A DNA stretch of 64,000 nt from Bryopsis sp. KO-2023 (lineage: Eukaryota > Chlorophyta > Ulvophyceae > Bryopsidales > Bryopsidaceae), in assembly GCA_030272585.1 (NCBI GenBank), contig BSYQ01000011.1, positions 1 through 64,000 of the forward strand, given 5' to 3'. The notes under the pieces are model-generated. The model saw only the letters and a list, made by a program, of their open reading frames with translations. It was not told the origin of the DNA and searched no databases. The stretch's first letter is position 1; every line of letters starts with the position of its first letter. This document shows, piece after piece, positions 1-64,000 of the stretch. The position numbers were made by a program, and so were the translations under genes.

Positions 1-163
1 AAGAATGTCAAAACAACAAGTGGGCCTCTTAAGTACCCCTAAGTGTAGTACGCTGACGCATGCCCCAAACTCTGGGTCTAATCTGTCTTACTCGTGAACC
101 CACATGCGTCAGCCACCCTCGGCTCTATCCCAAACTACCTCGTATAGCGCTAAAAGACTAACA
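1..163 (-). repeat. Family A LTR, partial at window edge
   Basis: This sequence matches the first part of the family A LTR, read on the minus strand: it begins TGTTAGTC at 163 and runs off the window. It interrupts the pol frame of element E just after the RNase H domain, so a third family A insertion (solo LTR or full element) lies mostly outside. The expected 5-bp target duplication would be CTCTG (164-168), and its mate cannot be seen here. Confidence 0.85.
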
Positions 164-895
164 CTCTGCCTGATGTGTGGCCCTGCTCAACGCATCTGCC
201 ACCACATTGTCTCTGCCTGGCCGGTACTTGATCTCGAACTTGAAGGATTGCAGAGTTTCCATCCATCTTGCCTGCCTCTGTGACAGATGAGGTTGGGTGT
301 GCAAAAATTTTAGAGGTGCATGATCGGTGTGCACGGTGAACTCCTGAGCATCCAAGTAGTGCCTCCACACTTTCAGAGCATGCACCACAGCCAACAGCTC
401 CTTTTCATGAGTCGCATAGTTGAGCTCTGCCGGTTGCAGTTTCCTGCTTTCATATGCCACTGGTTGCTGACCCTGCCCCTGGTCCTGTGTTAGGACTGCT
501 CCAATAGCATAGTCTGAGGCATCTGTGATCACCTCGAATCTCAGACTTGGGTCAGGCACCAAAAGCACTGGTGCAGACATTAACGCCTCCTTGACATCCT
601 GCATTGCTGCAGCTTCTGCCTCAGTCCATTTCCACACTGCCTCCTTTTTCAATAGAGCAGTGAGTGGTTTGGCTCTTGCAGAAAAATCCTTGATGAATCT
701 TCTGTAATAGTTTGCCAATCCCAGAAATGACCTGAGATCCTTCACTGAAGTCAAAGGTGGCCAGTCCCTGATGACCTGCACCTTACTCTGCAACACCTGT
801 ACTCCTGCAGCACTCAACTCATGCCCCAGAAACTCAACTTGCTCCTTGCAGATTTCACATTTGGAAGCTGAAGCATATAATTTTTGCTCCCTCAA
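164..895 (-). pseudogene. pol: E pol fragment: RT connection and RNase H
   Basis: This is the downstream part of element E polymerase. Visible motifs are the RT thumb/connection with [16 protein letters not shown], the RNase H start FEVITDASDYAIGAVL, the THEKELLAVV block, HTDHAPLKF and the closing VADALSR. It is cut off at the 3' side by the family A LTR at position 163 and separated from the RT core by N1. When N1 and one copy of its 8-bp target duplication are left out, the frame joins to the fragment at 1,360-3,248. No integrase is visible. The product cannot be made in the present state. Confidence 0.85.
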
Positions 896-1359
896 CAGAG
901 ATAGGACTTGGGCCGATTTTTTGGTCCGGCTCCGGTCCGGTCCGGTTACGGTCGGGTTACGGTCACCGTACTACGGCCGTAATTCCGTACCGTAACCGGA
1001 GTAATATGCTGTTTTTACGGTACGGAACAGGTACGGTATAGCTACGGCAGGCCCTAAATCATCGTGAAGTAGTGTGGTTCAGTGCTAAAGCGTTAGGCTG
1101 CAGTCTGTAGGGTCGCAGGTTCGAATCCCCCTGGGTTCCTTTGGAATCGCGGGACCCCGCGGGGGTCACTTTCTACGGTTTACGGTTGGTACGGCCGTTA
1201 CGGTCATTACGGTCCGGTACGGAGCGGTACGGAGCGGTACGGAGCTACGGTTACGGCCGTAAAAGTACGATTTTCCGACGAAAATTGTACTCCGGTTACG
1301 GTCCGGTTACGGCGTTACGGTACGGTTACGGTGACCGTAACCGTAAAGTCCTATCACTG
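896..1359. mobile_element. Non-autonomous hAT element N1, copy 1
   Basis: This 464-bp element begins CAGAGATAGGACTT and ends AAGTCCTATCACTG, giving near-perfect 14-bp terminal inverted repeats. It is flanked by an exact 8-bp target duplication TCCCTCAA (888-895 and 1,360-1,367). The CAGAG terminus and 8-bp duplication are hAT hallmarks. Subterminal regions are packed with TTACGG/CCGTAA and CCGGT motifs, the likely transposase-binding arrays. The centre holds a tRNA-Cys-like sequence. It has no coding capacity and splits the pol frame of element E. A second copy lies at 47,959-48,416. Confidence 0.93.
1068..1139 (+). other. tRNA-Cys-like module in N1
   Basis: This 72-nt block resembles a tRNA. 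A box A-like stretch (TGGTTCAGTGCTAAAGC) is followed by CTGCAGT, like the GCA anticodon loop of tRNA-Cys, then by a perfect box B (GGTTCGAATCC) and GGGTTCC in the acceptor position. The 5' acceptor and anticodon stems do not pair well, so a working tRNA is unlikely; an internal Pol III promoter is plausible. It is nearly unchanged in the second N1 copy. Confidence 0.6.
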
Positions 1360-3248
1360 TCCCTCAATCTCTGCATCACCTTTTTCAAGTGAACCTTGTG
1401 TTCTGCCCAACTCTTGCTAAAAATCAAGATGTCATCTAAGTAAACGATGCAGAAGGTATCCAGAAAATCATGTAACACATGATTCATTGTGTTCATGAAG
1501 GTGGCAGGAGCATTTGTCAGCCCAAAAGGAAGAACAATGTACTCGTAGAGGCCATACCTGGTGCGGAAGGCCGTTTTCTCACAGTCTGCAGGGTCCAACC
1601 GCACCTGATGGTAGCCTGCGCAGAGATCAATTTTGCTGAAGCAGCGAGCTCCCTGAATCTGATCCAGCAATTCCTCTATCCTTGGGATAGGGTACCTGTT
1701 CTTCACCGTTAGTTTGTTAAGTGCCCGAAAGTCTACGCACATCCTAAGCTTTCCGTTCTTCTTAGGAACAAACAAAATTGGTGAACCCCAGGGTGACTTG
1801 CTAGGTCTGATAAAACCCTGCTTCAGTAACTCTGCCAACTGCTTCTTCAATTCTTCTCTTTCTGCAAAACTGGCTCTATAAAGCCCCTTTTTCACTGGTT
1901 CTGCCCCTTCTACCAATTCAATCTTGTGGTTCACACCCCTGTCAGGAGGCAATTCCTGCGGCAGTTCCTCTTTAAACAAATCCTGAAACTCCTTTCTGAT
2001 CTGTTTTTCTAGCTCAACTGCCTCTTTCTGTTCCTCTGACAAGGTTTCTGGTTCACTGCCTCTCACTGCATCAGTACTTTCCAAACCATTTATTGAACAT
2101 CCATTATTTACTTCCCGTAAATTCAATAGGTACATCGGCAGGCCCTTGCGAGCTGCCCGAGCTACCTCATGTGCAGACATGAGGTCCAAATCTGCTGTAC
2201 TGCAATCTTCCAATCTGCCTGTTTGCATTCTAAGTTTAACGACTCTACCCTGAGGCCCCTGCAAAGCCACTATCTTTTCCTGCCAATCTATGGTGGGGTT
2301 ATGTTTGATCAACCAAGACATACCCAGCACCAGGTCATATCTGCCCAGTGTTACTGCATACATCTTTTCTTCAGACACAAACCTCCCCATCTTGACACTG
2401 GCCTGCAGTTCTTTTTCTACCTTTTCTGAAGTCCTGCCATCTGCCAACTGAACTTCAGAAACTGCCTCAGAGTGTTGTGTCTGTATGCTGTTTTCCTGCA
2501 ACCAATCTTTCGAAACAAAATTGTCGGTTGCACCACTATCTATCAAAATTCTAGCAAAACAATCTGCCACAAACCCTGTGGTCTTCAACATTCCCTGAGT
2601 CCCCCCATGGACTCCTCTCAACTTCAAAAGTGGGGGTTCATCCAAGCTATATCCTTTAAAGCAAACTTCATTAGGTCTGCCCAGCCCAGATTCCTCTCTC
2701 ACTGAAAACAGGTCTGCGGTGTCTGCCCTCAGATCACCAGCAGCACCAACATGCACTGAAAAATCATGCAGGTCAGGTGTGGCCCCGCCTGGCCCTGCAC
2801 CTACTGCCTCTGAGAATTGAGTAGTTGTGGCTACCGTAGGCACATCAACCCCCTCAATCTCACTCCATGACCCTGCAGGTGTCAGTGCCTCCTGCACTAC
2901 ACCTTCAGAATCCTTCTCTAAAACATCTGCAGATGCTGCGACTCCGCGCCCAGCATCTACCATTGCACTCTTCAAACAAACTGCAAGCCTCCCCAACTTT
3001 GGCAGACCACTTGCAGTACTGCTCACCTTCTCCCTAAGGCCTCCAGAATTCCCTGCACCGGTGTCCCTGCCTGGACCACCACCTGCAGAAATTCCATCCA
3101 TGAATCTTACACACTTCTCCTTGGTTACGGCTACGCACGGCTCATCAACCTTAGAATGGACTCCGCGCCCATAGGCTACCCTCCCCTGAGGTAACACCTT
3201 GTGTGGGTGGCTACGCCGACCTTCCCACACTCCACTTCTGTCCTCCTG
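1360..3248 (-). pseudogene. pol: E pol fragment: protease and reverse transcriptase
   Basis: This is the upstream part of element E polymerase. A Pro/Ser/Glu-rich N-terminal stretch leads into a retroviral-type aspartic protease with ILIDSGATDNF, then an RT with FIRPSKSPWGSPILF, RMCVDFRALN, and the catalytic YLDDILIFS. The reading frame is open from the A2 insertion point at 3,248 to the N1 insertion point. It is separated from its gag (24,547-25,716) by the whole of element A2 and from its RNase H by N1. The chromosomal order, target duplications and matching frames show that these pieces were once one gene. Confidence 0.9.
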
Positions 3249-3672
3249 TGATAGTGAAGCTTGTGGGTGACGCAATAGTGGTCGGCTGTGTTGGTTGGAT
3301 TCGTGATAACTTGCTGGCTAACGCAAGTATACTTGTGGGGTTTGTTGGTTTAGACAACTCTCTAGCTAGCGCGGTTGTGAACGCTACTAGAGCACTTGGG
3401 TTGGGAAGTGATTGCGTCAGGCAAACACTTAACACACACACACACACAAACACACACACAAGCGGGAACACACCAATCCCACGAATCCCGAGTTCTTACA
3501 AAGTAACTATGAGTGTCAAAACAACGAGTGGGCCTCTTAAGTACCCCTAAGTGTAGTACGCTGACGCATGCCCCAAACTCTGGGTCTAATCTGTCTTACT
3601 CGTGAACCCACATGCGTCAGCCACCCTCGGCTCTATCCCAAACTACCTCGTATAGCGCTAAAAGACTAACAT
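3249..3672 (-). repeat. A2 3' LTR
   Basis: This 424-bp LTR reads TGTTAG...CTATCA on the minus strand. It contains a (CA)n/(GT)n microsatellite near 3,427-3,465. The G-rich purine tract lies just upstream in element orientation (C run at 3,676-3,684 on the plus strand). It matches the 5' LTR at 24,075-24,497. Confidence 0.93.
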
Positions 3673-3868
3673 ACGCCCCCCCCGCAAAAAGTGGGCGCCC
3701 ACGCACACCAAAACACAAAGAAAAACAAAAAAACACAAAAACACAAACACAAAACTCACCCACTCCCATACCCACACCCAACTGTCTTGGACCTGTCTCT
3801 TGCTCTGACGTCTCTGACAGCTGCTGCACGCACACACTTGGTCGACGATAACTCCTTTTCCCTCCTCC

Positions 3869-5683
3869 TTAACGCTGTTCCTGCGCTTGCGCTTGCTGGA
3901 TAGCACGCTGCTCTTGCGCATGCGCTTGCTGCACTGCACGATACCGGACACAGGGATCAAATGCGGCAGCCACCCTCTTGGACTTAAGGAATGGCAGATC
4001 CCTTGTGATGCCGGACACCTTGAGCTGCCGCTTCACACACATGTTGCAGTGTGGCAACTTCTCGTGCTCAGCCGGGAACGAAGGGATTTCTTCGAACGTC
4101 GAGCGTGTCAGCTTTAACATATGGGCAGGTAGAGAGAATGGGGAGACGGTGGCGATGGACTTGTTGTCCACTTCCGCGACTTTTTGGACCGCCGTGACGA
4201 TGCGCCCCAGCATCGAGTATGCCAACCAATGAGCATCACACACGAGGTGATACCCACAAGGAAGGACGGAATACTTCTTCTGCGTCAGCCGCTGAGCACT
4301 TGCCTGCATTGGGCTTCTTCCGCACCAAATGCACATGGGCAACTCGTGAAAGTGCCGGTTGCCGCGGTAATTTTGCAAGGCTCGGTCCCTGGGGTTAGTA
4401 TATTGGACCTTCGGCCATTTCTCTGACGCAGTGATGGGGTTGCAAGCCTCCTCGATATCCTCCCGTGACAGGTTCACTTCGCTGGGTGCAGCATCCACTT
4501 TGTCCTGAGCAGCCGCCCTTAATCTCCTGAGCTTAACCTTTTCTCGGAAAGCCCGAAGTGCTGCTTCTGTTGGAGCTAACTCCAACGGTGGATGGACCGC
4601 ACGCTGAACCTCTGTCACCTGGCTTGGCCCTTCATCATTCCTTATTTCCCCGTCCTCCAGTTCAGAACTAGGACCTTCGAGCCTAGGAGGTGGACTGCCG
4701 AAGTCAATTTCTTCGTGAAAATCCAAGTCCAAAAGCTCCTCCTCTCTCATGTCGAATAAGTCCTCCCCCGGTGCTATTGCGGTAGCCTCATCTCCGGGAG
4801 TCTGAACTGTTGGTGCTGGTTGTGAGGGTGCTGGAGTCTTTAATGCGGCAGCCTTTAACTTGAGTAACAAGTTGGCTCTTGCTGCATCTCCAGGCATACG
4901 ATCCCTCGGTGGCTCACCACCTTCATCGTCACCGTCCTCTCGCCTTCTCTTTCCGTGTGGATCTTCATCCCTACACGGCGAGCTTGGGCGTTTGTTTTTC
5001 CCTTTCCCCTTGCCCTTGCTTGAGCCTCCCGCATCATCGTCCTTGGACGGTTCCAGATCAAGTGTTGCGTTTGACAACAGAACTTGGACTTGGCGATCCA
5101 GTTCTTCGCGTACCCGTGGTGCTGGTACCGCCGGGTTCAAACGCAGCATCTTGTCCGTTGTTTCGCTCTGCACTTGAAGTTTTTCAGAGCCGTCTCTGAG
5201 GGACTCTCCCAGCAAATCGATCTGCAGCTCTTGTTCTGCCAATTCCTTCTTAAGGTTGTTGGCTGCTGCACTCCACGCGGTTGCTACAGCTTGCTGCAGC
5301 GTTTCCTCTACCGCGGTAAATCGATCCACTATTCCCCCGAGAGCTTGCTTACGGAGGTCATTCTCACGATGGTTAGCCATCATGTGAGATTGGAACCGCT
5401 GCTTCTTCAGCTTCATGGCTTCCAATTTTTCCTCCAAGACCTTGGTCTTGTCCTCCGCTTCTTTCTTTGCCGCCTCCGTCTTTTCCTTGGCTTTCTCCGC
5501 TGCCTCCTTCGCAGCCTCAGCTGCTTTCGTCCGGTCACTCAACTCTGAGAGCTGCCGGGTTAAGGCCTCATTGTTCTGCAGCACTTCCTCTGCGGTCGAC
5601 GTAAAGTGCTGCAGCTCCTCTTCTTTTTTAGCTACCTCCGCTTCCAACCTCGCAATAATTGCGGCGGGTGTATCGGCAGCCAT
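3869..5683 (-). CDS. A2 accessory protein, coiled coil plus Cys/His-rich C-terminus
   Basis: This 604-residue frame lies between pol and the 3' LTR, the place where envelope genes sit in some Ty3 elements. No signal peptide or membrane segment is visible, so it is not an envelope protein. I start it at the ATG giving MAADTPAAII. Residues about 5-150 form a Lys/Glu/Ala-rich coiled coil, followed by a basic stretch and an acidic middle. The last third holds CIWCGRSP, a PCGYHLVCDAHW block and HCNMCVKRQ, suggesting zinc binding. A CTTATAAG box lies about 120 bp upstream (5,799-5,806) and could be an internal promoter. Its function is unknown. The A1 copy is broken, and element D carries a shorter analogue in the same place. 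Confidence 0.75.
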   Translation of the reverse strand: MAADTPAAIIARLEAEVAKKEEELQHFTSTAEEVLQNNEALTRQLSELSDRTKAAEAAKEAAEKAKEKTEAAKKEAEDKTKVLEEKLEAMKLKKQRFQSHMMANHRENDLRKQALGGIVDRFTAVEETLQQAVATAWSAAANNLKKELAEQELQIDLLGESLRDGSEKLQVQSETTDKMLRLNPAVPAPRVREELDRQVQVLLSNATLDLEPSKDDDAGGSSKGKGKGKNKRPSSPCRDEDPHGKRRREDGDDEGGEPPRDRMPGDAARANLLLKLKAAALKTPAPSQPAPTVQTPGDEATAIAPGEDLFDMREEELLDLDFHEEIDFGSPPPRLEGPSSELEDGEIRNDEGPSQVTEVQRAVHPPLELAPTEAALRAFREKVKLRRLRAAAQDKVDAAPSEVNLSREDIEEACNPITASEKWPKVQYTNPRDRALQNYRGNRHFHELPMCIWCGRSPMQASAQRLTQKKYSVLPCGYHLVCDAHWLAYSMLGRIVTAVQKVAEVDNKSIATVSPFSLPAHMLKLTRSTFEEIPSFPAEHEKLPHCNMCVKRQLKVSGITRDLPFLKSKRVAAAFDPCVRYRAVQQAHAQEQRAIQQAQAQEQR

Positions 5684-5893
5684 TATGTTCGTCGGAAAGA
5701 AAGATATAAACAACGGTTTGTGCGTCTTTAGACTCTTTTTCACTCAGGAGCTCGCTCCGTTTACACAAACACTAGGGCAAAATGGTTCGAGGGCTGCGCT
5801 TATAAGGCTGGGTGACTCGTACACTTTCCTCGTTGGGTTATTGGGGTGAGACACCAACGTTTCGCTCGGTTGGAGTCTCGTCAAGACCACCTC
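5684..5893 (-). other. A2 leader of the accessory frame
   Basis: This non-coding stretch is the A2 sequence just upstream of the accessory ATG. It continues across A1 at 17,040-17,279, because A1 is inserted after ACCTC at 5,889-5,893. It matches 13,353-13,558 of A1 in reverse orientation. Confidence 0.85.
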
Positions 5894-6313
5894 TGTTAGT
5901 CTTTTAGCGCTATCCGAGGTAGTTTGGGATAGAGCCGAGGGTGGCTGACGCATGTGGGTTCACGAGTAAGACAGATTAGACCCAGAGTTTGGGGCATGCG
6001 TCAGCGTACTACACTTAGGGGTACTTAAGAGGCCCACTCGTTGTTTTGACATCTTCTTTACTTTGTAAGAACTCGGGATTCGTGGGATTGGTGTGTTCCC
6101 GCTTGTGTGTGTGTTTGTGTGTGTGTGTGTTAAGTGTTTGCCTGACGCAATCACTTCCCAACCTAAGTGCTCTAGTAGCGTTCACAACCGCGCTAGCTAG
6201 AGAGTTGTCTAAAGCAACAAACCCCACAAGTATACTTGCGTTAGCCAGCAAGTTATCACGAATCCAACCCACACAGCCGACCACTATTGCGTCACCCACA
6301 AGCTTCACTATCA
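5894..6313 (+). repeat. A1 5' LTR
   Basis: This 420-bp LTR starts TGTTAG and ends CTATCA. It includes a GT microsatellite and several GACGC/GCGTC palindromic patches. It is matched by the 3' LTR at 16,615-17,034. Confidence 0.95.
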
Positions 6314-6315
6314 AT

Positions 6316-6327
6316 TGGTTTCGGAGC
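6316..6327 (+). promoter_or_regulatory. A1 primer binding site
   Basis: TGGTTTCGGAGC begins two bases after the LTR, the expected place for the primer binding site of minus-strand cDNA synthesis. It would pair with a 3' end GCTCCGAAACCA. It differs from the usual plant initiator-Met site TGGTATCAGAGC. The same 12-mer follows the 5' LTR of A2, D, E and G. Confidence 0.85.
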
Positions 6328-6458
6328 GAGGCAAGAACTTTAAGTTCTTGAGATCGAAACTTGTGAACGTGGCGCAACAAACGTTTTTGTTTGTTTGTTT
6401 GGTAGAGAGAAACTCCAACCGTGGTTGTTGAGTACTCCCAAATAGTGGCTGAGAGACC

Positions 6459-9110
6459 ATGGCTGACCGTGAACACGCATTGGCAGTGCGCGAGCCTCAA
6501 GTTGAAGAGCCAGGGATTGAACCTGAGTTCGATGAGGAATTGCCTGACGCACCCAATGTTGTGTACCAACAAATAAACGTCCAGAACATCCACAATGTCC
6601 AGCAAGCAGCTGTCGACATAGACATGGGAGCTGATGCGGAAGCCTTAAGAGAGGATGTGGATGCGGTCCATGACCGTGTGGACGATTTAGCCCACGGGCT
6701 AAGGGGTCACCTGCAGCAAGTTGACCAGACACTGGGGCAGAGGCTAGCCCATACTGAGGCCTCTGTGTCGAACCAACTGGCTGGCGCATCAGAGGTGATC
6801 GGGCAGGCGCTGGAAACACAGCACCAGCATGCGCAACAGGTTGAGGCCACACAGCATGCGGTGGTGTCGCAACAGGAGAAGCTGGAGTCAGTAGCGGCTC
6901 AACATAGTCGATACGAGCAGAGGCTATTACGCCAAGATATCGATCATAGAAAAGAAAGAGCCGAGATCAGAGCTTCTGTGGATGCAATAACGAGGAGAAT
7001 GGATGCCGCAGACATTCTAGCGGACTCTCGTTTTGCTGACCTAAAAGAAACGGCTGAAGCATCAGCACTTCAGTTAAAACAACTCTCCGAGTTATCCCTT
7101 GTCCAAGGGCGGAGAATTGAAGGCTTATTAGGAACTGTTGCGGATTCCAACGAAAAAGTCGAACGGACTCTAGAATTGTTTCGGGAGTCCTTGCACAAAC
7201 AAGGTGCTGAGGTGAAGCGTTTGCAGAGCTCAAGAGTAGCAATTCAAAAAGATTTGATTGCCTTGGAGAAAAAGGCATCCAAAACTTGGGATCAGCAGCA
7301 AGATGCAGCTGATGTGGTTGCCTTAAGATTATCTGGCCTGGAACGAAGCATGGAGGATGTGAGTGGCGGAAGTCAGAGTGCCCAAAGTGGAAGTGATGCT
7401 CGAGCAGTATCACCAGAGCGTGAAGAATCAACTTCCCCTGAGCCTGAGGACTCAGCCTTTGGGATGCCGCTGCCGAAGAAATCAGTAAAGCAGTTGGCTG
7501 CATCATGGCCGCCACTAGACCAGAGCTTCGCGGTAGGAATGGTTGGGGCAGGAACCTCAACAATACCGGCTCCTCCAGCAGTACAGGTCGAGGAGGGTGA
7601 AATTGTTGCTGCAGAAGCACCACCATGCACTGCAGTGGACAGCGCACCAGACGCTGATTTCACATTCCCTCAGTTGATACCTCCAAGTACAAGAGCTCAG
7701 CCTGGAGTACGCATCTCAGAACCCGACTCTGCCGATGGATCACGTAGACCCACACGAACTAACCCAAGAGTTCTCTCCTCAGCAGAAGTGTTATATCAAA
7801 TTGACCTTGAGCGTGCTAAGGCACAGGTCAGAGAAGAGAAAGGAAAAGAACCCATGCAGGTCCCCACACGTACTGGAAGATTGGGACTTGGGTTAAGTGC
7901 TTTGGGAGCAAGGGTAGAAAATAATCCCTTTGCTGCACTTGGTTCATATGAGTCTACTGGTGGACCCAGTCGAGTTCCTCGCATGCGAGGTAACTTTGGA
8001 GACCCTGGTGATGACGACCCAGATGATGATGGCGGTGATGATTACCGCGACAGACGAAACCGCCCACCTTCCCGCATTCCAGGTGCGCCTGATGGCGGAG
8101 GAGGTGGTGGCGGCGGTGGAGATGGTGGAGGCGGTGGACCTCCCGGTGGACCTCCTGGTGGAGGTGGAGGTGGAGGTGGCGCTGGACCAGCAGGCCCAGG
8201 ACCTCCTAGGCAAGGACAGTGGTTGCCTAGCACCGTCAAGTTGCAAATGCCTCGTGCATTTAACGGAAGTGGAGAACCAAAAGCCCGTAAATGGCAAGTG
8301 CTCATGACGCGGTACTTGAGAACCTGCGGAGTGCATGAAGCACAGTGGCAATCGATTATGGCCACTAACCTTTATGGGGCTGCCTCGGATTGGTTAACGA
8401 TGCAAGAGTTGAAAATTCACCGAGGTGAAAGACCACCCTTCCGTGACTGGATGGACTTCATGGATGGCTTAGCTACAGCTTTCGAATTCTCTAGTGATCG
8501 AGATGAAGCGTGGCGTGACCTCCACAAACTCAAGCAGACTGGAACAGTGAAACAGTTTGTAAAAGAGTTTCAGCGTTTGGTCTTGAGGATTCCAGACCTC
8601 GAAGAGGATCACCAGTATTTGCTCTTCGTTGATGGACTCAAGAGTGAAGTTCAGAAGCTGGTCGCTGCAACGGTACCTCGAGATGTCGAGGCTGCCATCA
8701 TATCCGCCGAACGATTGGAAGCCCTTGGAGTTGGAACACAAGGCCAAGGAGGGCAGACCAATCAGAAAAAGAAAGGAGTCTGGCGTGGTGGAAGAAAGAA
8801 GAAAGGCCAGAATCAGGGTCAGCAGCAGCAGAACCCTACACCACCAGCCCAAGCACCACCACAAGCTGCTGCAGGAGTGCAACAGCAGCAGCAACAGCAA
8901 CAAGGACGAGGAGGAGGACGTGGTGGTGGTGGACGTGGACGCGGTGGTGGTAACCGTGGAAGAGGACAAGCCAATCAGGGAAGACAGAACCCCCAGGGGG
9001 GAGGGGGATATCATTGTTATCTTTGTGGAAAGAAGGGTCATCCTGTGAGGCAATGTCCTAGATTGGAGGAGGTGAAAAACCTCCCCGATGTAAAAAAAAT
9101 GTTAAACTGA
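6459..9110 (+). CDS. gag: A1 Gag polyprotein
   Basis: This 883-residue Gag forms the virus-like particle. The start MADREHALAVRE follows the 5' leader. Residues about 40-330 are a long alpha-helical, Gln/Glu-rich coiled coil. An acidic, Pro/Ser-rich linker follows, then a strong poly-Gly stretch near 545-585. The retrotransposon Gag core comes next (about 590-740, with WLTMQELKIHRG and a downstream LKQTGTVKQFVKEF). After a Gln/Gly/Arg-rich tail there is one CCHC zinc knuckle (CYLCGKKGHPVRQC). It ends in TGA two codons past an A8 run that probably serves as the frameshift site into pol. The very long N-terminal coiled coil is unusual for Ty3 Gag. The A2 copy differs by only a few residues. Confidence 0.95.
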   Translation: MADREHALAVREPQVEEPGIEPEFDEELPDAPNVVYQQINVQNIHNVQQAAVDIDMGADAEALREDVDAVHDRVDDLAHGLRGHLQQVDQTLGQRLAHTEASVSNQLAGASEVIGQALETQHQHAQQVEATQHAVVSQQEKLESVAAQHSRYEQRLLRQDIDHRKERAEIRASVDAITRRMDAADILADSRFADLKETAEASALQLKQLSELSLVQGRRIEGLLGTVADSNEKVERTLELFRESLHKQGAEVKRLQSSRVAIQKDLIALEKKASKTWDQQQDAADVVALRLSGLERSMEDVSGGSQSAQSGSDARAVSPEREESTSPEPEDSAFGMPLPKKSVKQLAASWPPLDQSFAVGMVGAGTSTIPAPPAVQVEEGEIVAAEAPPCTAVDSAPDADFTFPQLIPPSTRAQPGVRISEPDSADGSRRPTRTNPRVLSSAEVLYQIDLERAKAQVREEKGKEPMQVPTRTGRLGLGLSALGARVENNPFAALGSYESTGGPSRVPRMRGNFGDPGDDDPDDDGGDDYRDRRNRPPSRIPGAPDGGGGGGGGGDGGGGGPPGGPPGGGGGGGGAGPAGPGPPRQGQWLPSTVKLQMPRAFNGSGEPKARKWQVLMTRYLRTCGVHEAQWQSIMATNLYGAASDWLTMQELKIHRGERPPFRDWMDFMDGLATAFEFSSDRDEAWRDLHKLKQTGTVKQFVKEFQRLVLRIPDLEEDHQYLLFVDGLKSEVQKLVAATVPRDVEAAIISAERLEALGVGTQGQGGQTNQKKKGVWRGGRKKKGQNQGQQQQNPTPPAQAPPQAAAGVQQQQQQQQGRGGGRGGGGRGRGGGNRGRGQANQGRQNPQGGGGYHCYLCGKKGHPVRQCPRLEEVKNLPDVKKMLN
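9092..9098 (+). promoter_or_regulatory. Putative -1 frameshift heptamer between gag and pol
   Basis: The Gag frame reads GTA AAA AAA ATG TTA AAC TGA. The A AAA AAA heptamer fits the eukaryotic X XXY YYZ slippery pattern. A -1 shift enters the pol frame, which stays open without any stop from here to the first pol ATG at 9,368 and on to 13,108. The same arrangement is present in A2 near 21,290. No downstream pseudoknot was worked out. Confidence 0.6.
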
Positions 9111-12100
9111 CCGCCAGGCAGGAAACTGCTTCGTCTGAGCCTGGCCGACGCAAACGTCGTAAGCGAAACAGAGTTCGTAGGCGGCGTAGGAAGCATAGAT
9201 CAAAAGTAGGTGCCTCGAAAAAGGTTAAAAGTACTCACAGCGGAAAACCTGAGGAGCGGACTAGTACACCGCGTGAAGAGAGAACAGAGACACTCTCCAC
9301 ATCTACCCAATCGGCACATGACAACTGCGATTGGAAAAATGAACAGAAGGAAAGCACACCGGATGAGATGGACGCGCCTCATGCGTCATCTGCATCTCTT
9401 CCCTCTGTTAGTGAATCTGTGGGCTCATTGGAGTCGCAGAGTAGTCTACAGGAGTCCCTGCCTGCAGACGTAGACGATAGTGGGTCAGAAACAACCCAGC
9501 GGTCTACCACAGAGCGAGTTAATGTGTCAGAAGTTCGATCAACTTCGTCAACCAAGGGTGACACATGCCCTCTGTTAAAAATTCAAGAAGTGCCTGTGAG
9601 AGGGTACGAAGTAAAAGCACGGATCAAGACCACGGACCTTTATGCATTCATTGATTGTGGAAGTACCGCAAACTATATCAATGATAAGGTAGCGCGTGAT
9701 CTCGGGTTGTCGATTACACCAAGCTCAAAGAGAGCAATGTTGGCAAACGGAGATATTAAAGAACTGGCTGGCAGCTGTAACAACCTCCGAGTAAAGATAG
9801 GAGGGCTGAAGTGCAAAATGAAAGCGGATCTGTTCCCAGACCTTGGTTATGACCTAATATTGGGCATGCCTTGGTTGCAGAAAGAAAACCCCCGCATAGA
9901 CTTTCAGCAAAATGAGATTTCAGTTTGCAAAAACAGCCAAGTGTTTCATCTCCCGTTGCGTCATCCAACCCAAGAGAGTATTGAACCTGAACGAAAAGTA
10001 CAGTCGATACTGCAAGAAGTGCCAGTGACTGAGTGTTCAGCTAAGAGAATGATGCGTCATCTCAAAACAGAGACAGCATTCATGGTTGTAGTGCAAGAGT
10101 CTGAAGAGAAAGCTTTAGGCCAACATGAATTGCCTGACGCAATAGAGCGAACACAGCCATTCAACACTGAGGATGAGATTGGCAAACTTATTCGTTCAGA
10201 CACCCCTGCCGAAATTAAAAAGGTGGTAGAAACACACCGTGGTGTGTTCCCTCGTGATTTACCCCCAGGGATCCCTCCGAAGAGAAAAGGTCATGAGTTT
10301 AAGATAGACCTGGAGGATCCAACACCTATCCATCGTCCAATATACAAGCTTTCACCAGCAGAGCTGGATGAAGTGAAAGCACAAGTGGACTACCTTCTGG
10401 AACAGAAGAAAATCAAACCATCCGAGTCCCCTTGGGGCGCGCCAATCCTATTTGTACCGAAAAAGGATGGAGGCTTAAGGATGTGTGTGGATTACAGGTG
10501 GATCAATAAAGTGACGGTGAAAAACCGATATCCTTTACCCCTGCCAGAAGAATTGATGGATAGAGTGTTCAAAGCCAAAGTGTTCTCAAAGTTAGATCTG
10601 CGATCAGGCTACTGGCAATTTCCAGTAAGGCCATCTGATACAGATAAAACAGCGTTCCGCACGAGATACGGTCACTTTGAGTTTTTGGTAGCGCCTTTTG
10701 GGCTAACCAATTGCCCAGCGCAATTCCAAACTCTAGTGCAAGACCTACTCACAGAGTTTTTAGATGATTTTGTTGTTGTCTTTATCGATGACATACTCAT
10801 CTTCTCTGAAAACATGGAACAGCATGCCGAACACTTAGAGAAAGTCCTGTCGCGACTAGCAGAATATCAGCTTTTTGCTAAGGCAAGTAAAAGTGAGCTG
10901 GCTGTCGCAACAGTAGACTATCTTGGCTACCGCATTAGCGGAAGTGGGTTAGAACCACAGGAACAAAAAGTGAAGGCAGTGAAGGAGTGGAAGGAACTAC
11001 AGAGTGTTAGCGATGTACGTAGTTTCCTTGGAATGGTTTCATACTACAGGAAGTTCATTCCCCAGTTTGCACATGTTGCTGGACCACTCCATGACTTAGT
11101 GAAAAAAGACCATCCCTGGAGATGGGGACAGGTTGAGCGTGGCGCATTCAATGAACTGAAAAAGCGTCTAAGTCAAGCTCCCGTCCTTATTTTTCCAGAT
11201 GCGTCACTGCCTTACACTGTGATCACTGATGCGTCGAATGAGGCCATCGGTGCCGTGTTAACACAGGATCACGGAGAGGGGCTACAGCCAATAGCTTACC
11301 TCTCACGTAGATTCAAGCCTGCCGAGCTTAACTATGCACCATACGACAAAGAGTTGTGTGCAATATGTTATGCGATGGTGCAGTGGAGACATTATCTAGA
11401 AGGTTGTGCGGGTGGAGTAACAGTGTTCACTGACCACCAACCTCTGACGCATATTCTGTCGCAGAGGAACCTTTCTAGAACCCATGCAAGATGGCTTGAG
11501 GCGGGGTACCTGACTTCGATCAACCCCAAGATCTCCTATATCAAAGGCAAGGCTAATGTGTTAGCAGATGCTCTCTCCCGCAGTGTTCCTAAGCCCGTGG
11601 AAACTGCGATGAACATTTCCACTTGGCAAGTGCATCAAGCAAGCCAAGACGAGTGGAAACAAGCCCTCCAAGCTGATAACTCCTTGGTGAAGATATTGCG
11701 GAAGCTTGAGAGTGGCGAGGAAGTTGAGGGATATTTCCTCAGAGAGGGAATACTCTGGACGGTCCCAAAGAGAGGATTAGTCGAGAAAGTGGTGGTTCCT
11801 AAAGGCCAGCGCAATAAGATTATGAAGGAGTGCCATGAGACACCTTCAGCAGGCCATACCGGACCAGCGCGAACAGGAGAAATCCTAGCGCGGCGATATT
11901 GGTGGAAGGGGTGGATGAATGAGTTGAAGGCATTTGTGCGCGAATGCCCTGTGTGCCAACAAATAAAGGCTGACACACAGAAGCCTATGGGCTTACTTCA
12001 ACCCCTGCCAATACCTGAGCGGAAGTGGGAGCAAATTACCACTGACTTGGTGACAGATCTACCAGCATCCAATGGGTTTACTGCTGTAGCTGTCTTTGTC

Positions 12101-13108
12101 GATAGACTTACCAAGTTTGTGCATTTCGCCCCATGTACTAAAGAGCTTACCGCTGCAGGTTACGCCCAACTTTTTATCGAACATGTTTACCGCAACCATG
12201 GCCTACCTAAAGTGATTGTGTCTGATAGAGACCCTCGCTTTACCAGCAAGTTCTGGCAGACGCTTTTTAAAGCTCTGGGTACAGAGATTCGTATGAGTAC
12301 AGCTTACCACCCTCAGACAGATGGGCAGAGTGAGGTTACCATACGTACTTTGGAAAATTTCCTGAGGCCATATGCTGAGAGGTATCCCCATAAGTGGGTT
12401 GAGTATTTACCTACAGCAGAGTTTGCAGCAAACAATGCAGTGAATGCGAGTACAGGGTTCGCACCTGCATACTTGATGTATGGGTACCATCCAGAAACAC
12501 CAAACATTGGTGGGACGGCAACGCAATTTCAAGTGGAAGCAGTTAAGACTATGGTAGCACGGATGGCACAGGACTTAGATACCGCAAAAGCATATTACTC
12601 GAGAGCACAACACAGAATGTGTGTGAGTGCAAACAAGAAGAGGAAAGATATTGCTTTTGAGAAAGGGGATAAAGTCCTGATAAAAAGCCGTTTTATTCCG
12701 TTGGCTGCTTTGAACAAAGTGAGTCCAAAACTGCGCCGTCGATTTGTGGGTCCCTTTGAAATTGTGGAGAAAATATCAAAGGTGGCTTACAGAGTTCAAC
12801 TTCCGGAAACATGGCTCATTCACCCAGTGTTTCATGTTTCTAAGTTCAAGCGTTATCACGCCTCGAGTGATAACAGCAGGCAAATACAACCTCCAGAAGG
12901 AGAGTTGATTGGTAGCGAAGTAGAGTATGAGGTCGAAAATATCCTAAGGGCTAGAGGTAAACGCAATCGTGAATACCTAGTGCTGTGGAAAGGATACGAT
13001 CTACTTGACGCTACTTGGGAACCTGAAGCTAATCTGGTTAACGCACCAGATATACTTCGCGCATTTAAAGAGAAAGAAAGAAAAGAGTTGCAGAAAGGAA
13101 GAGAATAG
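9098..13108 (+). CDS. pol: A1 Pol polyprotein (PR-RT-RNase H-IN-chromodomain)
   Basis: Pol is read in the -1 frame relative to gag; its first ATG is at 9,368 (1,246 residues from there). Counting from that ATG, the protease has FIDCGSTANYI near residue 95. RT follows with SPWGAPILFVPKKDGG, RMCVDYRWIN and catalytic FIDDILIFS near 472, then RNase H with VITDASNEAIGAVL near 617 and VLADALSRS. Integrase shows the HHCC finger (CHETPSAGH, CPVCQQIK) near 830-870 and the DDE core with TTDLVTD, SDRDPRF and STAYHPQTDGQSE. The C-terminus is a chromodomain (VEYEVENIL ... YLVLWKGY ... ATWEPEANL). Integrase followed by a chromodomain identifies a chromovirus, which probably targets particular chromatin. 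The frame is intact and matches A2 almost residue for residue. Confidence 0.95.
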   Translation, partial: NVKLTARQETASSEPGRRKRRKRNRVRRRRRKHRSKVGASKKVKSTHSGKPEERTSTPREERTETLSTSTQSAHDNCDWKNEQKESTPDEMDAPHASSASLPSVSESVGSLESQSSLQESLPADVDDSGSETTQRSTTERVNVSEVRSTSSTKGDTCPLLKIQEVPVRGYEVKARIKTTDLYAFIDCGSTANYINDKVARDLGLSITPSSKRAMLANGDIKELAGSCNNLRVKIGGLKCKMKADLFPDLGYDLILGMPWLQKENPRIDFQQNEISVCKNSQVFHLPLRHPTQESIEPERKVQSILQEVPVTECSAKRMMRHLKTETAFMVVVQESEEKALGQHELPDAIERTQPFNTEDEIGKLIRSDTPAEIKKVVETHRGVFPRDLPPGIPPKRKGHEFKIDLEDPTPIHRPIYKLSPAELDEVKAQVDYLLEQKKIKPSESPWGAPILFVPKKDGGLRMCVDYRWINKVTVKNRYPLPLPEELMDRVFKAKVFSKLDLRSGYWQFPVRPSDTDKTAFRTRYGHFEFLVAPFGLTNCPAQFQTLVQDLLTEFLDDFVVVFIDDILIFSENMEQHAEHLEKVLSRLAEYQLFAKASKSELAVATVDYLGYRISGSGLEPQEQKVKAVKEWKELQSVSDVRSFLGMVSYYRKFIPQFAHVAGPLHDLVKKDHPWRWGQVERGAFNELKKRLSQAPVLIFPDASLPYTVITDASNEAIGAVLTQDHGEGLQPIAYLSRRFKPAELNYAPYDKELCAICYAMVQWRHYLEGCAGGVTVFTDHQPLTHILSQRNLSRTHARWLEAGYLTSINPKISYIKGKANVLADALSRSVPKPVETAMNISTWQVHQASQDEWKQALQADNSLVKILRKLESGEEVEGYFLREGILWTVPKRGLVEKVVVPKGQRNKIMKECHETPSAGHTGPARTGEILARRYWWKGWMNELKAFVRECPVCQQIKADTQKPMGLLQPLPIPERKWEQITTDLVTDLPASNGFTAVAVFVDRLTKFVHFAPCTKELTAAGYAQLFIEHVYRNHGLPKVIVSDRDPRFTSKFWQTLFKALGTEIRMSTAYHPQTDGQSEVTIRTLENFLRPYAERYPHKWVEYLPTAEFAANNAVNASTGFAPAYLMYGYHPETPNIGGTATQFQVEAVKTMVARMAQDLDTAKAYYSRAQHRMCVSANKKRKDIAFEKGDKVLIKSRFIPLAALNKVSPKLRRRFVGPFEIVEKISKVAYRVQLPETWLIHPVFHVSKFKRYHASSDNSRQIQPPEGELIGSEVEYEVENILRARGKRNREYLVLWKGYDLLDATWEPEANLVNAPDILRAFKEKERKELQKGRE

Positions 13109-13558
13109 GGAAACAGAGTGTTTGATGGCTAAGGTGGAACTCCTTATAGCAAGGGGGCGCGAAAAAGGATACCTTAGAAAAACTCTGTCGACTTCCAAAC
13201 CAACTCTTTATCTTTAATGCGTTAGGTGCCTAAGTTCTTTGGCTGGCGCAGTAAGTATAGCTTCAGTAGTACTTTAGAAACCGGGCAAACGATGTCACAT
13301 TCGGGATAGTGTGGTTGTTCCGAGAAAACCCCTATCAAGTGACGTGTTGAGGTGGTCTTGACGAGACTCCAACCGAGCAAAACGTTGGTGTCTCACCCCA
13401 ATAACCCAACGAGGAAAGTGTACGAGTCACCCAGCCTTATAAGCGCAGCCCTCGAACCATTTTGCCCTAGTGTTTGTGTAAACGGAGCGAGCTCCTGAGT
13501 GAAAAAGAGTCTAAAGACGCACAAACCGTTGTTGATATCTTTCTTTCCGACAAACATA
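13109..13558 (+). other. A1 spacer between pol and accessory frame
   Basis: About 450 bp without a coding frame. It contains GGCGCAG/GCGTTAG patches, a CTTATAAG box near 13,436-13,444 and the leader of the accessory frame. The ACCTC site where A1 itself inserted into A2 corresponds to positions near 13,348-13,352 of this sequence. Confidence 0.7.
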
Positions 13559-13915
13559 ATGGCTGCCGATCATACTATGGATCCGATCACGATCTAATCG
13601 GTCGTGGATTGATCGGTCCGACCGATTAAATCGTGATCGGGTTTTTCCGATCAGATCGATCGCCGATCAAATCGGTTTGGCCGATCATCGATGGAGATCG
13701 GCCGATCACCAATCTGATCGGATGACCGATTTAATCGGCCAACTTTGATCGGCTGATCACGATCAGACCGATCAACGTCAGCCGATCAAGTGCCGACAGA
13801 TCGCAGCGCTTGATCGGGGTCGGGATCGGGATCGGAGATGCCGATTAGATCGGATCATGATCGGTCAATTGATCGGTCCATCACAAATGCCGAGAAATCA
13901 CCACCCGCAGGTGTT

Positions 13916-13998
13916 TCTGGGGTGCAGGGATTCGAACCTGGGACCTAAGAGACTAGAGACAGACGCATTAACGCTTGGACCACTCGGAGCCACGGTCA
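13916..13998 (-). other. tRNA-like unit, minus-strand half of the N2 core
   Basis: Read on the minus strand this has a box A-like block (TGGCTCCGAGTGGTCCAAGC) and a perfect box B (GGTTCGAATCCC), spaced as in a long-variable-arm tRNA such as Ser or Leu. The T-stem pairs only partly and no anticodon can be assigned with confidence. A TATATAATGACAC box precedes it on the same strand (complement of 14,010-14,022). Confidence 0.55.
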
Positions 13999-14001
13999 CT
14001 A

Positions 14002-14071
14002 GGTCATCCGTGTCATTATATACCTCAGTTTGTCGGACTGACTGATCACGTATATAATGACACGGATGACC
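14002..14071. promoter_or_regulatory. Bidirectional TATA-type promoter between tRNA-like units
   Basis: A perfect 21-bp inverted repeat (14,002-14,022 and 14,051-14,071) places TATATAA about 26-30 bp upstream of each divergent tRNA-like unit. On the plus strand CAACAAACC directly precedes the unit. Upstream TATA-like boxes plus a CAA motif near the start site are the known plant tRNA-gene Pol III signals, so this looks like a divergent Pol III promoter. Confidence 0.5.
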
Positions 14072-14076
14072 AACAA

Positions 14077-14158
14077 ACCGTGGCTCCGAGTGGTCCAAGC
14101 GTTAGTGAGTATGCTTCTAATCCGTTAGGTACCCGGTTCGAATCCTTCCACCTCAGAA
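14077..14158 (+). other. tRNA-like unit, plus-strand half of the N2 core
   Basis: The unit starts ACCGTGGCTCCGAGTGG (box A-like at 14,080-14,093) and has a perfect box B GGTTCGAATCC at 14,135-14,145. It is related to, but diverged from, the minus-strand unit in the region between the boxes. Outer flanks form a perfect 19-bp inverted repeat (13,901-13,919 with 14,154-14,172). Confidence 0.55.
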
Positions 14159-16407
14159 ACACCTGCGGGTGGTGACTTGTCGGTATTTTCGCGAGACCGA
14201 TCAATTCATCGATCAAATGATCAATACCGATCATGATCGGATGCAGGTCCGATCACGATCGGCCGATCACGATCACACCGATCAAGGTCAGCCGATGAAG
14301 TGCCGACAGGTCGCGGCGCTTGATCGTGATCGGGATCGTGATCGGAACAACCGATCCGATCGGTGATCGGCGAACCGATCACGATCACGATCAACATGTG
14401 ATCGGACGATCAAGAGCACGATCAACATTTGATCGGCCGATCACGATCACGATCACCGATCAGCCAAAAATGAAAAAAAAAAAAAAAAAAACCGATCATT
14501 GCTAAAATCGGTTCTAGGACGCAGTTATGATGTCGGATTACTGCTGTGACCTAATATTACCTTAGTTTTGGAAGATCGATCAGATCCATAGTATGCTGCC
14601 GATACACCCGCCGCAATTATTGCGAGATTGGAAGCGGAGGTAGCTCAAAAAGAAGAGGAGCTGCAGCACTTTACGTCGACCGCAGAGGAAGTGCTGCAGA
14701 ACAATGAGGCCTTAACCCGGCAGCTCTCAGAGTTGAGTGACCGGACGAAAGCAGCTGAGGCTGCGAAGGAGGCAGCGGAGAAAGCCAAGGAAAAGGCGGA
14801 GGCGGAAAAGAAAGAAGCGGAGGACAAGACCAAGGTCTTGGAGGAAAAATTGGAAGCCATGAAGCATGAAGAAGCAGCGGTTCCAATCTCACATGATGGC
14901 TAACCATCGTGAGAATGACCTCCGTAAACAAGCTCTCGGGGGAATGGTGGATCGATTTACCGCGGTAGAGGAAACGCTGCAGCGAGCTGTAGCAACCGCG
15001 TGGAGTGCAGCAGCCAACAACCTTAAGAAGGAATTGGCAGAACAAGAGCTGCAGATCGATTTGCTGGGAGAGTCCCTCAGAGACGGCTCTGAAAAACTTC
15101 AAGTGCAGAGCGAAACAACGGACAAGATGCTGCGTTTGAACCCGGCGGTACCAGCACCACGGGTACGCGAAGAACTGGATCGCCAAGTCCAAGTTCTGTT
15201 GTCAAACGCAACACTTGATGTGGAACCGTCCAAGGACGATGATGCGGGAGGCTCTAGCAAGGGCAAGGGAAAAGGGAAAAACAAACGTCCAAGCTCGCCG
15301 TGTAGGGATGAAGATCCACACGGAAAGAGAAGGCGAGAGGACGGTGACGATGAAGGTGGTGAGCCACCGAGGGATCGTATGCCTGGAGATGCAGCAAGAG
15401 CCAACTTGTTACTCAAGTTAAAGGCTGCCGCATTAAAGACTCCAGCACCCTCACAACCAGCACCAACAGTTCGGACTCCCGGAGATGAGGCTACCGCAAT
15501 AGCACCGGGGGAGGACTTATTCGACATGAGAGAGGAGGAGCTGTTGGACTTGGATTTTAACGAAGAAATTGACTTCGGCAGTCCACCTCCTAGGCTCGAA
15601 GGTCCTAGTTCTGAACTGGAGGACGGGGAAATCAGGAATGATGAAGGGCCAAGCCAGGTGACAGAGGTTCAGCGTGCGGTCCATCCACCGTTGGAGTTAG
15701 CTCCAACAGAAGCAGCACTTCGGGCTTTCCGAGAAAAGGTTAAGCTCAGGAGATTAAGGGCGGCTGCTCAGGACAAAGTGGATGCTGCACCCAGCGAAGT
15801 GAACCTGTCACGGGAGGATATCGAGGAGGCTTGCAACCCCATCACTGCGTCAGAGAAATGGCCGACGGTCCAATATACTAACCCCAGGGACCGAGCCTTG
15901 CAAAATTACCGCGGCAACCGGCACTTTCACGAGTTGCCCATGTGCATTTGGTGCGGGAGAAGCCCAATGCAGGCAAGTGCTCAGCGGCTGACGCAGAAGA
16001 AGTATTCCGTCCTTCCTTGTGGGTATCACCTCGTGTGTGATGCTCACTGGTTGGCATACTCGATGCTGGGGCGCATCGTCACGGCGGTCCAAAAAGTCGC
16101 GGAAGTGGACAACAAGTCCATCGCCACCGTCTCCCCATTCTCTCTACCTGCCCATATGTTGAAGCTGACACGCTCGACGTTCGAAGAAATCCCTCCGTTC
16201 CCGGCTGAGCACGAGAAGTTGCCACACTGCAACATGTGTGTGAAGCGGCAGCTCAAGGTGTCCGGCATCACAAGGGATCTGCCATTCCTTAAATCCAAGA
16301 GGGTGGCTGCCGCATTTGATCCCTGTGTCCGGTATCGTGCAGTGCAGCAAGCGCATGCGCAAGAGCAGCGTGCTATCCAGCAAGCGCAAGCGCAGGAACA
16401 GCGTTAA

Positions 16408-16533
16408 GGAGGAGAGAAAAGGAGTTATCGTCGACCAAGTGTGTGCGTGCAGCAGCTGTCAGAGACGTCAGAGCAAGAGACAGGTCCAAGACAGTTGGGT
16501 GTGGGTATGGGAGTGGGTGAGTTTTGTGTTTGT

Positions 16534-16565
<32 letters not shown>

Positions 16566-16614
16566 CTTTGTGTTTTGGTGTGCGTGGGCGCCCACTTTTT
16601 GCGGGGGGGGCGTA
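16408..16614 (+). other. A1 3' untranslated stretch with T tract and purine tract
   Basis: No gene. It holds a long T run (about 16,536-16,565), longer than the matching A/C-rich stretch of A2 at 3,700-3,770, and a G-rich polypurine tract GCGGGGGGGG (16,601-16,610) just before the 3' LTR, the likely plus-strand primer. Confidence 0.75.
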
Positions 16615-17034
16615 TGTTAGTCTTTTAGCGCTATCCGAGGTAGTTTGGGATAGAGCCGAGGGTGGCTGACGCATGTGGGTTCACGAGTAAGACAGATTAG
16701 ACCCAGAGTTTGAGGCATGCGTCAGCGTACTACACTTAGGGGTACTTAAGAGGCCCACTCGTTGTTTTGACATCTTCTTTACTTTGTAAGAACTCGGGAT
16801 TCGTGGGATTGGTGTGTTCCCGCTTGTGTGTGTGTTTGTGTGTGTGTGTGTTAAGTGTTTGCCTGACGCAATCACTTCCCAACCTAAGTGCTCTAGTAGC
16901 GTTCACAACCGCGCTAGCTAGAGAGTTGTCTAAAGCAACAAACCCCACAAGTATACTTGCGTTAGCCAGCAAGTTATCACGAATCCAACCCACACAGCCG
17001 ACCACTATTGCGTCACCCACAAGCTTCACTATCA
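16615..17034 (+). repeat. A1 3' LTR
   Basis: This 420-bp copy matches the 5' LTR. It is followed at once by the target duplication ACCTC and then by the A2 spacer in reverse orientation, which proves insertion of A1 into A2. Confidence 0.95.
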
Positions 17035-17279
17035 ACCTCAACACGTCACTTGATAGGGGTTTTCTCGGAACAACCTCACTATCTCGAATGTGACATCGTT
17101 TGCCCGGTTTCTAAAGTACTACTGAAGCTACACTTACTGCGCCAGCCAAATAACTTAGGCACCTAACGCATTAAAGTTAAAGAGTTGGTTTGGAAGTCGA
17201 CAGAGTTTTTCTAAGGTATCCTTTTTCGCGCCCCCTTGCTATAAGGAGTTCCACCTTAGCCATCAAACACTCTGTTTCC

Positions 17280-20200
17280 CTATTCTCTTCCTTTCTGCAA
17301 CTCTTTTCTTTCTTTCTCTTTAAATGCGCGAAGTATATCTGGTGCGTTAACCAGATTAGCTTCAGGTTCCCAAGTAGCGTCAAGTAGATCGTATCCTTTC
17401 CACAGCACTAGGTATTCACGATTGCGTTTACCTCTAGCCCTTAGGATATTTTCGACCTCATACTCTACTTCGCTACCAATCAACTCTCCTTCTGGAGGTT
17501 GTATTTGCCTGCTGTTATCACTCGAGGCGTGATAACGCTTGAACTTAGAAACATGAAACACTGGGTGAATGAGCCATGTTTCCGGAAGTTGAACTCTGTA
17601 AGCCACCTTTGATATTTTCTCCACAATTTCAAAGGGACCCACAAATCGACGGCGCAGTTTTGGACTCACTTTGTTCAAAGCAGCCAACGGAATAAAACGG
17701 CTTTTTATCAGGACTTTATCCCCTTTCTCAAAAGCAATATCTTTCCTCTTCTTGTTTGCACTCACACACATTCTGTGTTGTGCTCTCGAGTAATATGCTT
17801 TTGCGGTATCTAAGTCCTGTGCCATCCGTGCTACCATAGTCTTAACTGCTTCCACTTGAAATTGCGTTGCCGTCCCACCAATGTTTGGTGTTTCTGGATG
17901 GTACCCATACATCAAGTATGCAGGTGCGAACCCTGTACTCGCATTCACTGCATTGTTTGCTGCAAACTCTGCTGTAGGTAAATACTCAACCCACTTATGG
18001 GGATACCTCTCAGCATATGGCCTTAAGAAATTTTCCAGAGTACGTATGGTAACCTCACTCTGCCCATCCGTTTGAGGGTGGTAAGCTGTACTCATACGAA
18101 TCTCTGTACCCAGAGCTTTAAAAAGCGTCTGCCAGAACTTGCTGGTAAAGCGAGGGTCTCTATCAGACACAATCACTTTAGGTAGGCCATGGTTGCGGTA
18201 AACATGTTCGATAAAAAGTTGGGCGTATCCTGCAGCGGTAATCTCTTTAGTACATGGGGCGAAATGCACAAACTTGGTAAGTCTATCGACAAAGACAGCT
18301 ACCGCACTAAACCCATTGGATGCTGGTAGATCTGTCACCAAGTCAGTGGTAATCTGCTCCCACTTCCGCTCAGGTATTGGCAGGGGTTGAAGTAAGCCCA
18401 TAGGCTTCTGTGTGTCAGCCTTTATTTGTTGGCACACAGGGCATTCGCGCACAAATGCCTTCAACTCATTCATCCACCCCTTCCACCAATATCGCCGCGC
18501 TAGGATTTCTCCTGTTCGCGCTGGTCCTGTATGGCCTGCTGAAGGTGTCTCATGGCACTCCTTCATAATCTTATTGCGCTGGCCTTTAGGAACCACCACT
18601 TTCTCGACTAATCCTCTCTTTGGGACCGTCCAGAGTATTCCCTCTCTGAGGAAATATCCCTCAACTTCCTCGCCACTCTCAAGCTTCCGCAATATCTTCA
18701 CCAAGGAGTTATCAGCTTGGAGGGCTTGTTTCCACTCGTCTTGGCTTGCTTGATGCACTTGCCAAGTGGAAATGTTCATCGCAGTTTCCACGGGCTTAGG
18801 AACACTGCGGGAGAGAGCATCTGCTAACACATTAGCCTTGCCTTTGATATAGGAGATCTTGGGGTTGATCGAAGTCAGGTACCCCGCCTCAAGCCATCTT
18901 GCATGGGTTCTAGAAAGGTTCCTCTGCGACAGAATATGCGTCAGAGGTTGGTGGTCAGTGAACACTGTTACTCCACCCGCACAACCTTCTAGATAATGTC
19001 TCCACTGCACCATCGCATAACATATTGCACACAACTCTTTGTCGTATGGTGCATAGTTAAGCTCGGCAGGCTTGAATCTACGTGAGAGGTAAGCTATTGG
19101 CTGTAGCCCCTCTCCGTGATCCTGTGTTAACACGGCACCGATGGCCTCATTCGACGCATCAGTGATCACAGTGTAAGGCAGTGACGCATCTGGAAAAATA
19201 AGGACGGGAGCTTGACTTAGACGCTTTTTCAGTTCATTGAATGCGCCACGCTCAACCTGTCCCCATCTCCAGGGATGGTCTTTTTTCACTAAGTCATGGA
19301 GTGGTCCAGCAACATGTGCAAACTGGGGAATGAACTTCCTGTAGTATGAAACCATTCCAAGGAAACTACGTACATCGCTAACACTCTGTAGTTCCTTCCA
19401 CTCCTTCACTGCCTTCACTTTTTGTTCCTGTGGTTCTAACCCACTTCCGCTAATGCGGTAGCCAAGATAGTCTACTGTTGCGACAGCCAGCTCACTTTTA
19501 CTTGCCTTAGCAAAAAGCTGATATTCTGCTAGTCGCGACAGGACTTTCTCTAAGTGTTCGGCATGCTGTTCCATGTTTTCAGAGAAGATGAGTATGTCAT
19601 CGATAAAGACAACAACAAAATCATCTAAAAACTCTGTGAGTAGGTCTTGCACTAGAGTTTGGAATTGCGCTGGGCAATTGGTTAGCCCAAAAGGCGCTAC
19701 CAAAAACTCAAAGTGACCGTATCTCGTGCGGAACGCTGTTTTATCTGTATCAGATGGCCTTACTGGAAATTGCCAGTAGCCTGATCGCAGATCTAACTTT
19801 GAGAACACTTTGGCTTTGAACACTCTATCCATCAATTCTTCTGGCAGGGGTAAAGGATATCGGTTTTTCACCGTCACTTTATTGATCCACCTGTAATCCA
19901 CACACATCCTTAAGCCTCCATCCTTTTTCGGTACAAATAGGATTGGCGCGCCCCAAGGGGACTCGGATGGTTTGATTTTCTTCTGTTCCAGAAGGTAGTC
20001 CACTTGTGCTTTCACTTCATCCAGCTCTGCTGGTGAAAGCTTGTATATTGGACGATGGATAGGTGTTGGATCCTCCAGGTCTATCTTAAACTCATGACCT
20101 TTTCTCTTCGGAGGGATCCCTGGGGGTAAATCACGAGGGAACACACCACGGTGTGTTTCTACCACCTTTTTAATTTCGGCAGGGGTGTCTGAACGAATAA

Positions 20201-21290
20201 GTTTGCCAATCTCATCCTCAGTGTTGAATGGCTGTGTTCGCTCTATTGCGTCAGGCAATTCATGTTGGCCTAAAGCTTTCTCTTCAGACTCTTGCACTAC
20301 AACCATGAATGCTGTCTCTGTTTTGAGATGACGCATCATTCTCTTAGCTGAACACTCAGTCACTGGCACTTCTTGCAGTATCGACTGTACTTTTCGTTCA
20401 GGTTCAATACTCTCTTGGGTTGGATGACGCAACGGGAGATGAAACACTTGGCTGTTTTTGCAAACTGAAATCTCATTTTGCTGAAAGTCTATGCGGGGGT
20501 TTTCTTTCTGCAACCAAGGCATGCCCAATATTAGGTCATAACCAAGGTCTGGGAACAGATCCGCTTTCATTTTGCACTTCAGCCCTCCTATCTTTACTCG
20601 GAGGTTGTTACAGCTGCCAGCCAGTTCTTTAATATCTCCGTTTGCCAACATTGCTCTCTTTGAGCTTGGTGTAATCGACAACCCGAGATCACGCGCTACC
20701 TTATCATTGATATAGTTTGCGGTACTTCCACAATCAATGAATGCATAAAGGTCCGTGGTCTTGATCCGTGCTTTTACTTCGTACCCTCTCACAGGCACTT
20801 CTTGAATTTTTAACAGAGGGCATGTGTCACCCTTGGTTGACGAAGTTGATCGAACTTCTGACACATTAACTCGCTCTGTGGTAGACCGCTGGGTTGTTTC
20901 TGACCCACTATCGTCTACGTCTGCAGGCAGGGACTCCTGTAGACTACTCTGCGACTCCAATGAGCCCACAGATTCACTAACAGAGGGAAGAGATGCAGAT
21001 GACGCATGAGGCGCGTCCATCTCATCCGGTGTGCTTTCCTTCTGTTCATTTTTCCAATCGCAGTTGTCATGTGCCGATTGGGTAGATGTGGAGAGTGTCT
21101 CTGTTCTCTCTTCACGCGGTGTACTAGTCCGCTCCTCAGGTTTTCCGCTGTGAGTACTTTTAACCTTTTTCGAGGCACCTACTTTTGATCTATGCTTCCT
21201 ACGCCGCCTACGAACTCTGTTTCGCTTACGACGTTTGCGTCGGCCAGGCTCAGACGAAGCAGTTTCCTGCCTGGCGGTCAGTTTAACATT
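17280..21290 (-). CDS. pol: A2 Pol polyprotein (PR-RT-RNase H-IN-chromodomain)
   Basis: This is the minus-strand copy of the family A polymerase. The first ATG is at 21,020 and the open frame continues upstream to the frameshift site near 21,290. It carries the same motifs in the same order as A1: protease FIDCGSTANYI, RT FIDDILIFS, RNase H VITDASNEAIGAVL, integrase CPVCQQIK and SDRDPRF, and a C-terminal chromodomain. Only a couple of residues differ from A1, for example in the integrase core (SAVAVF against TAVAVF). No stop or frameshift is visible, so A2 or A1 could supply active enzyme to the family. Confidence 0.95.
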   Translation of the reverse strand, partial: NVKLTARQETASSEPGRRKRRKRNRVRRRRRKHRSKVGASKKVKSTHSGKPEERTSTPREERTETLSTSTQSAHDNCDWKNEQKESTPDEMDAPHASSASLPSVSESVGSLESQSSLQESLPADVDDSGSETTQRSTTERVNVSEVRSTSSTKGDTCPLLKIQEVPVRGYEVKARIKTTDLYAFIDCGSTANYINDKVARDLGLSITPSSKRAMLANGDIKELAGSCNNLRVKIGGLKCKMKADLFPDLGYDLILGMPWLQKENPRIDFQQNEISVCKNSQVFHLPLRHPTQESIEPERKVQSILQEVPVTECSAKRMMRHLKTETAFMVVVQESEEKALGQHELPDAIERTQPFNTEDEIGKLIRSDTPAEIKKVVETHRGVFPRDLPPGIPPKRKGHEFKIDLEDPTPIHRPIYKLSPAELDEVKAQVDYLLEQKKIKPSESPWGAPILFVPKKDGGLRMCVDYRWINKVTVKNRYPLPLPEELMDRVFKAKVFSKLDLRSGYWQFPVRPSDTDKTAFRTRYGHFEFLVAPFGLTNCPAQFQTLVQDLLTEFLDDFVVVFIDDILIFSENMEQHAEHLEKVLSRLAEYQLFAKASKSELAVATVDYLGYRISGSGLEPQEQKVKAVKEWKELQSVSDVRSFLGMVSYYRKFIPQFAHVAGPLHDLVKKDHPWRWGQVERGAFNELKKRLSQAPVLIFPDASLPYTVITDASNEAIGAVLTQDHGEGLQPIAYLSRRFKPAELNYAPYDKELCAICYAMVQWRHYLEGCAGGVTVFTDHQPLTHILSQRNLSRTHARWLEAGYLTSINPKISYIKGKANVLADALSRSVPKPVETAMNISTWQVHQASQDEWKQALQADNSLVKILRKLESGEEVEGYFLREGILWTVPKRGLVEKVVVPKGQRNKIMKECHETPSAGHTGPARTGEILARRYWWKGWMNELKAFVRECPVCQQIKADTQKPMGLLQPLPIPERKWEQITTDLVTDLPASNGFSAVAVFVDRLTKFVHFAPCTKEITAAGYAQLFIEHVYRNHGLPKVIVSDRDPRFTSKFWQTLFKALGTEIRMSTAYHPQTDGQSEVTIRTLENFLRPYAERYPHKWVEYLPTAEFAANNAVNASTGFAPAYLMYGYHPETPNIGGTATQFQVEAVKTMVARMAQDLDTAKAYYSRAQHRMCVSANKKRKDIAFEKGDKVLIKSRFIPLAALNKVSPKLRRRFVGPFEIVEKISKVAYRVQLPETWLIHPVFHVSKFKRYHASSDNSRQIQPPEGELIGSEVEYEVENILRARGKRNREYLVLWKGYDLLDATWEPEANLVNAPDILRAFKEKERKELQKGRE

Positions 21291-23929
21291 TTTTTTACAT
21301 CGGGGAGGTTTTTCACCTCCTCCAATCTAGGACATTGCCTCACAGGATGACCCTTCTTTCCACAAAGATAACAATGATATCCCCCTCCCCCCTGGGGGTT
21401 CTGTCTTCCCTGATTGGCTTGTCCTCTTCCACGGTTACCACCACCGCGTCCACGTCCACCACCACCACGTCCTCCTCCTCGTCCTTGTTGCTGTTGCTGC
21501 TGCTGTTGCACTCCTGCAGCAGCTTGTGGTGGTGCTTGGGCTGGTGGTGTAGGGTTCTGCTGCTGCTGACCCTGATTCTGGCCTTTCTTCTTTCTTCCAC
21601 CACGCCAGACTCCTTTCTTTTTCTGATTGGTTTGCCCTCCTTGGCCTTGTGTTCCAACTCCAAGGGCTTCCAATCTTTCGGCAGATATGATGGCAGCCTC
21701 GACGTCTCGAGGTACCGTTGCAGCGACCAGCTTCTGAACTTCACTCTTGAGTCCATCAACGAAGAGTAAATATTGGTGATCCTCTTCGAGGTCTGGAATT
21801 CTCAAGACCAAACGCTGAAACTCTTTTACAAACTGTTTCACTGTTCCAGTCTGCTTGAGTTTGTGGAGGTCACGCCACGCTTCGTCTCGATCACTAGAGA
21901 ATTCGAAAGCTGTAGCTAAGCCATCCATGAAGTCCATCCAGTCACGGAAGGGTGGTCTTTCACCTCGGTGAATTTTCAACTCTTGCATCGTTAACCAATC
22001 CGAGGCAGCCCCATAAAGGTTAGTGGCCATAATCGATTGCCACTGTGCTTCATGCACTCCGCAGGTTCTCAAGTACCGCGTCATGAGCACTTGCCATTTA
22101 CGGGCTTTTGGTTCTCCACTTCCGTTAAATGCGCGAGGCATTTGCAACTTGACGGTGCTAGGCAACCACTGTCCTTGCCTAGGAGGTCCTGGGCATGCTG
22201 GTCCAGCGCCACCTCCACCTCCACCTCCACCAGGAGGTCCACCGGGAGGTCCACCGCCTCCACCATCTCCACCGCCGCCACCACCTCCTCCGCCATCAGG
22301 CGCACCTGGAATGCGGGAAGGTGGGCGGTTTCGTCTGTCGCGGTAATCATCACCGCCATCATCATCTGGGTCATCATCACCAGGGTCTCCAAAGTTACCT
22401 CGCATGCGAGGAACTCGACTGGGTCCACCAGTAGACTCATATGAACCAAGTGCAGCAAAGGGATTATTTTCTACCCTTGCTCCCAAAGCACTTAACCCAA
22501 GTCCCAATCTTCCAGTACGTGTGGGGATCTGCATGGGTTCTTTTCCTTTCTCTTCTCTGACCTGTGCCTTAGCACGCTCAAGGTCAATTTGATATAACAC
22601 TTCTGCTGAGGAGAGAACTCTTGGGTTAGTTCGTGTGGGTCTACGTGATCCATCGGCAGAGTCGGGTTCTGAGATGCGTACTCCAGGCTGAGCTCTTGTA
22701 CTTGGAGGTATCAACTGAGGGAATGTGAAATCAGCGTCTGGTGCGCTGTCCACTGCAGTGCATGGTGGTGCTTCTGCAGCAACAATTTCACCCTCCTCGG
22801 CCTGTACTGCTGGAGGAGCCGGTATTGTTGAGGTTCCTGCCCCAACCATTCCTACCGCGAAGCTCTGGTCTAGTGGCGGCCATGATGCAGCCAACTGCTT
22901 TACTGATTTCTTCGGCAGCGGCATCCCAAAGGCTGAGTCCTCAGGCTCAGGGGAAGTTGATTCTGCACGCTCTGGTGATACTGCACGAGCATCACTTCCA
23001 CTTTGGGCACTCTGACTTCCGCCACTCACATCCTCCATGCTTCGTTCCAGGCCAGATAATCTTAAGGCAACCACATCAGCTGCATCTTGCTGCTGATCCC
23101 AAGTTTTGGATGCCTTTTTCTCCAAGGCAATCAAATCTTTTTGAATTGCTACTCTTGAGCTCTGCAAACGCTTCACCTCAGCACCTTGTTTGTGCAAGGA
23201 CTCCCGAAACAATTCTAGAGTCCGTTCGACTTTTTCGTTGGAATCCGCAACAGTTCCTAATAAGCCTTCAATTCTCCGCCCTTGGACAAGGGATAACTCG
23301 GAGAGTTGTTTTAACTGAAGTGCTGATGCTTCAGCCGTTTCTTTTAGGTCAGCAAAACGAGAGTCCGCTAGAATGTCTGCGGCATCCATTCTCCTCGTTA
23401 TTGCGTCCACAGAAGCTTTGATCTCGGCTCTTTCTTTTCTATGGTCGATATCTTGGCGTAATAGCCTCTGCTCGTATCGACTATGTTGAGCCGCTACTGA
23501 ATCCAGCTTCTCCTGTTGCGACACCACCGCATGCTGTGTGGCCTCAACCTGTTGCGCATGCTGGTGCTGTGTTTCCAGCGCCTGCCCGATCACCTCTGAT
23601 GCGCCAGCCAGTTGGTTCGACACAGAGGCCTCAGTATGGGCTAGCCTCTGCCCCAGTGTCTGGTCAACTTGCTGCAGGTGACCCCTTAGCCCGTGGGCTA
23701 AATCGTCCACACGGTCATGGACCGCATCCACATCCTCTCTTAAGGCTTCCGCATCAGCTCCCATGTCTATGTCGACAGCTGCTTGCTGGACATTGTGGAT
23801 GTTCTGGACGTTTATTTGTTGGTACACCACATTGGGTGCGTCAGGCAATTCCTCATCGAACTCAGGTTCAATCCCTGGCTCTTCAACTTGAGGCTCGCGC
23901 ACTGCCAATGCGTGTTCACGGTCAGCCAT
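21278..23929 (-). CDS. gag: A2 Gag polyprotein
   Basis: This 883-residue Gag is the same as the A1 version apart from scattered substitutions, for example a Cys in the Gly/Pro stretch (ACPGPP against AGPGPP). The order is long N-terminal coiled coil, acidic linker, poly-Gly tract, Gag core, Gln/Gly/Arg-rich tail, and CCHC zinc knuckle CYLCGKKGHPVRQC. It ends with the A8 run and TGA, as in A1. The near identity of two full-length copies points to recent transposition. Confidence 0.95.
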   Translation of the reverse strand: MADREHALAVREPQVEEPGIEPEFDEELPDAPNVVYQQINVQNIHNVQQAAVDIDMGADAEALREDVDAVHDRVDDLAHGLRGHLQQVDQTLGQRLAHTEASVSNQLAGASEVIGQALETQHQHAQQVEATQHAVVSQQEKLDSVAAQHSRYEQRLLRQDIDHRKERAEIKASVDAITRRMDAADILADSRFADLKETAEASALQLKQLSELSLVQGRRIEGLLGTVADSNEKVERTLELFRESLHKQGAEVKRLQSSRVAIQKDLIALEKKASKTWDQQQDAADVVALRLSGLERSMEDVSGGSQSAQSGSDARAVSPERAESTSPEPEDSAFGMPLPKKSVKQLAASWPPLDQSFAVGMVGAGTSTIPAPPAVQAEEGEIVAAEAPPCTAVDSAPDADFTFPQLIPPSTRAQPGVRISEPDSADGSRRPTRTNPRVLSSAEVLYQIDLERAKAQVREEKGKEPMQIPTRTGRLGLGLSALGARVENNPFAALGSYESTGGPSRVPRMRGNFGDPGDDDPDDDGGDDYRDRRNRPPSRIPGAPDGGGGGGGGGDGGGGGPPGGPPGGGGGGGGAGPACPGPPRQGQWLPSTVKLQMPRAFNGSGEPKARKWQVLMTRYLRTCGVHEAQWQSIMATNLYGAASDWLTMQELKIHRGERPPFRDWMDFMDGLATAFEFSSDRDEAWRDLHKLKQTGTVKQFVKEFQRLVLRIPDLEEDHQYLLFVDGLKSEVQKLVAATVPRDVEAAIISAERLEALGVGTQGQGGQTNQKKKGVWRGGRKKKGQNQGQQQQNPTPPAQAPPQAAAGVQQQQQQQQGRGGGRGGGGRGRGGGNRGRGQANQGRQNPQGGGGYHCYLCGKKGHPVRQCPRLEEVKNLPDVKKMLN

Positions 23930-24060
23930 GGTCTCTCAGCCACTATTTGGGAGTACTCAACAACCACGGTTGGAGTTTCTCTCTACCAAACAAACAAACA
24001 AAAACGTTTGTTGCGCCACGTTCACAAGTTTCGATCTCAAGAACTTAAAGTTCTTGCCTC

Positions 24061-24072
24061 GCTCCGAAACCA
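24061..24072 (-). promoter_or_regulatory. A2 primer binding site
   Basis: The complement reads TGGTTTCGGAGC, two bases after the A2 5' LTR, identical to the sites in A1, D, E and G. Confidence 0.85.
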
Positions 24073-24074
24073 AT

Positions 24075-24497
24075 TGATAGTGAAGCTTGTGGGTGACGCA
24101 ATAGTGGTCGGCTGTGTTGGTTGGATTCGTGATAACTTGCTGGCTAACGCAAGTATACTTGTGGGGTTTGTTGGTTTAGACAACTCTCTAGCTAGCGCGG
24201 TTGTGAACGCTACTAGAGCACTTGGGTTGGGAAGTGATTGCGTCAGGCAAACACTTAACACACACACACACACAAACACACACACAAGCGGGAACACACC
24301 AATCCCACGAATCCCGAGTTCTTACAAAGTAACTATGAGTGTCAAAACAACGAGTGGGCCTCTTAAGTACCCCTAAGTGTAGTACGCTGACGCATGCCCC
24401 AAACTCTGGGTCTAATCTGTCTTACTCGTGAACCCACATGCGTCAGCCACCCTCGGCTCTATCCCAAACTACCTCGTATAGCGCTAAAAGACTAACA
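24075..24497 (-). repeat. A2 5' LTR
   Basis: This 423-bp LTR begins TGTTAG at 24,497 on the minus strand and ends CTATCA at 24,075. It shares private differences with the A2 3' LTR (for example ACTATGAGTG in place of the A1 ACATCTTC region), confirming that these two belong to one element. Confidence 0.93.
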
Positions 24498-24546
24498 TCC
24501 TGCTTCTCTTCTCCACGGCTGGCAGTCTCTCCAGACTCCAGCCTGC

Positions 24547-25716
24547 TCAGTTTTCCTGACAATCAACAGCAAAATGGCCCAACTTGTCGCAGTTGTAGCA
24601 CCGCACATTTGCTGCAGCGCGACCTGCGTCCATTCTGCTTCTGCCTGCTGACGAACTTTCTCCAGACTTTCGCCTCTGTCTGCGAGGACTGCCACTGCGT
24701 CCCCTGCTCTTGCTGCGACTTGCGTCACGGCGTTTGCCGTCGTCAAAACCCACACGGTTTCGCTGGAGGCCATCAACCTCCATGCGGTCACCTGATTGGG
24801 GAATATAACGCGGTGTCTGCCGATCGTCAAATCTGCCACGGTTGAAACTCTGAGACCTGCCTCTGCTCTGCGAGCGTCCTCTGCTCTGTGAGCGTCCTCT
24901 GCTCTGGGATCGTCCCCTGCTTTGGGACCTGTCCCTGCGTGAACTTTCACGCCTGCCTCTGGGACTGCGGCCTCTGCGTCCTTCTCTGCGGTATATCTCC
25001 AGAGGTCCTTCCCATGTAGCGGCAAGTGCTATTGCACGCTCCAAATCTGCAGGATCTTCCATTTCAACCTTAGTGCGCAAACGATCATTCAGACCTTCTA
25101 TGAAACGAAACAGCTGCTCCCCAGCATTGCTGTCGTTGATCTGCAACATGAGCCTGCGAAAATCGTGCACATATTCTGCGACAGACATTCGACCCTGCTT
25201 CAGGCGTGACCATTCACGTCTGAAGTCCTTGTTCTCGTTGGTCTTGCCGAACTGCCGTCTGAGATCTGCGACTAGTGCGGTCAGATATGTAGGCAAAGCC
25301 CTCTGGCCTGCCATTGCCTCTTCGTAACGACTTCTCCACCATGTACCTGCAGCACCTCTTAAACAGCCTGCAGCCACCAAAACCTGCTGTTCCCTGTCTC
25401 TGGTTGCAGTCAGATCATAATATGTCTGCAACTGAACCTGCCATTCGTTCAGAGGGACATCCTGTGGATCACCATACCAGGAGTCAGGGCCTTTTGCCCT
25501 TGCTTTGCCCAGAGCTGCCGGCGGATGCTGCTCGGCCAACCTGGTCCGTACTGCGTGCCGGACTGCATCGTCCATCTGCGCGTTGACATTAGCGGCGACC
25601 TGCCTCAGGTGCAGGATCTCTTCCTGCATCTCTGCCATGCCCCGCCTCAGACCCTGAAGATCGAACGGATCTGGGGCTGGCGTTCCCATCTGGGGGTGCT
25701 CGTCTGTGCCTGACAT
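24547..25716 (-). CDS. gag: E Gag protein
   Basis: Gag of element E, about 390 residues, started here at the ATG giving MSGTDEHPQMG. A short coiled coil (GMAEMQEEILHLRQ) leads into a typical plant Ty3 Gag core with SWYGDPQDVPLNEW, WWRSRYEEA and FRREWSRLKQGRMSVAEYV. A repetitive basic SRGRSQ tract follows, and the single zinc knuckle is CYNCDKLGHFAVDC. The frame is intact. The overlapping downstream frame, ending at the A2 insertion (24,498), is the start of pol and lies +1 relative to gag, unlike the -1 relation in families A and D. Confidence 0.88.
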   Translation of the reverse strand: MSGTDEHPQMGTPAPDPFDLQGLRRGMAEMQEEILHLRQVAANVNAQMDDAVRHAVRTRLAEQHPPAALGKARAKGPDSWYGDPQDVPLNEWQVQLQTYYDLTATRDREQQVLVAAGCLRGAAGTWWRSRYEEAMAGQRALPTYLTALVADLRRQFGKTNENKDFRREWSRLKQGRMSVAEYVHDFRRLMLQINDSNAGEQLFRFIEGLNDRLRTKVEMEDPADLERAIALAATWEGPLEIYRREGRRGRSPRGRRESSRRDRSQSRGRSQSRGRSQSRGRSQSRGRSQSFNRGRFDDRQTPRYIPQSGDRMEVDGLQRNRVGFDDGKRRDASRSKSRGRSGSPRRQRRKSGESSSAGRSRMDAGRAAANVRCYNCDKLGHFAVDCQEN

Positions 25717-26062
25717 TCCTCCTGTTCCGCCCACGTCTTTCCTGCGTTGCCCTCTGCGATCTGTAAATAGGACACTCAGGATCAAAGCAGTCGTAGTATC
25801 TGATAATGTTTCCACTGCGTTCTGCCTTCCTGTGGCCGTGAGGAGGCGCTCTGAGAGGAGGTGGCGGTATCACTGCCAACGGGTGTCTCACCGGACCAAA
25901 AACCTGCACTGGTCTGGGTAACCTGAAAGGGGCTGAAACCCAGTCCCCTGAGAAAGTAAACAGATCAGGTGGCAGCCCTGCCTCACACTGAATAACAGTC
26001 TCTACGTCTGATTCTGCTTCACTTCCACTACTCTCCACTGTCACAGGTTTCCCAAAACTCAT
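25589..26062 (-). CDS. E upstream frame of unknown function
   Basis: This frame starts MSFGKPVTVESSGSE and overlaps the first part of gag in another phase. Its N-terminal 90 residues (acidic, then Pro-rich) have no recognisable domain. Past gag position 25,716 its Arg/Ser-rich composition is probably just the shadow of gag, so the real product may be about 115 residues or be joined to gag by a shift. Element D has three small frames in the same place. Confidence 0.4.
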   Translation of the reverse strand: MSFGKPVTVESSGSEAESDVETVIQCEAGLPPDLFTFSGDWVSAPFRLPRPVQVFGPVRHPLAVIPPPPLRAPPHGHRKAERSGNIIRYYDCFDPECPIYRSQRATQERRGRNRRNVRHRRAPPDGNASPRSVRSSGSEAGHGRDAGRDPAPEAGRR

Positions 26063-26462
26063 GCAGCACACTTCTGCAGAAAGCCACTACAACACCGGCT
26101 AATTCCGACTAACCAAGAAGCCTTGCGCAAAACCTGCGTCTTCTAGATCTGCGCCGCCGCGCCTACTCTGATTAACCTAGAAAACTTGCGCAAACCTGCG
26201 TCTTCTAGACCCTGCGCCGCTGCGCCTACTCAAACCTGCACTCAGGCAGTACTGCGATTTCGACCTTTTAGAAAGCTGCGCCTGCCTGCGCCAAACCTTT
26301 CTGGGATCTCTCTGAAAGCTGCGCCTATCTGCGCTGAACCTTTCTGCGACCTCTCCTTTGAAAGCTGCGCCTGCCTGCGCTACCTTTCACCAGAACTTCG
26401 TTCTCTCCTTTGCTTCCTCCTGAAGCCTTTCAGGAACGCTGCGATCTTGTCGCCAGCCCTGA
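26063..26462 (-). other. E 5' leader
   Basis: No gene. The stretch contains several imperfect direct repeats of about 35-45 bp built around GCTGCGCCTGCCTGCGC and TTTCTGCGACCTC, typical of a structured packaging or translation leader. Confidence 0.6.
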
Positions 26463-26475
26463 GCTCCGAAACCAA

Positions 26476-26939
26476 TGTAAAGACTGCGCTGTAGACTGCG
26501 ACTCTGAAGCAGTCTGCCAGCCTGAAACAACAGCCTAGAAGGCTGCAACAAGTTCTGACACGAGAGAGCGGGAGAGAGAGAGTGTTCAACCCCAAAATCG
26601 AGTTACAAGAATACCCTGAGGTGCTGCCCAAATACCCTAGGCTGCACCTCTGATCCAAACTGATCGTTCAAGGTCCTATCCATCAACATGACCTGACAGT
26701 CTGCCTCAGTGTCAGGTCCCCTGTCTGAAACCTTCTGAGCTGCCAGCCCTGCAGAAAAGCGTCTGCTGAGCTGTCAGCCCCCATTCACAGATCTAAGGGT
26801 TCCGCTCTGCTGCAGCAAACCAGCTGCAGCATTGCTGGTTCCCTAGAACTGCAGGCCTGTCAGTTCCCCTGAACTGCAGGTCTGCCAGTTCTCCTGAACT
26901 GAGGATCTGACAGTTCCCCTGAACTGCAGAATCCTTACA
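26476..26939 (-). repeat. E 5' LTR
   Basis: This 464-bp LTR reads TGTAAGGATT...GTCTTTACA on the minus strand, followed by A and the primer binding site TGGTTTCGGAGC (26,463-26,474). It has internal repeats of the type CTGAACTGCAG. A solo copy of the same length is at 50,758-51,221. Confidence 0.93.
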
Positions 26940-27800
26940 TCAGCCGTTTCAGTATCCAACTCCCTCATAACATTTCGGTCCTCCAAACGGGTCTGATGGT
27001 GGAAGAGGCCTTCACGGACTCTGTGCAGAGCGTAACAGTTCTGCAGGTATACGTTTTGCACGAACTGATTCAGATGGGGCATGGTGGCGAAGGTTATCGG
27101 GAATTGGATGGTGAAGTCGGGGAAGAAGGCATACTCCGTCTGCATGGTGGCTCTCTCTTGCCGGGCAGCTCTGCGCTGTTCCCTGCTCCGTTCAGACATG
27201 ATCCTTCGCAAGGGGGCTTGCCTGGCAGAGGGTACCCCTCAGTGTCGTTGATGCAAGGTTGTCCATCAAAGTCCATGGGCCACTTGTCCATCAATGGGGG
27301 TCTGGGGTTTTCCTGCCTCTGACCACCATGACCACCCTGGCCACCCTGACCACCCTGACCACCCTGACCACCCTGACCTGCTCTGTTCCTGTTCCTGCCG
27401 CCTCCCCCGAATTCCCATCCACCAACATTCCCCCTTCCACCAGCTCCAGCAGCTCTGAACATGTTTGGGGGTGGCCCTCTTCCACCAGCTTCAGCAGCTC
27501 TGAACATGTTGGGGGGTGGCCCTCTTCCACCAGCTTCAGCAGCTCTGAACACGTTGGGGGGTGGCCCTCTTCCACCAGCTTCAGCGGCTCTGAACAGATT
27601 GGGGGGTGGCCCTCTTCCACCAGCTTCAGCGGCTCTGAACATATTGGGGGGTGGCCCTCTTCCACCAGTGAACAGATTGGGGGGTGGCCCTCTTCCACCA
27701 GCTCCAGCAAGTCTGAACATGTTTGGGGGGGAGCCTCTTCCACCAGGGTGAAGCACAGGTTCAGGTTCATAAACAGACTCCTCGTCCGTCATACTCCACG
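26940..27800 (-). pseudogene. F frame, downstream part: 15-residue GGRGPPPN repeats
   Basis: This minus-strand frame continues from 33,717-33,835 across element G (target duplication CCACG). It begins SMTDEESVYEPEPVLHPG and then has about seven 15-residue repeats of the type GGRGPPPNMFRAAEA. A Gly-Gln-Gly tract (GGQ repeats, 27,322-27,375) follows. Near 27,200 the sensible sequence changes frame to an Arg-rich stretch (MSERSREQRRAARQER) followed by a hydrophobic, aromatic segment (FFPDFTIQFPITFATMPHL). Element E then interrupts it at 26,939. I do not recognise the family. It may be the transposition or accessory protein of the H2 element, because it lies just inside the H-type subterminal repeats. 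It is broken by E, G and a frame change. Confidence 0.55.
27436..27760 (-). repeat. 45-bp coding tandem repeat in F
   Basis: GTGGCCCTCTTCCACCAG recurs every 45 bp (27,471, 27,516, 27,561, 27,606, 27,651 and more), encoding the 15-residue GGRGPPPN(M/L/V)FRAAEA unit. One unit near 27,661-27,690 is shortened. The period is a multiple of three, so copy number can change without breaking the frame. Confidence 0.85.
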
Positions 27801-28028
27801 TGTTACAGCTCCGTGGGTTATGAGCTGTGTAACGAACGGAGGGTGGGGCGATAGACACACACGAGCACACTTGAAGGGAAATAACTTAAAGAAAAGAATA
27901 AGTCGTTCGAACCTAGCACAGAGCCCTTCTTGTAACCTCTGCAGTACAATCGTACTCTGAGGTGACCCCTGTACTATTCTGTACTACCAAGTCAGACATA
28001 CAGCTGTCTGTACCACACCTGCGTTACA
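27801..28028 (-). repeat. G 3' LTR
   Basis: 228 bp, TGTAACGC...GCTGTAACA on the minus strand, nearly identical to 33,484-33,711 (a few single-base differences such as CGGAGG against CTGAGG). A purine-rich tract AAGAGGCGGCG lies just upstream in element orientation. Confidence 0.93.
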
Positions 28029-28606
28029 AACGCCGCCTCTTATCTAGTAAATCGTCCCCGACTCTAAATAAGAAGATTGTCTGCTTGGAATGGTCAAATA
28101 AATTCAAAAATCAATTCAATCATTTCCAAATCATAAAACTGTAATCAAAGTAAATCCCCAACCTTTTGATTCCCCCAGAAAACCCACCCCAGTTCCACTC
28201 AACGACCCCGAACACCCATCACTGTCTCTGACGGTCTTGCGCGGCTACCACTGCGTCCACAGCATACTCTAGCTCCTTGCGCGCTCCAACAGTCCACCAT
28301 ATCGACGGTGGTGTCTCTGATCCAGTACCTCCAAACTCCTTCGCAGCAGTCCCCACAGTCGGCTGTTCACGCTAGCGGGATAACCGGTGTCTGCTCAGTC
28401 CTTCCCTTTAGCGCTAGGTAAACTTCCACCAAAACTGTCCCATACCAGCCTCAGCGGCGGTGCTGCCACCGGCCGACTGAAATCAGCGGATATACTGAGA
28501 GTTTGTCGGCTCCTCGTTGAGTTCCACTTATTCCAGAACTGGTTTAAGCTCCCCTCGCCTCTGTCCGCCACTTGTTCTCGACGACGATAGATGTCCTTCC
28601 CAACAT
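28029..28606 (-). other. G 3' non-coding region
   Basis: About 580 bp between the pol stop and the 3' LTR. I see no gene. It contains GCGCTAG and CGACGGTGG patches and an A/T-rich part near 28,085-28,150. Confidence 0.6.
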
Positions 28607-30940
28607 CTACCCCAAGCGTGCGGCAGCGCGGTAGTCAGCTACAGCAAGTGGTGCGTTCTGCAGTTCATCGTCCGGTAACCACAGTGCCTCCTCCATGCCA
28701 TATCCTCGCCACTTAACCAAGTACTCCAGGATCGTTCGCCGACCCCTTCTCCTTTCCCGGTGGTCCACAACTCGCTCTACTTCATATTCTTCTTCTCCTT
28801 CCACCAAATCCGCCGGTGGAGCTTCCAATTCACGGCGGCCATACTGCTGAGTGGAATGGAACTCACGCAGTAATGATACGTGGAAGACGTTGTGGATTCG
28901 CCACCCTCGAGGAAGTTCAAGACGATATGCAACATCCCCGACTTTCGCCAGGATGCGGAACGGACCTACATAGCGTGCCTGTAGTTTCTTGCTTGGCCCG
29001 CTGTGCATCAGCTCAATGTTCTTCGTCCGCAGTAGGACACGTTCTCCCACAGCAAAGTTTTGATCGCGTCGGCTCTGGTCCGCCAATCGCTTCATTCTTA
29101 CTCTTGCTGCCCCCAGATAGTTTTGTGCGGTTCTTAAGTCTCTTTGAATCCGCTGGGTGAACTGTCTTACCCCTTCCGCTCGCGCCTGTAGTGCGCCAGA
29201 CACAAGTGCAGCGGGATGCTCCGGATGTATCCCATAGTTGAGATAAAATGGTGTATAGCGGGTAGCAGAGTGAACGCCATTATTATAGACATACTCCACT
29301 TGCGCCAACCGAAGATCCCAGTCGTTTTGTCTCTCAGAAACGTACGCCCTCAGCGTTTCTTGTACAGTTCGGATATCCCGCTCCGTAATTCCATCTGTTT
29401 GCGGGTGAAAGGCGGTCGACATGCGGAGCTCTCCGCCCAGCATCGCCCAGAGTGCTCGCCAAAACTCACTCGTGAACCTTACGTCGCGATCACTGATTAT
29501 GGAACGTGGAAGTCCGTGGTACTTCCAAACGCCCTCAAAGAACAGTCGCGCGTATCCTTCAGCGGTAACACGTGTGGTAGTGGGAACAAGATGAATCATT
29601 TTGGTTAGGCGGTCAAGGAATACCGCAATGGCATCGAATCCCCGCTCTGTTTGAGGTAAAGCAACCACCAAATCAGTCGCGATGGATTCCCACTTCCGCC
29701 CTGGCACTGGCAATGGTGTTAACAAACCAGCCGGCCGTCGTGACTCCACCTTCGTTCGTTGACAAGTGGGACACGTGCGGACGTAGTGGTTGACCTCCTT
29801 CTTCCAGAATTTCCAGTAGAAGTATCTTCCCACTAATTCTCTTGTTCTTTCTTGGCCCTTGTGGCCGCTCGCAGGGCTATCATGACAGAGCCGCAGTATT
29901 TTGTTGCGGATGTTCCCCCGCGGTACCACCAAGCGTAGCTCCTCTTCATCCGATAGTCGTCTCTTGAGTAAACCGTCTTCCTCCATCACGTACATAGCTT
30001 CCGCTTCCGCTTCTCGCGCTTCTAACCGCAATACAATGTCCGCCACCAATGGATCCAACCTTTGTGCGTTTCTTATAGCATCAATGAGGTCATCAGTGGG
30101 ACCGGTGCGCGCGTCAACCAGAGCGGAAAGCTCTAGTGGCGGTTGAGTCTTGTTTCCCCTATCGCCAGACTCCTCCCTCAACGGATCAACTTTGTCGGCC
30201 TGTGTCCGACTACCTTTGTCGTCCAGCCTACTAATTTTGTCGTCCGTGTTGGACTCCGGGGCACGTCGAGCAAGTGCTTCCACTTCTTCAGCTGACGGAT
30301 CCCAAAATTTCAATGGGGGCTCATCAAAAGCTACTTCCGACTGGTCCGATGCCCAGTCCCCCAATTGTCCTTTCCCCGGGCGGTCAGGTCTAGTGGCCTG
30401 TCCGCTTAAGTCTTCATCTGTCTTGCGGGATCCCACCCCAGGCTTTTGTCGTCCTGGGGGGTGTTTTGGTCCGCCGCCGCAAGGCACTTCCGTGTCCTCA
30501 CGTAAAGGTCTTCGGGATAATGCGTCCGCCACAATGTTGGCGGTCCCTTTAATATGCACAATGTCAAAATCAAAGGCACTTAGTAGCTCCACCCAACGTG
30601 CTTGTCGCCGTGTTAACGTGGGTTGTGTCCGGAGATACAAAAGGCTCGCATTATCCGTCCGGAGCTCAAATTTCCGTCCCTCAAGGTAGTGTCGCCAGGT
30701 GCGGAGACAATGCACCACCGCCAACAACTCCTGTTCGTGTACAGGGTAGTTCCGCTCAGCGGGTATGAGTTTGTGACTCTCATATGCGATTGGTTGCAGT
30801 TGTCCGCCAGCTCCCTCTTGGCATAACACACCTCCTACAGCATGGTTGCTGGAATCCGTGAAAACCGTGAACGGTTTCCGTAAGTCAGGAAATAGTAGGA
30901 CCGGACTCTCACTGAGACATGTCCGCAATGTCTTGAATGC
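28607..30940 (-). pseudogene. pol: G pol fragment: RNase H, integrase, chromodomain
   Basis: About 775 residues remain after N2. RNase H shows FTVFTDSSNHAVGG and VADALSRR. An acidic, charged linker of about 130 residues (DDKISRLDDKGS region) separates it from integrase, longer than in A or D. Integrase has the finger CHDSPASGHKGQ ... CPTCQRTK and the core with TDLVVALPQ, SDRDVRFTSEFW and TAFHPQTDGITERD. The C-terminus is a chromodomain with EEYEVERVVDHRERR and YLVKWRGYGMEEALW. The RT catalytic part is absent from the element. The frame is open to the N2 junction and resumes beyond it at 31,982. Confidence 0.9.
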
Positions 30941-31389
30941 CTTCTGGCCATACTATGGATCTGATCGATCTTCCAAAACTAAGGTAATATTAGGTCACAG
31001 CAGTAATCCGACATCATAACTGCGTCCTAGAACCGATTTTAGCAATGATCGGTTTTTTTTTTTTTTTTTTTCATTTTTGGCTGATCGGTGATCGTGATCG
31101 TGATCGGCCGATCAAATGTTGATCGTGCTCTTGATCGTCCGATCACATGTTGATCGTGATCGTGATCGGTTCGCCGATCACCGATCTGATCGGTTGTTCC
31201 GATCACGATCCCGATCACGATCAAGCGCCGCGACCTGTCGGCACTTCATCGGCTGACCTTGATCGGTGTGATCGTGATCGGCCGATCGTGATCGGACCTG
31301 CATCCGATCATGATCGGTATTGATCATTTGATCGATGAATTGATCGGTCTCGCGAAAATGCCGACAAGTCACCACCCGCAGGTGTTTCT

Positions 31390-31468
31390 GAGGTGGAAGG
31401 ATTCGAACCGGGTACCTAACGGATTAGAAGCATACTCACTAACGCTTGGACCACTCGGAGCCACGGTT
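31390..31468 (-). other. tRNA-like unit in N2 copy 2 (minus)
   Basis: Box A-like GGCTCCGAGTGGTCCAAGC and box B GGTTCGAATCC on the minus strand. It corresponds to the plus-strand unit of copy 1, because the element is inverted. Confidence 0.55.
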
Positions 31469-31546
31469 TGTAGGTCATCCGTGTCATTATATACGTGATC
31501 TGTCAGTCCGACAAACTGAGGTATATAATGACACGGATGACCTAGT

Positions 31547-31627
31547 GACCGTGGCTCCGAGTGGTCCAAGCGTTAATGCGTTTGTCTCTAGTCTGTTAGG
31601 TCCCAGGTTCGAATCCCTGCACCCCAG
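31547..31627 (+). other. tRNA-like unit in N2 copy 2 (plus)
   Basis: Box A-like block at 31,551-31,564 and box B GGTTCGAATCC at 31,607-31,617, preceded by TATATAATGACAC at 31,522. It corresponds to the minus-strand unit of copy 1. Confidence 0.55.
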
Positions 31628-31981
31628 AAACACCTGCGGGTGGTGATTTCTCGGCATTTGTGATGGACCGATCAATTGACCGATCATGATCCGATCTAAT
31701 CGGCATCTCCGATCCCGATCTCGATCCCGATCAAGCGCCGCGACCTGTCGGCACTTGATCGGCCGACGTTGATCGGTCTGATCGTGATCGGCCGATCAAA
31801 GTTGGCCGATTAAATCGGTCAGCCGATCAGATTGGTGATCGGCCGATCTCCATCGATGATCGGCCAAACCGATTTGATCGGCGATCGATCTGATCGGAAA
31901 AACCCGATCACGATTTAATCGGTCGGACCGATCAATCCACGACCGATTAGATCGTGATCGGATCCATAGTATGCTTCTGGC

Positions 31982-32879
31982 ACGCCTCAGTCCAGCGGAA
32001 TACCACGTTTGCCTTGGTCAATTCATGAAGTGGGGCGGCTATTTCACTAAACCGGAAGATAAACTTGCGGTAATAGCTCGCCATTCCTAAGAAGGAACGT
32101 ACTTCAGTGATGTTTGTAGGACGTGGCCACTTCTTAAGCTCCGAAACCAATGTTACACGTTCTCCAATTTCTCGGACCGCATTTCCCATACGTGCAATTT
32201 CCGCTGGGTTTACCGCTGGTGGTGCGTCTGTAGGAATTTGGTCCACCCGCTGCTCCACCGCCGCCAAACGGCGCAATAGCTGTTGCATTTGTCCGTTTGC
32301 GGTCTCGCGGAATTGCTGATTTGCGGTGCGATCCCTTCGTCGACTCTCCGCTGCATGCTGCAATGCTTGTCGGAGTTCTCCCACTTGGGCAGTCAATTGA
32401 TCAATGCGCTGGTTAGCCTGATTGTTGCTCTCTCGTAACGTCCGCAGTTCATTTGAGGATGTCGCCACTTCCGCTCGAAGTGGAGTGAGAGTTTCACGAA
32501 CCTCTTGAACTTGTCGGTCGAGTGCTGCATACAAACCATCCAAACGCCGGGTTGCCTCGGTTAAACGTCGCACATTGCCTTGTCCGTCATTGCGGGTCTG
32601 CTCGATTAATCCGTGGATATTTTCAAGCTGTTGATCCACATGTGCTATCCGCGAATCAATAGCCCGCTGTAGCTCTCGGTGCCGCGTATGCAACCGCATG
32701 TGGTCGGCATAGCGGGCATAAACTCCGCTAGAGCTAGCGGGAACTGTTCCCGGAGATACAACTCGCGGTGTAGTTCCTCCTCTGACGGACACCTGTCCGA
32801 CAACGTCGGCTTCCATCGGCTCACCATCACCACCATCATCATGGCGATGTGGCGATTGTGCTACGCTTTCCCGTGACAT
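31982..32879 (-). pseudogene. G Gag N-terminus fused to RT connection
   Basis: The frame starts MSRESVAQSPHRHDDGG and runs through a long coiled coil (QQLENIHGLIEQTR, NQANQRIDQLTAQ). It then passes without a stop into RT connection sequence, KKWPRPTNITEVRSFLGMAS. The switch falls exactly on a 20-bp stretch (32,138-32,157) identical to the G LTR end plus primer binding site (33,471-33,490). Most of Gag, the protease and the RT core have been deleted. The frame continues toward 30,940 beyond N2. The product, if made, would be a coiled-coil protein without catalytic function. Confidence 0.85.
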
Positions 32880-33470
32880 TGTTAGTCCGCCAAAACTTCG
32901 CAGGGATGTTTACAGGCCGAACCTTTCTCACACCAGAAGTTGGCGACTAGCAATTTCCTACACAGTGTTGAAGTCCGTTCTTCCCACACTTGTGTCAACC
33001 AATCCGCCTTGTCAACGAATAGTTAGTTTTCCGCTATGTGTGGTCACGTGATAGTCTGCCTATTCACAGTCCGCTGGGCACACTGCTGATTCTTCAGTGT
33101 TGCCCCAACACTTTTGTCCGCTACCCAATCCTTTGTCGGCCTTCCACCAACTTTTGTCGGCCTTCCCACTACTTTTGTCGGCCTTCCAACTACTTTAGTC
33201 GGCCGTCCACCTACTTTAGTCGGCCTTAAGTCCGCTAAACTTTGTAGGCCCTGGAAGTAGTACTTAATCACGCTCTGGACGACTATTTCCACAACAGTCG
33301 GCCCCTGGAGTCCGCCTTGGGATAGTAGGACCTCCAAACGTAGTAGCACTTCGTAGTATAGCTTCCAGGCGTTGTAGGTTGTAGTTCTTGGACCGTGTTA
33401 GGGTTGGGTGCGCGCGAATTCGCCTCTCAGGTCGACCTTCGCTCTCTATTTCGCCTAGGCTCTTCGCCGG
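32880..33470 (-). other. G 5' leader with about 20-bp tandem repeats
   Basis: Non-coding leader. Between about 33,110 and 33,235 a unit of the type CTTTTGTCGGCCTTCCACCA recurs five to six times with small changes. No gene is seen in the remainder. Confidence 0.7.
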
Positions 33471-33483
33471 GCTCCGAAACCAA

Positions 33484-33711
33484 TGTTACAGCTCCGTGGG
33501 TTATGAGCTGTGTAACGAACTGAGGGTGGGGCGATAGACACACACGAGCACACTTGAAGGGAAATAACTTAAAGAAAAGAATAAGTCGTTCGAACCTAGC
33601 ACAGAGCCCTTCTTGTAACCTCTGTAGTACAATCGTACTCTGAGGTGACCCCTGTACTATTCTGTACTACCAAGTCAGACATACAGCTGTCTGTACCACA
33701 CCTGCGTTACA
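33484..33711 (-). repeat. G 5' LTR
   Basis: 228-bp LTR, with the primer binding site TGGTTTCGGAGC one base beyond its inner end (33,471-33,482 on the plus strand) and target duplication CCACG outside. Confidence 0.93.
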
Positions 33712-33716
33712 CCACG

Positions 33717-33835
33717 GGTTTTCCGGCAGCTGCTCAGAGGGTCCCTCAGGTTCAGGTTCAGGTTCATCTGCGGTTGGAAGTGTAGCTTCAGGCAAAATCT
33801 CTTGTGCAGGATCAGGTGCTGGAAGACTGTGCAGA
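33717..33835 (-). pseudogene. F frame, upstream part
   Basis: This short acidic stretch (DEPEPEPEGPSEQLPENPW) is in frame with the F sequence on the other side of element G. Upstream it runs directly into CTGTGCAG repeats, with no LTR and no recognisable start codon. That position suggests F belongs to the H2 DNA element rather than to a retrotransposon. Confidence 0.45.
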
Positions 33836-34029
33836 TTCTGTGCAGATCTGTGCTGTGCTGTGCAGGTCTGCTCACCTGTGCAGCACAGGTCTGACCCTGT
33901 GCACAGCACAGACAGTCTGTGCTGTTCTTGCCTGTGCAATTCCGCTGCACAGGACAGGACAGCACAGGGTGCACAGAACCTGCACAGAACCCTGTCCTGT
34001 GCGGTGCACAGGACAGGGGTCTGTCCTGT
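33836..34029 (-). repeat. H2 subterminal array (CTGTGCAG repeats)
   Basis: Dense CTGTGCAG/CTGCACAG and CACAGGACAG repeats match the left subterminal part of H1 (43,525-43,600), in opposite orientation. The stretch ends at CCTGT (34,025-34,029), the displaced target duplication of the D insertion; its mate ACAGG is at 35,197-35,201. Confidence 0.8.
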
Positions 34030-34599
34030 TGAAACGGATTTGTTTCCTGAGGCTGAATACTTCCAGCCGCCACTTAACCCGTTCTTCACACACGTTGGGA
34101 GACGACCAGAAGTTCTGTAAGAAAGGTCTGAGACACGAGAGTATACCACTGAATCTTATTTCAACAAGCTTGTTCTTTACAACGATTCCCAGCCTTTTAT
34201 ACTCTCAGCCCAGAGCTTCTAGAAACTCCCAGCCCATCTCCTAACCTTACAAACACTAGCTATCATCTAGCTCTCCCCAAAACGTCTCTATCATTTCTCA
34301 GCTCAGCCCTTCTAGCCAGAGCTCCGACTAACCCTTTATAACCCTTGATAACCTCTAGACTAAGGACCCAGACTGAAGCTCCTTCCAGTCTGACTCCCGA
34401 CTCTCTACCCAAACTCTCAGCCATCTGAGTCCTGACACTGAATATACTGAACCTGGTTCGAACTCTTTTCACTACGTTTCAGCCTCTCATTGAGCATCAC
34501 GTAACTACCCCATTCCAGTCAGTCCGCGACTACCTGGAACTCTCAGACTGTAACCTCTGTTTTCCGCCTAGATCTTCGCCTACTAAGTCAGCCGTTTCA
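34030..34599 (-). repeat. Solo LTR of family D, inverted
   Basis: This 570-bp LTR on the minus strand reads TGAAACGG...CCGTTTCA. Its flanks do not match each other as a 5-bp duplication: CCTGT on the left and CTGTT on the right. Each matches a flank of element D instead, the signature of recombination between two D insertions. It carries the same TATAAAAG-type promoter as the other D LTRs. Confidence 0.92.
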
Positions 34600-35182
34600 C
34601 TGTTCGGCAGTCAGGGAGGCCATCTTTGTTGTCGCACACCTTGCTTCGATGCATATCTGATCAGTCCCTCCAGCTGACCATCTCCCCAGGAATGCTTCAA
34701 ACAGTTGGAATCCTGACAGAGCTGTTTGAAGTCATGTCCAACTTTTCCCTGGATCGATGTGAAATCAAGCCCGATCTCTGGGAGCCAGGTTCCTACAAAT
34801 CCAGGTTTTTCACGACACATTGGCTGCACAATGAAACCGGGGCTGCATTCTATTTCTGGTTGACTCGTGAAGGTGTGAATACAGCTGCGGTGGCCGAAGA
34901 GAGTGGGATTTTTGTGGGAGCTGAACCAGCTGATCCCAATGGGATGCCCTTCAGGGCTATGGCTGTATCAGAGAGAATGACGCCAGGGTCATCGGCTAAA
35001 CGTCAATTGTCGTTGAGCGAAGTGACCTTGACCAAATGTTCTGTGTCTCAGATCGATAGCTGTGGGAGTACCACCACATCCGTCAGTGGGGAGTTGCCAT
35101 GGCTTGTGAACTTACTCAGTGACAGCTTCAAGCGAAATGGAAAGTTGGCGAGCGTTAATGATGGGGACACAAAGGTGAAAAC
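34600..35182 (+). pseudogene. VPS13-like exon in inverted orientation
   Basis: This is non-TE coding sequence in an otherwise TE-filled stretch. The open frame contains LQLTISPGMLQTVGILTEL, FEVMSNFSLDRCEIKPDLW and THWLHNETGAAFYFWLTREG, which resemble the VPS13 part after the segment ending WEVFVEPWSLK found at 51.3 kb. The main gene is on the minus strand, so this exon is flipped. Its left edge continues in frame with 50,541-50,570 if the D-mediated inversion is undone. The right edge is the H2 terminal repeat at 35,183, with GTGAAAAC as the presumed 8-bp target site. Confidence 0.55.
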
Positions 35183-35201
35183 CAGTCATGGGCTGCACAG
35201 G
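35183..35201 (+). mobile_element. H2 terminal fragment
   Basis: CAGTCATGGGCTGCACAGG is identical to the left end of H1 (43,506-43,524). It is cut after 19 bases by the family D LTR. ACAGG at 35,197-35,201 is one half of the D target duplication. Confidence 0.85.
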
Positions 35202-35263
35202 TGAAACGGCTGACTTAGTAGGCGAAGATCTAGGCGGAAAACAGAGGTTACAGTCTGAGAGTT
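35202..35263 (+). repeat. Tandem duplication of the first 62 bp of the D LTR
   Basis: The first 62 bases of the D LTR occur twice in a row here: TGAAACGG starts at 35,202 and again at 35,264. The 3' LTR does not have this. It may be a by-product of the recombination that inverted this region. Confidence 0.85.
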
Positions 35264-35834
35264 TGAAACGGCTGACTTAGTAGGCGAAGATCTAGGCGGA
35301 AAACAGAGGTTACAGTCTGAGAGTTCCAGGTAGTCGCGGACTGACTGGAATGGGGTAGTTACGTGATGCTCAATGAGAGGCTGAAACGTAGTGAAAAGAG
35401 TTCGAACCAGGTTCAGTATATTCAGTGTCAGGTCTCAGATGGCTGAGAGTTTGGGTAGAGAGTCGGGAGTCAGACTGGAAGGAGCTTCAGTCTGGGTCCT
35501 TAGTCTAGAGGTTATCAAGGGTTATAAAGGGTTAGTCGGAGCTCTGGCTAGAAGGGCTGAGCTGAGAAATGATAGAGACGTTTTGGGGAGAGCTAGATGA
35601 TAGCTAGTATTTGTAAGGTTAGGAGATGGGCTGGGAGTTTCTAGAAGCTCTGGGCTGAGAGTATAAAAGGCTGGGGATCGTTGTAAAGAACAAGCTTGTT
35701 GAAATAAGATTCAGTTGTATACTCTCGTGTCTCAGACCTTTCTTACAGAACTTCTGGTCGTCTCCCAACGTGTTGTGAAGAACGGGTTAAGTGGCGGCTG
35801 GAAGTATTCAGCCTCAGGAAACAAATCCGTTTCA
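35264..35834 (+). repeat. D 5' LTR
   Basis: TGAAACGG...CCGTTTCA, 571 bp. A TATA box TATAAAA is at 35,662-35,668, so transcription probably starts near 35,690-35,700. The 3' LTR has the same box near 43,320. Confidence 0.93.
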
Positions 35835-35835
35835 C

Positions 35836-35847
35836 TGGTTTCGGAGC
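35836..35847 (+). promoter_or_regulatory. D primer binding site
   Basis: TGGTTTCGGAGC, one base after the LTR; identical to the sites of A, E and G. Confidence 0.85.
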
Positions 35848-35855
35848 GAGTTTCT

Positions 35856-36086
35856 ATGCCTATAATCAGAGAAGAAGAATACTGGTTTGGCGAAGAAGGA
35901 GATCCTAGGTTACTGCTTGTAGACCTCTGGCTGGAAGAGAACCCGTTGGAAGTTCTGCACATAGGCGAAGACAATAGTGATACTGAAAGCACAGGATCAA
36001 GCGAATCGAGAACTGAGACGGAGGCGACAGTTGATCTTCCGCTTACCCCTGAAACCCCAACTCAGGAGGAACCCCAACATCAGTGA
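35856..36086 (+). CDS. D upstream frame 1 (acidic, 76 residues)
   Basis: The frame begins MPIIREEEYWFGEEGD immediately after the primer binding site and is rich in Glu, Asp, Ser and Thr. No domain is recognised. It ends 11 bases before the next ATG. Whether it is translated as a separate peptide or is a leader controlling gag is unknown. Confidence 0.45.
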   Translation: MPIIREEEYWFGEEGDPRLLLVDLWLEENPLEVLHIGEDNSDTESTGSSESRTETEATVDLPLTPETPTQEEPQHQ

Positions 36087-36097
36087 GTTCGTTGTCT

Positions 36098-36397
36098 ATG
36101 GACCCTTGGCTGGCTCACCTTCTCGATCTTTATTACAGAGTAGAGTGGCAGTATCCCGACGAGGAGCTGGGATTACCGATTGTGCGGAGGGAAGCTAGGA
36201 GGAACGAGGTCCAGTTGAACTACGAAGAACTCGACCTACTCTGCTTCCTGAAAGAGCTGGAAGAACAGGCTGACAAGGAGAATCAGCCAACCCCAACTAC
36301 CGAGTCACCTCTCGACTTTCCCACTACATCAAGGTTTTACCGCTACGACGAGGAGGAACGGAACTCCTTGGCCCTGACATCGCTTTTTCACCAATGA
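36098..36397 (+). CDS. D upstream frame 2 (99 residues)
   Basis: The frame begins MDPWLAHLLDLYYRVEWQYP and is predicted helical, with LNYEELDLLCFLKELEEQ. No known family. Its stop overlaps the ATG of the next frame in ATGA (36,394-36,397), which would allow coupled translation. Confidence 0.5.
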   Translation: MDPWLAHLLDLYYRVEWQYPDEELGLPIVRREARRNEVQLNYEELDLLCFLKELEEQADKENQPTPTTESPLDFPTTSRFYRYDEEERNSLALTSLFHQ

Positions 36398-36753
36398 AAG
36401 AGGAGAGGATCCACGAACTAAACGACACCTACCAAGTAAAGTGGACGCTCGCGCAGCCAGGAGTACATAACGTACGGGGGCACGAGCAAGAGCCGGTCGT
36501 AAACTCAGAGGGTCTGGAAATCCCAACTATCAGACCTCTGGGTTTGTTTGGCGACAAGTTTCTGCAGCTGACCCAAGAGGAGCGGCAGATTGTCAGGACG
36601 TGCACCGGAGATCCAGAGAGGAAGAGGGTTCCAGACACCCTCGTAAATCAGGAAGGAGAGTCAGTGGAGCTCCTTGATCGGAAAAGGCAGTCGAAGAAAG
36701 TTAGGGTATCCGAATTTACCTATCCGCGGAATACCCTAACCGAAGATCTTTGA
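36394..36753 (+). CDS. D upstream frame 3 (119 residues)
   Basis: The frame starts MKEERIHELNDTYQVKWTLA at the ATGA overlap and ends seven bases before the gag ATG. The middle has LGLFGDKFLQLTQEERQIV, and the C-terminus is basic (RKRQSKKVRV), perhaps nucleic-acid binding or a nuclear signal. I do not recognise the family. Confidence 0.5.
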   Translation: MKEERIHELNDTYQVKWTLAQPGVHNVRGHEQEPVVNSEGLEIPTIRPLGLFGDKFLQLTQEERQIVRTCTGDPERKRVPDTLVNQEGESVELLDRKRQSKKVRVSEFTYPRNTLTEDL

Positions 36754-36760
36754 GTCTGAG

Positions 36761-37756
36761 ATGGAGCAACAGGTGGCTGAGTTGAGGGCGGCGTATGAGG
36801 AAGTAATGGGAAGGTTGAACCGAGTGCAAGGCGTGGTCGAAGAAGTACCGGGAATGCTGAGCACGGCGGTGAATGAGGCTGTGGGAAGCTCCATTTTGGA
36901 GCAACTAACCGACAAGGTGGGAACAGCAATCGGGGCGGCAACTGCAGCACAGGCTGGAACGGCGGCTGGAAGTGGTGGTCGAGGTAATGACCTGAGAAGC
37001 AAGCCAGCCCGACCTGATCTGTGGGGAGGCAGGCAGAATGACCCCCCTATCCAGGATTGGTTGTTCAGCCTCCGAGTGCATTTTGACGCCACCCACGTCG
37101 AAGATGGAGTCTCGAAACTCCGCCTGGCAGGATCTCTACTGAGAGGGCCAGCCGCGACATGGTGGAGGACAAGAGTGGAGGAGTCGGAGACTGATGGAGG
37201 CCGACCTTTGCCGACGTATGAGGACTTCTGTGAGGAGCTGAAAAACCAGTTCGGAGAACCACATTTTTTGCGCCGCACACGGACAGAATGGGCGAATTTA
37301 CGCCAAGGCGGAATGTCTGTGCGGGAATACACGCATCGCTTTAGGCAGCTGATGTTGTATATTTCCGACGCATCAGAGGGCGAGAAAATACACAGGTTCG
37401 TCGATGGTTTGCGAGGGAGGGTTGGTATCGAGACCGACCTCCAAAACCCCAAGACCTTGGATGAAGCTATTCGAGTGGCGGAAAGGTGGGGAGGAGCTCA
37501 ATCTGGGAGTTCGATCTTGAATCGAGATCGCGGCGGCGGCGGCGGCAGCGGCGGCGGCGGAAATCGCAGATCGGATCACATGGAATTGGACTACGTCGGA
37601 AGAAGGCGACAACAGAGACAGCAGAAACAGCGAGGTGATAAAGAGAGAGAAAGAAATAAGCCAGTCTGGAAGAAAGAAAAAGCAGACGGAGAGGTGAAGT
37701 GTTACAAGTGTGGGCGTTGAGGGCATTACGCTCGAGACTGCCCCTCGCGAAAATGA
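36761..37756 (+). CDS. gag: D Gag protein (TGA inside the zinc knuckle)
   Basis: Gag of about 330 residues. The N-terminal coiled coil ([20 protein letters not shown]) is followed by a typical Ty3 Gag core with [48 protein letters not shown] and [12 protein letters not shown] Gly tract and a basic tail lead to the zinc knuckle CYKCG. An in-frame TGA at 37,718-37,720 falls inside the knuckle, and the same frame then continues HYARDC to a second TGA at 37,754. The first TGA probably arose from CGA by a CpG transition, so this copy makes a Gag lacking half its knuckle unless the stop is read through. Confidence 0.88.
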
Positions 37757-40700
37757 GTATGTTAGGTAAACTCGCAGGGTGTGAAGTTAAGGGGAAGCCT
37801 GCGAGTTCGAGGAATTCTAGGAGTTCGAGGGATTTTTCGTTGGAAGAAACGTCCAAGGAACCGACTAGACCTGATAACCAAGATAACCTAGAAGTCCATT
37901 CATTTGATGGGACAGATTTAGACATGACTAAGTTCGGATTTCTAGCAGTGGCTGAAACTGATAACCGAACTAGACAACTGATTACTGTGAAAGGGGAAAT
38001 CTCAGGTTTTGCAGCTGAGATATTAATAGACTGTGGAGCAACTGATTGCTTTTTGGCTCGGAAATTTTGCGAGAAAAATAAGCTGGAATTAGAAGAACAA
38101 GAAGAAAAAGTTAGCCTGGCTGGGGGAAGTACCTTAGAATCTAAAGGGAAGATCAGGGCTACTCTCAGATTTGGAGATTTTGCTAGTAGGGAGATTTTTC
38201 ATGAAATGTCTCTTGCTAAGTATGATGCTATATTGGGAAAAACTTGGCTGGCTAAGCATAATCCCCGGGTTGATTTTCGAACGAATGAGGTAGTGGTTTC
38301 AGACGGGCTGAAAGAACATTTGATTCCTCCGGCAAACCCCGGAGAGGAGGAAGAGGAACAGTGTGTGCTGATGGTGTTTGAAACATGTTTGAACAGAACT
38401 GACTCTGAACAAAATGTTTCCAGACAAGCTGAACTTACAGCAGAAATCAGACAGGAATTTCCTAACACTTTTGTGGAAGAATTACCCAGTGAGATACCCC
38501 CTTCCAGAGGTATCGAACACACGATCCAGTTGGAACCAGGCACGGTTCCACAAAGTAAAGCACCTTATCGACTAGGCATCAAGGAAATGGCAGAACTGAA
38601 AACTCAGATTGCAGCCATGTCGGAAAAAGGGTTTATTCGACCGAGTAGATCACCTTGGGGAGCACCGGTAATTTTTGTACCGAAGAAGAACGGGAAACTA
38701 CGCATGTGTGTAGATTATCGGGCATTGAATAAGGTGACGGTGAAAAACGCTTATCCGATTCCGAGGATAGATGAACTGATAGATCAGCTTCATGGCGCAA
38801 AATACTTCTCAAAAATAGATTTGTGTTCGGGATACTATCAAGTCAGGATGGCGAAAAAGGATTGGGCGAAAACTGCTTTTCGAACTAGATATGGATCTTA
38901 CGAATACACAGTTATGCCAATGGGTTTGACAAATGCACCAGCAACTTTTATGAATGTGATGAACGATGTTTTTCGACCACATCTGGATAAGTTTGTTATA
39001 GTTTATCTCGATGATATCTTAGTTTACAGTCGGAACTGGGAAGAGCACAAGGAACATCTTAGACAAGTGTTTCAGCTACTCGAAAAACACAAACTTTACG
39101 TTTCACCGGACAAATGTGATTTGGGGATGACAGAAGTCGAATTTTTGGGACACATAGTCGGAAGAGAGGGACTCTCCGTGGTACCTAAGAAAGTTTTAGC
39201 CATTAAGGAGTGGGCACAACCTCAGACAGTTCGGGATATTAGGTCGTTTTTGGGTTTAGCGAATTATTATCGGAAATTTATTAAGGGATACTCTGGGATT
39301 GCAACGCCGTTACATGAACTAACAAGGAAGGAAGTTAAATGGCAGTGGACTGAAAGTCAGGAGAAAGCGTTTCAGACGCTAAAGAAGAGCATGCAGGAGG
39401 CACCTGTGTTAATAATTCCAGATCCGGAGTTGAGTTTTGAAGTAACTACAGACGCATCGGATTTTGCTATTGGAGGAGTTTTGACGCAAGATCAAGGTCA
39501 GGGGCAACAACCAGCCGCGTTTGAAAGTCGGAAATTAAATTCAGCTGAGAGGAATTATCCGACACACGAAAAAGAACTGTATGCGATAGTCTATTGTTTG
39601 AAAACTTGGCGACATTATTTGGGGGCGAGGAAATTTGTGGTTCACACGGACCACGCTCCGCTGAAATATATTCAGACGCAGCCTAAATTATCCAGTAGAC
39701 AGGCTAGGTGGATGGAAACTTTACAGGAATTTGATTTTGAGATTAAATACAAACCTGGAAAAGAAAATACAGTTGCAGATGCATTAAGTCGAAGGTCGGA
39801 AATGGAATTAAACGCTGTGGCAAAAGTCCGAGCAGGCGTAGTATTTCAGGATCAGGTTAGACTTGCGTATCAAGGGGATGAACATTGCAGAGAAGTTATA
39901 GCTAATTGGGAAGCTGGTGAAAAAGATCCGCGTTATAGGTGGGATGGCACAAAATTGTGGTATAGTCTGAAAGACAAATGGTTTTGGTATATTCCAAAGG
40001 ACAAAGAAATTAGACAAACAGTGTTGGCTGAATGTCACGATCAGGCTGGACATTTTGGGAGACACAAGACTGTCGCAAATGTTCGAAAAAGATATTATTG
40101 GCCTAGATGCACTGAGGATGTCGAACGATATGTTAGGACTTGTGTTGGTTGTCAGAAAAACAAGTCTAGCACTCAAAAACCATTGGGGTTATATCAGCCA
40201 ATTCCAGTTCCAGACGAACGCTGGAAAGAAGTTTGTTTAGATTTTGTGGGACCTTTACCTATGACACAAAAGGGTCATGATTATTTAGTGGTTATGGTCG
40301 ACCGTTTTAGTCGAATGATCCACTTGGTAGCCACCACTACTGCAGTTACAGCTAGTGGGGTAGCTGAATTTTTCTTTGATACAATTTTCAGACATCATGG
40401 GTTGCCAGAGGCTATTATTTCCGATCGAGATACTCGTTTTACAGGCCAGTTTTGGCGAAAACTGTGGGAATTAGCGGGAACTCGTTTAGCCATGTCATCG
40501 GGATATCACCCTGAAACTGATGGAATGACTGAAAGGGCAAATCGAGTAGTCGGAGACATGTTGCGAATTTATATTTCGACCATAGGGGGTGATTGGGACA
40601 CTAAATTAGTGGCGGCTGAGTTTGCTTATAACTCATCCGTTCACTCATCAACAGGTTTTACACCTTTTTATTTGGTTTATGGGCAACATCCCAGATCCCC

Positions 40701-41298
40701 TCAGGATTTGTTAGACTCAGGTCCAGTTTCAGATGAATGGTGGACAGTTTGGGCTAAAAGTTTACAGCTGGCTCGGAAAGCGATTTTGAAAAGCCAACAG
40801 CGACAGAGGGCTGTCGCAAACCGAGGGCGGAGGGATGCAAGTTTTGCATTAAATCAGTATGTCTTTTTATCGACAGCTGATTTACCTTTACCGCCAATGA
40901 TGGGCCGGAAGTTGGTATCTAAGTTTTGTGGACCTTTTAGAATTATTGATATTGTGACATCAGTAACTTACAGGTTGGAACTTCCTAATCACTGGAAAAT
41001 ACATGATGTTTTTCATGTTTCCAAGCTAAAAGCATTTGAAGATGGATCAGAAGAGTTTCCAGCCAGGGCTATTTCTCCACCTCCAGATCCAGTGGTGTTG
41101 GAAGGAGTCGAGGAATATATCGTCGAAAAGATCAAGACACATCGAACCAAACGGCGGAAAAAGAAGAATGTGACAGAGTACTTGGTTTCCTGGGAAGGAT
41201 ACGGATCGGAAGAGGACCAGTGGCTCCCGTCACATCACTTGGGTAATGCGCAGCAAGTGCTGCAGGAGTATTTACGTCAAAAATCTTCCATGGACTAG
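37753..41298 (+). CDS. pol: D Pol polyprotein (PR-RT-RNase H-IN-chromodomain)
   Basis: Pol is started at ATG 37,753, which overlaps the gag TGA in ATGA (37,753-37,756); the frame is also open back to 37,660. It gives about 1,181 residues. The protease has [13 protein letters not shown] has [25 protein letters not shown] and catalytic YLDDILVYS. RNase H shows [13 protein letters not shown] and VADALSRR. Integrase has [11 protein letters not shown] ... CVGCQKNK and a DDE core with [21 protein letters not shown] and [14 protein letters not shown]. The C-terminal chromodomain has [28 protein letters not shown]. No lesion is seen. Confidence 0.95.
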
Positions 41299-41392
41299 CT
41301 CCTGTTTTCCTGAGTTCGGGTTGAGTGTGTGCGAGTGCGAGTGTGTGCGAGAGACAGTTTGGAGTTCGAAAAAGAAAAAGAAAGCAGACAAC

Positions 41393-42412
41393 ATGGTTGA
41401 GTTTGGTGGAGGAGTCAAAGCACTGTTGGAGGAGATTAAAAAGAATGCTGGAGCGATCGAGGGAGTGTCGGAAAGGATCAACAAAATGCTGGAGGAGTAC
41501 CTGAAGGAAGGAACCAGACTGGAAAGAATCCAAGAAAGAGATGAGCAGGAGGCCCTGGAAAAAATGGCAAAGCTGGAGGAGGAAAAAGAACAACTCAAGC
41601 AAAAGATCGGCGAGCTGGAAGAAGAAGGGGGATTTCAGGCGGAAAGAGATAGCTGGGAGGCTGAACGCACTCGGTTGCTCGACGACCGGGCGAAATATTT
41701 GGCGGAAAATGAGGACCTCAGCGTAAAATTGGCGATGGCGGAAACTTCAGCGGACGCGGCGAAAAGAGAGGCGGAAAAGCTGCTGATGGAGGGGGCAGAT
41801 GAGGAAATGCGCCACAAGCTCGACGGGGTCGAAGACAAGCTGCGGGAAGAGCAAATGCGGAACCAACAGCTCAAGGGCCAGGTAGACTTGTTGAAGAGTA
41901 TGGTGGAGTCCATGTCGGGAAAACCAAGCGGAGAAGTGAAGCACGAAGAGGGGGAAAAACACACTTGCGTGTTTTGTCGCACCCCAAGCAGCAACTGTCA
42001 GCCGACCGGAGAAGACTGCCAACGGCACTGGGTGTGCTCGAATATCGGGTGTCGGGATCGGGTGTGGCTGAGTATCAGTCTGGAAGTCGATGAGGAAAAA
42101 CGAGACTGGCGGAGAATGTGGGTACCAGCTGAAACAGGGCCACCAATGGTGCTACACTCGGAAACCTGCAAACTCTGCGCCTTGGGTTTCAAGTTGGGGT
42201 CGGATTATACTCGGGGAGTGTATTTAAAGGCCAAGCGGACCGTGGGCCCCCTGAGAAAATTCGAGGCAGCCGAAGACGATGCAGAACCAACGGACTACGA
42301 TGGGGATTGGGTCGTCAATGAGCCAGGCGGAGACAGTGGACCAGAAGGAAAGAAAAGGAAACCTCCTGGAAGTTCAGGGGGATCCAGAAATGTGAAACTC
42401 AGAAAAGCCTGA
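41393..42412 (+). CDS. D accessory protein, coiled coil plus Cys-rich C-terminus
   Basis: This 339-residue frame lies between pol and the 3' LTR and starts MVEFGGGVKALLEEIKKN. Residues about 5-190 form a Glu/Lys/Leu-rich coiled coil. The C-terminal half contains CVFCRTP, a CQRHWVCSNIGCRDRVW block and CKLCALGFKLG, then an acidic stretch and a basic Lys/Arg-rich tail (KKRKPPGSS, a possible nuclear signal). There is no signal peptide or membrane helix, so it is not an envelope protein. Position and layout match the larger accessory frame of family A, although sequence identity is low. A GAAAAAGAAAAAGAAAG leader precedes the ATG. Confidence 0.7.
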   Translation: MVEFGGGVKALLEEIKKNAGAIEGVSERINKMLEEYLKEGTRLERIQERDEQEALEKMAKLEEEKEQLKQKIGELEEEGGFQAERDSWEAERTRLLDDRAKYLAENEDLSVKLAMAETSADAAKREAEKLLMEGADEEMRHKLDGVEDKLREEQMRNQQLKGQVDLLKSMVESMSGKPSGEVKHEEGEKHTCVFCRTPSSNCQPTGEDCQRHWVCSNIGCRDRVWLSISLEVDEEKRDWRRMWVPAETGPPMVLHSETCKLCALGFKLGSDYTRGVYLKAKRTVGPLRKFEAAEDDAEPTDYDGDWVVNEPGGDSGPEGKKRKPPGSSGGSRNVKLRKA

Positions 42413-42921
42413 GTTGAATATTAAAAAAAAAAAATATAGGATCAAGAGTGAAATATGATTTTCTGTTGGTAATTGGGTGTTTGAATTTTATTTTGTTTTT
42501 GGAAGAAAAAGGAAAAGAACAGTGAATGGATCAAGTGAGGGTAGAGGGAATTTCTGGAAAACAATTAACATACTGAGTGTGTAAAAACACTTGTGAGAAT
42601 TACAGTTTGACTAGAGCTGAGACTGTGTGATTTCCAGTGTGGGCTGTGAAGTCTATTGAACAGGGTTGGGTTTATGTGTGAACGGGCTGGGATGGGATGT
42701 CACAGCGGCAGAAGTAACCATAAGCAGAAACCAACATTCAGCTCAAGTCGCAATCGGGAAGTTGTTACGGAAAACGTCGGAGAATATTGCTTACAGCTAT
42801 ATCAGAGGTATTCTCAGAATAAGCGAGTTAAGTCACTTGGCAGTTCTGGTGAAGTCGTGCAATACGAACTTAGTGTACAGAACATCGCTGGGTCAGCGAT
42901 CTCTCTCTAAGGGGGGAGGAG
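42413..42921 (+). other. D 3' non-coding region and purine tract
   Basis: No gene. It begins with an A run (42,424-42,433) and ends with the polypurine tract AAGGGGGGAGGAG immediately before the LTR. Confidence 0.7.
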
Positions 42922-43491
42922 TGAAACGGCTGACTTAGTAGGCGAAGATCTAGGCGGAAAACAGAGGTTACAGTCTGAGAGTTCCAGGTAGTCGCGGACT
43001 GACTGGAATGGGGTAGTTACGTGATGCTCAATGAGAGGCTGAAACGTAGTGAAAAGAGTTCGAACCAGGTTCAGTATATTCAGTGTCAGGTCTCAAATGG
43101 CTGAGAGTTTGGGTAGAGAGTCGGGAGTCAGACTGGAAGGAGCTTCAGTCTGGGTCCTTAGTCTAGAGGTTATCAAGGGTTATAAAGGGTTAGTCGGAGC
43201 TCTGGCTAGAAGGGCTGAGCTGAGAAATGATAGAGACGTTTTGGGGAGAGCTAGATGATAGCTAGTATTTGTAAGGTTAGGAGATGGGCTGGGAGTTTCT
43301 AGAAGCTCTGGGCTGAGAGTATAAAAGGCTGGGAATCGTTGTAAAGAACAAGCTTGTTGAAATAAGATTCAGTGGTATACTCTCGTGTCTCAGACCTTTC
43401 TTACAGAACTTCTGGTCGTCTCCCAACGTGTGTGAAGAACGGGTTAAGTGGCGGCTGGAAGTATTCAGCCTCAGGAAACAAATCCGTTTCA
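42922..43491 (+). repeat. D 3' LTR
   Basis: 570 bp, TGAAACGG...CCGTTTCA, followed by AACAG (43,492-43,496), which pairs with CTGTT at 34,600-34,604 in inverted orientation. Confidence 0.93.
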
Positions 43492-46400
43492 AACAGCCCC
43501 ACTATCAGTCATGGGCTGCACAGGACAGACCCCTGTCTTGTGCGCCGCACAGGACAGGGTTCTGTGCACCCTGTGCTGTCCTGTCCTGTGCGGCGAAAAT
43601 CCACAGGACAGACCCACGTCTGTCCTGTGCTGTACAATGACTGTGTAACCCCGGACTTCGACCCCCTGTACAACCTGTGCGCACACGTGAGACTGTGTAC
43701 AGCACAGTGCGCAGTCTGTGCAGCACAGACTGCGTACTGTGCTGCACAGATCACGTGTACTGTGTGCTGCACAGACCAAGTACTGTACTGCACAGACTGC
43801 GCACTGTGCACAGAGCTGGGCTGTACCGTAACGACCCCCTACGGTACGGTACGACACGTTACATACCGTACCGTACCGTAAGGGGTCGTTACGGTACGGT
43901 ACGGTGCCGGATATTTTCACGTTACGGTACAACATCGGTACCGGGTCGGTACAATACGTTGTCGCCAACGGGCGCCACCCGTGTAACGGTCGTTGTTGCA
44001 ACGTCCCACACACGTTGCTGCACCGACACACACGGTTCCAATAACGATGTTCGTTACAACAACGTATTGACGTTGCAGTAACGACATGGCGGTACTGCAA
44101 CGTGTGGGGACGTTACAGCAACGATGCCGCCACTCCTTGTCGTTTTCATGTGTACCGCGTTTGTGTGACCGGTTTAAGCTAGGTTTCTGCCGTCGGTTTT
44201 TTTCCTGTTGCACGTTACGGTAGACTTCAACGGTATCGAAAAAGAGGGCAAAAACAACGGAAAGAAAATCAAAAAAACACTATGGACTCCGGAGCGCCTG
44301 TGAGTGGAAGTGGGGCGGGGGGCGATCGCCCAGAGGAGAGACCAGTGCAGGAGCCCGCGCATGGCAAGGGGCCGAGGGTGGAAGAGCGTTCAGGGTTGGA
44401 GGTGGTGATGGAGCAGGCGGAGAGAACTGGGGGTGGTGGCGGCAGCAGTGGGGGGCCTAGCACGGCGGCGACGTCGAAGAAGAGGGCGGCGGAGGCTGGA
44501 AAGGGTGGCGATGTCAAAAAAAGGAAGGCATCAAAGCACGCTTGGGTGAAAGCGTTGTTTTCGATCGGGGGGGTCCTTCAGGTGAGAAAAAACGTCATCC
44601 GGTGCAGCACCGGTTTTGTTGCGTTACGAACACCGATCAAAGACGGTACCGCAACGCCATAGGCGGTGCAGTAACGCACACATCGGTGCAGTAACGCATT
44701 GATGTCGGTATTGATAACGAATGCAACATTTGATTTGTTTTTGTGTTTTCTTTTTTTTTCTATTCACAGGTGGAAGCACCCACACCTGGGGCCAAGTTTC
44801 TACGGTGCCAGCTTTGCGACAAGTTGGTGTCGTACTCCAACTCTTCCCTGACCACGCCCTTAGGCCATGCAAAGTCCCACGGGATCACCAGCGAGGATGC
44901 TCTAAAAGCACGCCTCCAGCAAACAGAGTAAGTTCTTCATCAACTGGGTTTGATCTCAAATCTGCTGATATCATATAATTTCCTGTTGTCTGTTTTTTTT
45001 TCTTTTGTGCCTGATTAATTGTGGTTACCTGCAGCCCCTCGCAGCGCGATACCCAGCTGGAGCAGTTTGTGCAGGCCAAGGCCTGGCCCCCACAATCCCC
45101 AATGTGGAAAAATGCTGCACAGGGAGTGGCCCTTTGGATTGCGTGTGAGGGGCTGCCGTTAAGTGTGGCTGACTCGCCTGGCTGGGCTGAGATGATCAAG
45201 CTGTTCAACCCGCGGGCCCCCAAGTTTTCACGTCGCACCATCACCCGGAAGGTAAGGGATTTTTCTGGTTTGGGTTTTTCTTTTTTGTGTTTTGTGTTTT
45301 GTTTTGTTTTGTTTGTTTTGTTTTGTTTTGTTTTCTACTGTTTTTAATATTATTTTTCTGATGTGGTGCAGGTCCAAGAACTCTTTCAAGAGGGATTGGG
45401 CAAGCTGAAGGAGAAGATGGGGGCCTACCAAGAGGCAGCCATCAAGCCCGCCCTCACATGTGACGCGTGGACGAGCAGGGCAGGGGACAAGTACCTGTCC
45501 CTCACCATCCACACTGTGGTGACGCCCTGGGTGGCTGGGGGAGCTGTGAAGGAGGGTGAGGCCTGGCGTTTGGCGACATACAGCATGGGATCAATTCCGG
45601 TGGAGGAGGAGTCCGTGACGGCGCAAGGTAATTGGGGTTGGGCTTGTGATTGTGTGAATGAGGGAAAGAAACAAAAATATGAAAAGTTATTATATTGTTT
45701 TTTTAAACTTGATGATCAGCAGTCAATTTGGAAGTCAGTTGTTTGTGGGGGTTTGGGTTTTTTTTTACTATGGGTGGGAAAAAAAAGAAGTCGTTATGCG
45801 TAACGACCCGACGGTGTTGTAACGAAACACAATCGTTGTAAGCACCGTCCCTATGTCGGTGCAAATACCGTGTAAGCGTTGTTGTAACGTCTACACGGTG
45901 CTGTAACGACTTGATGCGTTGTTGTAACGGTTTCAGACGGTACCAGTACCGACCGAAGACGTTACAACAACGCATCAAGTCGTTCCTCATAACGGTCTCC
46001 TGTAATCAATGTTTCTTACCTCTGTGTTGTTTCTTGTGTTGCAGTTATCAAGGACCATGTCCTGCAGGCTGCCGGACAAGTCGGGCTGACGTACTACAGG
46101 CCCACAATAGTCACAGACTGTGGGTCCAATGTAGTCAGCTGCTTCGACCGACTTCTCTTCTGGGACTGGCAACCATGTGTGTTGCACCTGCTGCAGACCG
46201 CTGTGCGGAAATGGCTGGCTGGGCTGGGGGGCACCAGCCCTAATCTGAAGAAGGCCCTCGACAAGGCCACCGCCTTTGTATCGCATGTGTCGAGGTAAAT
46301 TCCATTTGCTGATTTCTGTTCACTTATGTATCATTCTTGTTTGTGGTGTTTGTTTTGTTTTTTGTTTTTTCTGTGTGCTTGTGAAATATTAATTTTATAT

Positions 46401-47958
46401 TTGACGATAACATTTCTGTGTCATGTGATGTTGTGTTACAGATCCACCAGGTCGAAGGCAATCCTGGATAGGCTGCAGAGGGAGGAGTTTCAACGCGCGG
46501 CGAAGGAGGGGGAGGCGGTGGACCTGTTGTCAGAGAGCGACACCGATGACGAGGGCCTCCCATGGATCACCCCCAACAGGGTCCTCACGCTGAAGGTCCC
46601 ATGCGACACCCGCTGGAACTCCACCTTCCACATGATCGTCCGTCTTTTGGATGTGGAGGGGGCTGCGAAGAGGTGGTTCGAGGTGGAGTTCCAGCGGTAC
46701 AAGTCGCCACTGGAGATTGCCGATTGGTAAGTTAATTTCCTGCTGTGCTTATTAAGTTTCTTTATTGATTTTCTGGTTTGTTTCCTGTTTTGTTTTTAAT
46801 GATTTTCTGGTTTGTTTATTAAGTTTTTTTTATTGATATTTTGGTTTTCAGGGAGGCCCTCCGCCTATTGAGGACCATCCTGTTCCCGGTGGCGATGACC
46901 TCCAAGAAGCTCGAAGGGAACGATTACCCCACCGGTGGAGACATGCTGAGGATCATTCTGAGGTGTGTAATCCAAATTAAATCCAGAAAACAAAACAGAA
47001 CCAATAGCAAAGTGAGGTTTTTTGTTGTTTATATATATATATATATATATATATCTAATATATAAACACAGCAGAATCACAAGTACATCAGTAATCTAGG
47101 CTGAAAAGTAAAGTGGGTTTTTTACGAATCTGCCAGATTTTCTCTGTGCTATGTGTTGATTTGTTTTTGTATGAACTTCAGGTGCTGCAAACACCTCATG
47201 AGGGGGTGCCCAGAGACGACCATCGATCACACCCCGCATCCCTCTGACATCCGGGAGGCGATGTCCGTGTTGGCATGCCACCTGTATGCCCAGATCGACG
47301 ACCCAAACTGGGTGTTCGGTGCTGCATGCCTCGCGGTGATGGACCCAACGGTGAACAACAAGTTCATCAGGGAGATGTTCGATGCACCGGCGTGGGCGGA
47401 GCTTCCGAAGGTGATGGCGCAATATCTCGACGCGGACGCTTTCATGACGGAGGTAAGTGTTGCTTTTGCTTGTGTTTTTCTTTCATTGCTTGGGTGCATG
47501 TGGATCACTTAAAAAAGAAGAGAAAGAGAAAATAAACAGGATCGTTACTGTACCGACCCAGATCGTTACTGTACCGACCCAGATCGTTACTGTACCGACC
47601 TGGGTCGTTACTGCACCGATATTGGGTCGGTGCTGTACCGACCAGGTCGGTACAGTAACGATCCGGACGTTGTTGTAACGTGTTAAAGACGTTATGTGTA
47701 CCGATGTTTGGCGTTACTGAAACCGATGTTCTACGTTGTTGTAACGATGTTGTGTTTCATTACAGGTGAGGGATGAAATAGTTTCCCTGGCTGCGCAGAA
47801 GGCCACGGACAAGAACATGTTCGGGGGGAACAATGAGGGGGACACCGAAGGCGGGAGTGGAGACGTGGGGATGCAGCCCCAGGAGTCTTTTTTGGACGAC
47901 TCTGACGATGATTCGCCTCCTGAGGCAATGCCGGCGGGGCCCACCGCCAATCTGCTGG

Positions 47959-48416
47959 CAGAGATAGGACTTGGGCCAAATTTTTGGTCCGACTCCGGTC
48001 CGGTCCGGTTACGGTCGGGTTACGGTCACCGTACTACGGCCGTAACTCCGTACCGTAACCGGAGTAATATGTTGTTTTTACGGTACGGAACAGGTACGGT
48101 ATAACTACGGTAGGCCCTAAATCACCGTGAAGTAGCGTGGTTCAGTGCTAAAGCGTTAGGCTGCAGTCAGTAGGGTCGCGGGTTCGAATCCCCCTGGGTT
48201 CCTTTGGAATCGCGGGACCCTGCGGGGGTCACTTTCTACGGTTGTTACGGCCGTTACGGTCGTTACGGTCCGGTACGGAGCGGTACGGAGTGGTACGGTG
48301 CTACGGTTACGGCCGTAAAAGTACGATTTTCTGACGAAAATTGTACTCCGGTTACGGTCCGGTTACGGTGGTTACGGTCCGGTTACGGTGACCGTAACCG
48401 TAAAGTCCTATCTCTG
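47959..48416. mobile_element. Non-autonomous hAT element N1, copy 2
   Basis: This 458-bp copy runs from CAGAGATAGGACTT to AAGTCCTATCTCTG (perfect 14-bp terminal repeats), with exact 8-bp target duplication TCTGCTGG (47,951-47,958 and 48,417-48,424). It is about 90% or more similar to copy 1 by eye and keeps the ACGG arrays and tRNA-Cys-like core. It lies inside exon 9 of the hAT transposase. Confidence 0.95.
48131..48202 (+). other. tRNA-Cys-like module in N1 copy 2
   Basis: Nearly the same as 1,068-1,139: box A-like block, CTGCAGT at the anticodon-loop position, perfect box B GGTTCGAATCC and GGGTTCC. The T-stem pairs slightly better here (GCGGG against CCCCC) than in copy 1. Confidence 0.6.
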
Positions 48417-48734
48417 TCTGCTGGACATTGAGGGGATGGCAAGGAGCGAGCTGACCGCATACGAGACCCTCCCTATGCAGCCCCGGGGTTCCCAGCTCAA
48501 GTTCTGGGGCACGGAAGGCAGGAATTACCCAATCCTGCAGGCTGTGGCTGTCGACTTCCTGGTTGTCCCCGCTTCCTCTGCCGAATCAGAGAGATCATTC
48601 AGCCAATCGGGAGCCCTGGTTCGTGCCCGCCGTGCTTCCCTCAGCCCAGACAACGTCCAAGCCCTGAGTTTCATAAAACACAACAAGGGCCTTTTTAGGA
48701 ACTAGTGTTTTTTTGGGGGGCAGAGAGGGGGTGG

Positions 48735-49065
48735 ATTGTGTTTCTTTTGCTTGACTGGGTTTTATTTGCGAGCTGGGTTTTATTTGTGAACTGGGTTTTA
48801 TTTGTGAACTGGGTTTTATTTGCTTGCCTGGGTTTTATTAGTGAACTGGGTTTTATTTGCTTGACTGGGTTTTATTTGCTTGACTGGGTTTTATTAGTGA
48901 ACTGGGTTTTATTTGCTTGACTGGGTTTTATTTGCTTGACTGGGTTTTATTTGCTTGACTGGGTTTTATTTGTGAACTGGGTTTTATTTGCTTGACTGGG
49001 TTTTATTTGCTTGACTGGGTTTTATTTGCGAGCTGGGTTTTATTTGTGAACTGGGTTTTTTTTAT
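48735..49065 (+). repeat. About 19-bp minisatellite downstream of the transposase
   Basis: A unit of the type GACTGGGTTTTATTTGCTT recurs about 17 times with variants (GAACTGGGTTTTATTTGT). It lies just after the transposase stop, in the 3' untranslated part of the hAT gene. Confidence 0.9.
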
Positions 49066-49239
49066 CAACTGCTTTGTTATCATGATATGATTGTGTACGT
49101 TTGCCATGTTGCACTCTTAACTTCAATATAAGCCCCCAGGGGGATCCCCTGCTGAATGGGTTTTGGACTGGGAAAGTTCAAGAAAGAACACCCAATCAGT
49201 TAGCCACACTCATGGCAAGGTAGAGTGAAAAGGAAATCA

Positions 49240-49561
49240 GGATCGGTACAACACCGACCAACGATCGGTGCGCGTAACGCGATCGATCGTTGTTGTAACG
49301 TCTTCTCTCGGTACAGACGTTATAGGAGCCGGCGTAGACGTTACTGATAACGTACTGCGTTACAACAACGCTTTGGCGTTACAGTAACGTCGGATCGTTG
49401 TTGTACCGGACTTGGACGTTGTTGTACCGACTGGGTCGTTGTTGTAACGTGTGCAACGTGTTGTAACGTCCGATCGGTGCGTGCACCGACCGAACACGTT
49501 GCTGTACCGACCCTGTCCGTTACGGTACGGTGCGTTACAAACGGGTTACTGCCCAGCTCTG
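49240..49561 (+). repeat. hAT right subterminal array
   Basis: Motifs such as CGTTGTTGTAACG, CGGTACA and GTAACG recur many times up to the terminal repeat GTTACTGCCCAGCTCTG. They mirror the left array at 43,811-44,120 and are probable transposase-binding sites. Confidence 0.75.
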
Positions 49562-49789
49562 ACTGTGCAGCACAGTACTTGATCTGTGCAGCACAGACCT
49601 TGATCTGACCAATCTTACGCCTGTTTTAGACAGGTCGGTGTGACTTAATTAAGCGCACATAAGCGTGCTAATCGAGTATCAACCAATTGGGAAGATACTT
49701 ACTTAATTAAAGAACTAAGTGATATTATTATATCCATTATCAATGCATGAATGACGTGAGCCAAGCTCACCAGCCTCGAAATAGGGCTG

Positions 49790-49870
49790 TCGGTCGACAG
49801 TAGGATTCGAACTCGGGTTGGCTAAGTCCGAGTCCTACGCACCAAACCAATGGCGGACCCCACCACAGGG
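49790..49870 (-). other. tRNA-like unit, minus half of H1 core
   Basis: On the minus strand: a GGTTTGGTGCGTAGGACTC block, then box B GAGTTCGAATCC (complement of 49,802-49,813). Box A is weak and the T-stem pairs poorly, so this is a degenerate tRNA-like sequence. The GGTGGGG...GCGTAGGACTC part recalls plant elongator tRNA-Met. Confidence 0.45.
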
Positions 49871-49959
49871 ACGCTCTAGTGGGGGCTGTTACCCTTAAGT
49901 ACCTAGTTTTCGTAATTAAAAAAAATGGGTACTTAAAGGTAACGGCCCCCACTTGAGCG

Positions 49960-50040
49960 TCCCTGTGGTGGGGTCCGCCATTGGTTTGGTGCGTAGGACT
50001 CGGACTTAGCCAACCCGAGTTCGAATCCTACTGTCGACCG
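49960..50040 (+). other. tRNA-like unit, plus half of H1 core
   Basis: This is the mirror of the minus unit, with box B GAGTTCGAATCC at 50,017-50,028. The two units diverge from the A/T-rich centre, as in N2. Confidence 0.45.
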
Positions 50041-50540
50041 ACAGCCCTATTTCGAGGCTGGTGAGCTTGGCTCACGTCATTCATGCATTGATAATGGATA
50101 TAATAATATCACTTAGTTCTTTAATTAAGTAAGTATCTTCCCATTTGGTTGATACTCGATTAGCACGCTTATGTGCACTTAATTAAGCGCACAGACCTGT
50201 CTAAAACAGGCGTACTAGGTGTAAGACCGTAGTCTGTGCAGCACAGACTGCGGACTGTGCAGTACAGTACTTCATCTGTGCTGCACAGTCCAGACAGACT
50301 CTGCACAGACGTATGGTCCCGAGCGCCTGTGCGCACCTGTTCTGTCCTGTGCGCTGCACAGACAATAATCGCCCTGTGCTGCACAGACAGGCGCACAGAC
50401 CTGCACAGTCAACGCACAGACCCATGTCTGTCCTGTGCTGTACAGGTCTGTGCGCCTGTGCTGCACAGGTCGAACCCTGTGCACAGAACAGACAGTCTGT
50501 TCTGTCCTATCCTGTGCACAGGGGTCTCGGCCCATGTCTG

Positions 50541-50757
50541 CCCACTATTGAGCCTTGATTCAGCCGAAATCTGGGCCTCCAACACACATCATGTCAGAAC
50601 AAAATTTGGGAGTGGATCACCAGGAAACAGATCCACATACATGTGTCCACACATGTGTGCAAAAGATTCAGGCCTCAAGATCTTTTGACCACACTACAGA
50701 AGTGCAGTGAAGCAATAGGCATCAAATTTGTAGCCCGGTTTCAAATCCCAATGTCTA
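50541..50757 (-). pseudogene. VPS13-like gene: short exon edge and intron
   Basis: Non-TE sequence between H1 and the solo E LTR. On the minus strand GGCCCAG near 50,571 could be a splice acceptor. The next 30 bases (50,570-50,541) read in frame into the exon now at 34,600 once the D-mediated inversion is undone. The remainder looks intronic. Confidence 0.35.
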
Positions 50758-51221
50758 TGTAAAGACTGCGCTGTAGACTGCGACTCTGAAGCAGTCTGCC
50801 AGCCTGAAACAACAGCCTAGAAGGCTGCAACAAGTTCTGACACGAGAGAGCGGGAGAGAGAGAGTGTTCAACCCCAAAATCGAGTTACAAGAATACCCTG
50901 AGGTGCTGCCCAAATACCCTAGGCTGCACCTCTGATCCAAACTGATCGTTCAAGGTCCTATCCATCAACATGACCTGACAGTCTGCCTCAGTGTCAGGTC
51001 CCCTGTCTGAAACCTTCTGAGCTGCCAGCCCTGCAGAAAAGCGTCTGCTGAGCTGTCAGCCCCCATTCACAGATCTAAGGGTTCCGCTCTGCTGCAGCAA
51101 ACCGGCTGCAGCATTGCTGGTTCCCTAGAACTGCAGGCCTGTCAGTTCCCCTGAACTGCAGGTCTGCCAGTTCTCCTGAACTGAGGATCTGACAGTTCCC
51201 CTGAACTGCAGAATCCTTACA
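50758..51221 (-). repeat. Solo LTR of family E
   Basis: 464 bp, TGTAAAGACT...AATCCTTACA on the plus strand (minus-strand orientation of the element), with exact 5-bp duplication GTCTA (50,753-50,757 and 51,222-51,226). It sits in the intron just downstream of the VPS13-like exon ending at 51,301. Confidence 0.95.
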
Positions 51222-51300
51222 GTCTACTCTCGAGTTCTGACCTCTGGCAACTTTAGATATTAGAATATAGAGACAACACGAAACAACACAGCAGTCTCAC

Positions 51301-54300
51301 CTTGAGCGACCATGGCTCCACAAAAACCTCCCATCCCATTTTTTGCCTGTTGTACAGCGACAATTTCGGCCAGAACTCGGCCCCCCATACCACCAAATCC
51401 GAGCCCCTCTCTCGTTTTGCTTCGAGGCACAAGTTCTCGACGCATGCATCATCCAACGGGAAATCAGTTTGAGACCTGTCATCGCTCAGCATCAGTGCAT
51501 GAGGTTGGGTTGATGCTCTCGGCCGATTCAGTAAAAATTTGGTGCTCATATCATCGATCCATGCCACTGTTGCTGGTAGCTGACCGCGTGAGAAGGGAGT
51601 TGGCCCTTGCATCACTTGATCGAGGGGAATGTAGAAGCCCACACGATGACAGTACTTCCAACAAGAGCTCCTTTCTGAACATCGTTTCCAATTATGGAGG
51701 GGTATCTCAGCATCGATCCAGTTTGATCGAGGGTTTTGGCAAGGTGGAATTCCAGTTGGGTGTCATTTCAGTGCCCCCTCATTAGAAGTTCGGTCCAATC
51801 TCATAAATCCAGTCAATTGTACGTGGCCCATCAACAACACTCTGTCAGCAGATTTCTGAATTCTCCAATGCCTATCCCCAAGATCATCACAAGCCACCCA
51901 GCAACTGGATACGGAGCATGACCCCAATGACATTGACACTTCCTCAGCAAAGCCCACCGAAAAGGCACCACACTCCATCATTTTGCATGGAAACAATGGA
52001 ACCTCCCCTCGTGTTCACTGTTCCGATTCTCCGATTGATCCAACCATCAAATCTAGCCCCGCTGCGCACACTTTGATAGAGATGGAACTCCCTGATGGCT
52101 GTGAGGGGGGAGGAATGTTTCCTACTGGGATGGTTTTACTGGAGTTGTATTGTTGAGTTGTATTGAGAGGCCTCCAAAAGATTGTGGAATGTGGTGGTCC
52201 AGGAACACACATTCACGCACACATCCAGTTTCGGGGCTTCAAAACATACGTCTGGCTCAACTTCTTCTCCCTGGCACATTCAACACACAACTTTAGAATT
52301 TTCTGTCAAAAAACACTTCAACCACAGTCAATTCCATTAAGTTCTTATTTCTGTAGTATATAGACATCATGGGAAAGACCATTGACACGACTGTTTGCCA
52401 AGGATTTGTGAGCCCACCAGCAAACATAGTTAAAGTGGCTTCATGCAGTGGAACCCCCCAACCTACCAGTTGCTGGGACCACCACACCACGAATCTTCCA
52501 TCATCGATTGATGTCGAAATGCTGGCCAGGATCACTCTTCCGGAGTTCGTTCCGGGTAATTCGCTGGACCCAGCATCGTCGTTCTTCGCTGGATTCAGAC
52601 TCACAGCCTCTTCCCACAATTCCTCCATCTCAGCATTCGAGTTGAAAGAAACCGTCCTGCAAGAAAGTAGCCAACAAACTCAGGGAATAATGCATGGCGG
52701 GTCGATTCATGAATCATGCACTTCCTATAATTCCTCATCCGCTGATCGATCTGTAATCATAATATCTAGTCCATGCAATTCTAGCACATAAACCTGGCAC
52801 CAAATGAATGCTTAAGGTACTTAGATGGGGCAAAATACCTGCTGATCTGTAGGGGGGCGATTTCTTCATCTGCAGTGGACGTTATGCCAGTGGAGTTCGT
52901 ACCAGTTCGTCGAGCAATGGAAAAATTGCTTCCAGCAGTTTCGAATGATGCCACACTGGATGCCGACCCAGATATTGGCCTTCAAATTCCCCGGCTTTGA
53001 CAAGAGCCCATAGCGCCATGGCCAGTCCAGGATTATCAGTCTCATTGGCAATCAAATCAGCTTCATCCTCTTTGGTATGCTCCAGAATTCTGCCGTCAGG
53101 GGACAAGTAATAGTAACAGCATGAGGAGATGTCCAGTCTGCCCTCGGCTAAAACCAAAGATTCCCAGTGTGCCATCCCGCATCGTTCCAACCTTGGGATA
53201 TCAAGACTTTTTTCATCATCGCCAGAACTCGAGGCAGGCCCCTCAGGCTCAGACGCCAGTTGATTCACCTCTGCAACGAGGATTGGCCACTGCTGGGCGG
53301 TTTACCCAACGAGATCAACGGCTCTCCGCAGTCAGATGGTGTCTGTGGCTCCGGGGGTACATTCTCAATGCTGCATTCTGCTTGAAAAGGTGATGCCTCG
53401 GAGAATCGACTCAAGTTCTCGACTCGCCGCCGAAGGTACGTCGTTTTATAGCTCAGCTCCACACTTTTCCATTCCAAGACAGTGCAACACAAAATCGAGC
53501 GTTGCCCACCCATTTCAATCATCAACTGAGACATATGAAATGCCACTGATAAATCACGATAAGGAACACACATTTCCACCAATGACCTCTTGGCCCTGTC
53601 CCTCCTATGGACATCCCCGTGACTGCCATCAGGATGCACCAGATTTTCATTACGTTTTTGAGTGGCTGTCTCCGCTACAAATGACTGGAACTTTTCGAAA
53701 GCCTCATTCACTGCACAAGAAACCACCTCCAATCGCTCCAAATCCAGAGAAACGTGAGGAGATTTCACTTCAATCGAATAGGAAATTGAGGCTGGATTCG
53801 CGTGCCATTCGAATGGCCATGCTCCATTGGAAAACAATGTCCCAGTGGATGTCACTTTCACCTCTCCAACCTCTACTAATGGAGCCAGCAAACAGCTGTG
53901 TGGACCCCTTGATGTCATAATGATGGCATCCCTGATGTGCAATTTGTCAATCTCAATGTTGCTCCATCTTTCGCGGCCATGTTTGAACCCATCCAAAAAA
54001 GCAGCGAAATGAAAGACTCGAGACTTTAGGAAGGGCACCGCAATGTCCTCCAGGCACCCCCAGGATCGCAGCCATATGTTGTGCACCTTTGGGAAAAACC
54101 GCATGGCAGTTCTTAAGTTTCAAGTGCAACGTGAACGATTCTACATAATCCGGGCTGACAACGTACCCCCAATTCAGCAGGGATTTCTTCACGATCAGCA
54201 TCCGAAATGTACACCACTTCGGATTGCTTCCGGGGTTTGTCGTGCCGAGTTTTTCCAGAATTGCCTGGCAAAAACTGAGCCCAAATTCTCGTGATGAATG

Positions 54301-56433
54301 TGCCACCGAAGCATCCATTCTCCAACGAAATTTCCAGCTTGTTAGCCTTTGACTTTGCCACTCTATGAAACGAAAATCTGCCTATTGCATTCGCTGGCGA
54401 TGAGCTGGGTTTCAAATAGCCTGCCACTTCTCCAGGATAGGCTGTCCCATCAGCTCCATCCAATAGCCCCATCACAATAGCCCCGTCACCTTCATGTCCC
54501 CATTGGAGCAAATCCCGACAGAAAGGGTGACCTCCCCGATGTTGATGTTTTTGGCCAGCCTTGGGATCTTAGCTTTTGGCATGATTTTTTTTCTCGGTGT
54601 AGCTCCCGACATCCTGCAAATTGAAACCTTGCATGGAAACCGATATGTTGTCCATGCTTGACTCTAGGGAAACGCCAATATTGACGGTTTGAGAAACCCC
54701 GACGAAACTGCAGGGCAGGTTTCCACCCACAAAATAACTCCCATCAGCCGTCTCAGTGTCCTCAAACACAAATCGCATTTTTGGAGCCGCCAGCGAAAAC
54801 TCGATCCCTAATTTTGAGTCTGGGGCTTCAGGCAGCACCATGTCCACATCCAAGCTTCCATAACTTAGCTTTTTTGGCACCATAGCGTTGCTCTGATTCC
54901 CAGAGCATTCCATATTTGAACCCATATCAGGCATTTCGGCCAACTTGTGCTTCAGCATTCGGATCATTTTGTTTAATGAATCCAACTGAGATCCCGACAA
55001 AGTCACCCCGAAGGCGCTGCACCGACAATCACATTGGATAGCCGGGGAAGAGCGTTCCTCTTGCATTCTGTTAATCAGCAGGTTCCCTGTGCTCGAAAGC
55101 TTCTCCACCAACACTTCAGATCCCAAAGAATGCCCTGATTCTTCATCCATTAGCCTTCGAAGGATCAATTCAAAACCACCGTTACCGCCCAGCGCTGGTA
55201 CAACAGCCTCCTTTCTAAATCATCAAAGAGGACGCTTTCCACATTCTCAGAGCCCATGCCCCCATCGGTCTGTAAGGTGTGGCCATGCTCAATTTCCCTT
55301 AGTACTTTAACCGAATCCATCGCATCTTCAACAGGATTTGAAACCAGCTGCAGGAGTTCAATTTCAGCGGCGAGGTCCAGCAACTCTCCATCAGGATCGC
55401 AGGGCAGATGAATCAGACAAGAATGAAGCTCAATTTCAGTCCTCAATGTAGATTGACTGTACGCAACATGCTGGGCCTTCGCCAGCATCCGCAACAGAGA
55501 AATGCACCGAGCAATCCAAGCGGACAGCGTAGATGTGGGAAAGCCATCGGTCAAGGACGCCAGCCTTTTGATGAGCTCTGGCCGCACTGTGATTTTCAAT
55601 GGATCCAGCCGTATTCTCAGAAAGGGGTCTTTTCCTGATTTAGGGCTTCCGCTGCTAGAGTGAAAAGCAATAAATACAGCCGGGAACGACCGAGCTCTCT
55701 TGGTTCCCGCAGCCTGAAGCAAGTCCAAAAAACAGGTTTCAGTGATCATACTGATTGCAAATTATGTTCCAGTAACTGTTCCGTAAGAAAATCCAAAAAT
55801 GCATACAATATTTTTAATCTCCAGTTTTGTGAGAATGTATAGAAACAGGTTTTGGCATTAGCGGAAGAGGGGTTCCTTGATAGCAAGCATTTCACAACCC
55901 CGGAGATCACCTTGATCACTCACCAGCTCCCTCCTTGACACTATGGTTTCAGCTGAACCAGATGGAATACACCAATTGTCTACATTCAAGTCTGTCATAG
56001 ATATTTCCTTTGCAGACCCACACTCATCACGAACTGTAGCTTGCACTCTGGAAACCTGCGACAGGAACCCATCGAGAAAATAGGAAAATCAAAGCAAAAA
56101 AATATTGGATGAATAGAACTTCAAACGAGTGTCTACACCTGCAACATAATCTATATATTTAAATCATTTAAATTAAAGTAATTATTACCTCAATTCTCAA
56201 TGATGCAAGCAAAGGCGCAGGTTGTGGCTGCCTGTTGTCACCAGACTGCATTGGTTGAAGTCCCAGGGCTTTGTAAAGCTCTGCAATTTCGACCTGAGAA
56301 GGAGGTTCGGGGAGAATGATGGGTCCCATCGAAGCTGAAGAGGTATATCCCAGAAACCCCCACAGCCCAGACATTCCCCACCCCAACCAGCCCCTCACTC
56401 GTGACGGCTGGTTGGTTGGATCCTCCGGCCCAC
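51301..56433 (-). pseudogene. VPS13-like lipid-transfer protein gene, partial, with frame lesions
   Basis: VPS13 proteins are very large bridge-like lipid transporters at membrane contact sites. Visible pieces on the minus strand: exon 56,433-56,189 with PSRVRGWLGWGMSGLWGF (VPS13 proteins have an RGW motif here) and EIAELYKALG; exon 56,055-55,924 ending at GTGAGT; a long exon from 55,713 with FLRIRLDPLKITVRPELI; later VVWWSQQLVGWG, WVACDDLGDRHWRIQKSADR, FYIPLDQ; and GWEVFVEPWSLK, ending at 51,301 before GTGAGA. The frame is broken near 55,220, at an A8 run near 54,585, by a 14-bp tandem duplication at 54,461-54,488, and near 54,290 and 54,110. The chorein N-terminus is not in view. Either this is a decaying gene or the assembly has errors; splice signals look preserved. 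Confidence 0.6.
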
Positions 56434-57090
56434 CTGCAAGATACCCATTCAACATTTTAGACCCCAATCAATGAGTGCAACTTTCCAACCCCCTTGTCCT
56501 CCCTCTCAACTAGTCCAAGAATGTGAATAAAAACAATGCACTGAGGTCAAGCTTGCCCAGAAGAGAACCACTTGCTGCCCCTCTGTATTCCTGGCAAGAA
56601 TACTTCATCAGGGGAAGTCTGGCAGCTGTTCAAAAATAGCATCCTATATCTCTACCTGTCAAAGCTATTTTTTTGTGTAACATTGGTGGACATTCAGTAA
56701 TAAATCCAGCAACAGCAGCCTCCTGGGACAGGGTGGCAGCCATACTAGAAAAAACCTACTTCCCCAACAAGGCCAACAAAAAAGTTTGCAGGAGCCCGGC
56801 CAAAAGTCCAGACACAACTGCAGTACCTCTTGGACAAAGGTTCCACGAGAGAAGAGGGGAGAATATGCGTCTATACAAGTGCTTTCTTGACCTAGGAGGC
56901 TTCTGCAGCTCTCTTGCTGCTATTGGCGGGTAAGGGTAGTCCTGTCTGTAGGGGGATGTGAGTGGGTTAGCTGCGGTTGTGGTAGGAACACCAACAGGGG
57001 GTGCTTGTTGGTGGATTGGTGGGTCCTTGGGGCTTGTTGGTGTTGGTGGTCGCTGTTGGGGGGTTGTTGGTGATGGCGACTTCAGAGTGG
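56434..57090. other. Non-coding stretch upstream of the visible VPS13-like exons
   Basis: I see no confident gene here. A TTGCAG acceptor ends it on the minus strand at 56,433, so it is probably intron. A T7 run lies at 56,669-56,675, and TGGTGG-rich DNA at 56,960-57,075. Confidence 0.5.
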
Positions 57091-57374
57091 TTGGATTTCA
57101 GCCGTTACCACGCGAATCAAGCACCGAATCCACGTCATCTCTCGCACCACCCAGAATCCGATTCGCAAAAACGTCGACCCCGTCACGCGACCTGGACACT
57201 GCTGGGCATGGGCCCCCAATTATCTATGGGATACCTTGTCTGTCGCCTTCTACCCGTAAACGTGAGCTTTATCGCACGGGTAAACTGTTCGCAACCGTTG
57301 TTCCGAATGCGGATGCTGCCCAAGATGACGTGGATTAGTTCTTGATCCGGGTAACGGCCGAAATCCAGGCGCTT
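57091..57374. repeat. Imperfect inverted repeat, possible decayed foldback element
   Basis: GGATTTCAGCCGTTACC...ATCCACGTCATC (57,091-57,139) is matched in reverse by GATGACGTGGATT...GGCCGAAATCC (57,325-57,366), with mismatches and small gaps. The inner parts are weakly complementary. No target duplication was identified. Confidence 0.5.
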
Positions 57375-57395
57375 TTTCGTCGCCCCAGCAGTTAG

Positions 57396-58555
57396 TTGGT
57401 GGGGTTGTGTAGTTTGTTTAAACAATTCGTTTTTGGTTCAATAAATTTTGGGAGTGCTATTTGGTATTTGTTTTTGACTAAAGGACAGAGGGATTCGCTT
57501 GAGCGGTCTCATTTGGCTTTTTTACGGTTTTGTTTAAATTTGCCTCGGCGTGCTCCCACGGAGGTGTTATATGCGGATATGGGGACTTACCCTTTAGAGT
57601 TTTTTTTTAGGCGTCTAATTTTTAGATTCTGGAATAAACTTTTTTCTCTTCCTGAGGAACATCCATCTAAGGCTATTTTTAATAGTCTTTTGGATGAACA
57701 TAGGTGTGGTTCGTCTTGGGTGGTCAGGGTTGAGTCTTTGGTGAAAGAGCACTTAATTTCTTTTTCTGGAAAGAGCATTATTGATATTAGGCTGTGGTCT
57801 TCTAATTTTAAGAATCATTTTTCGAGGTTGACTTTTTCGTCGGAGAAGTCCCATGTTCGATATTTTTTTAGTCAAATCAAACGGAATATTCGATTCTTGG
57901 ATTGCCTTTCTGTCCTTTCGACAAGTTCTCTGCGAAAAATTTATTGTGCCTTTCGGGCGGGGGTTCATGGTCTTCAGGTAGATTCGGGTCGGTTACAACA
58001 TCCTCTTGTGGTGCGGGAATTACGATTCTGCAGGGTATGTGGTTTTGGGGTAGTGGAGGATGAGTTCCATTTTCTTTATGTGTGTCCGGCATATAATTTT
58101 TTGCGTATTCGCTGGTCAGAGTTTTTCCGTTGTCGCAATCTTTTCTTTCTCTTCAATAGGGTTGATCAGATTAAGGTTGCACGTATGTTGAAGGATTTTT
58201 TCCTGGGTGCTGGGGTTATTGACAGTGACTATAGGGGTTCTTTGATTGCGGTTCTTTTTAACTTCTCCTCTGAAGATTTTTACATTAAAGCGGGTGATAG
58301 GGTGGTTCAATTACTTTTGGAAAAAATTGTTACTCCTCAAGTAATTATTGCAGATTCTTTGTCCCTTACGGATCGTGGTTTGGGTAGTTTTGGGTCTACC
58401 GGCAGTTAGTGCCTGATGCTCTGTGTTTTTTGTTTTTTTTGTTTTTGTTTGTTTTTTGGTTCCAAACATTCGTCTGTTCACATTGGTGTACATTTTTCCG
58501 CAATAGAAGCTGGGTGGCTTCTTCGCGTGTAATTATGTTATGTTATGTGTAGTCT
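57396..58555 (+). mobile_element. 5'-truncated LINE (non-LTR retrotransposon)
   Basis: An open frame (57,396-58,409, about 337 residues) matches the C-terminal part of LINE ORF2, downstream of the RT catalytic core. It has FGSAIWYLFLTKGQRDSLER and FLRFCLNLPRRAPTEVLYAD, then the typical zinc-binding end CRVCGFGVVEDEFHFLYVC with a following Pro. The 3' end has three TTATG repeats (58,533-58,547), the kind of short tandem tail seen on several LINE clades. Endonuclease and RT domains are absent, as expected for an aborted target-primed insertion. It lies between the VPS13-like gene and the carbonic-anhydrase-type gene. Confidence 0.75.
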
Positions 58556-59163
58556 GTTTCTGGTGATCATGGTGGGAATGAGCGGAAAAGAGTGGGATTG
58601 AAACGGTCGGAGAGTTTTGATAGAGGGAGAGAACTGACGCGCTTGAGTCGACAGTCGATCACAAGCCGTGGGCGTTTATCGGAAAACACACGGTTCGTCT
58701 CCGAAAGATCTTTTTTCCAAGATCTCTAGTAGGCTTTTGGCTTTTGTTTTGCGATCTTCTTTGTCGTTTGATTCTTTTGCTTTTGATCGAGGGTAGACAC
58801 AGTATTGGGTTCGAGGTTGATGGATTGTGGACATAAATACGGATTTGTGTAATTAGCTTCTATTTTGTTCTCAATGTATAAACGTCGGCAATCTCTTTTA
58901 GCTTAATCAGTTTGTTTCTTTGGAACGGTGGGATTTTCTTTGTCCAGGGAGCTTTCTTTTGGGTGGGTTTTCTTTCTTTTTGTTCTTTGTATTTTTTTGG
59001 CATTATGGGGGGTGATGGCCTCTTTTTGCTGTAATTGATTGATCGTTAAAGCGCAAAAACACTAACATTCCAAAAATAAACATATTTAATCCCTTCCTGC
59101 GAATCCCTCGAACACAATTCCGCGTTGTATATTTGTTTGGTGTTTCGTTCTCCCGTCCTGACG
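58556..59163 (+). other. Upstream region of the iota-CA-type gene
   Basis: About 600 bp of T-rich non-coding DNA (TTTGT, CTTTCTTT stretches) between the LINE tail and the ATG at 59,164. It probably contains the promoter and 5' untranslated region. I cannot single out a TATA box with confidence. Confidence 0.5.
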
Positions 59164-61782
59164 ATGTACGCTTCTGGTATCAGTGCTACCCGTGGGGGCA
59201 GTATGGCCACCCGCCCCGGTCTACAATGCCTGCAGAGCGCTCTCGGCGGCCAGAGACCCATTGGGGTCGAGAGGCGACCAGTGTCTGATGCAGGAGTACC
59301 CTCTCGAGTCTCCTCAACCAACGAGAACAGGATGGGTACGAGAACGATTGTCAGGGAGGACTCCTTCGTTGCTGAATAGAATCAGTGTTTAGGAAGAGAT
59401 CTGCAGTTTAGGAGATAATAGGAGATATAACCGGGGTTGCTGTCGCTTCGGGAAAATCTGTTTTGCTTCCAGTGACAATTTATTTTGGAAGGAGACATAG
59501 TAGTGTAGGTCTCGTCAGTGCAGGATACTGACCTTGTTCACTTCTCGAACTATGCCTGATATAATGTGCGTCACTGACACCAGTATATTTTGCAGGCGTT
59601 GTTGCTTCTGCTGGCCTTCGGGCAGGAGCCTCCTTTGTGAACCCACGAGGTATCTCTCGTCGTGACCTTTCCTCCGTCCAAGCCAGGGGCTTGTTTGGCC
59701 TTGGAGGCAAGAAGAATGGTGCCAAGAATGGTACCAAGAATGGTACCAAACCTGTGAGCACTGAGGAGAAGACTGTGAGCAGGAAGGCTGATGTTGCAGT
59801 GGATGAGGTCTCTGATATCACTGAGGAGGAAGTCCGCTCTCTTTTCTCTGTCTGGAACAATGCCCTTGCCACTGGAGATTCCGGGATTGTGGCCAACTGC
59901 TACGCCAAGGATGCTGTCCTGTTGCCCACAGTCTCAGATGTTCCCAGAACCGACCATGCTGGCATCAAGGATTACTTTGATAACTTCCTCCAGAAGAAGC
60001 CCCAGGGCAAGATCCTTGAGGGAACTATTAAGATTGGAAATGGCTGGGCCCAGGATTGCGGTGAGTTTGATGTAGTATTTTCCTCCCCATTTCTTGCCTG
60101 GTTAGTTTACAGTTAATTGAGAATATGTGTGCCCCATCAGGTATATATGAATTCACCATGGGTATTGATGGCAGTAAGGTCCTGGGCCGCTACTCATGGG
60201 TGTACACTCTGGAGAATGGAGGATGGAAGATCAGCCATCACCATTCCTCAGTGATGCCTGAGGGAATCATTGGGATTGCTACAGCCATCACCGAGGATGA
60301 GGTCCGTGGCCTCTTCCAGCTGTGGAACAATGGTAAGCAGCCTGTCAATCTTGCAACATATGGATGAGAATATCTGCTGCCAAGGAATTTGTATCAAGTG
60401 AGTTATATATATATAACTCTGCTGTGCCTTCCTTCCTCCAGCCTTGGCCACTTTGGATGCTGACACCGTTGCCAGCCGATATTCCAAGAATGCTGTCTTG
60501 TTGCCCACCGTCTCTGATGAACCTAGGACTGACTATGCTGGGATCAAGGACTACTTCGTTAACTTCCTCAAGAAGAAGCCCCAGGGGAAAATCTTGGATG
60601 GAGAAATTATTATTGGTGACAACTGGGCCCAAGATGCAGGGATCTATGAGTTCACCATGGGTGCCGATGGCAGCAAGGTCAAGGCCAGATACTCCTGGAT
60701 CTATGTCTTTGAGGATGGCGAATGGAAAATCTCCCACCACCACTCCTCTGTCATGCCAGAGGACGTCCTTCCGACTCCTATCACTAAGGAGGAAGTCCGC
60801 GCTCTTTTCTCTGTCTGGAACAATGCCCTTGCCACTGGAGATTCCGGGATTGTAGCCAAGTGCTATTCCAAGAACCCTGTTCTTTTGCCAACTGTCTCCG
60901 ATGTACCCAGAACTGACTTTGAGAGTATCAAGGATTACTTTGATAACTTCCTCCAGAAGAAACCCCAAGGAGTTATCCTTGAGGGAGAGATCAAGATTGG
61001 AACCAACTGGGCCCAAGATTGCGGTGAGTTTGATGCAACATTATTAACACCTTATTGCTCGACTGGTTTGGTGACAGTGGGTGAAGAAAATTTGTGCTTC
61101 AACAGGTATCTATGAATTCACCTTGGGCATTGACGGCAGCAAGGTGCTGGCCCGCTATTCATGGGTGTATGTCTATGAGAATGGGGCCTGGAAGATCAGC
61201 CACCACCACTCTTCTGTAATGCCTGAGGGAATTATTGGATCTGTCCAGCCCATCACAAAGGATGAAGTACGCGGCCTCTTCCAGTTGTGGAACAATGGTA
61301 AGTCTAATAATCTTGCAACACTCGGTGAGATGGTTCATTGCAAAAAGATTGCACATCATATCAATGGGATTGTATTATACTAACTCTATTGCGCCGTCCT
61401 TCTTTCAGCTTTGGCCACTTTGGACTCCGACACTGTCGCCAGGCGGTATGCCAAAAATGCTGCCTTGTTGCCCACTGTCTCCGATGTTCCCAGAACTGAC
61501 TACGACAGCATCAAGGATTACTTTGACAACTTCCTCAAGAAGAAGCCCCAAGGAGTTATCCTTGAGGGAGAAATTGTTATTGGTGACAACTGGGCCCAAG
61601 ATGCAGGTATCTATGAGTTCACAATGGGCGTTGATGGCAGTAAGGTTTTGGCTCGCTACTCTTGGATCTATGTCTATGAGGATGGTGAATGGAAGATTTC
61701 CCACCACCACTCCTCTCTCATGCCAGAGGAGTCCTTGGCTGCTCTTGGCAAGGTCGCTGAACTGAGGAAGGTCTCTGCATAG
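59164..61782 (+). CDS. Four-domain iota-type carbonic anhydrase-like protein
   Basis: Six exons: 59,164-59,335; 59,596-60,060; 60,141-60,332; 60,442-61,023; 61,106-61,297; 61,409-61,782. All have GT-AG borders and sum to exactly 659 codons (658 residues plus stop). Residues 1-115 are Ser/Arg/Gly-rich and almost free of acidic residues at the start, like a plastid transit peptide. Four repeats of about 129 residues follow, each running from (I)T(E/K)(E/D)EVR through WNNALAT, LLPTVSD, KDYF(D/V)NFL and NWAQD to WKISHHHSS. The HHHSS motifs lie near residues 245, 375, 503 and 633. Repeats of this SnoaL-like/CaMKII-association fold with HHHSS define the iota class (COG4337), shown to hydrate CO2 without a metal or with Mn in other algae and cyanobacteria. 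The likely role is plastid CO2/bicarbonate interconversion. Activity is inferred. Confidence 0.82.
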
Positions 61783-62400
61783 GAGAAGTAATTGGTATAG
61801 ACAGGAAGTTTTCTCTATTCTTACTGCCTGGCAAGATACGAGCAACGAATTCATGCAGCAGCAGGTGCATGTATTCAACTTGGTCCTTGTACATTCCCCT
61901 TGCCAATTTGCTTGGTATATTATCATTAGTTGTACATATGAAATGCTTTCTTTCTTTTTGCGTTTTCATCTATTATTATTTGATTGTCAGGAACGGGGGT
62001 TACGTTTCTCAAACGGTTGTTGTTGGCATGTTGTTTTGATTCTTTTGAGTTGATATTGCAAACTACGGTTGTTTATACCTTGCACAGTGCGCATCTTCGC
62101 ATGTAAATATTTTTGTTTGTTTGTTTGTTCTTTCTTCATGTGGCATTGGAATTGTTTTTCTTGTGAATTGTGAAGTGTTTTAATGAGCAAATTCATTACT
62201 GTCAGAAAAAATGTGCTTCACTGTCCCAGTTGCATTCCATTAACTGTTCACCTCACGCCTCTTGGTAACATATTGCTTTTAACTTATATTGAAAATGATG
62301 TTTTTCAACATGGCAATGGTGAAAAATTATCTGCAAACAATAAGAGTGCAGTCTTAATTAGAATCGCAGAACATTTGACCCCAATAACTTGGTACAGGAT
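61783..62400 (+). other. 3' flank of the iota-CA-type gene
   Basis: Non-coding, A/T-rich, with TTTGTTTGTTTG at 62,110-62,125. It probably includes the 3' untranslated region. No further gene is seen. Confidence 0.5.
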
Positions 62401-63270
62401 GTAGACCCCTACATAATACCCCGATCTGAAAATCTCATTGTGACCGACCCATTGAGAGTAAAAAGGTATAGAAATATGCACTTCAAGCGACTGCCATAGC
62501 TATTTCTGGTGCATCCAAATAAACTATCGTACTGTCCAACTCTGCATGGATTGTACAACTGCGATAAAAAATACGAGAGAACTCGTGGCTGTTGGTAGAT
62601 CCATGTCCTTAAGAAGCAAGAGGCATTTCCAGACATCCTCAGTCGGATAAATGCCTCAAGTGCAATGAGCACTTTGAGTCTCCATTCCCAAGCCAAGCCT
62701 TTCTGAGGTAACCAACACCGTGTGCATCCAGGTGGTCGAACCTGCACTTTAGAAGGCAATCCTTTACACTCAATTACTTCAACAAGGACACAAGCTGCTT
62801 GGTTAGAATTTTAATTGTTCTATGCACACATGACAAAAGGCATAGGAATTCATTGCCAGAACAGCCCATCACTTCAAAGGATCCCAATATGTATAAAACT
62901 AGTGCCAACAGTGACATACCGTATTCCATCTGTGGAACAGCAACAGCATGATGCTAATTGTGGAACTCCAGAACAGCTTCCCTGAGGACAAAAAACACTT
63001 CAGATAGCCCTCCGAGAAAGGTGTCTAGGTTATGGGGCAAGAGACAGCCAGTTTCCATTCAGGCAATGACCAGAGATGAATGAATTGGAGATATCAGCCT
63101 CTCTGGTCTGACTTGCTGAACAGCTGATAATGATATACTGATCTCAAAATTTTATCCGTGAAGAATACACCTGTGACTATTTTTCTTGAGGTCTAATGCA
63201 CTCTGAAATTCAACACCCCTGGAAATCTTATTATCATGAAGGTTGATAGATGAGAGGAAACACCCTAATT
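62401..63270 (-). other. Unassigned region, possible weak minus-strand exon
   Basis: A minus-strand stretch near 62,640-62,720 reads KGLAWEWRLKVLIALEAFIR, which looks protein-like, but it lacks clear splice signals and has no family I recognise. The rest has no convincing coding frame. Confidence 0.25.
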
Positions 63271-63313
63271 TCAACTGTTGTCTGCAAAGGCATACCTGTC
63301 GTTAGACTCAAAA

Positions 63314-63585
63314 GAGGACTCAAAAGATGAATCCATGTCCATTTGAAGAGATTTCATCATTCGGGTCTGTTGTATAACAGACCCGACTGCAACTGGTCCA
63401 TCATGAACAATGGACAAGTGAACCTGGTCTGATTTCTGATGTGGGACTGAAATTGTTCTCAATAAGAGTTTAGTGCATAGGACAATTAGGTAGGACTCTG
63501 TTGACTCGGCACGAATATGTTTAGCATGCAAGCAATGATTGGCACCCATGAAGACCATAGAATATGGGCTAGAGAGAGATCTGCA
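63314..63585 (-). CDS. Possible internal exon of an unrecognised gene
   Basis: On the minus strand TTTTGCAG precedes an open frame starting SLSSPYSMVFMGANHC and ending ...DSSFESSFESND before a GTATGC donor near 63,292-63,313. The composition (NHCLHAKHIRAEST, LIVLCTKLLLRTISVP, DGPVAVGSVI) is that of a folded protein and not a chance frame. I do not recognise the family. It could be an upstream exon of the VPS13-like gene, with the iota-CA-type gene nested in an intron, or a separate gene. Confidence 0.35.
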
Positions 63586-63825
63586 AAACATATTTTCCGA
63601 GCAACTGAAGCGTCAAGACTGATGTGCTCTAAAAACTACGACCCACCAATATTCCGAAAACGTTCATGCGCAGGATCTTTCCTTGAAGAAACAGGGAAGC
63701 ATCAAGCATACCTCTGCACTACATAAGCTTAGATATTTCATGGAAACTAAGTTGAAACCAGACATGGGAAACATAGAAATCCAGAATTGCAATAGATTTT
63801 CCATGTTTACAAGAGAGTGTTACTT

Positions 63826-63970
63826 GCCTGAATAATAGTTTTGTAATGTCTCCCATGTGCTCTTGCACAATCTTGAGGACTTCCTGATACGGTAGCAATA
63901 TGTCTTGTCAAACTATGTAGTATCCTGTCCATTGAAGTATCTGACAATGCTCTCACATTATAATCATGAT
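63826..63970 (-). CDS. Possible exon at the right edge
   Basis: A minus-strand frame, VRALSDTSMDRILHSLTRHI and onward, stays open toward a CAGGCAAGTAAC donor-like site at about 63,826. It may be the exon before the one at 63,585. It has no recognised domain. Confidence 0.3.
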
Positions 63971-64000
63971 TTGTTGATGCTCACATGAATTGGACGTGAT

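What the first reader, a model, noticed from the sequence alone, without database searches (positions are those of the whole stretch)
896..50540. Three unrelated DNA-element families (N1, N2, H) converge on one layout: TIR, short-motif array, tRNA-like core
N1 (CAGAGATAGG ends, ACGG arrays), N2 (CATACTATGG ends, GATCGG arrays) and H (CAGTCATGGG ends, CTGTGCAGCACAG arrays) share no termini or arrays. Yet all have 8-bp target duplications, dense family-specific repeats and a core with box B-bearing tRNA-like sequence (single in N1, divergent palindromic pairs in N2 and H). The three tRNA-like sequences differ (Cys-like, Ser/Leu-like, perhaps Met-like), suggesting repeated independent capture. 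This may be a class of tRNA-core elements not described as such.
Basis: partly seen in the sequence, partly recalled or inferred. Interest (0 to 1): 0.88.

Follow-up and report, generated by a model that had tools for sequence, protein, structure and literature searches.

The report
hAT MITEs carrying Pol III-like cores
Several short, recently active jumping-DNA families in this eukaryote genome are stripped-down copies of ordinary hAT transposons that carry, in the middle, a borrowed tRNA-promoter-like segment (often as a mirror-image pair); the cores are not recognisable tRNAs and are partly shared between families, but whether they do anything is untested.

Summary
The elements and their layout are real; the tRNA identities and the claim of three unrelated families are not. 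N1, N2 and H are non-autonomous hAT-type elements. All 60 N1 and N2 loci fetched as such have matching ends and perfect 8-bp target duplications. Autonomous hAT partners were found for N1 and (one end seen) N2.

A MITE (43506-50540) holds an autonomous hAT, here called K (43811-49561), which holds an N1 copy (47959-48416).

Box B lies near the middle of N1, N2, H and a fourth family (K-MITE), beyond shuffle expectation. It is absent from the K, N1 and N2 autonomous sequence examined, from short H MITEs and from a short N1 MITE. So cores are foreign to the autonomous elements and optional.

No core matches the tRNA covariance model or ARAGORN, so the "Cys/Leu/Met" labels fail. Cores are not fully independent: H shares a palindrome (77-80%) with elements called M, and N1 shares 59 bp (88%) with K-MITE. 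BLAST does not join N2 to these.

Best reading: deletion-derived hAT MITEs carrying Pol III type-2-promoter-like modules, some shared between families. Benefit to the element is unproven. Close precedents are MER6 and coral CMITEs.

The parts
896..1359 (+). N1 MITE copy 1 (464 bp), inserted in a retrotransposon pol region (reverse transcriptase ORF at 1326-3317, minus strand); TSD TCCCTCAA at 888-895 and 1360-1367
1118..1128 (+). box B (GGTTCGAATCC) of N1 copy 1
13571..14595 (+). N2 MITE copy 1 (1025 bp); TSD CTGCCGAT; inserted just behind the start codon of an ORF whose empty site lies at 5663-5683 (minus strand)
13929..13937 (-). left-arm box B of N2 copy 1
14050..14189 (+). right arm of the N2 core: TATA-like block, A-box-like block, box B, 3' block; identical runs of 22, 28, 11 and 22 bp against the left arm (block names are my reading)
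30949..31973 (-). N2 MITE copy 2 (1025 bp), opposite orientation; TSD CTTCTGGC; next to a chromodomain retrotransposon ORF (28607-30952, minus strand)
31400..31615 (.). divergent box B pair of N2 copy 2 (31400 minus, 31607 plus)
43506..43810 (+). left part of the H MITE (CTGTGCAGCACAG array), TIR CAGTCATGGGC; TSD CCCACTAT before it; its last 8 bases are the TSD of K
43811..49561 (+). autonomous hAT transposon K nested in H (5751 bp including N1); TIR CAGAGCTGGGC; TSD ACTGTGCA
47959..48416 (+). N1 MITE copy 2 (458 bp), nested in what reads as a coding exon of the K transposase; TSD TCTGCTGG
48490..48684 (+). hAT dimerisation domain PF05699 of the K transposase
49570..50540 (+). right part of the H MITE with the palindromic core; end CAGACATGGGC; TSD CCCACTAT after it
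49647..50167 (.). palindromic H core, 77-80% identical to cores of other elements (M, L081-L086); box B at 49804-49812 (minus) and 50019-50027 (plus)

Best explanation
N1, N2, H and the newly recognised K-MITE are non-autonomous hAT elements. Shown: N1 and K-MITE keep only the ends of an autonomous hAT (TIR plus short-repeat arrays), N2 shares such sequence with its partner more diffusely, and the interior is replaced by a core absent from the autonomous sequence examined. Shown: the core contains box B; an A-box-like and an upstream TATA-like block can be read beside it in most families; it comes as one unit (N1) or as two divergent units forming a palindrome (N2, K-MITE, H, M). Shown: cores are partly shared between families (M and H; N1 and K-MITE) and are optional. 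Inferred: hAT transposase acting in trans cuts and reinserts the elements (8-bp duplication), so the core is a passenger spread by the MITE. Inferred: the core derives from a Pol III type-2 transcription unit (tRNA or SINE relative) whose RNA fold has decayed or was never a tRNA. Inferred: inverted pairing comes from inverted duplication during gap repair or replication. Whether the core is transcribed or binds TFIIIC is open.
For: TIR plus perfect 8-bp TSD in 60 of 60 fetched loci. Autonomous partner of N1: L077 42-4784, same TIR, TSD ATCATCAT, hAT dimerisation domain 68.1 bits. N1 1-105 is 97% and N1 419-465 94% identical to its ends. K: domain at 59.9 bits; K-MITE ends 94.6% and 82.7% identical to K. 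N2 partner: L078, end CCATAGTATG, 788-aa ORF with the domain at 65.8 bits and a C-terminal match to solved Hermes transposase, E 3.8e-9. Box B in N1auto, Kauto and the part of N2auto held: none in any of the 3. Genome: GTTCGAATCC 2289 times against 315 for a one-base variant and 37 for the reversed word; 21 of 24 N1 terminal sites on C1 have an N1/K tail within 320 bp. Sharing: H and M cores 77-80%; N1 224-282 88% identical to K-MITE, starting at box B. N2 arms: the A-like and B windows hold 0 of 20 differences (P 0.016). 30 N1 copies without a substitution, though these are the best-scoring copies; others such as L005 and L008 differ.
Against: A boxes are loose fits and not significant one by one (my estimate, no call). 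A TTTT Pol III stop follows box B within 60 nt in 1 of the 10 arms or cores listed, against 1 of 2 real tRNA-Lys genes in the same list (at 40 and 62 nt). Fold energies are unremarkable (z above -2) in 4 of 6 cores. N2 is not joined to the other cores by BLAST. The N2auto sequence lacks its 3' end, so a core there is not excluded, and its match to N2 is array-like (72-100% in pieces, the two longest at 78%), not a clean end-to-end deletion. No autonomous partner was identified for H, and the M termini were never seen.
Confidence: 0.8

Rival explanations
1. Each core is a SINE (tRNA-derived retroposon) that happened to insert into a MITE, as in MER6; the palindromes are two SINEs inserted head to head.
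For: Box B plus A-like and TATA-like blocks; a tail after box B shared by N1 and K-MITE. MER6 is a published precedent (PMC6887750, passages read).
Against: No free-standing copy was seen in the held loci: of 7 off-centre N1-tail box B hits, 6 lie in TIR+TSD elements. Among the 100 listed of 520 tail hits, 26 of 37 K-type hits form divergent pairs exactly 222 bp apart, and 32 of 33 H/M pairs keep 99 bp, unlike independent insertions. Target duplications around the modules themselves were not searched for.
Confidence: 0.25
2. The box B motif is incidental: the cores are hairpin or palindrome DNA of MITEs, and the match to a Pol III promoter is chance fixed by copy number.
For: No tRNA fold. In H/M the motif is one side of a hairpin of up to 11 bp. 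Element copies multiply one sequence, so 2289 genomic hits are few independent events. Unassigned single box B words are near background, 44 against 30.
Against: Box B near the middle in four families, at most 10 of 1000 shuffles each; three sets of cores not joined by BLAST; identical TATA-like and A-like runs between the N2 arms.
Confidence: 0.25
3. Three unrelated families independently captured three different tRNA genes.
For: N2 and the N1/K and H/M sets are not joined by BLAST.
Against: No tRNA-model or ARAGORN hit; H shares its core with M and N1 its tail with K-MITE.
Confidence: 0.07

Closest known systems
hAT superfamily MITEs (Ac/Ds-type, Hermes-type deletion derivatives; general knowledge)
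   Same: 8-bp TSD, CA-start short TIRs, dense subterminal short repeats, ends shared with autonomous hATs whose transposase has PF05699 and, for N2auto, a Hermes-like C-terminus
   Different: carry a central box-B module not found in the autonomous element
MER6 MITE with V-SINE (PMC6887750; passages read)
   Same: internal-deletion MITE whose interior holds a SINE-derived segment spread by DNA transposition
   Different: mariner (TA target duplication), not hAT; one family with a variant; the paper says the SINE head was lost, whereas here the promoter-like head motifs are kept; the word palindrom- does not occur in it
Coral CMITEs (PMC2872659; passages read)
   Same: MITE families whose internal region is more conserved between families than the ends and shows no similarity to the autonomous partner; origin left open by the authors
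   Different: piggyBac-type (TTAA); the word tRNA does not occur in that paper, and the 60-bp internal consensus printed there has no box B
S. pombe inverted-repeat boundary elements with B boxes (recalled, not read)
   Same: inverted box B motifs
   Different: fixed chromosomal boundaries, not mobile; TFIIIC binding is not shown here

Membership tests
hAT superfamily (non-autonomous) | 8-bp target site duplication | tested here: met
   60 of 60 fetched N1/N2 loci; H and K in the window
hAT superfamily (non-autonomous) | short TIRs shared with an autonomous element that encodes a hAT transposase | tested here: met
   N1 with L077, K-MITE with K, N2 at one end with L078; for H no autonomous partner was identified, so for H this is open
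hAT superfamily (non-autonomous) | mobilised by hAT transposase | not testable with these tools
   only inferred; one empty site for an N2 copy is seen in the window
tRNA genes / tRNA pseudogenes | match to the tRNA covariance model or a cloverleaf | tested here: not met
   no RF00005 hit at E<=10 in cores; ARAGORN 0; one 13-base tmRNA piece of 9.7 bits, E 2.9, on an N1 box B
Pol III type-2 promoter | box B | tested here: met
Pol III type-2 promoter | box A at tRNA-like distance | tested here: inconclusive
   A-like blocks read by eye; a mismatch or an insertion each
Pol III type-2 promoter | oligo-T terminator downstream | tested here: inconclusive
   TTTT at +50 in the N2 right arm, about +150 in N1, +455 in one H arm, none found in the other six arms within the sequence given
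Pol III type-2 promoter | transcription by Pol III | not testable with these tools
   no expression data
SINE | free copies with own target duplications and 3' tail | tested here: inconclusive
   no free copy seen in held loci; genome letters were limited
miRNA hairpins (weak Rfam hits to cores) | gathering score | tested here: not met
   all below the family thresholds

The most novel reading that the evidence does not exclude
The cores are selected cargo: divergent or single TFIIIC/Pol III-binding units, exchanged between hAT MITE families, that keep inserted copies in open chromatin (as B-box inverted-repeat boundaries are thought to do in fission yeast; recalled) and so keep them available to transposase. 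This would make promoter-like cores a recurrent, functional module of non-autonomous DNA transposons.
Probability: 0.12. Interest if true: 0.75.

Novelty: new variant of a known kind. Interest (0 to 1): 0.45.

Why it matters
It shows several MITE families in one genome whose ends come from different autonomous hATs while their interiors hold foreign, partly shared Pol III-like modules, one family with 30 sampled copies free of substitutions and therefore very young. If the modules recruit TFIIIC or Pol III, it would give a testable reason why some MITE interiors are kept, a question that the coral CMITE authors left open (PMC2872659, passages).

Tried and rejected
Considered and dropped: (a) isolated box B words as genome-wide extra TFIIIC sites: of the first 100 listed hits (C1 up to 6.19 Mb), 44 were unassigned singles, which looked enriched against the reversed-word control (37 genome-wide); but the one-base variant CTTCGAATCC has 30 in the same stretch, so they are mostly background. 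Eight single hits were fetched: two are sequence X, six stay unexplained, none is a tRNA or Rfam match. (b) RNA structure selection in the H/M arms: 95.5% of cells pair against 22-39% in slid controls, but only one pair has changes on both sides, and 13 of 500 shuffles reach the covariation score and 335 of 500 the pair count; too weak to claim. The helices were drawn from these same sequences. (c) N2 constraint by polymorphism (32 rows: 30 loci plus the two window copies, which are also among the 30): variable sites are 13 of 166 in the conserved blocks, 19 of 112 in the core spacers, 24 of 748 outside; the core is the most variable part, so this does not support constraint on the core as a whole. 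A first version of this count was spoilt by wrong orientation and is not used. (d) Sequence X (L053, L058, L091, L092) as a free SINE source: 7 full-length or long hits have a partial partner about 6-13 kb away, so it looks like an LTR. The N2auto transposase has one relative in the protein collection, 39% identical, without a name. (f) Nine paper searches listed no description of box-B or tRNA-core hAT MITEs; only open-licence papers are held there, and apart from two papers I saw listings only.
Full report
SETTING. The window is C11:1-64000 of an unnamed 91.09-Mb eukaryote genome in 28 contigs. Searches found no tRNA gene and no Rfam family above threshold in it.

THE ELEMENTS. N1 has two copies in the window (896-1359 and 47959-48416), N2 two (13571-14595 and 30949-31973, opposite orientation), H one (43506-50540). 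All are flanked by perfect 8-bp duplications. In 30 N1 and 30 N2 loci fetched from the genome, three of them the window's own copies, 60 of 60 have the expected ends and a perfect 8-bp duplication. The 40 scored N1 copies (of 554 candidates) and the 40 scored N2 copies (of 317) match over full length at 98-100%. The 30 fetched N1 copies show no substitution, only length differences, so the burst looks very recent; these are the best-scoring copies, not a random sample, and other copies (L005, L008) differ. The first N2 copy sits just behind the start codon of an ORF whose unbroken site lies in the same window at 5663-5683 on the other strand.

H IS A NEST. A scan for TIR plus 8-bp TSD in all held sequence (352,531 bases; 205 candidates, 0 in a single-base-shuffled control) showed that 43811-49561 is an element of its own with ends CAGAGCTGGGC and duplication ACTGTGCA. 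Of the 205 candidates, 87 have the ends of the families named here and 118 are other words. The inner element encodes a transposase piece: Pfam hAT dimerisation domain, 59.9 bits; six other ORF pieces given to Pfam had no match. I call it K. The N1 copy at 47959-48416 sits in what reads as a coding exon of K. H proper is therefore about 1.28 kb.

AUTONOMOUS PARTNERS. The genome has at least 150 hits to the hAT dimerisation domain in several ORF-length classes (150 of 185 candidates scored). L077 holds a 4743-bp element with N1's ends and the domain. N1 1-105 is 97% identical to one of its ends and N1 419-465 94% to the other. L078 has the N2 terminal sequence on one side, GATCGG arrays and a 788-aa ORF with the domain and a C-terminal match to solved Hermes transposase; its other end was not found in the 6.4 kb held and its similarity to N2 is array-like. 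A K-derived MITE was found in L066: it keeps 298 bp (94.6%) and 277 bp (82.7%) of K's ends. So N1 and K-MITE are hAT deletion derivatives with their own ends and arrays, N2 probably so, and H is hAT-like by its ends and duplication only.

THE CORES. Box B (GTTCGANTC) is near the middle of N1, N2, H and K-MITE, with at most 10 of 1000 dinucleotide shuffles reaching the observed count in each. It is absent from N1auto, Kauto and the 6.4 kb of N2auto, from three short H MITEs (335-412 bp), a 330-bp N1 MITE (L007, TSD CACCCAAC), two CAGGCCACTTT MITEs and one CAGAGTTGTGC MITE; a further H copy, in L018, has no box B but that of an N1 inside it. By pattern, 21 of 24 N1 terminal sites on C1 have an N1/K tail within 320 bp. 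For H, 4 of 83 examined terminal sites have the exact H/M core word within 1 kb, and in one of these (C5:2296593) the H element ends before the core; cores with a changed word would be missed. Genome-wide GTTCGAATCC occurs 2289 times, against 37 for the reversed word and 315 for a one-base variant. Of the first 100 listed (C1), 28 form fixed-spacing divergent pairs (10 pairs at 208, 3 at 211, 1 at 212), 22 are N1/K-tail singles, 4 an LTR-like repeat, 2 H/M, and 44 unassigned, the last near the background of 30.

NOT RECOGNISABLE tRNAs. The tRNA covariance model gives no hit to the cores at E<=10 (for the window; for six loci covering N1, N2, K-MITE, M and two other box B sites, with a real tRNA-Lys at 76.9 bits as positive control). 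The one tRNA-clan match to a core is a 13-base piece of the tmRNA model, 9.7 bits, E 2.9, on an N1 box B. ARAGORN finds none in 60 loci or in 14 more. TATA-like and A-like blocks upstream of box B can be read in the alignment. Between the two N2 arms (139 columns, 20 differences) runs of 22, 28, 11 and 22 bp are identical; the A-like and B windows hold no difference (P 0.016), and 126 of 20000 permutations reach the sum of the four longest runs. That these blocks are TATA-like and A-like is my reading, not a tool result.

SHARED CORES. The H palindrome is 77-80% identical to palindromes (M; six fetched, L081-L086, four of them in the BLAST) that lie in different flanking arrays. N1 224-282 is 88% identical to both arms of K-MITE, starting at box B. 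N2 is not joined to the others by BLAST. The 21-base H/M word occurs 213 times; of 100 listed, 66 form divergent pairs, 32 of 33 pairs spaced exactly 99 bp. The N1/K tail occurs 520 times; of 100 listed, 37 are K-type and 26 of these form divergent pairs 222 bp apart. So cores have been exchanged or inherited across families, and three sets remain that BLAST does not join.

MECHANISM. Shown: MITE anatomy, autonomous partners (N1, K; N2 in part), foreign and optional cores, core sharing. Inferred: trans-mobilisation by hAT transposase through the subterminal arrays; the core as a passenger; an origin from a Pol III type-2 unit. Unknown: transcription, TFIIIC binding, any benefit. Against function: few terminators, weak covariation, and N2's core is its most variable part.

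KNOWN KINDS. MER6 (SINE segment in a mariner MITE; passages read) and coral CMITEs (interior more conserved than ends; passages read) are the nearest precedents. Nine of the ten allowed paper searches listed no report of box-B cores in hAT MITEs, within an open-licence library only.

Noticed in passing
43506-50540: Three-level nest: H MITE holds autonomous hAT K, which holds an N1 MITE in what reads as a coding exon.
   Followed up: yes
G000 C5:2779182-3144253 and 3665776-3768604; C12:868828-1501504: Clustered tRNA genes (tRNA-Ile TAT in the C12 loci looked at by ARAGORN), many at about 3.0-3.5 kb spacing on C5.
   Followed up: no
L091, L092, L053 278, L058 312: A recurrent sequence (X) with TATA-, A- and B-like motifs; 7 of its hits have a partial partner about 6-13 kb away, suggesting an LTR that carries a tRNA-like segment.
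   Followed up: partly
L087 about 289 (minus strand): Short unit that by eye could pair as an 8-bp outer stem, one hairpin and a T-arm around TTCGAAT, like a tRNA lacking an arm; no ARAGORN or Rfam match.
   Followed up: no
3869-5743 (minus) and 14863-16407 (plus): Near-identical ORF (MAADTPAAIIARLEAE...) beside each of two inverted chromodomain retrotransposon copies; N2 breaks its start in one.
   Followed up: partly
35202-35325; 34173-35690: Perfect 62-bp tandem duplication and inverted repeat arms around it, not examined.
   Followed up: no
L065 431-1310, L074 599-1466: Another MITE type (CAGGCCACTTT ends, 8-bp TSD) without box B.
   Followed up: partly
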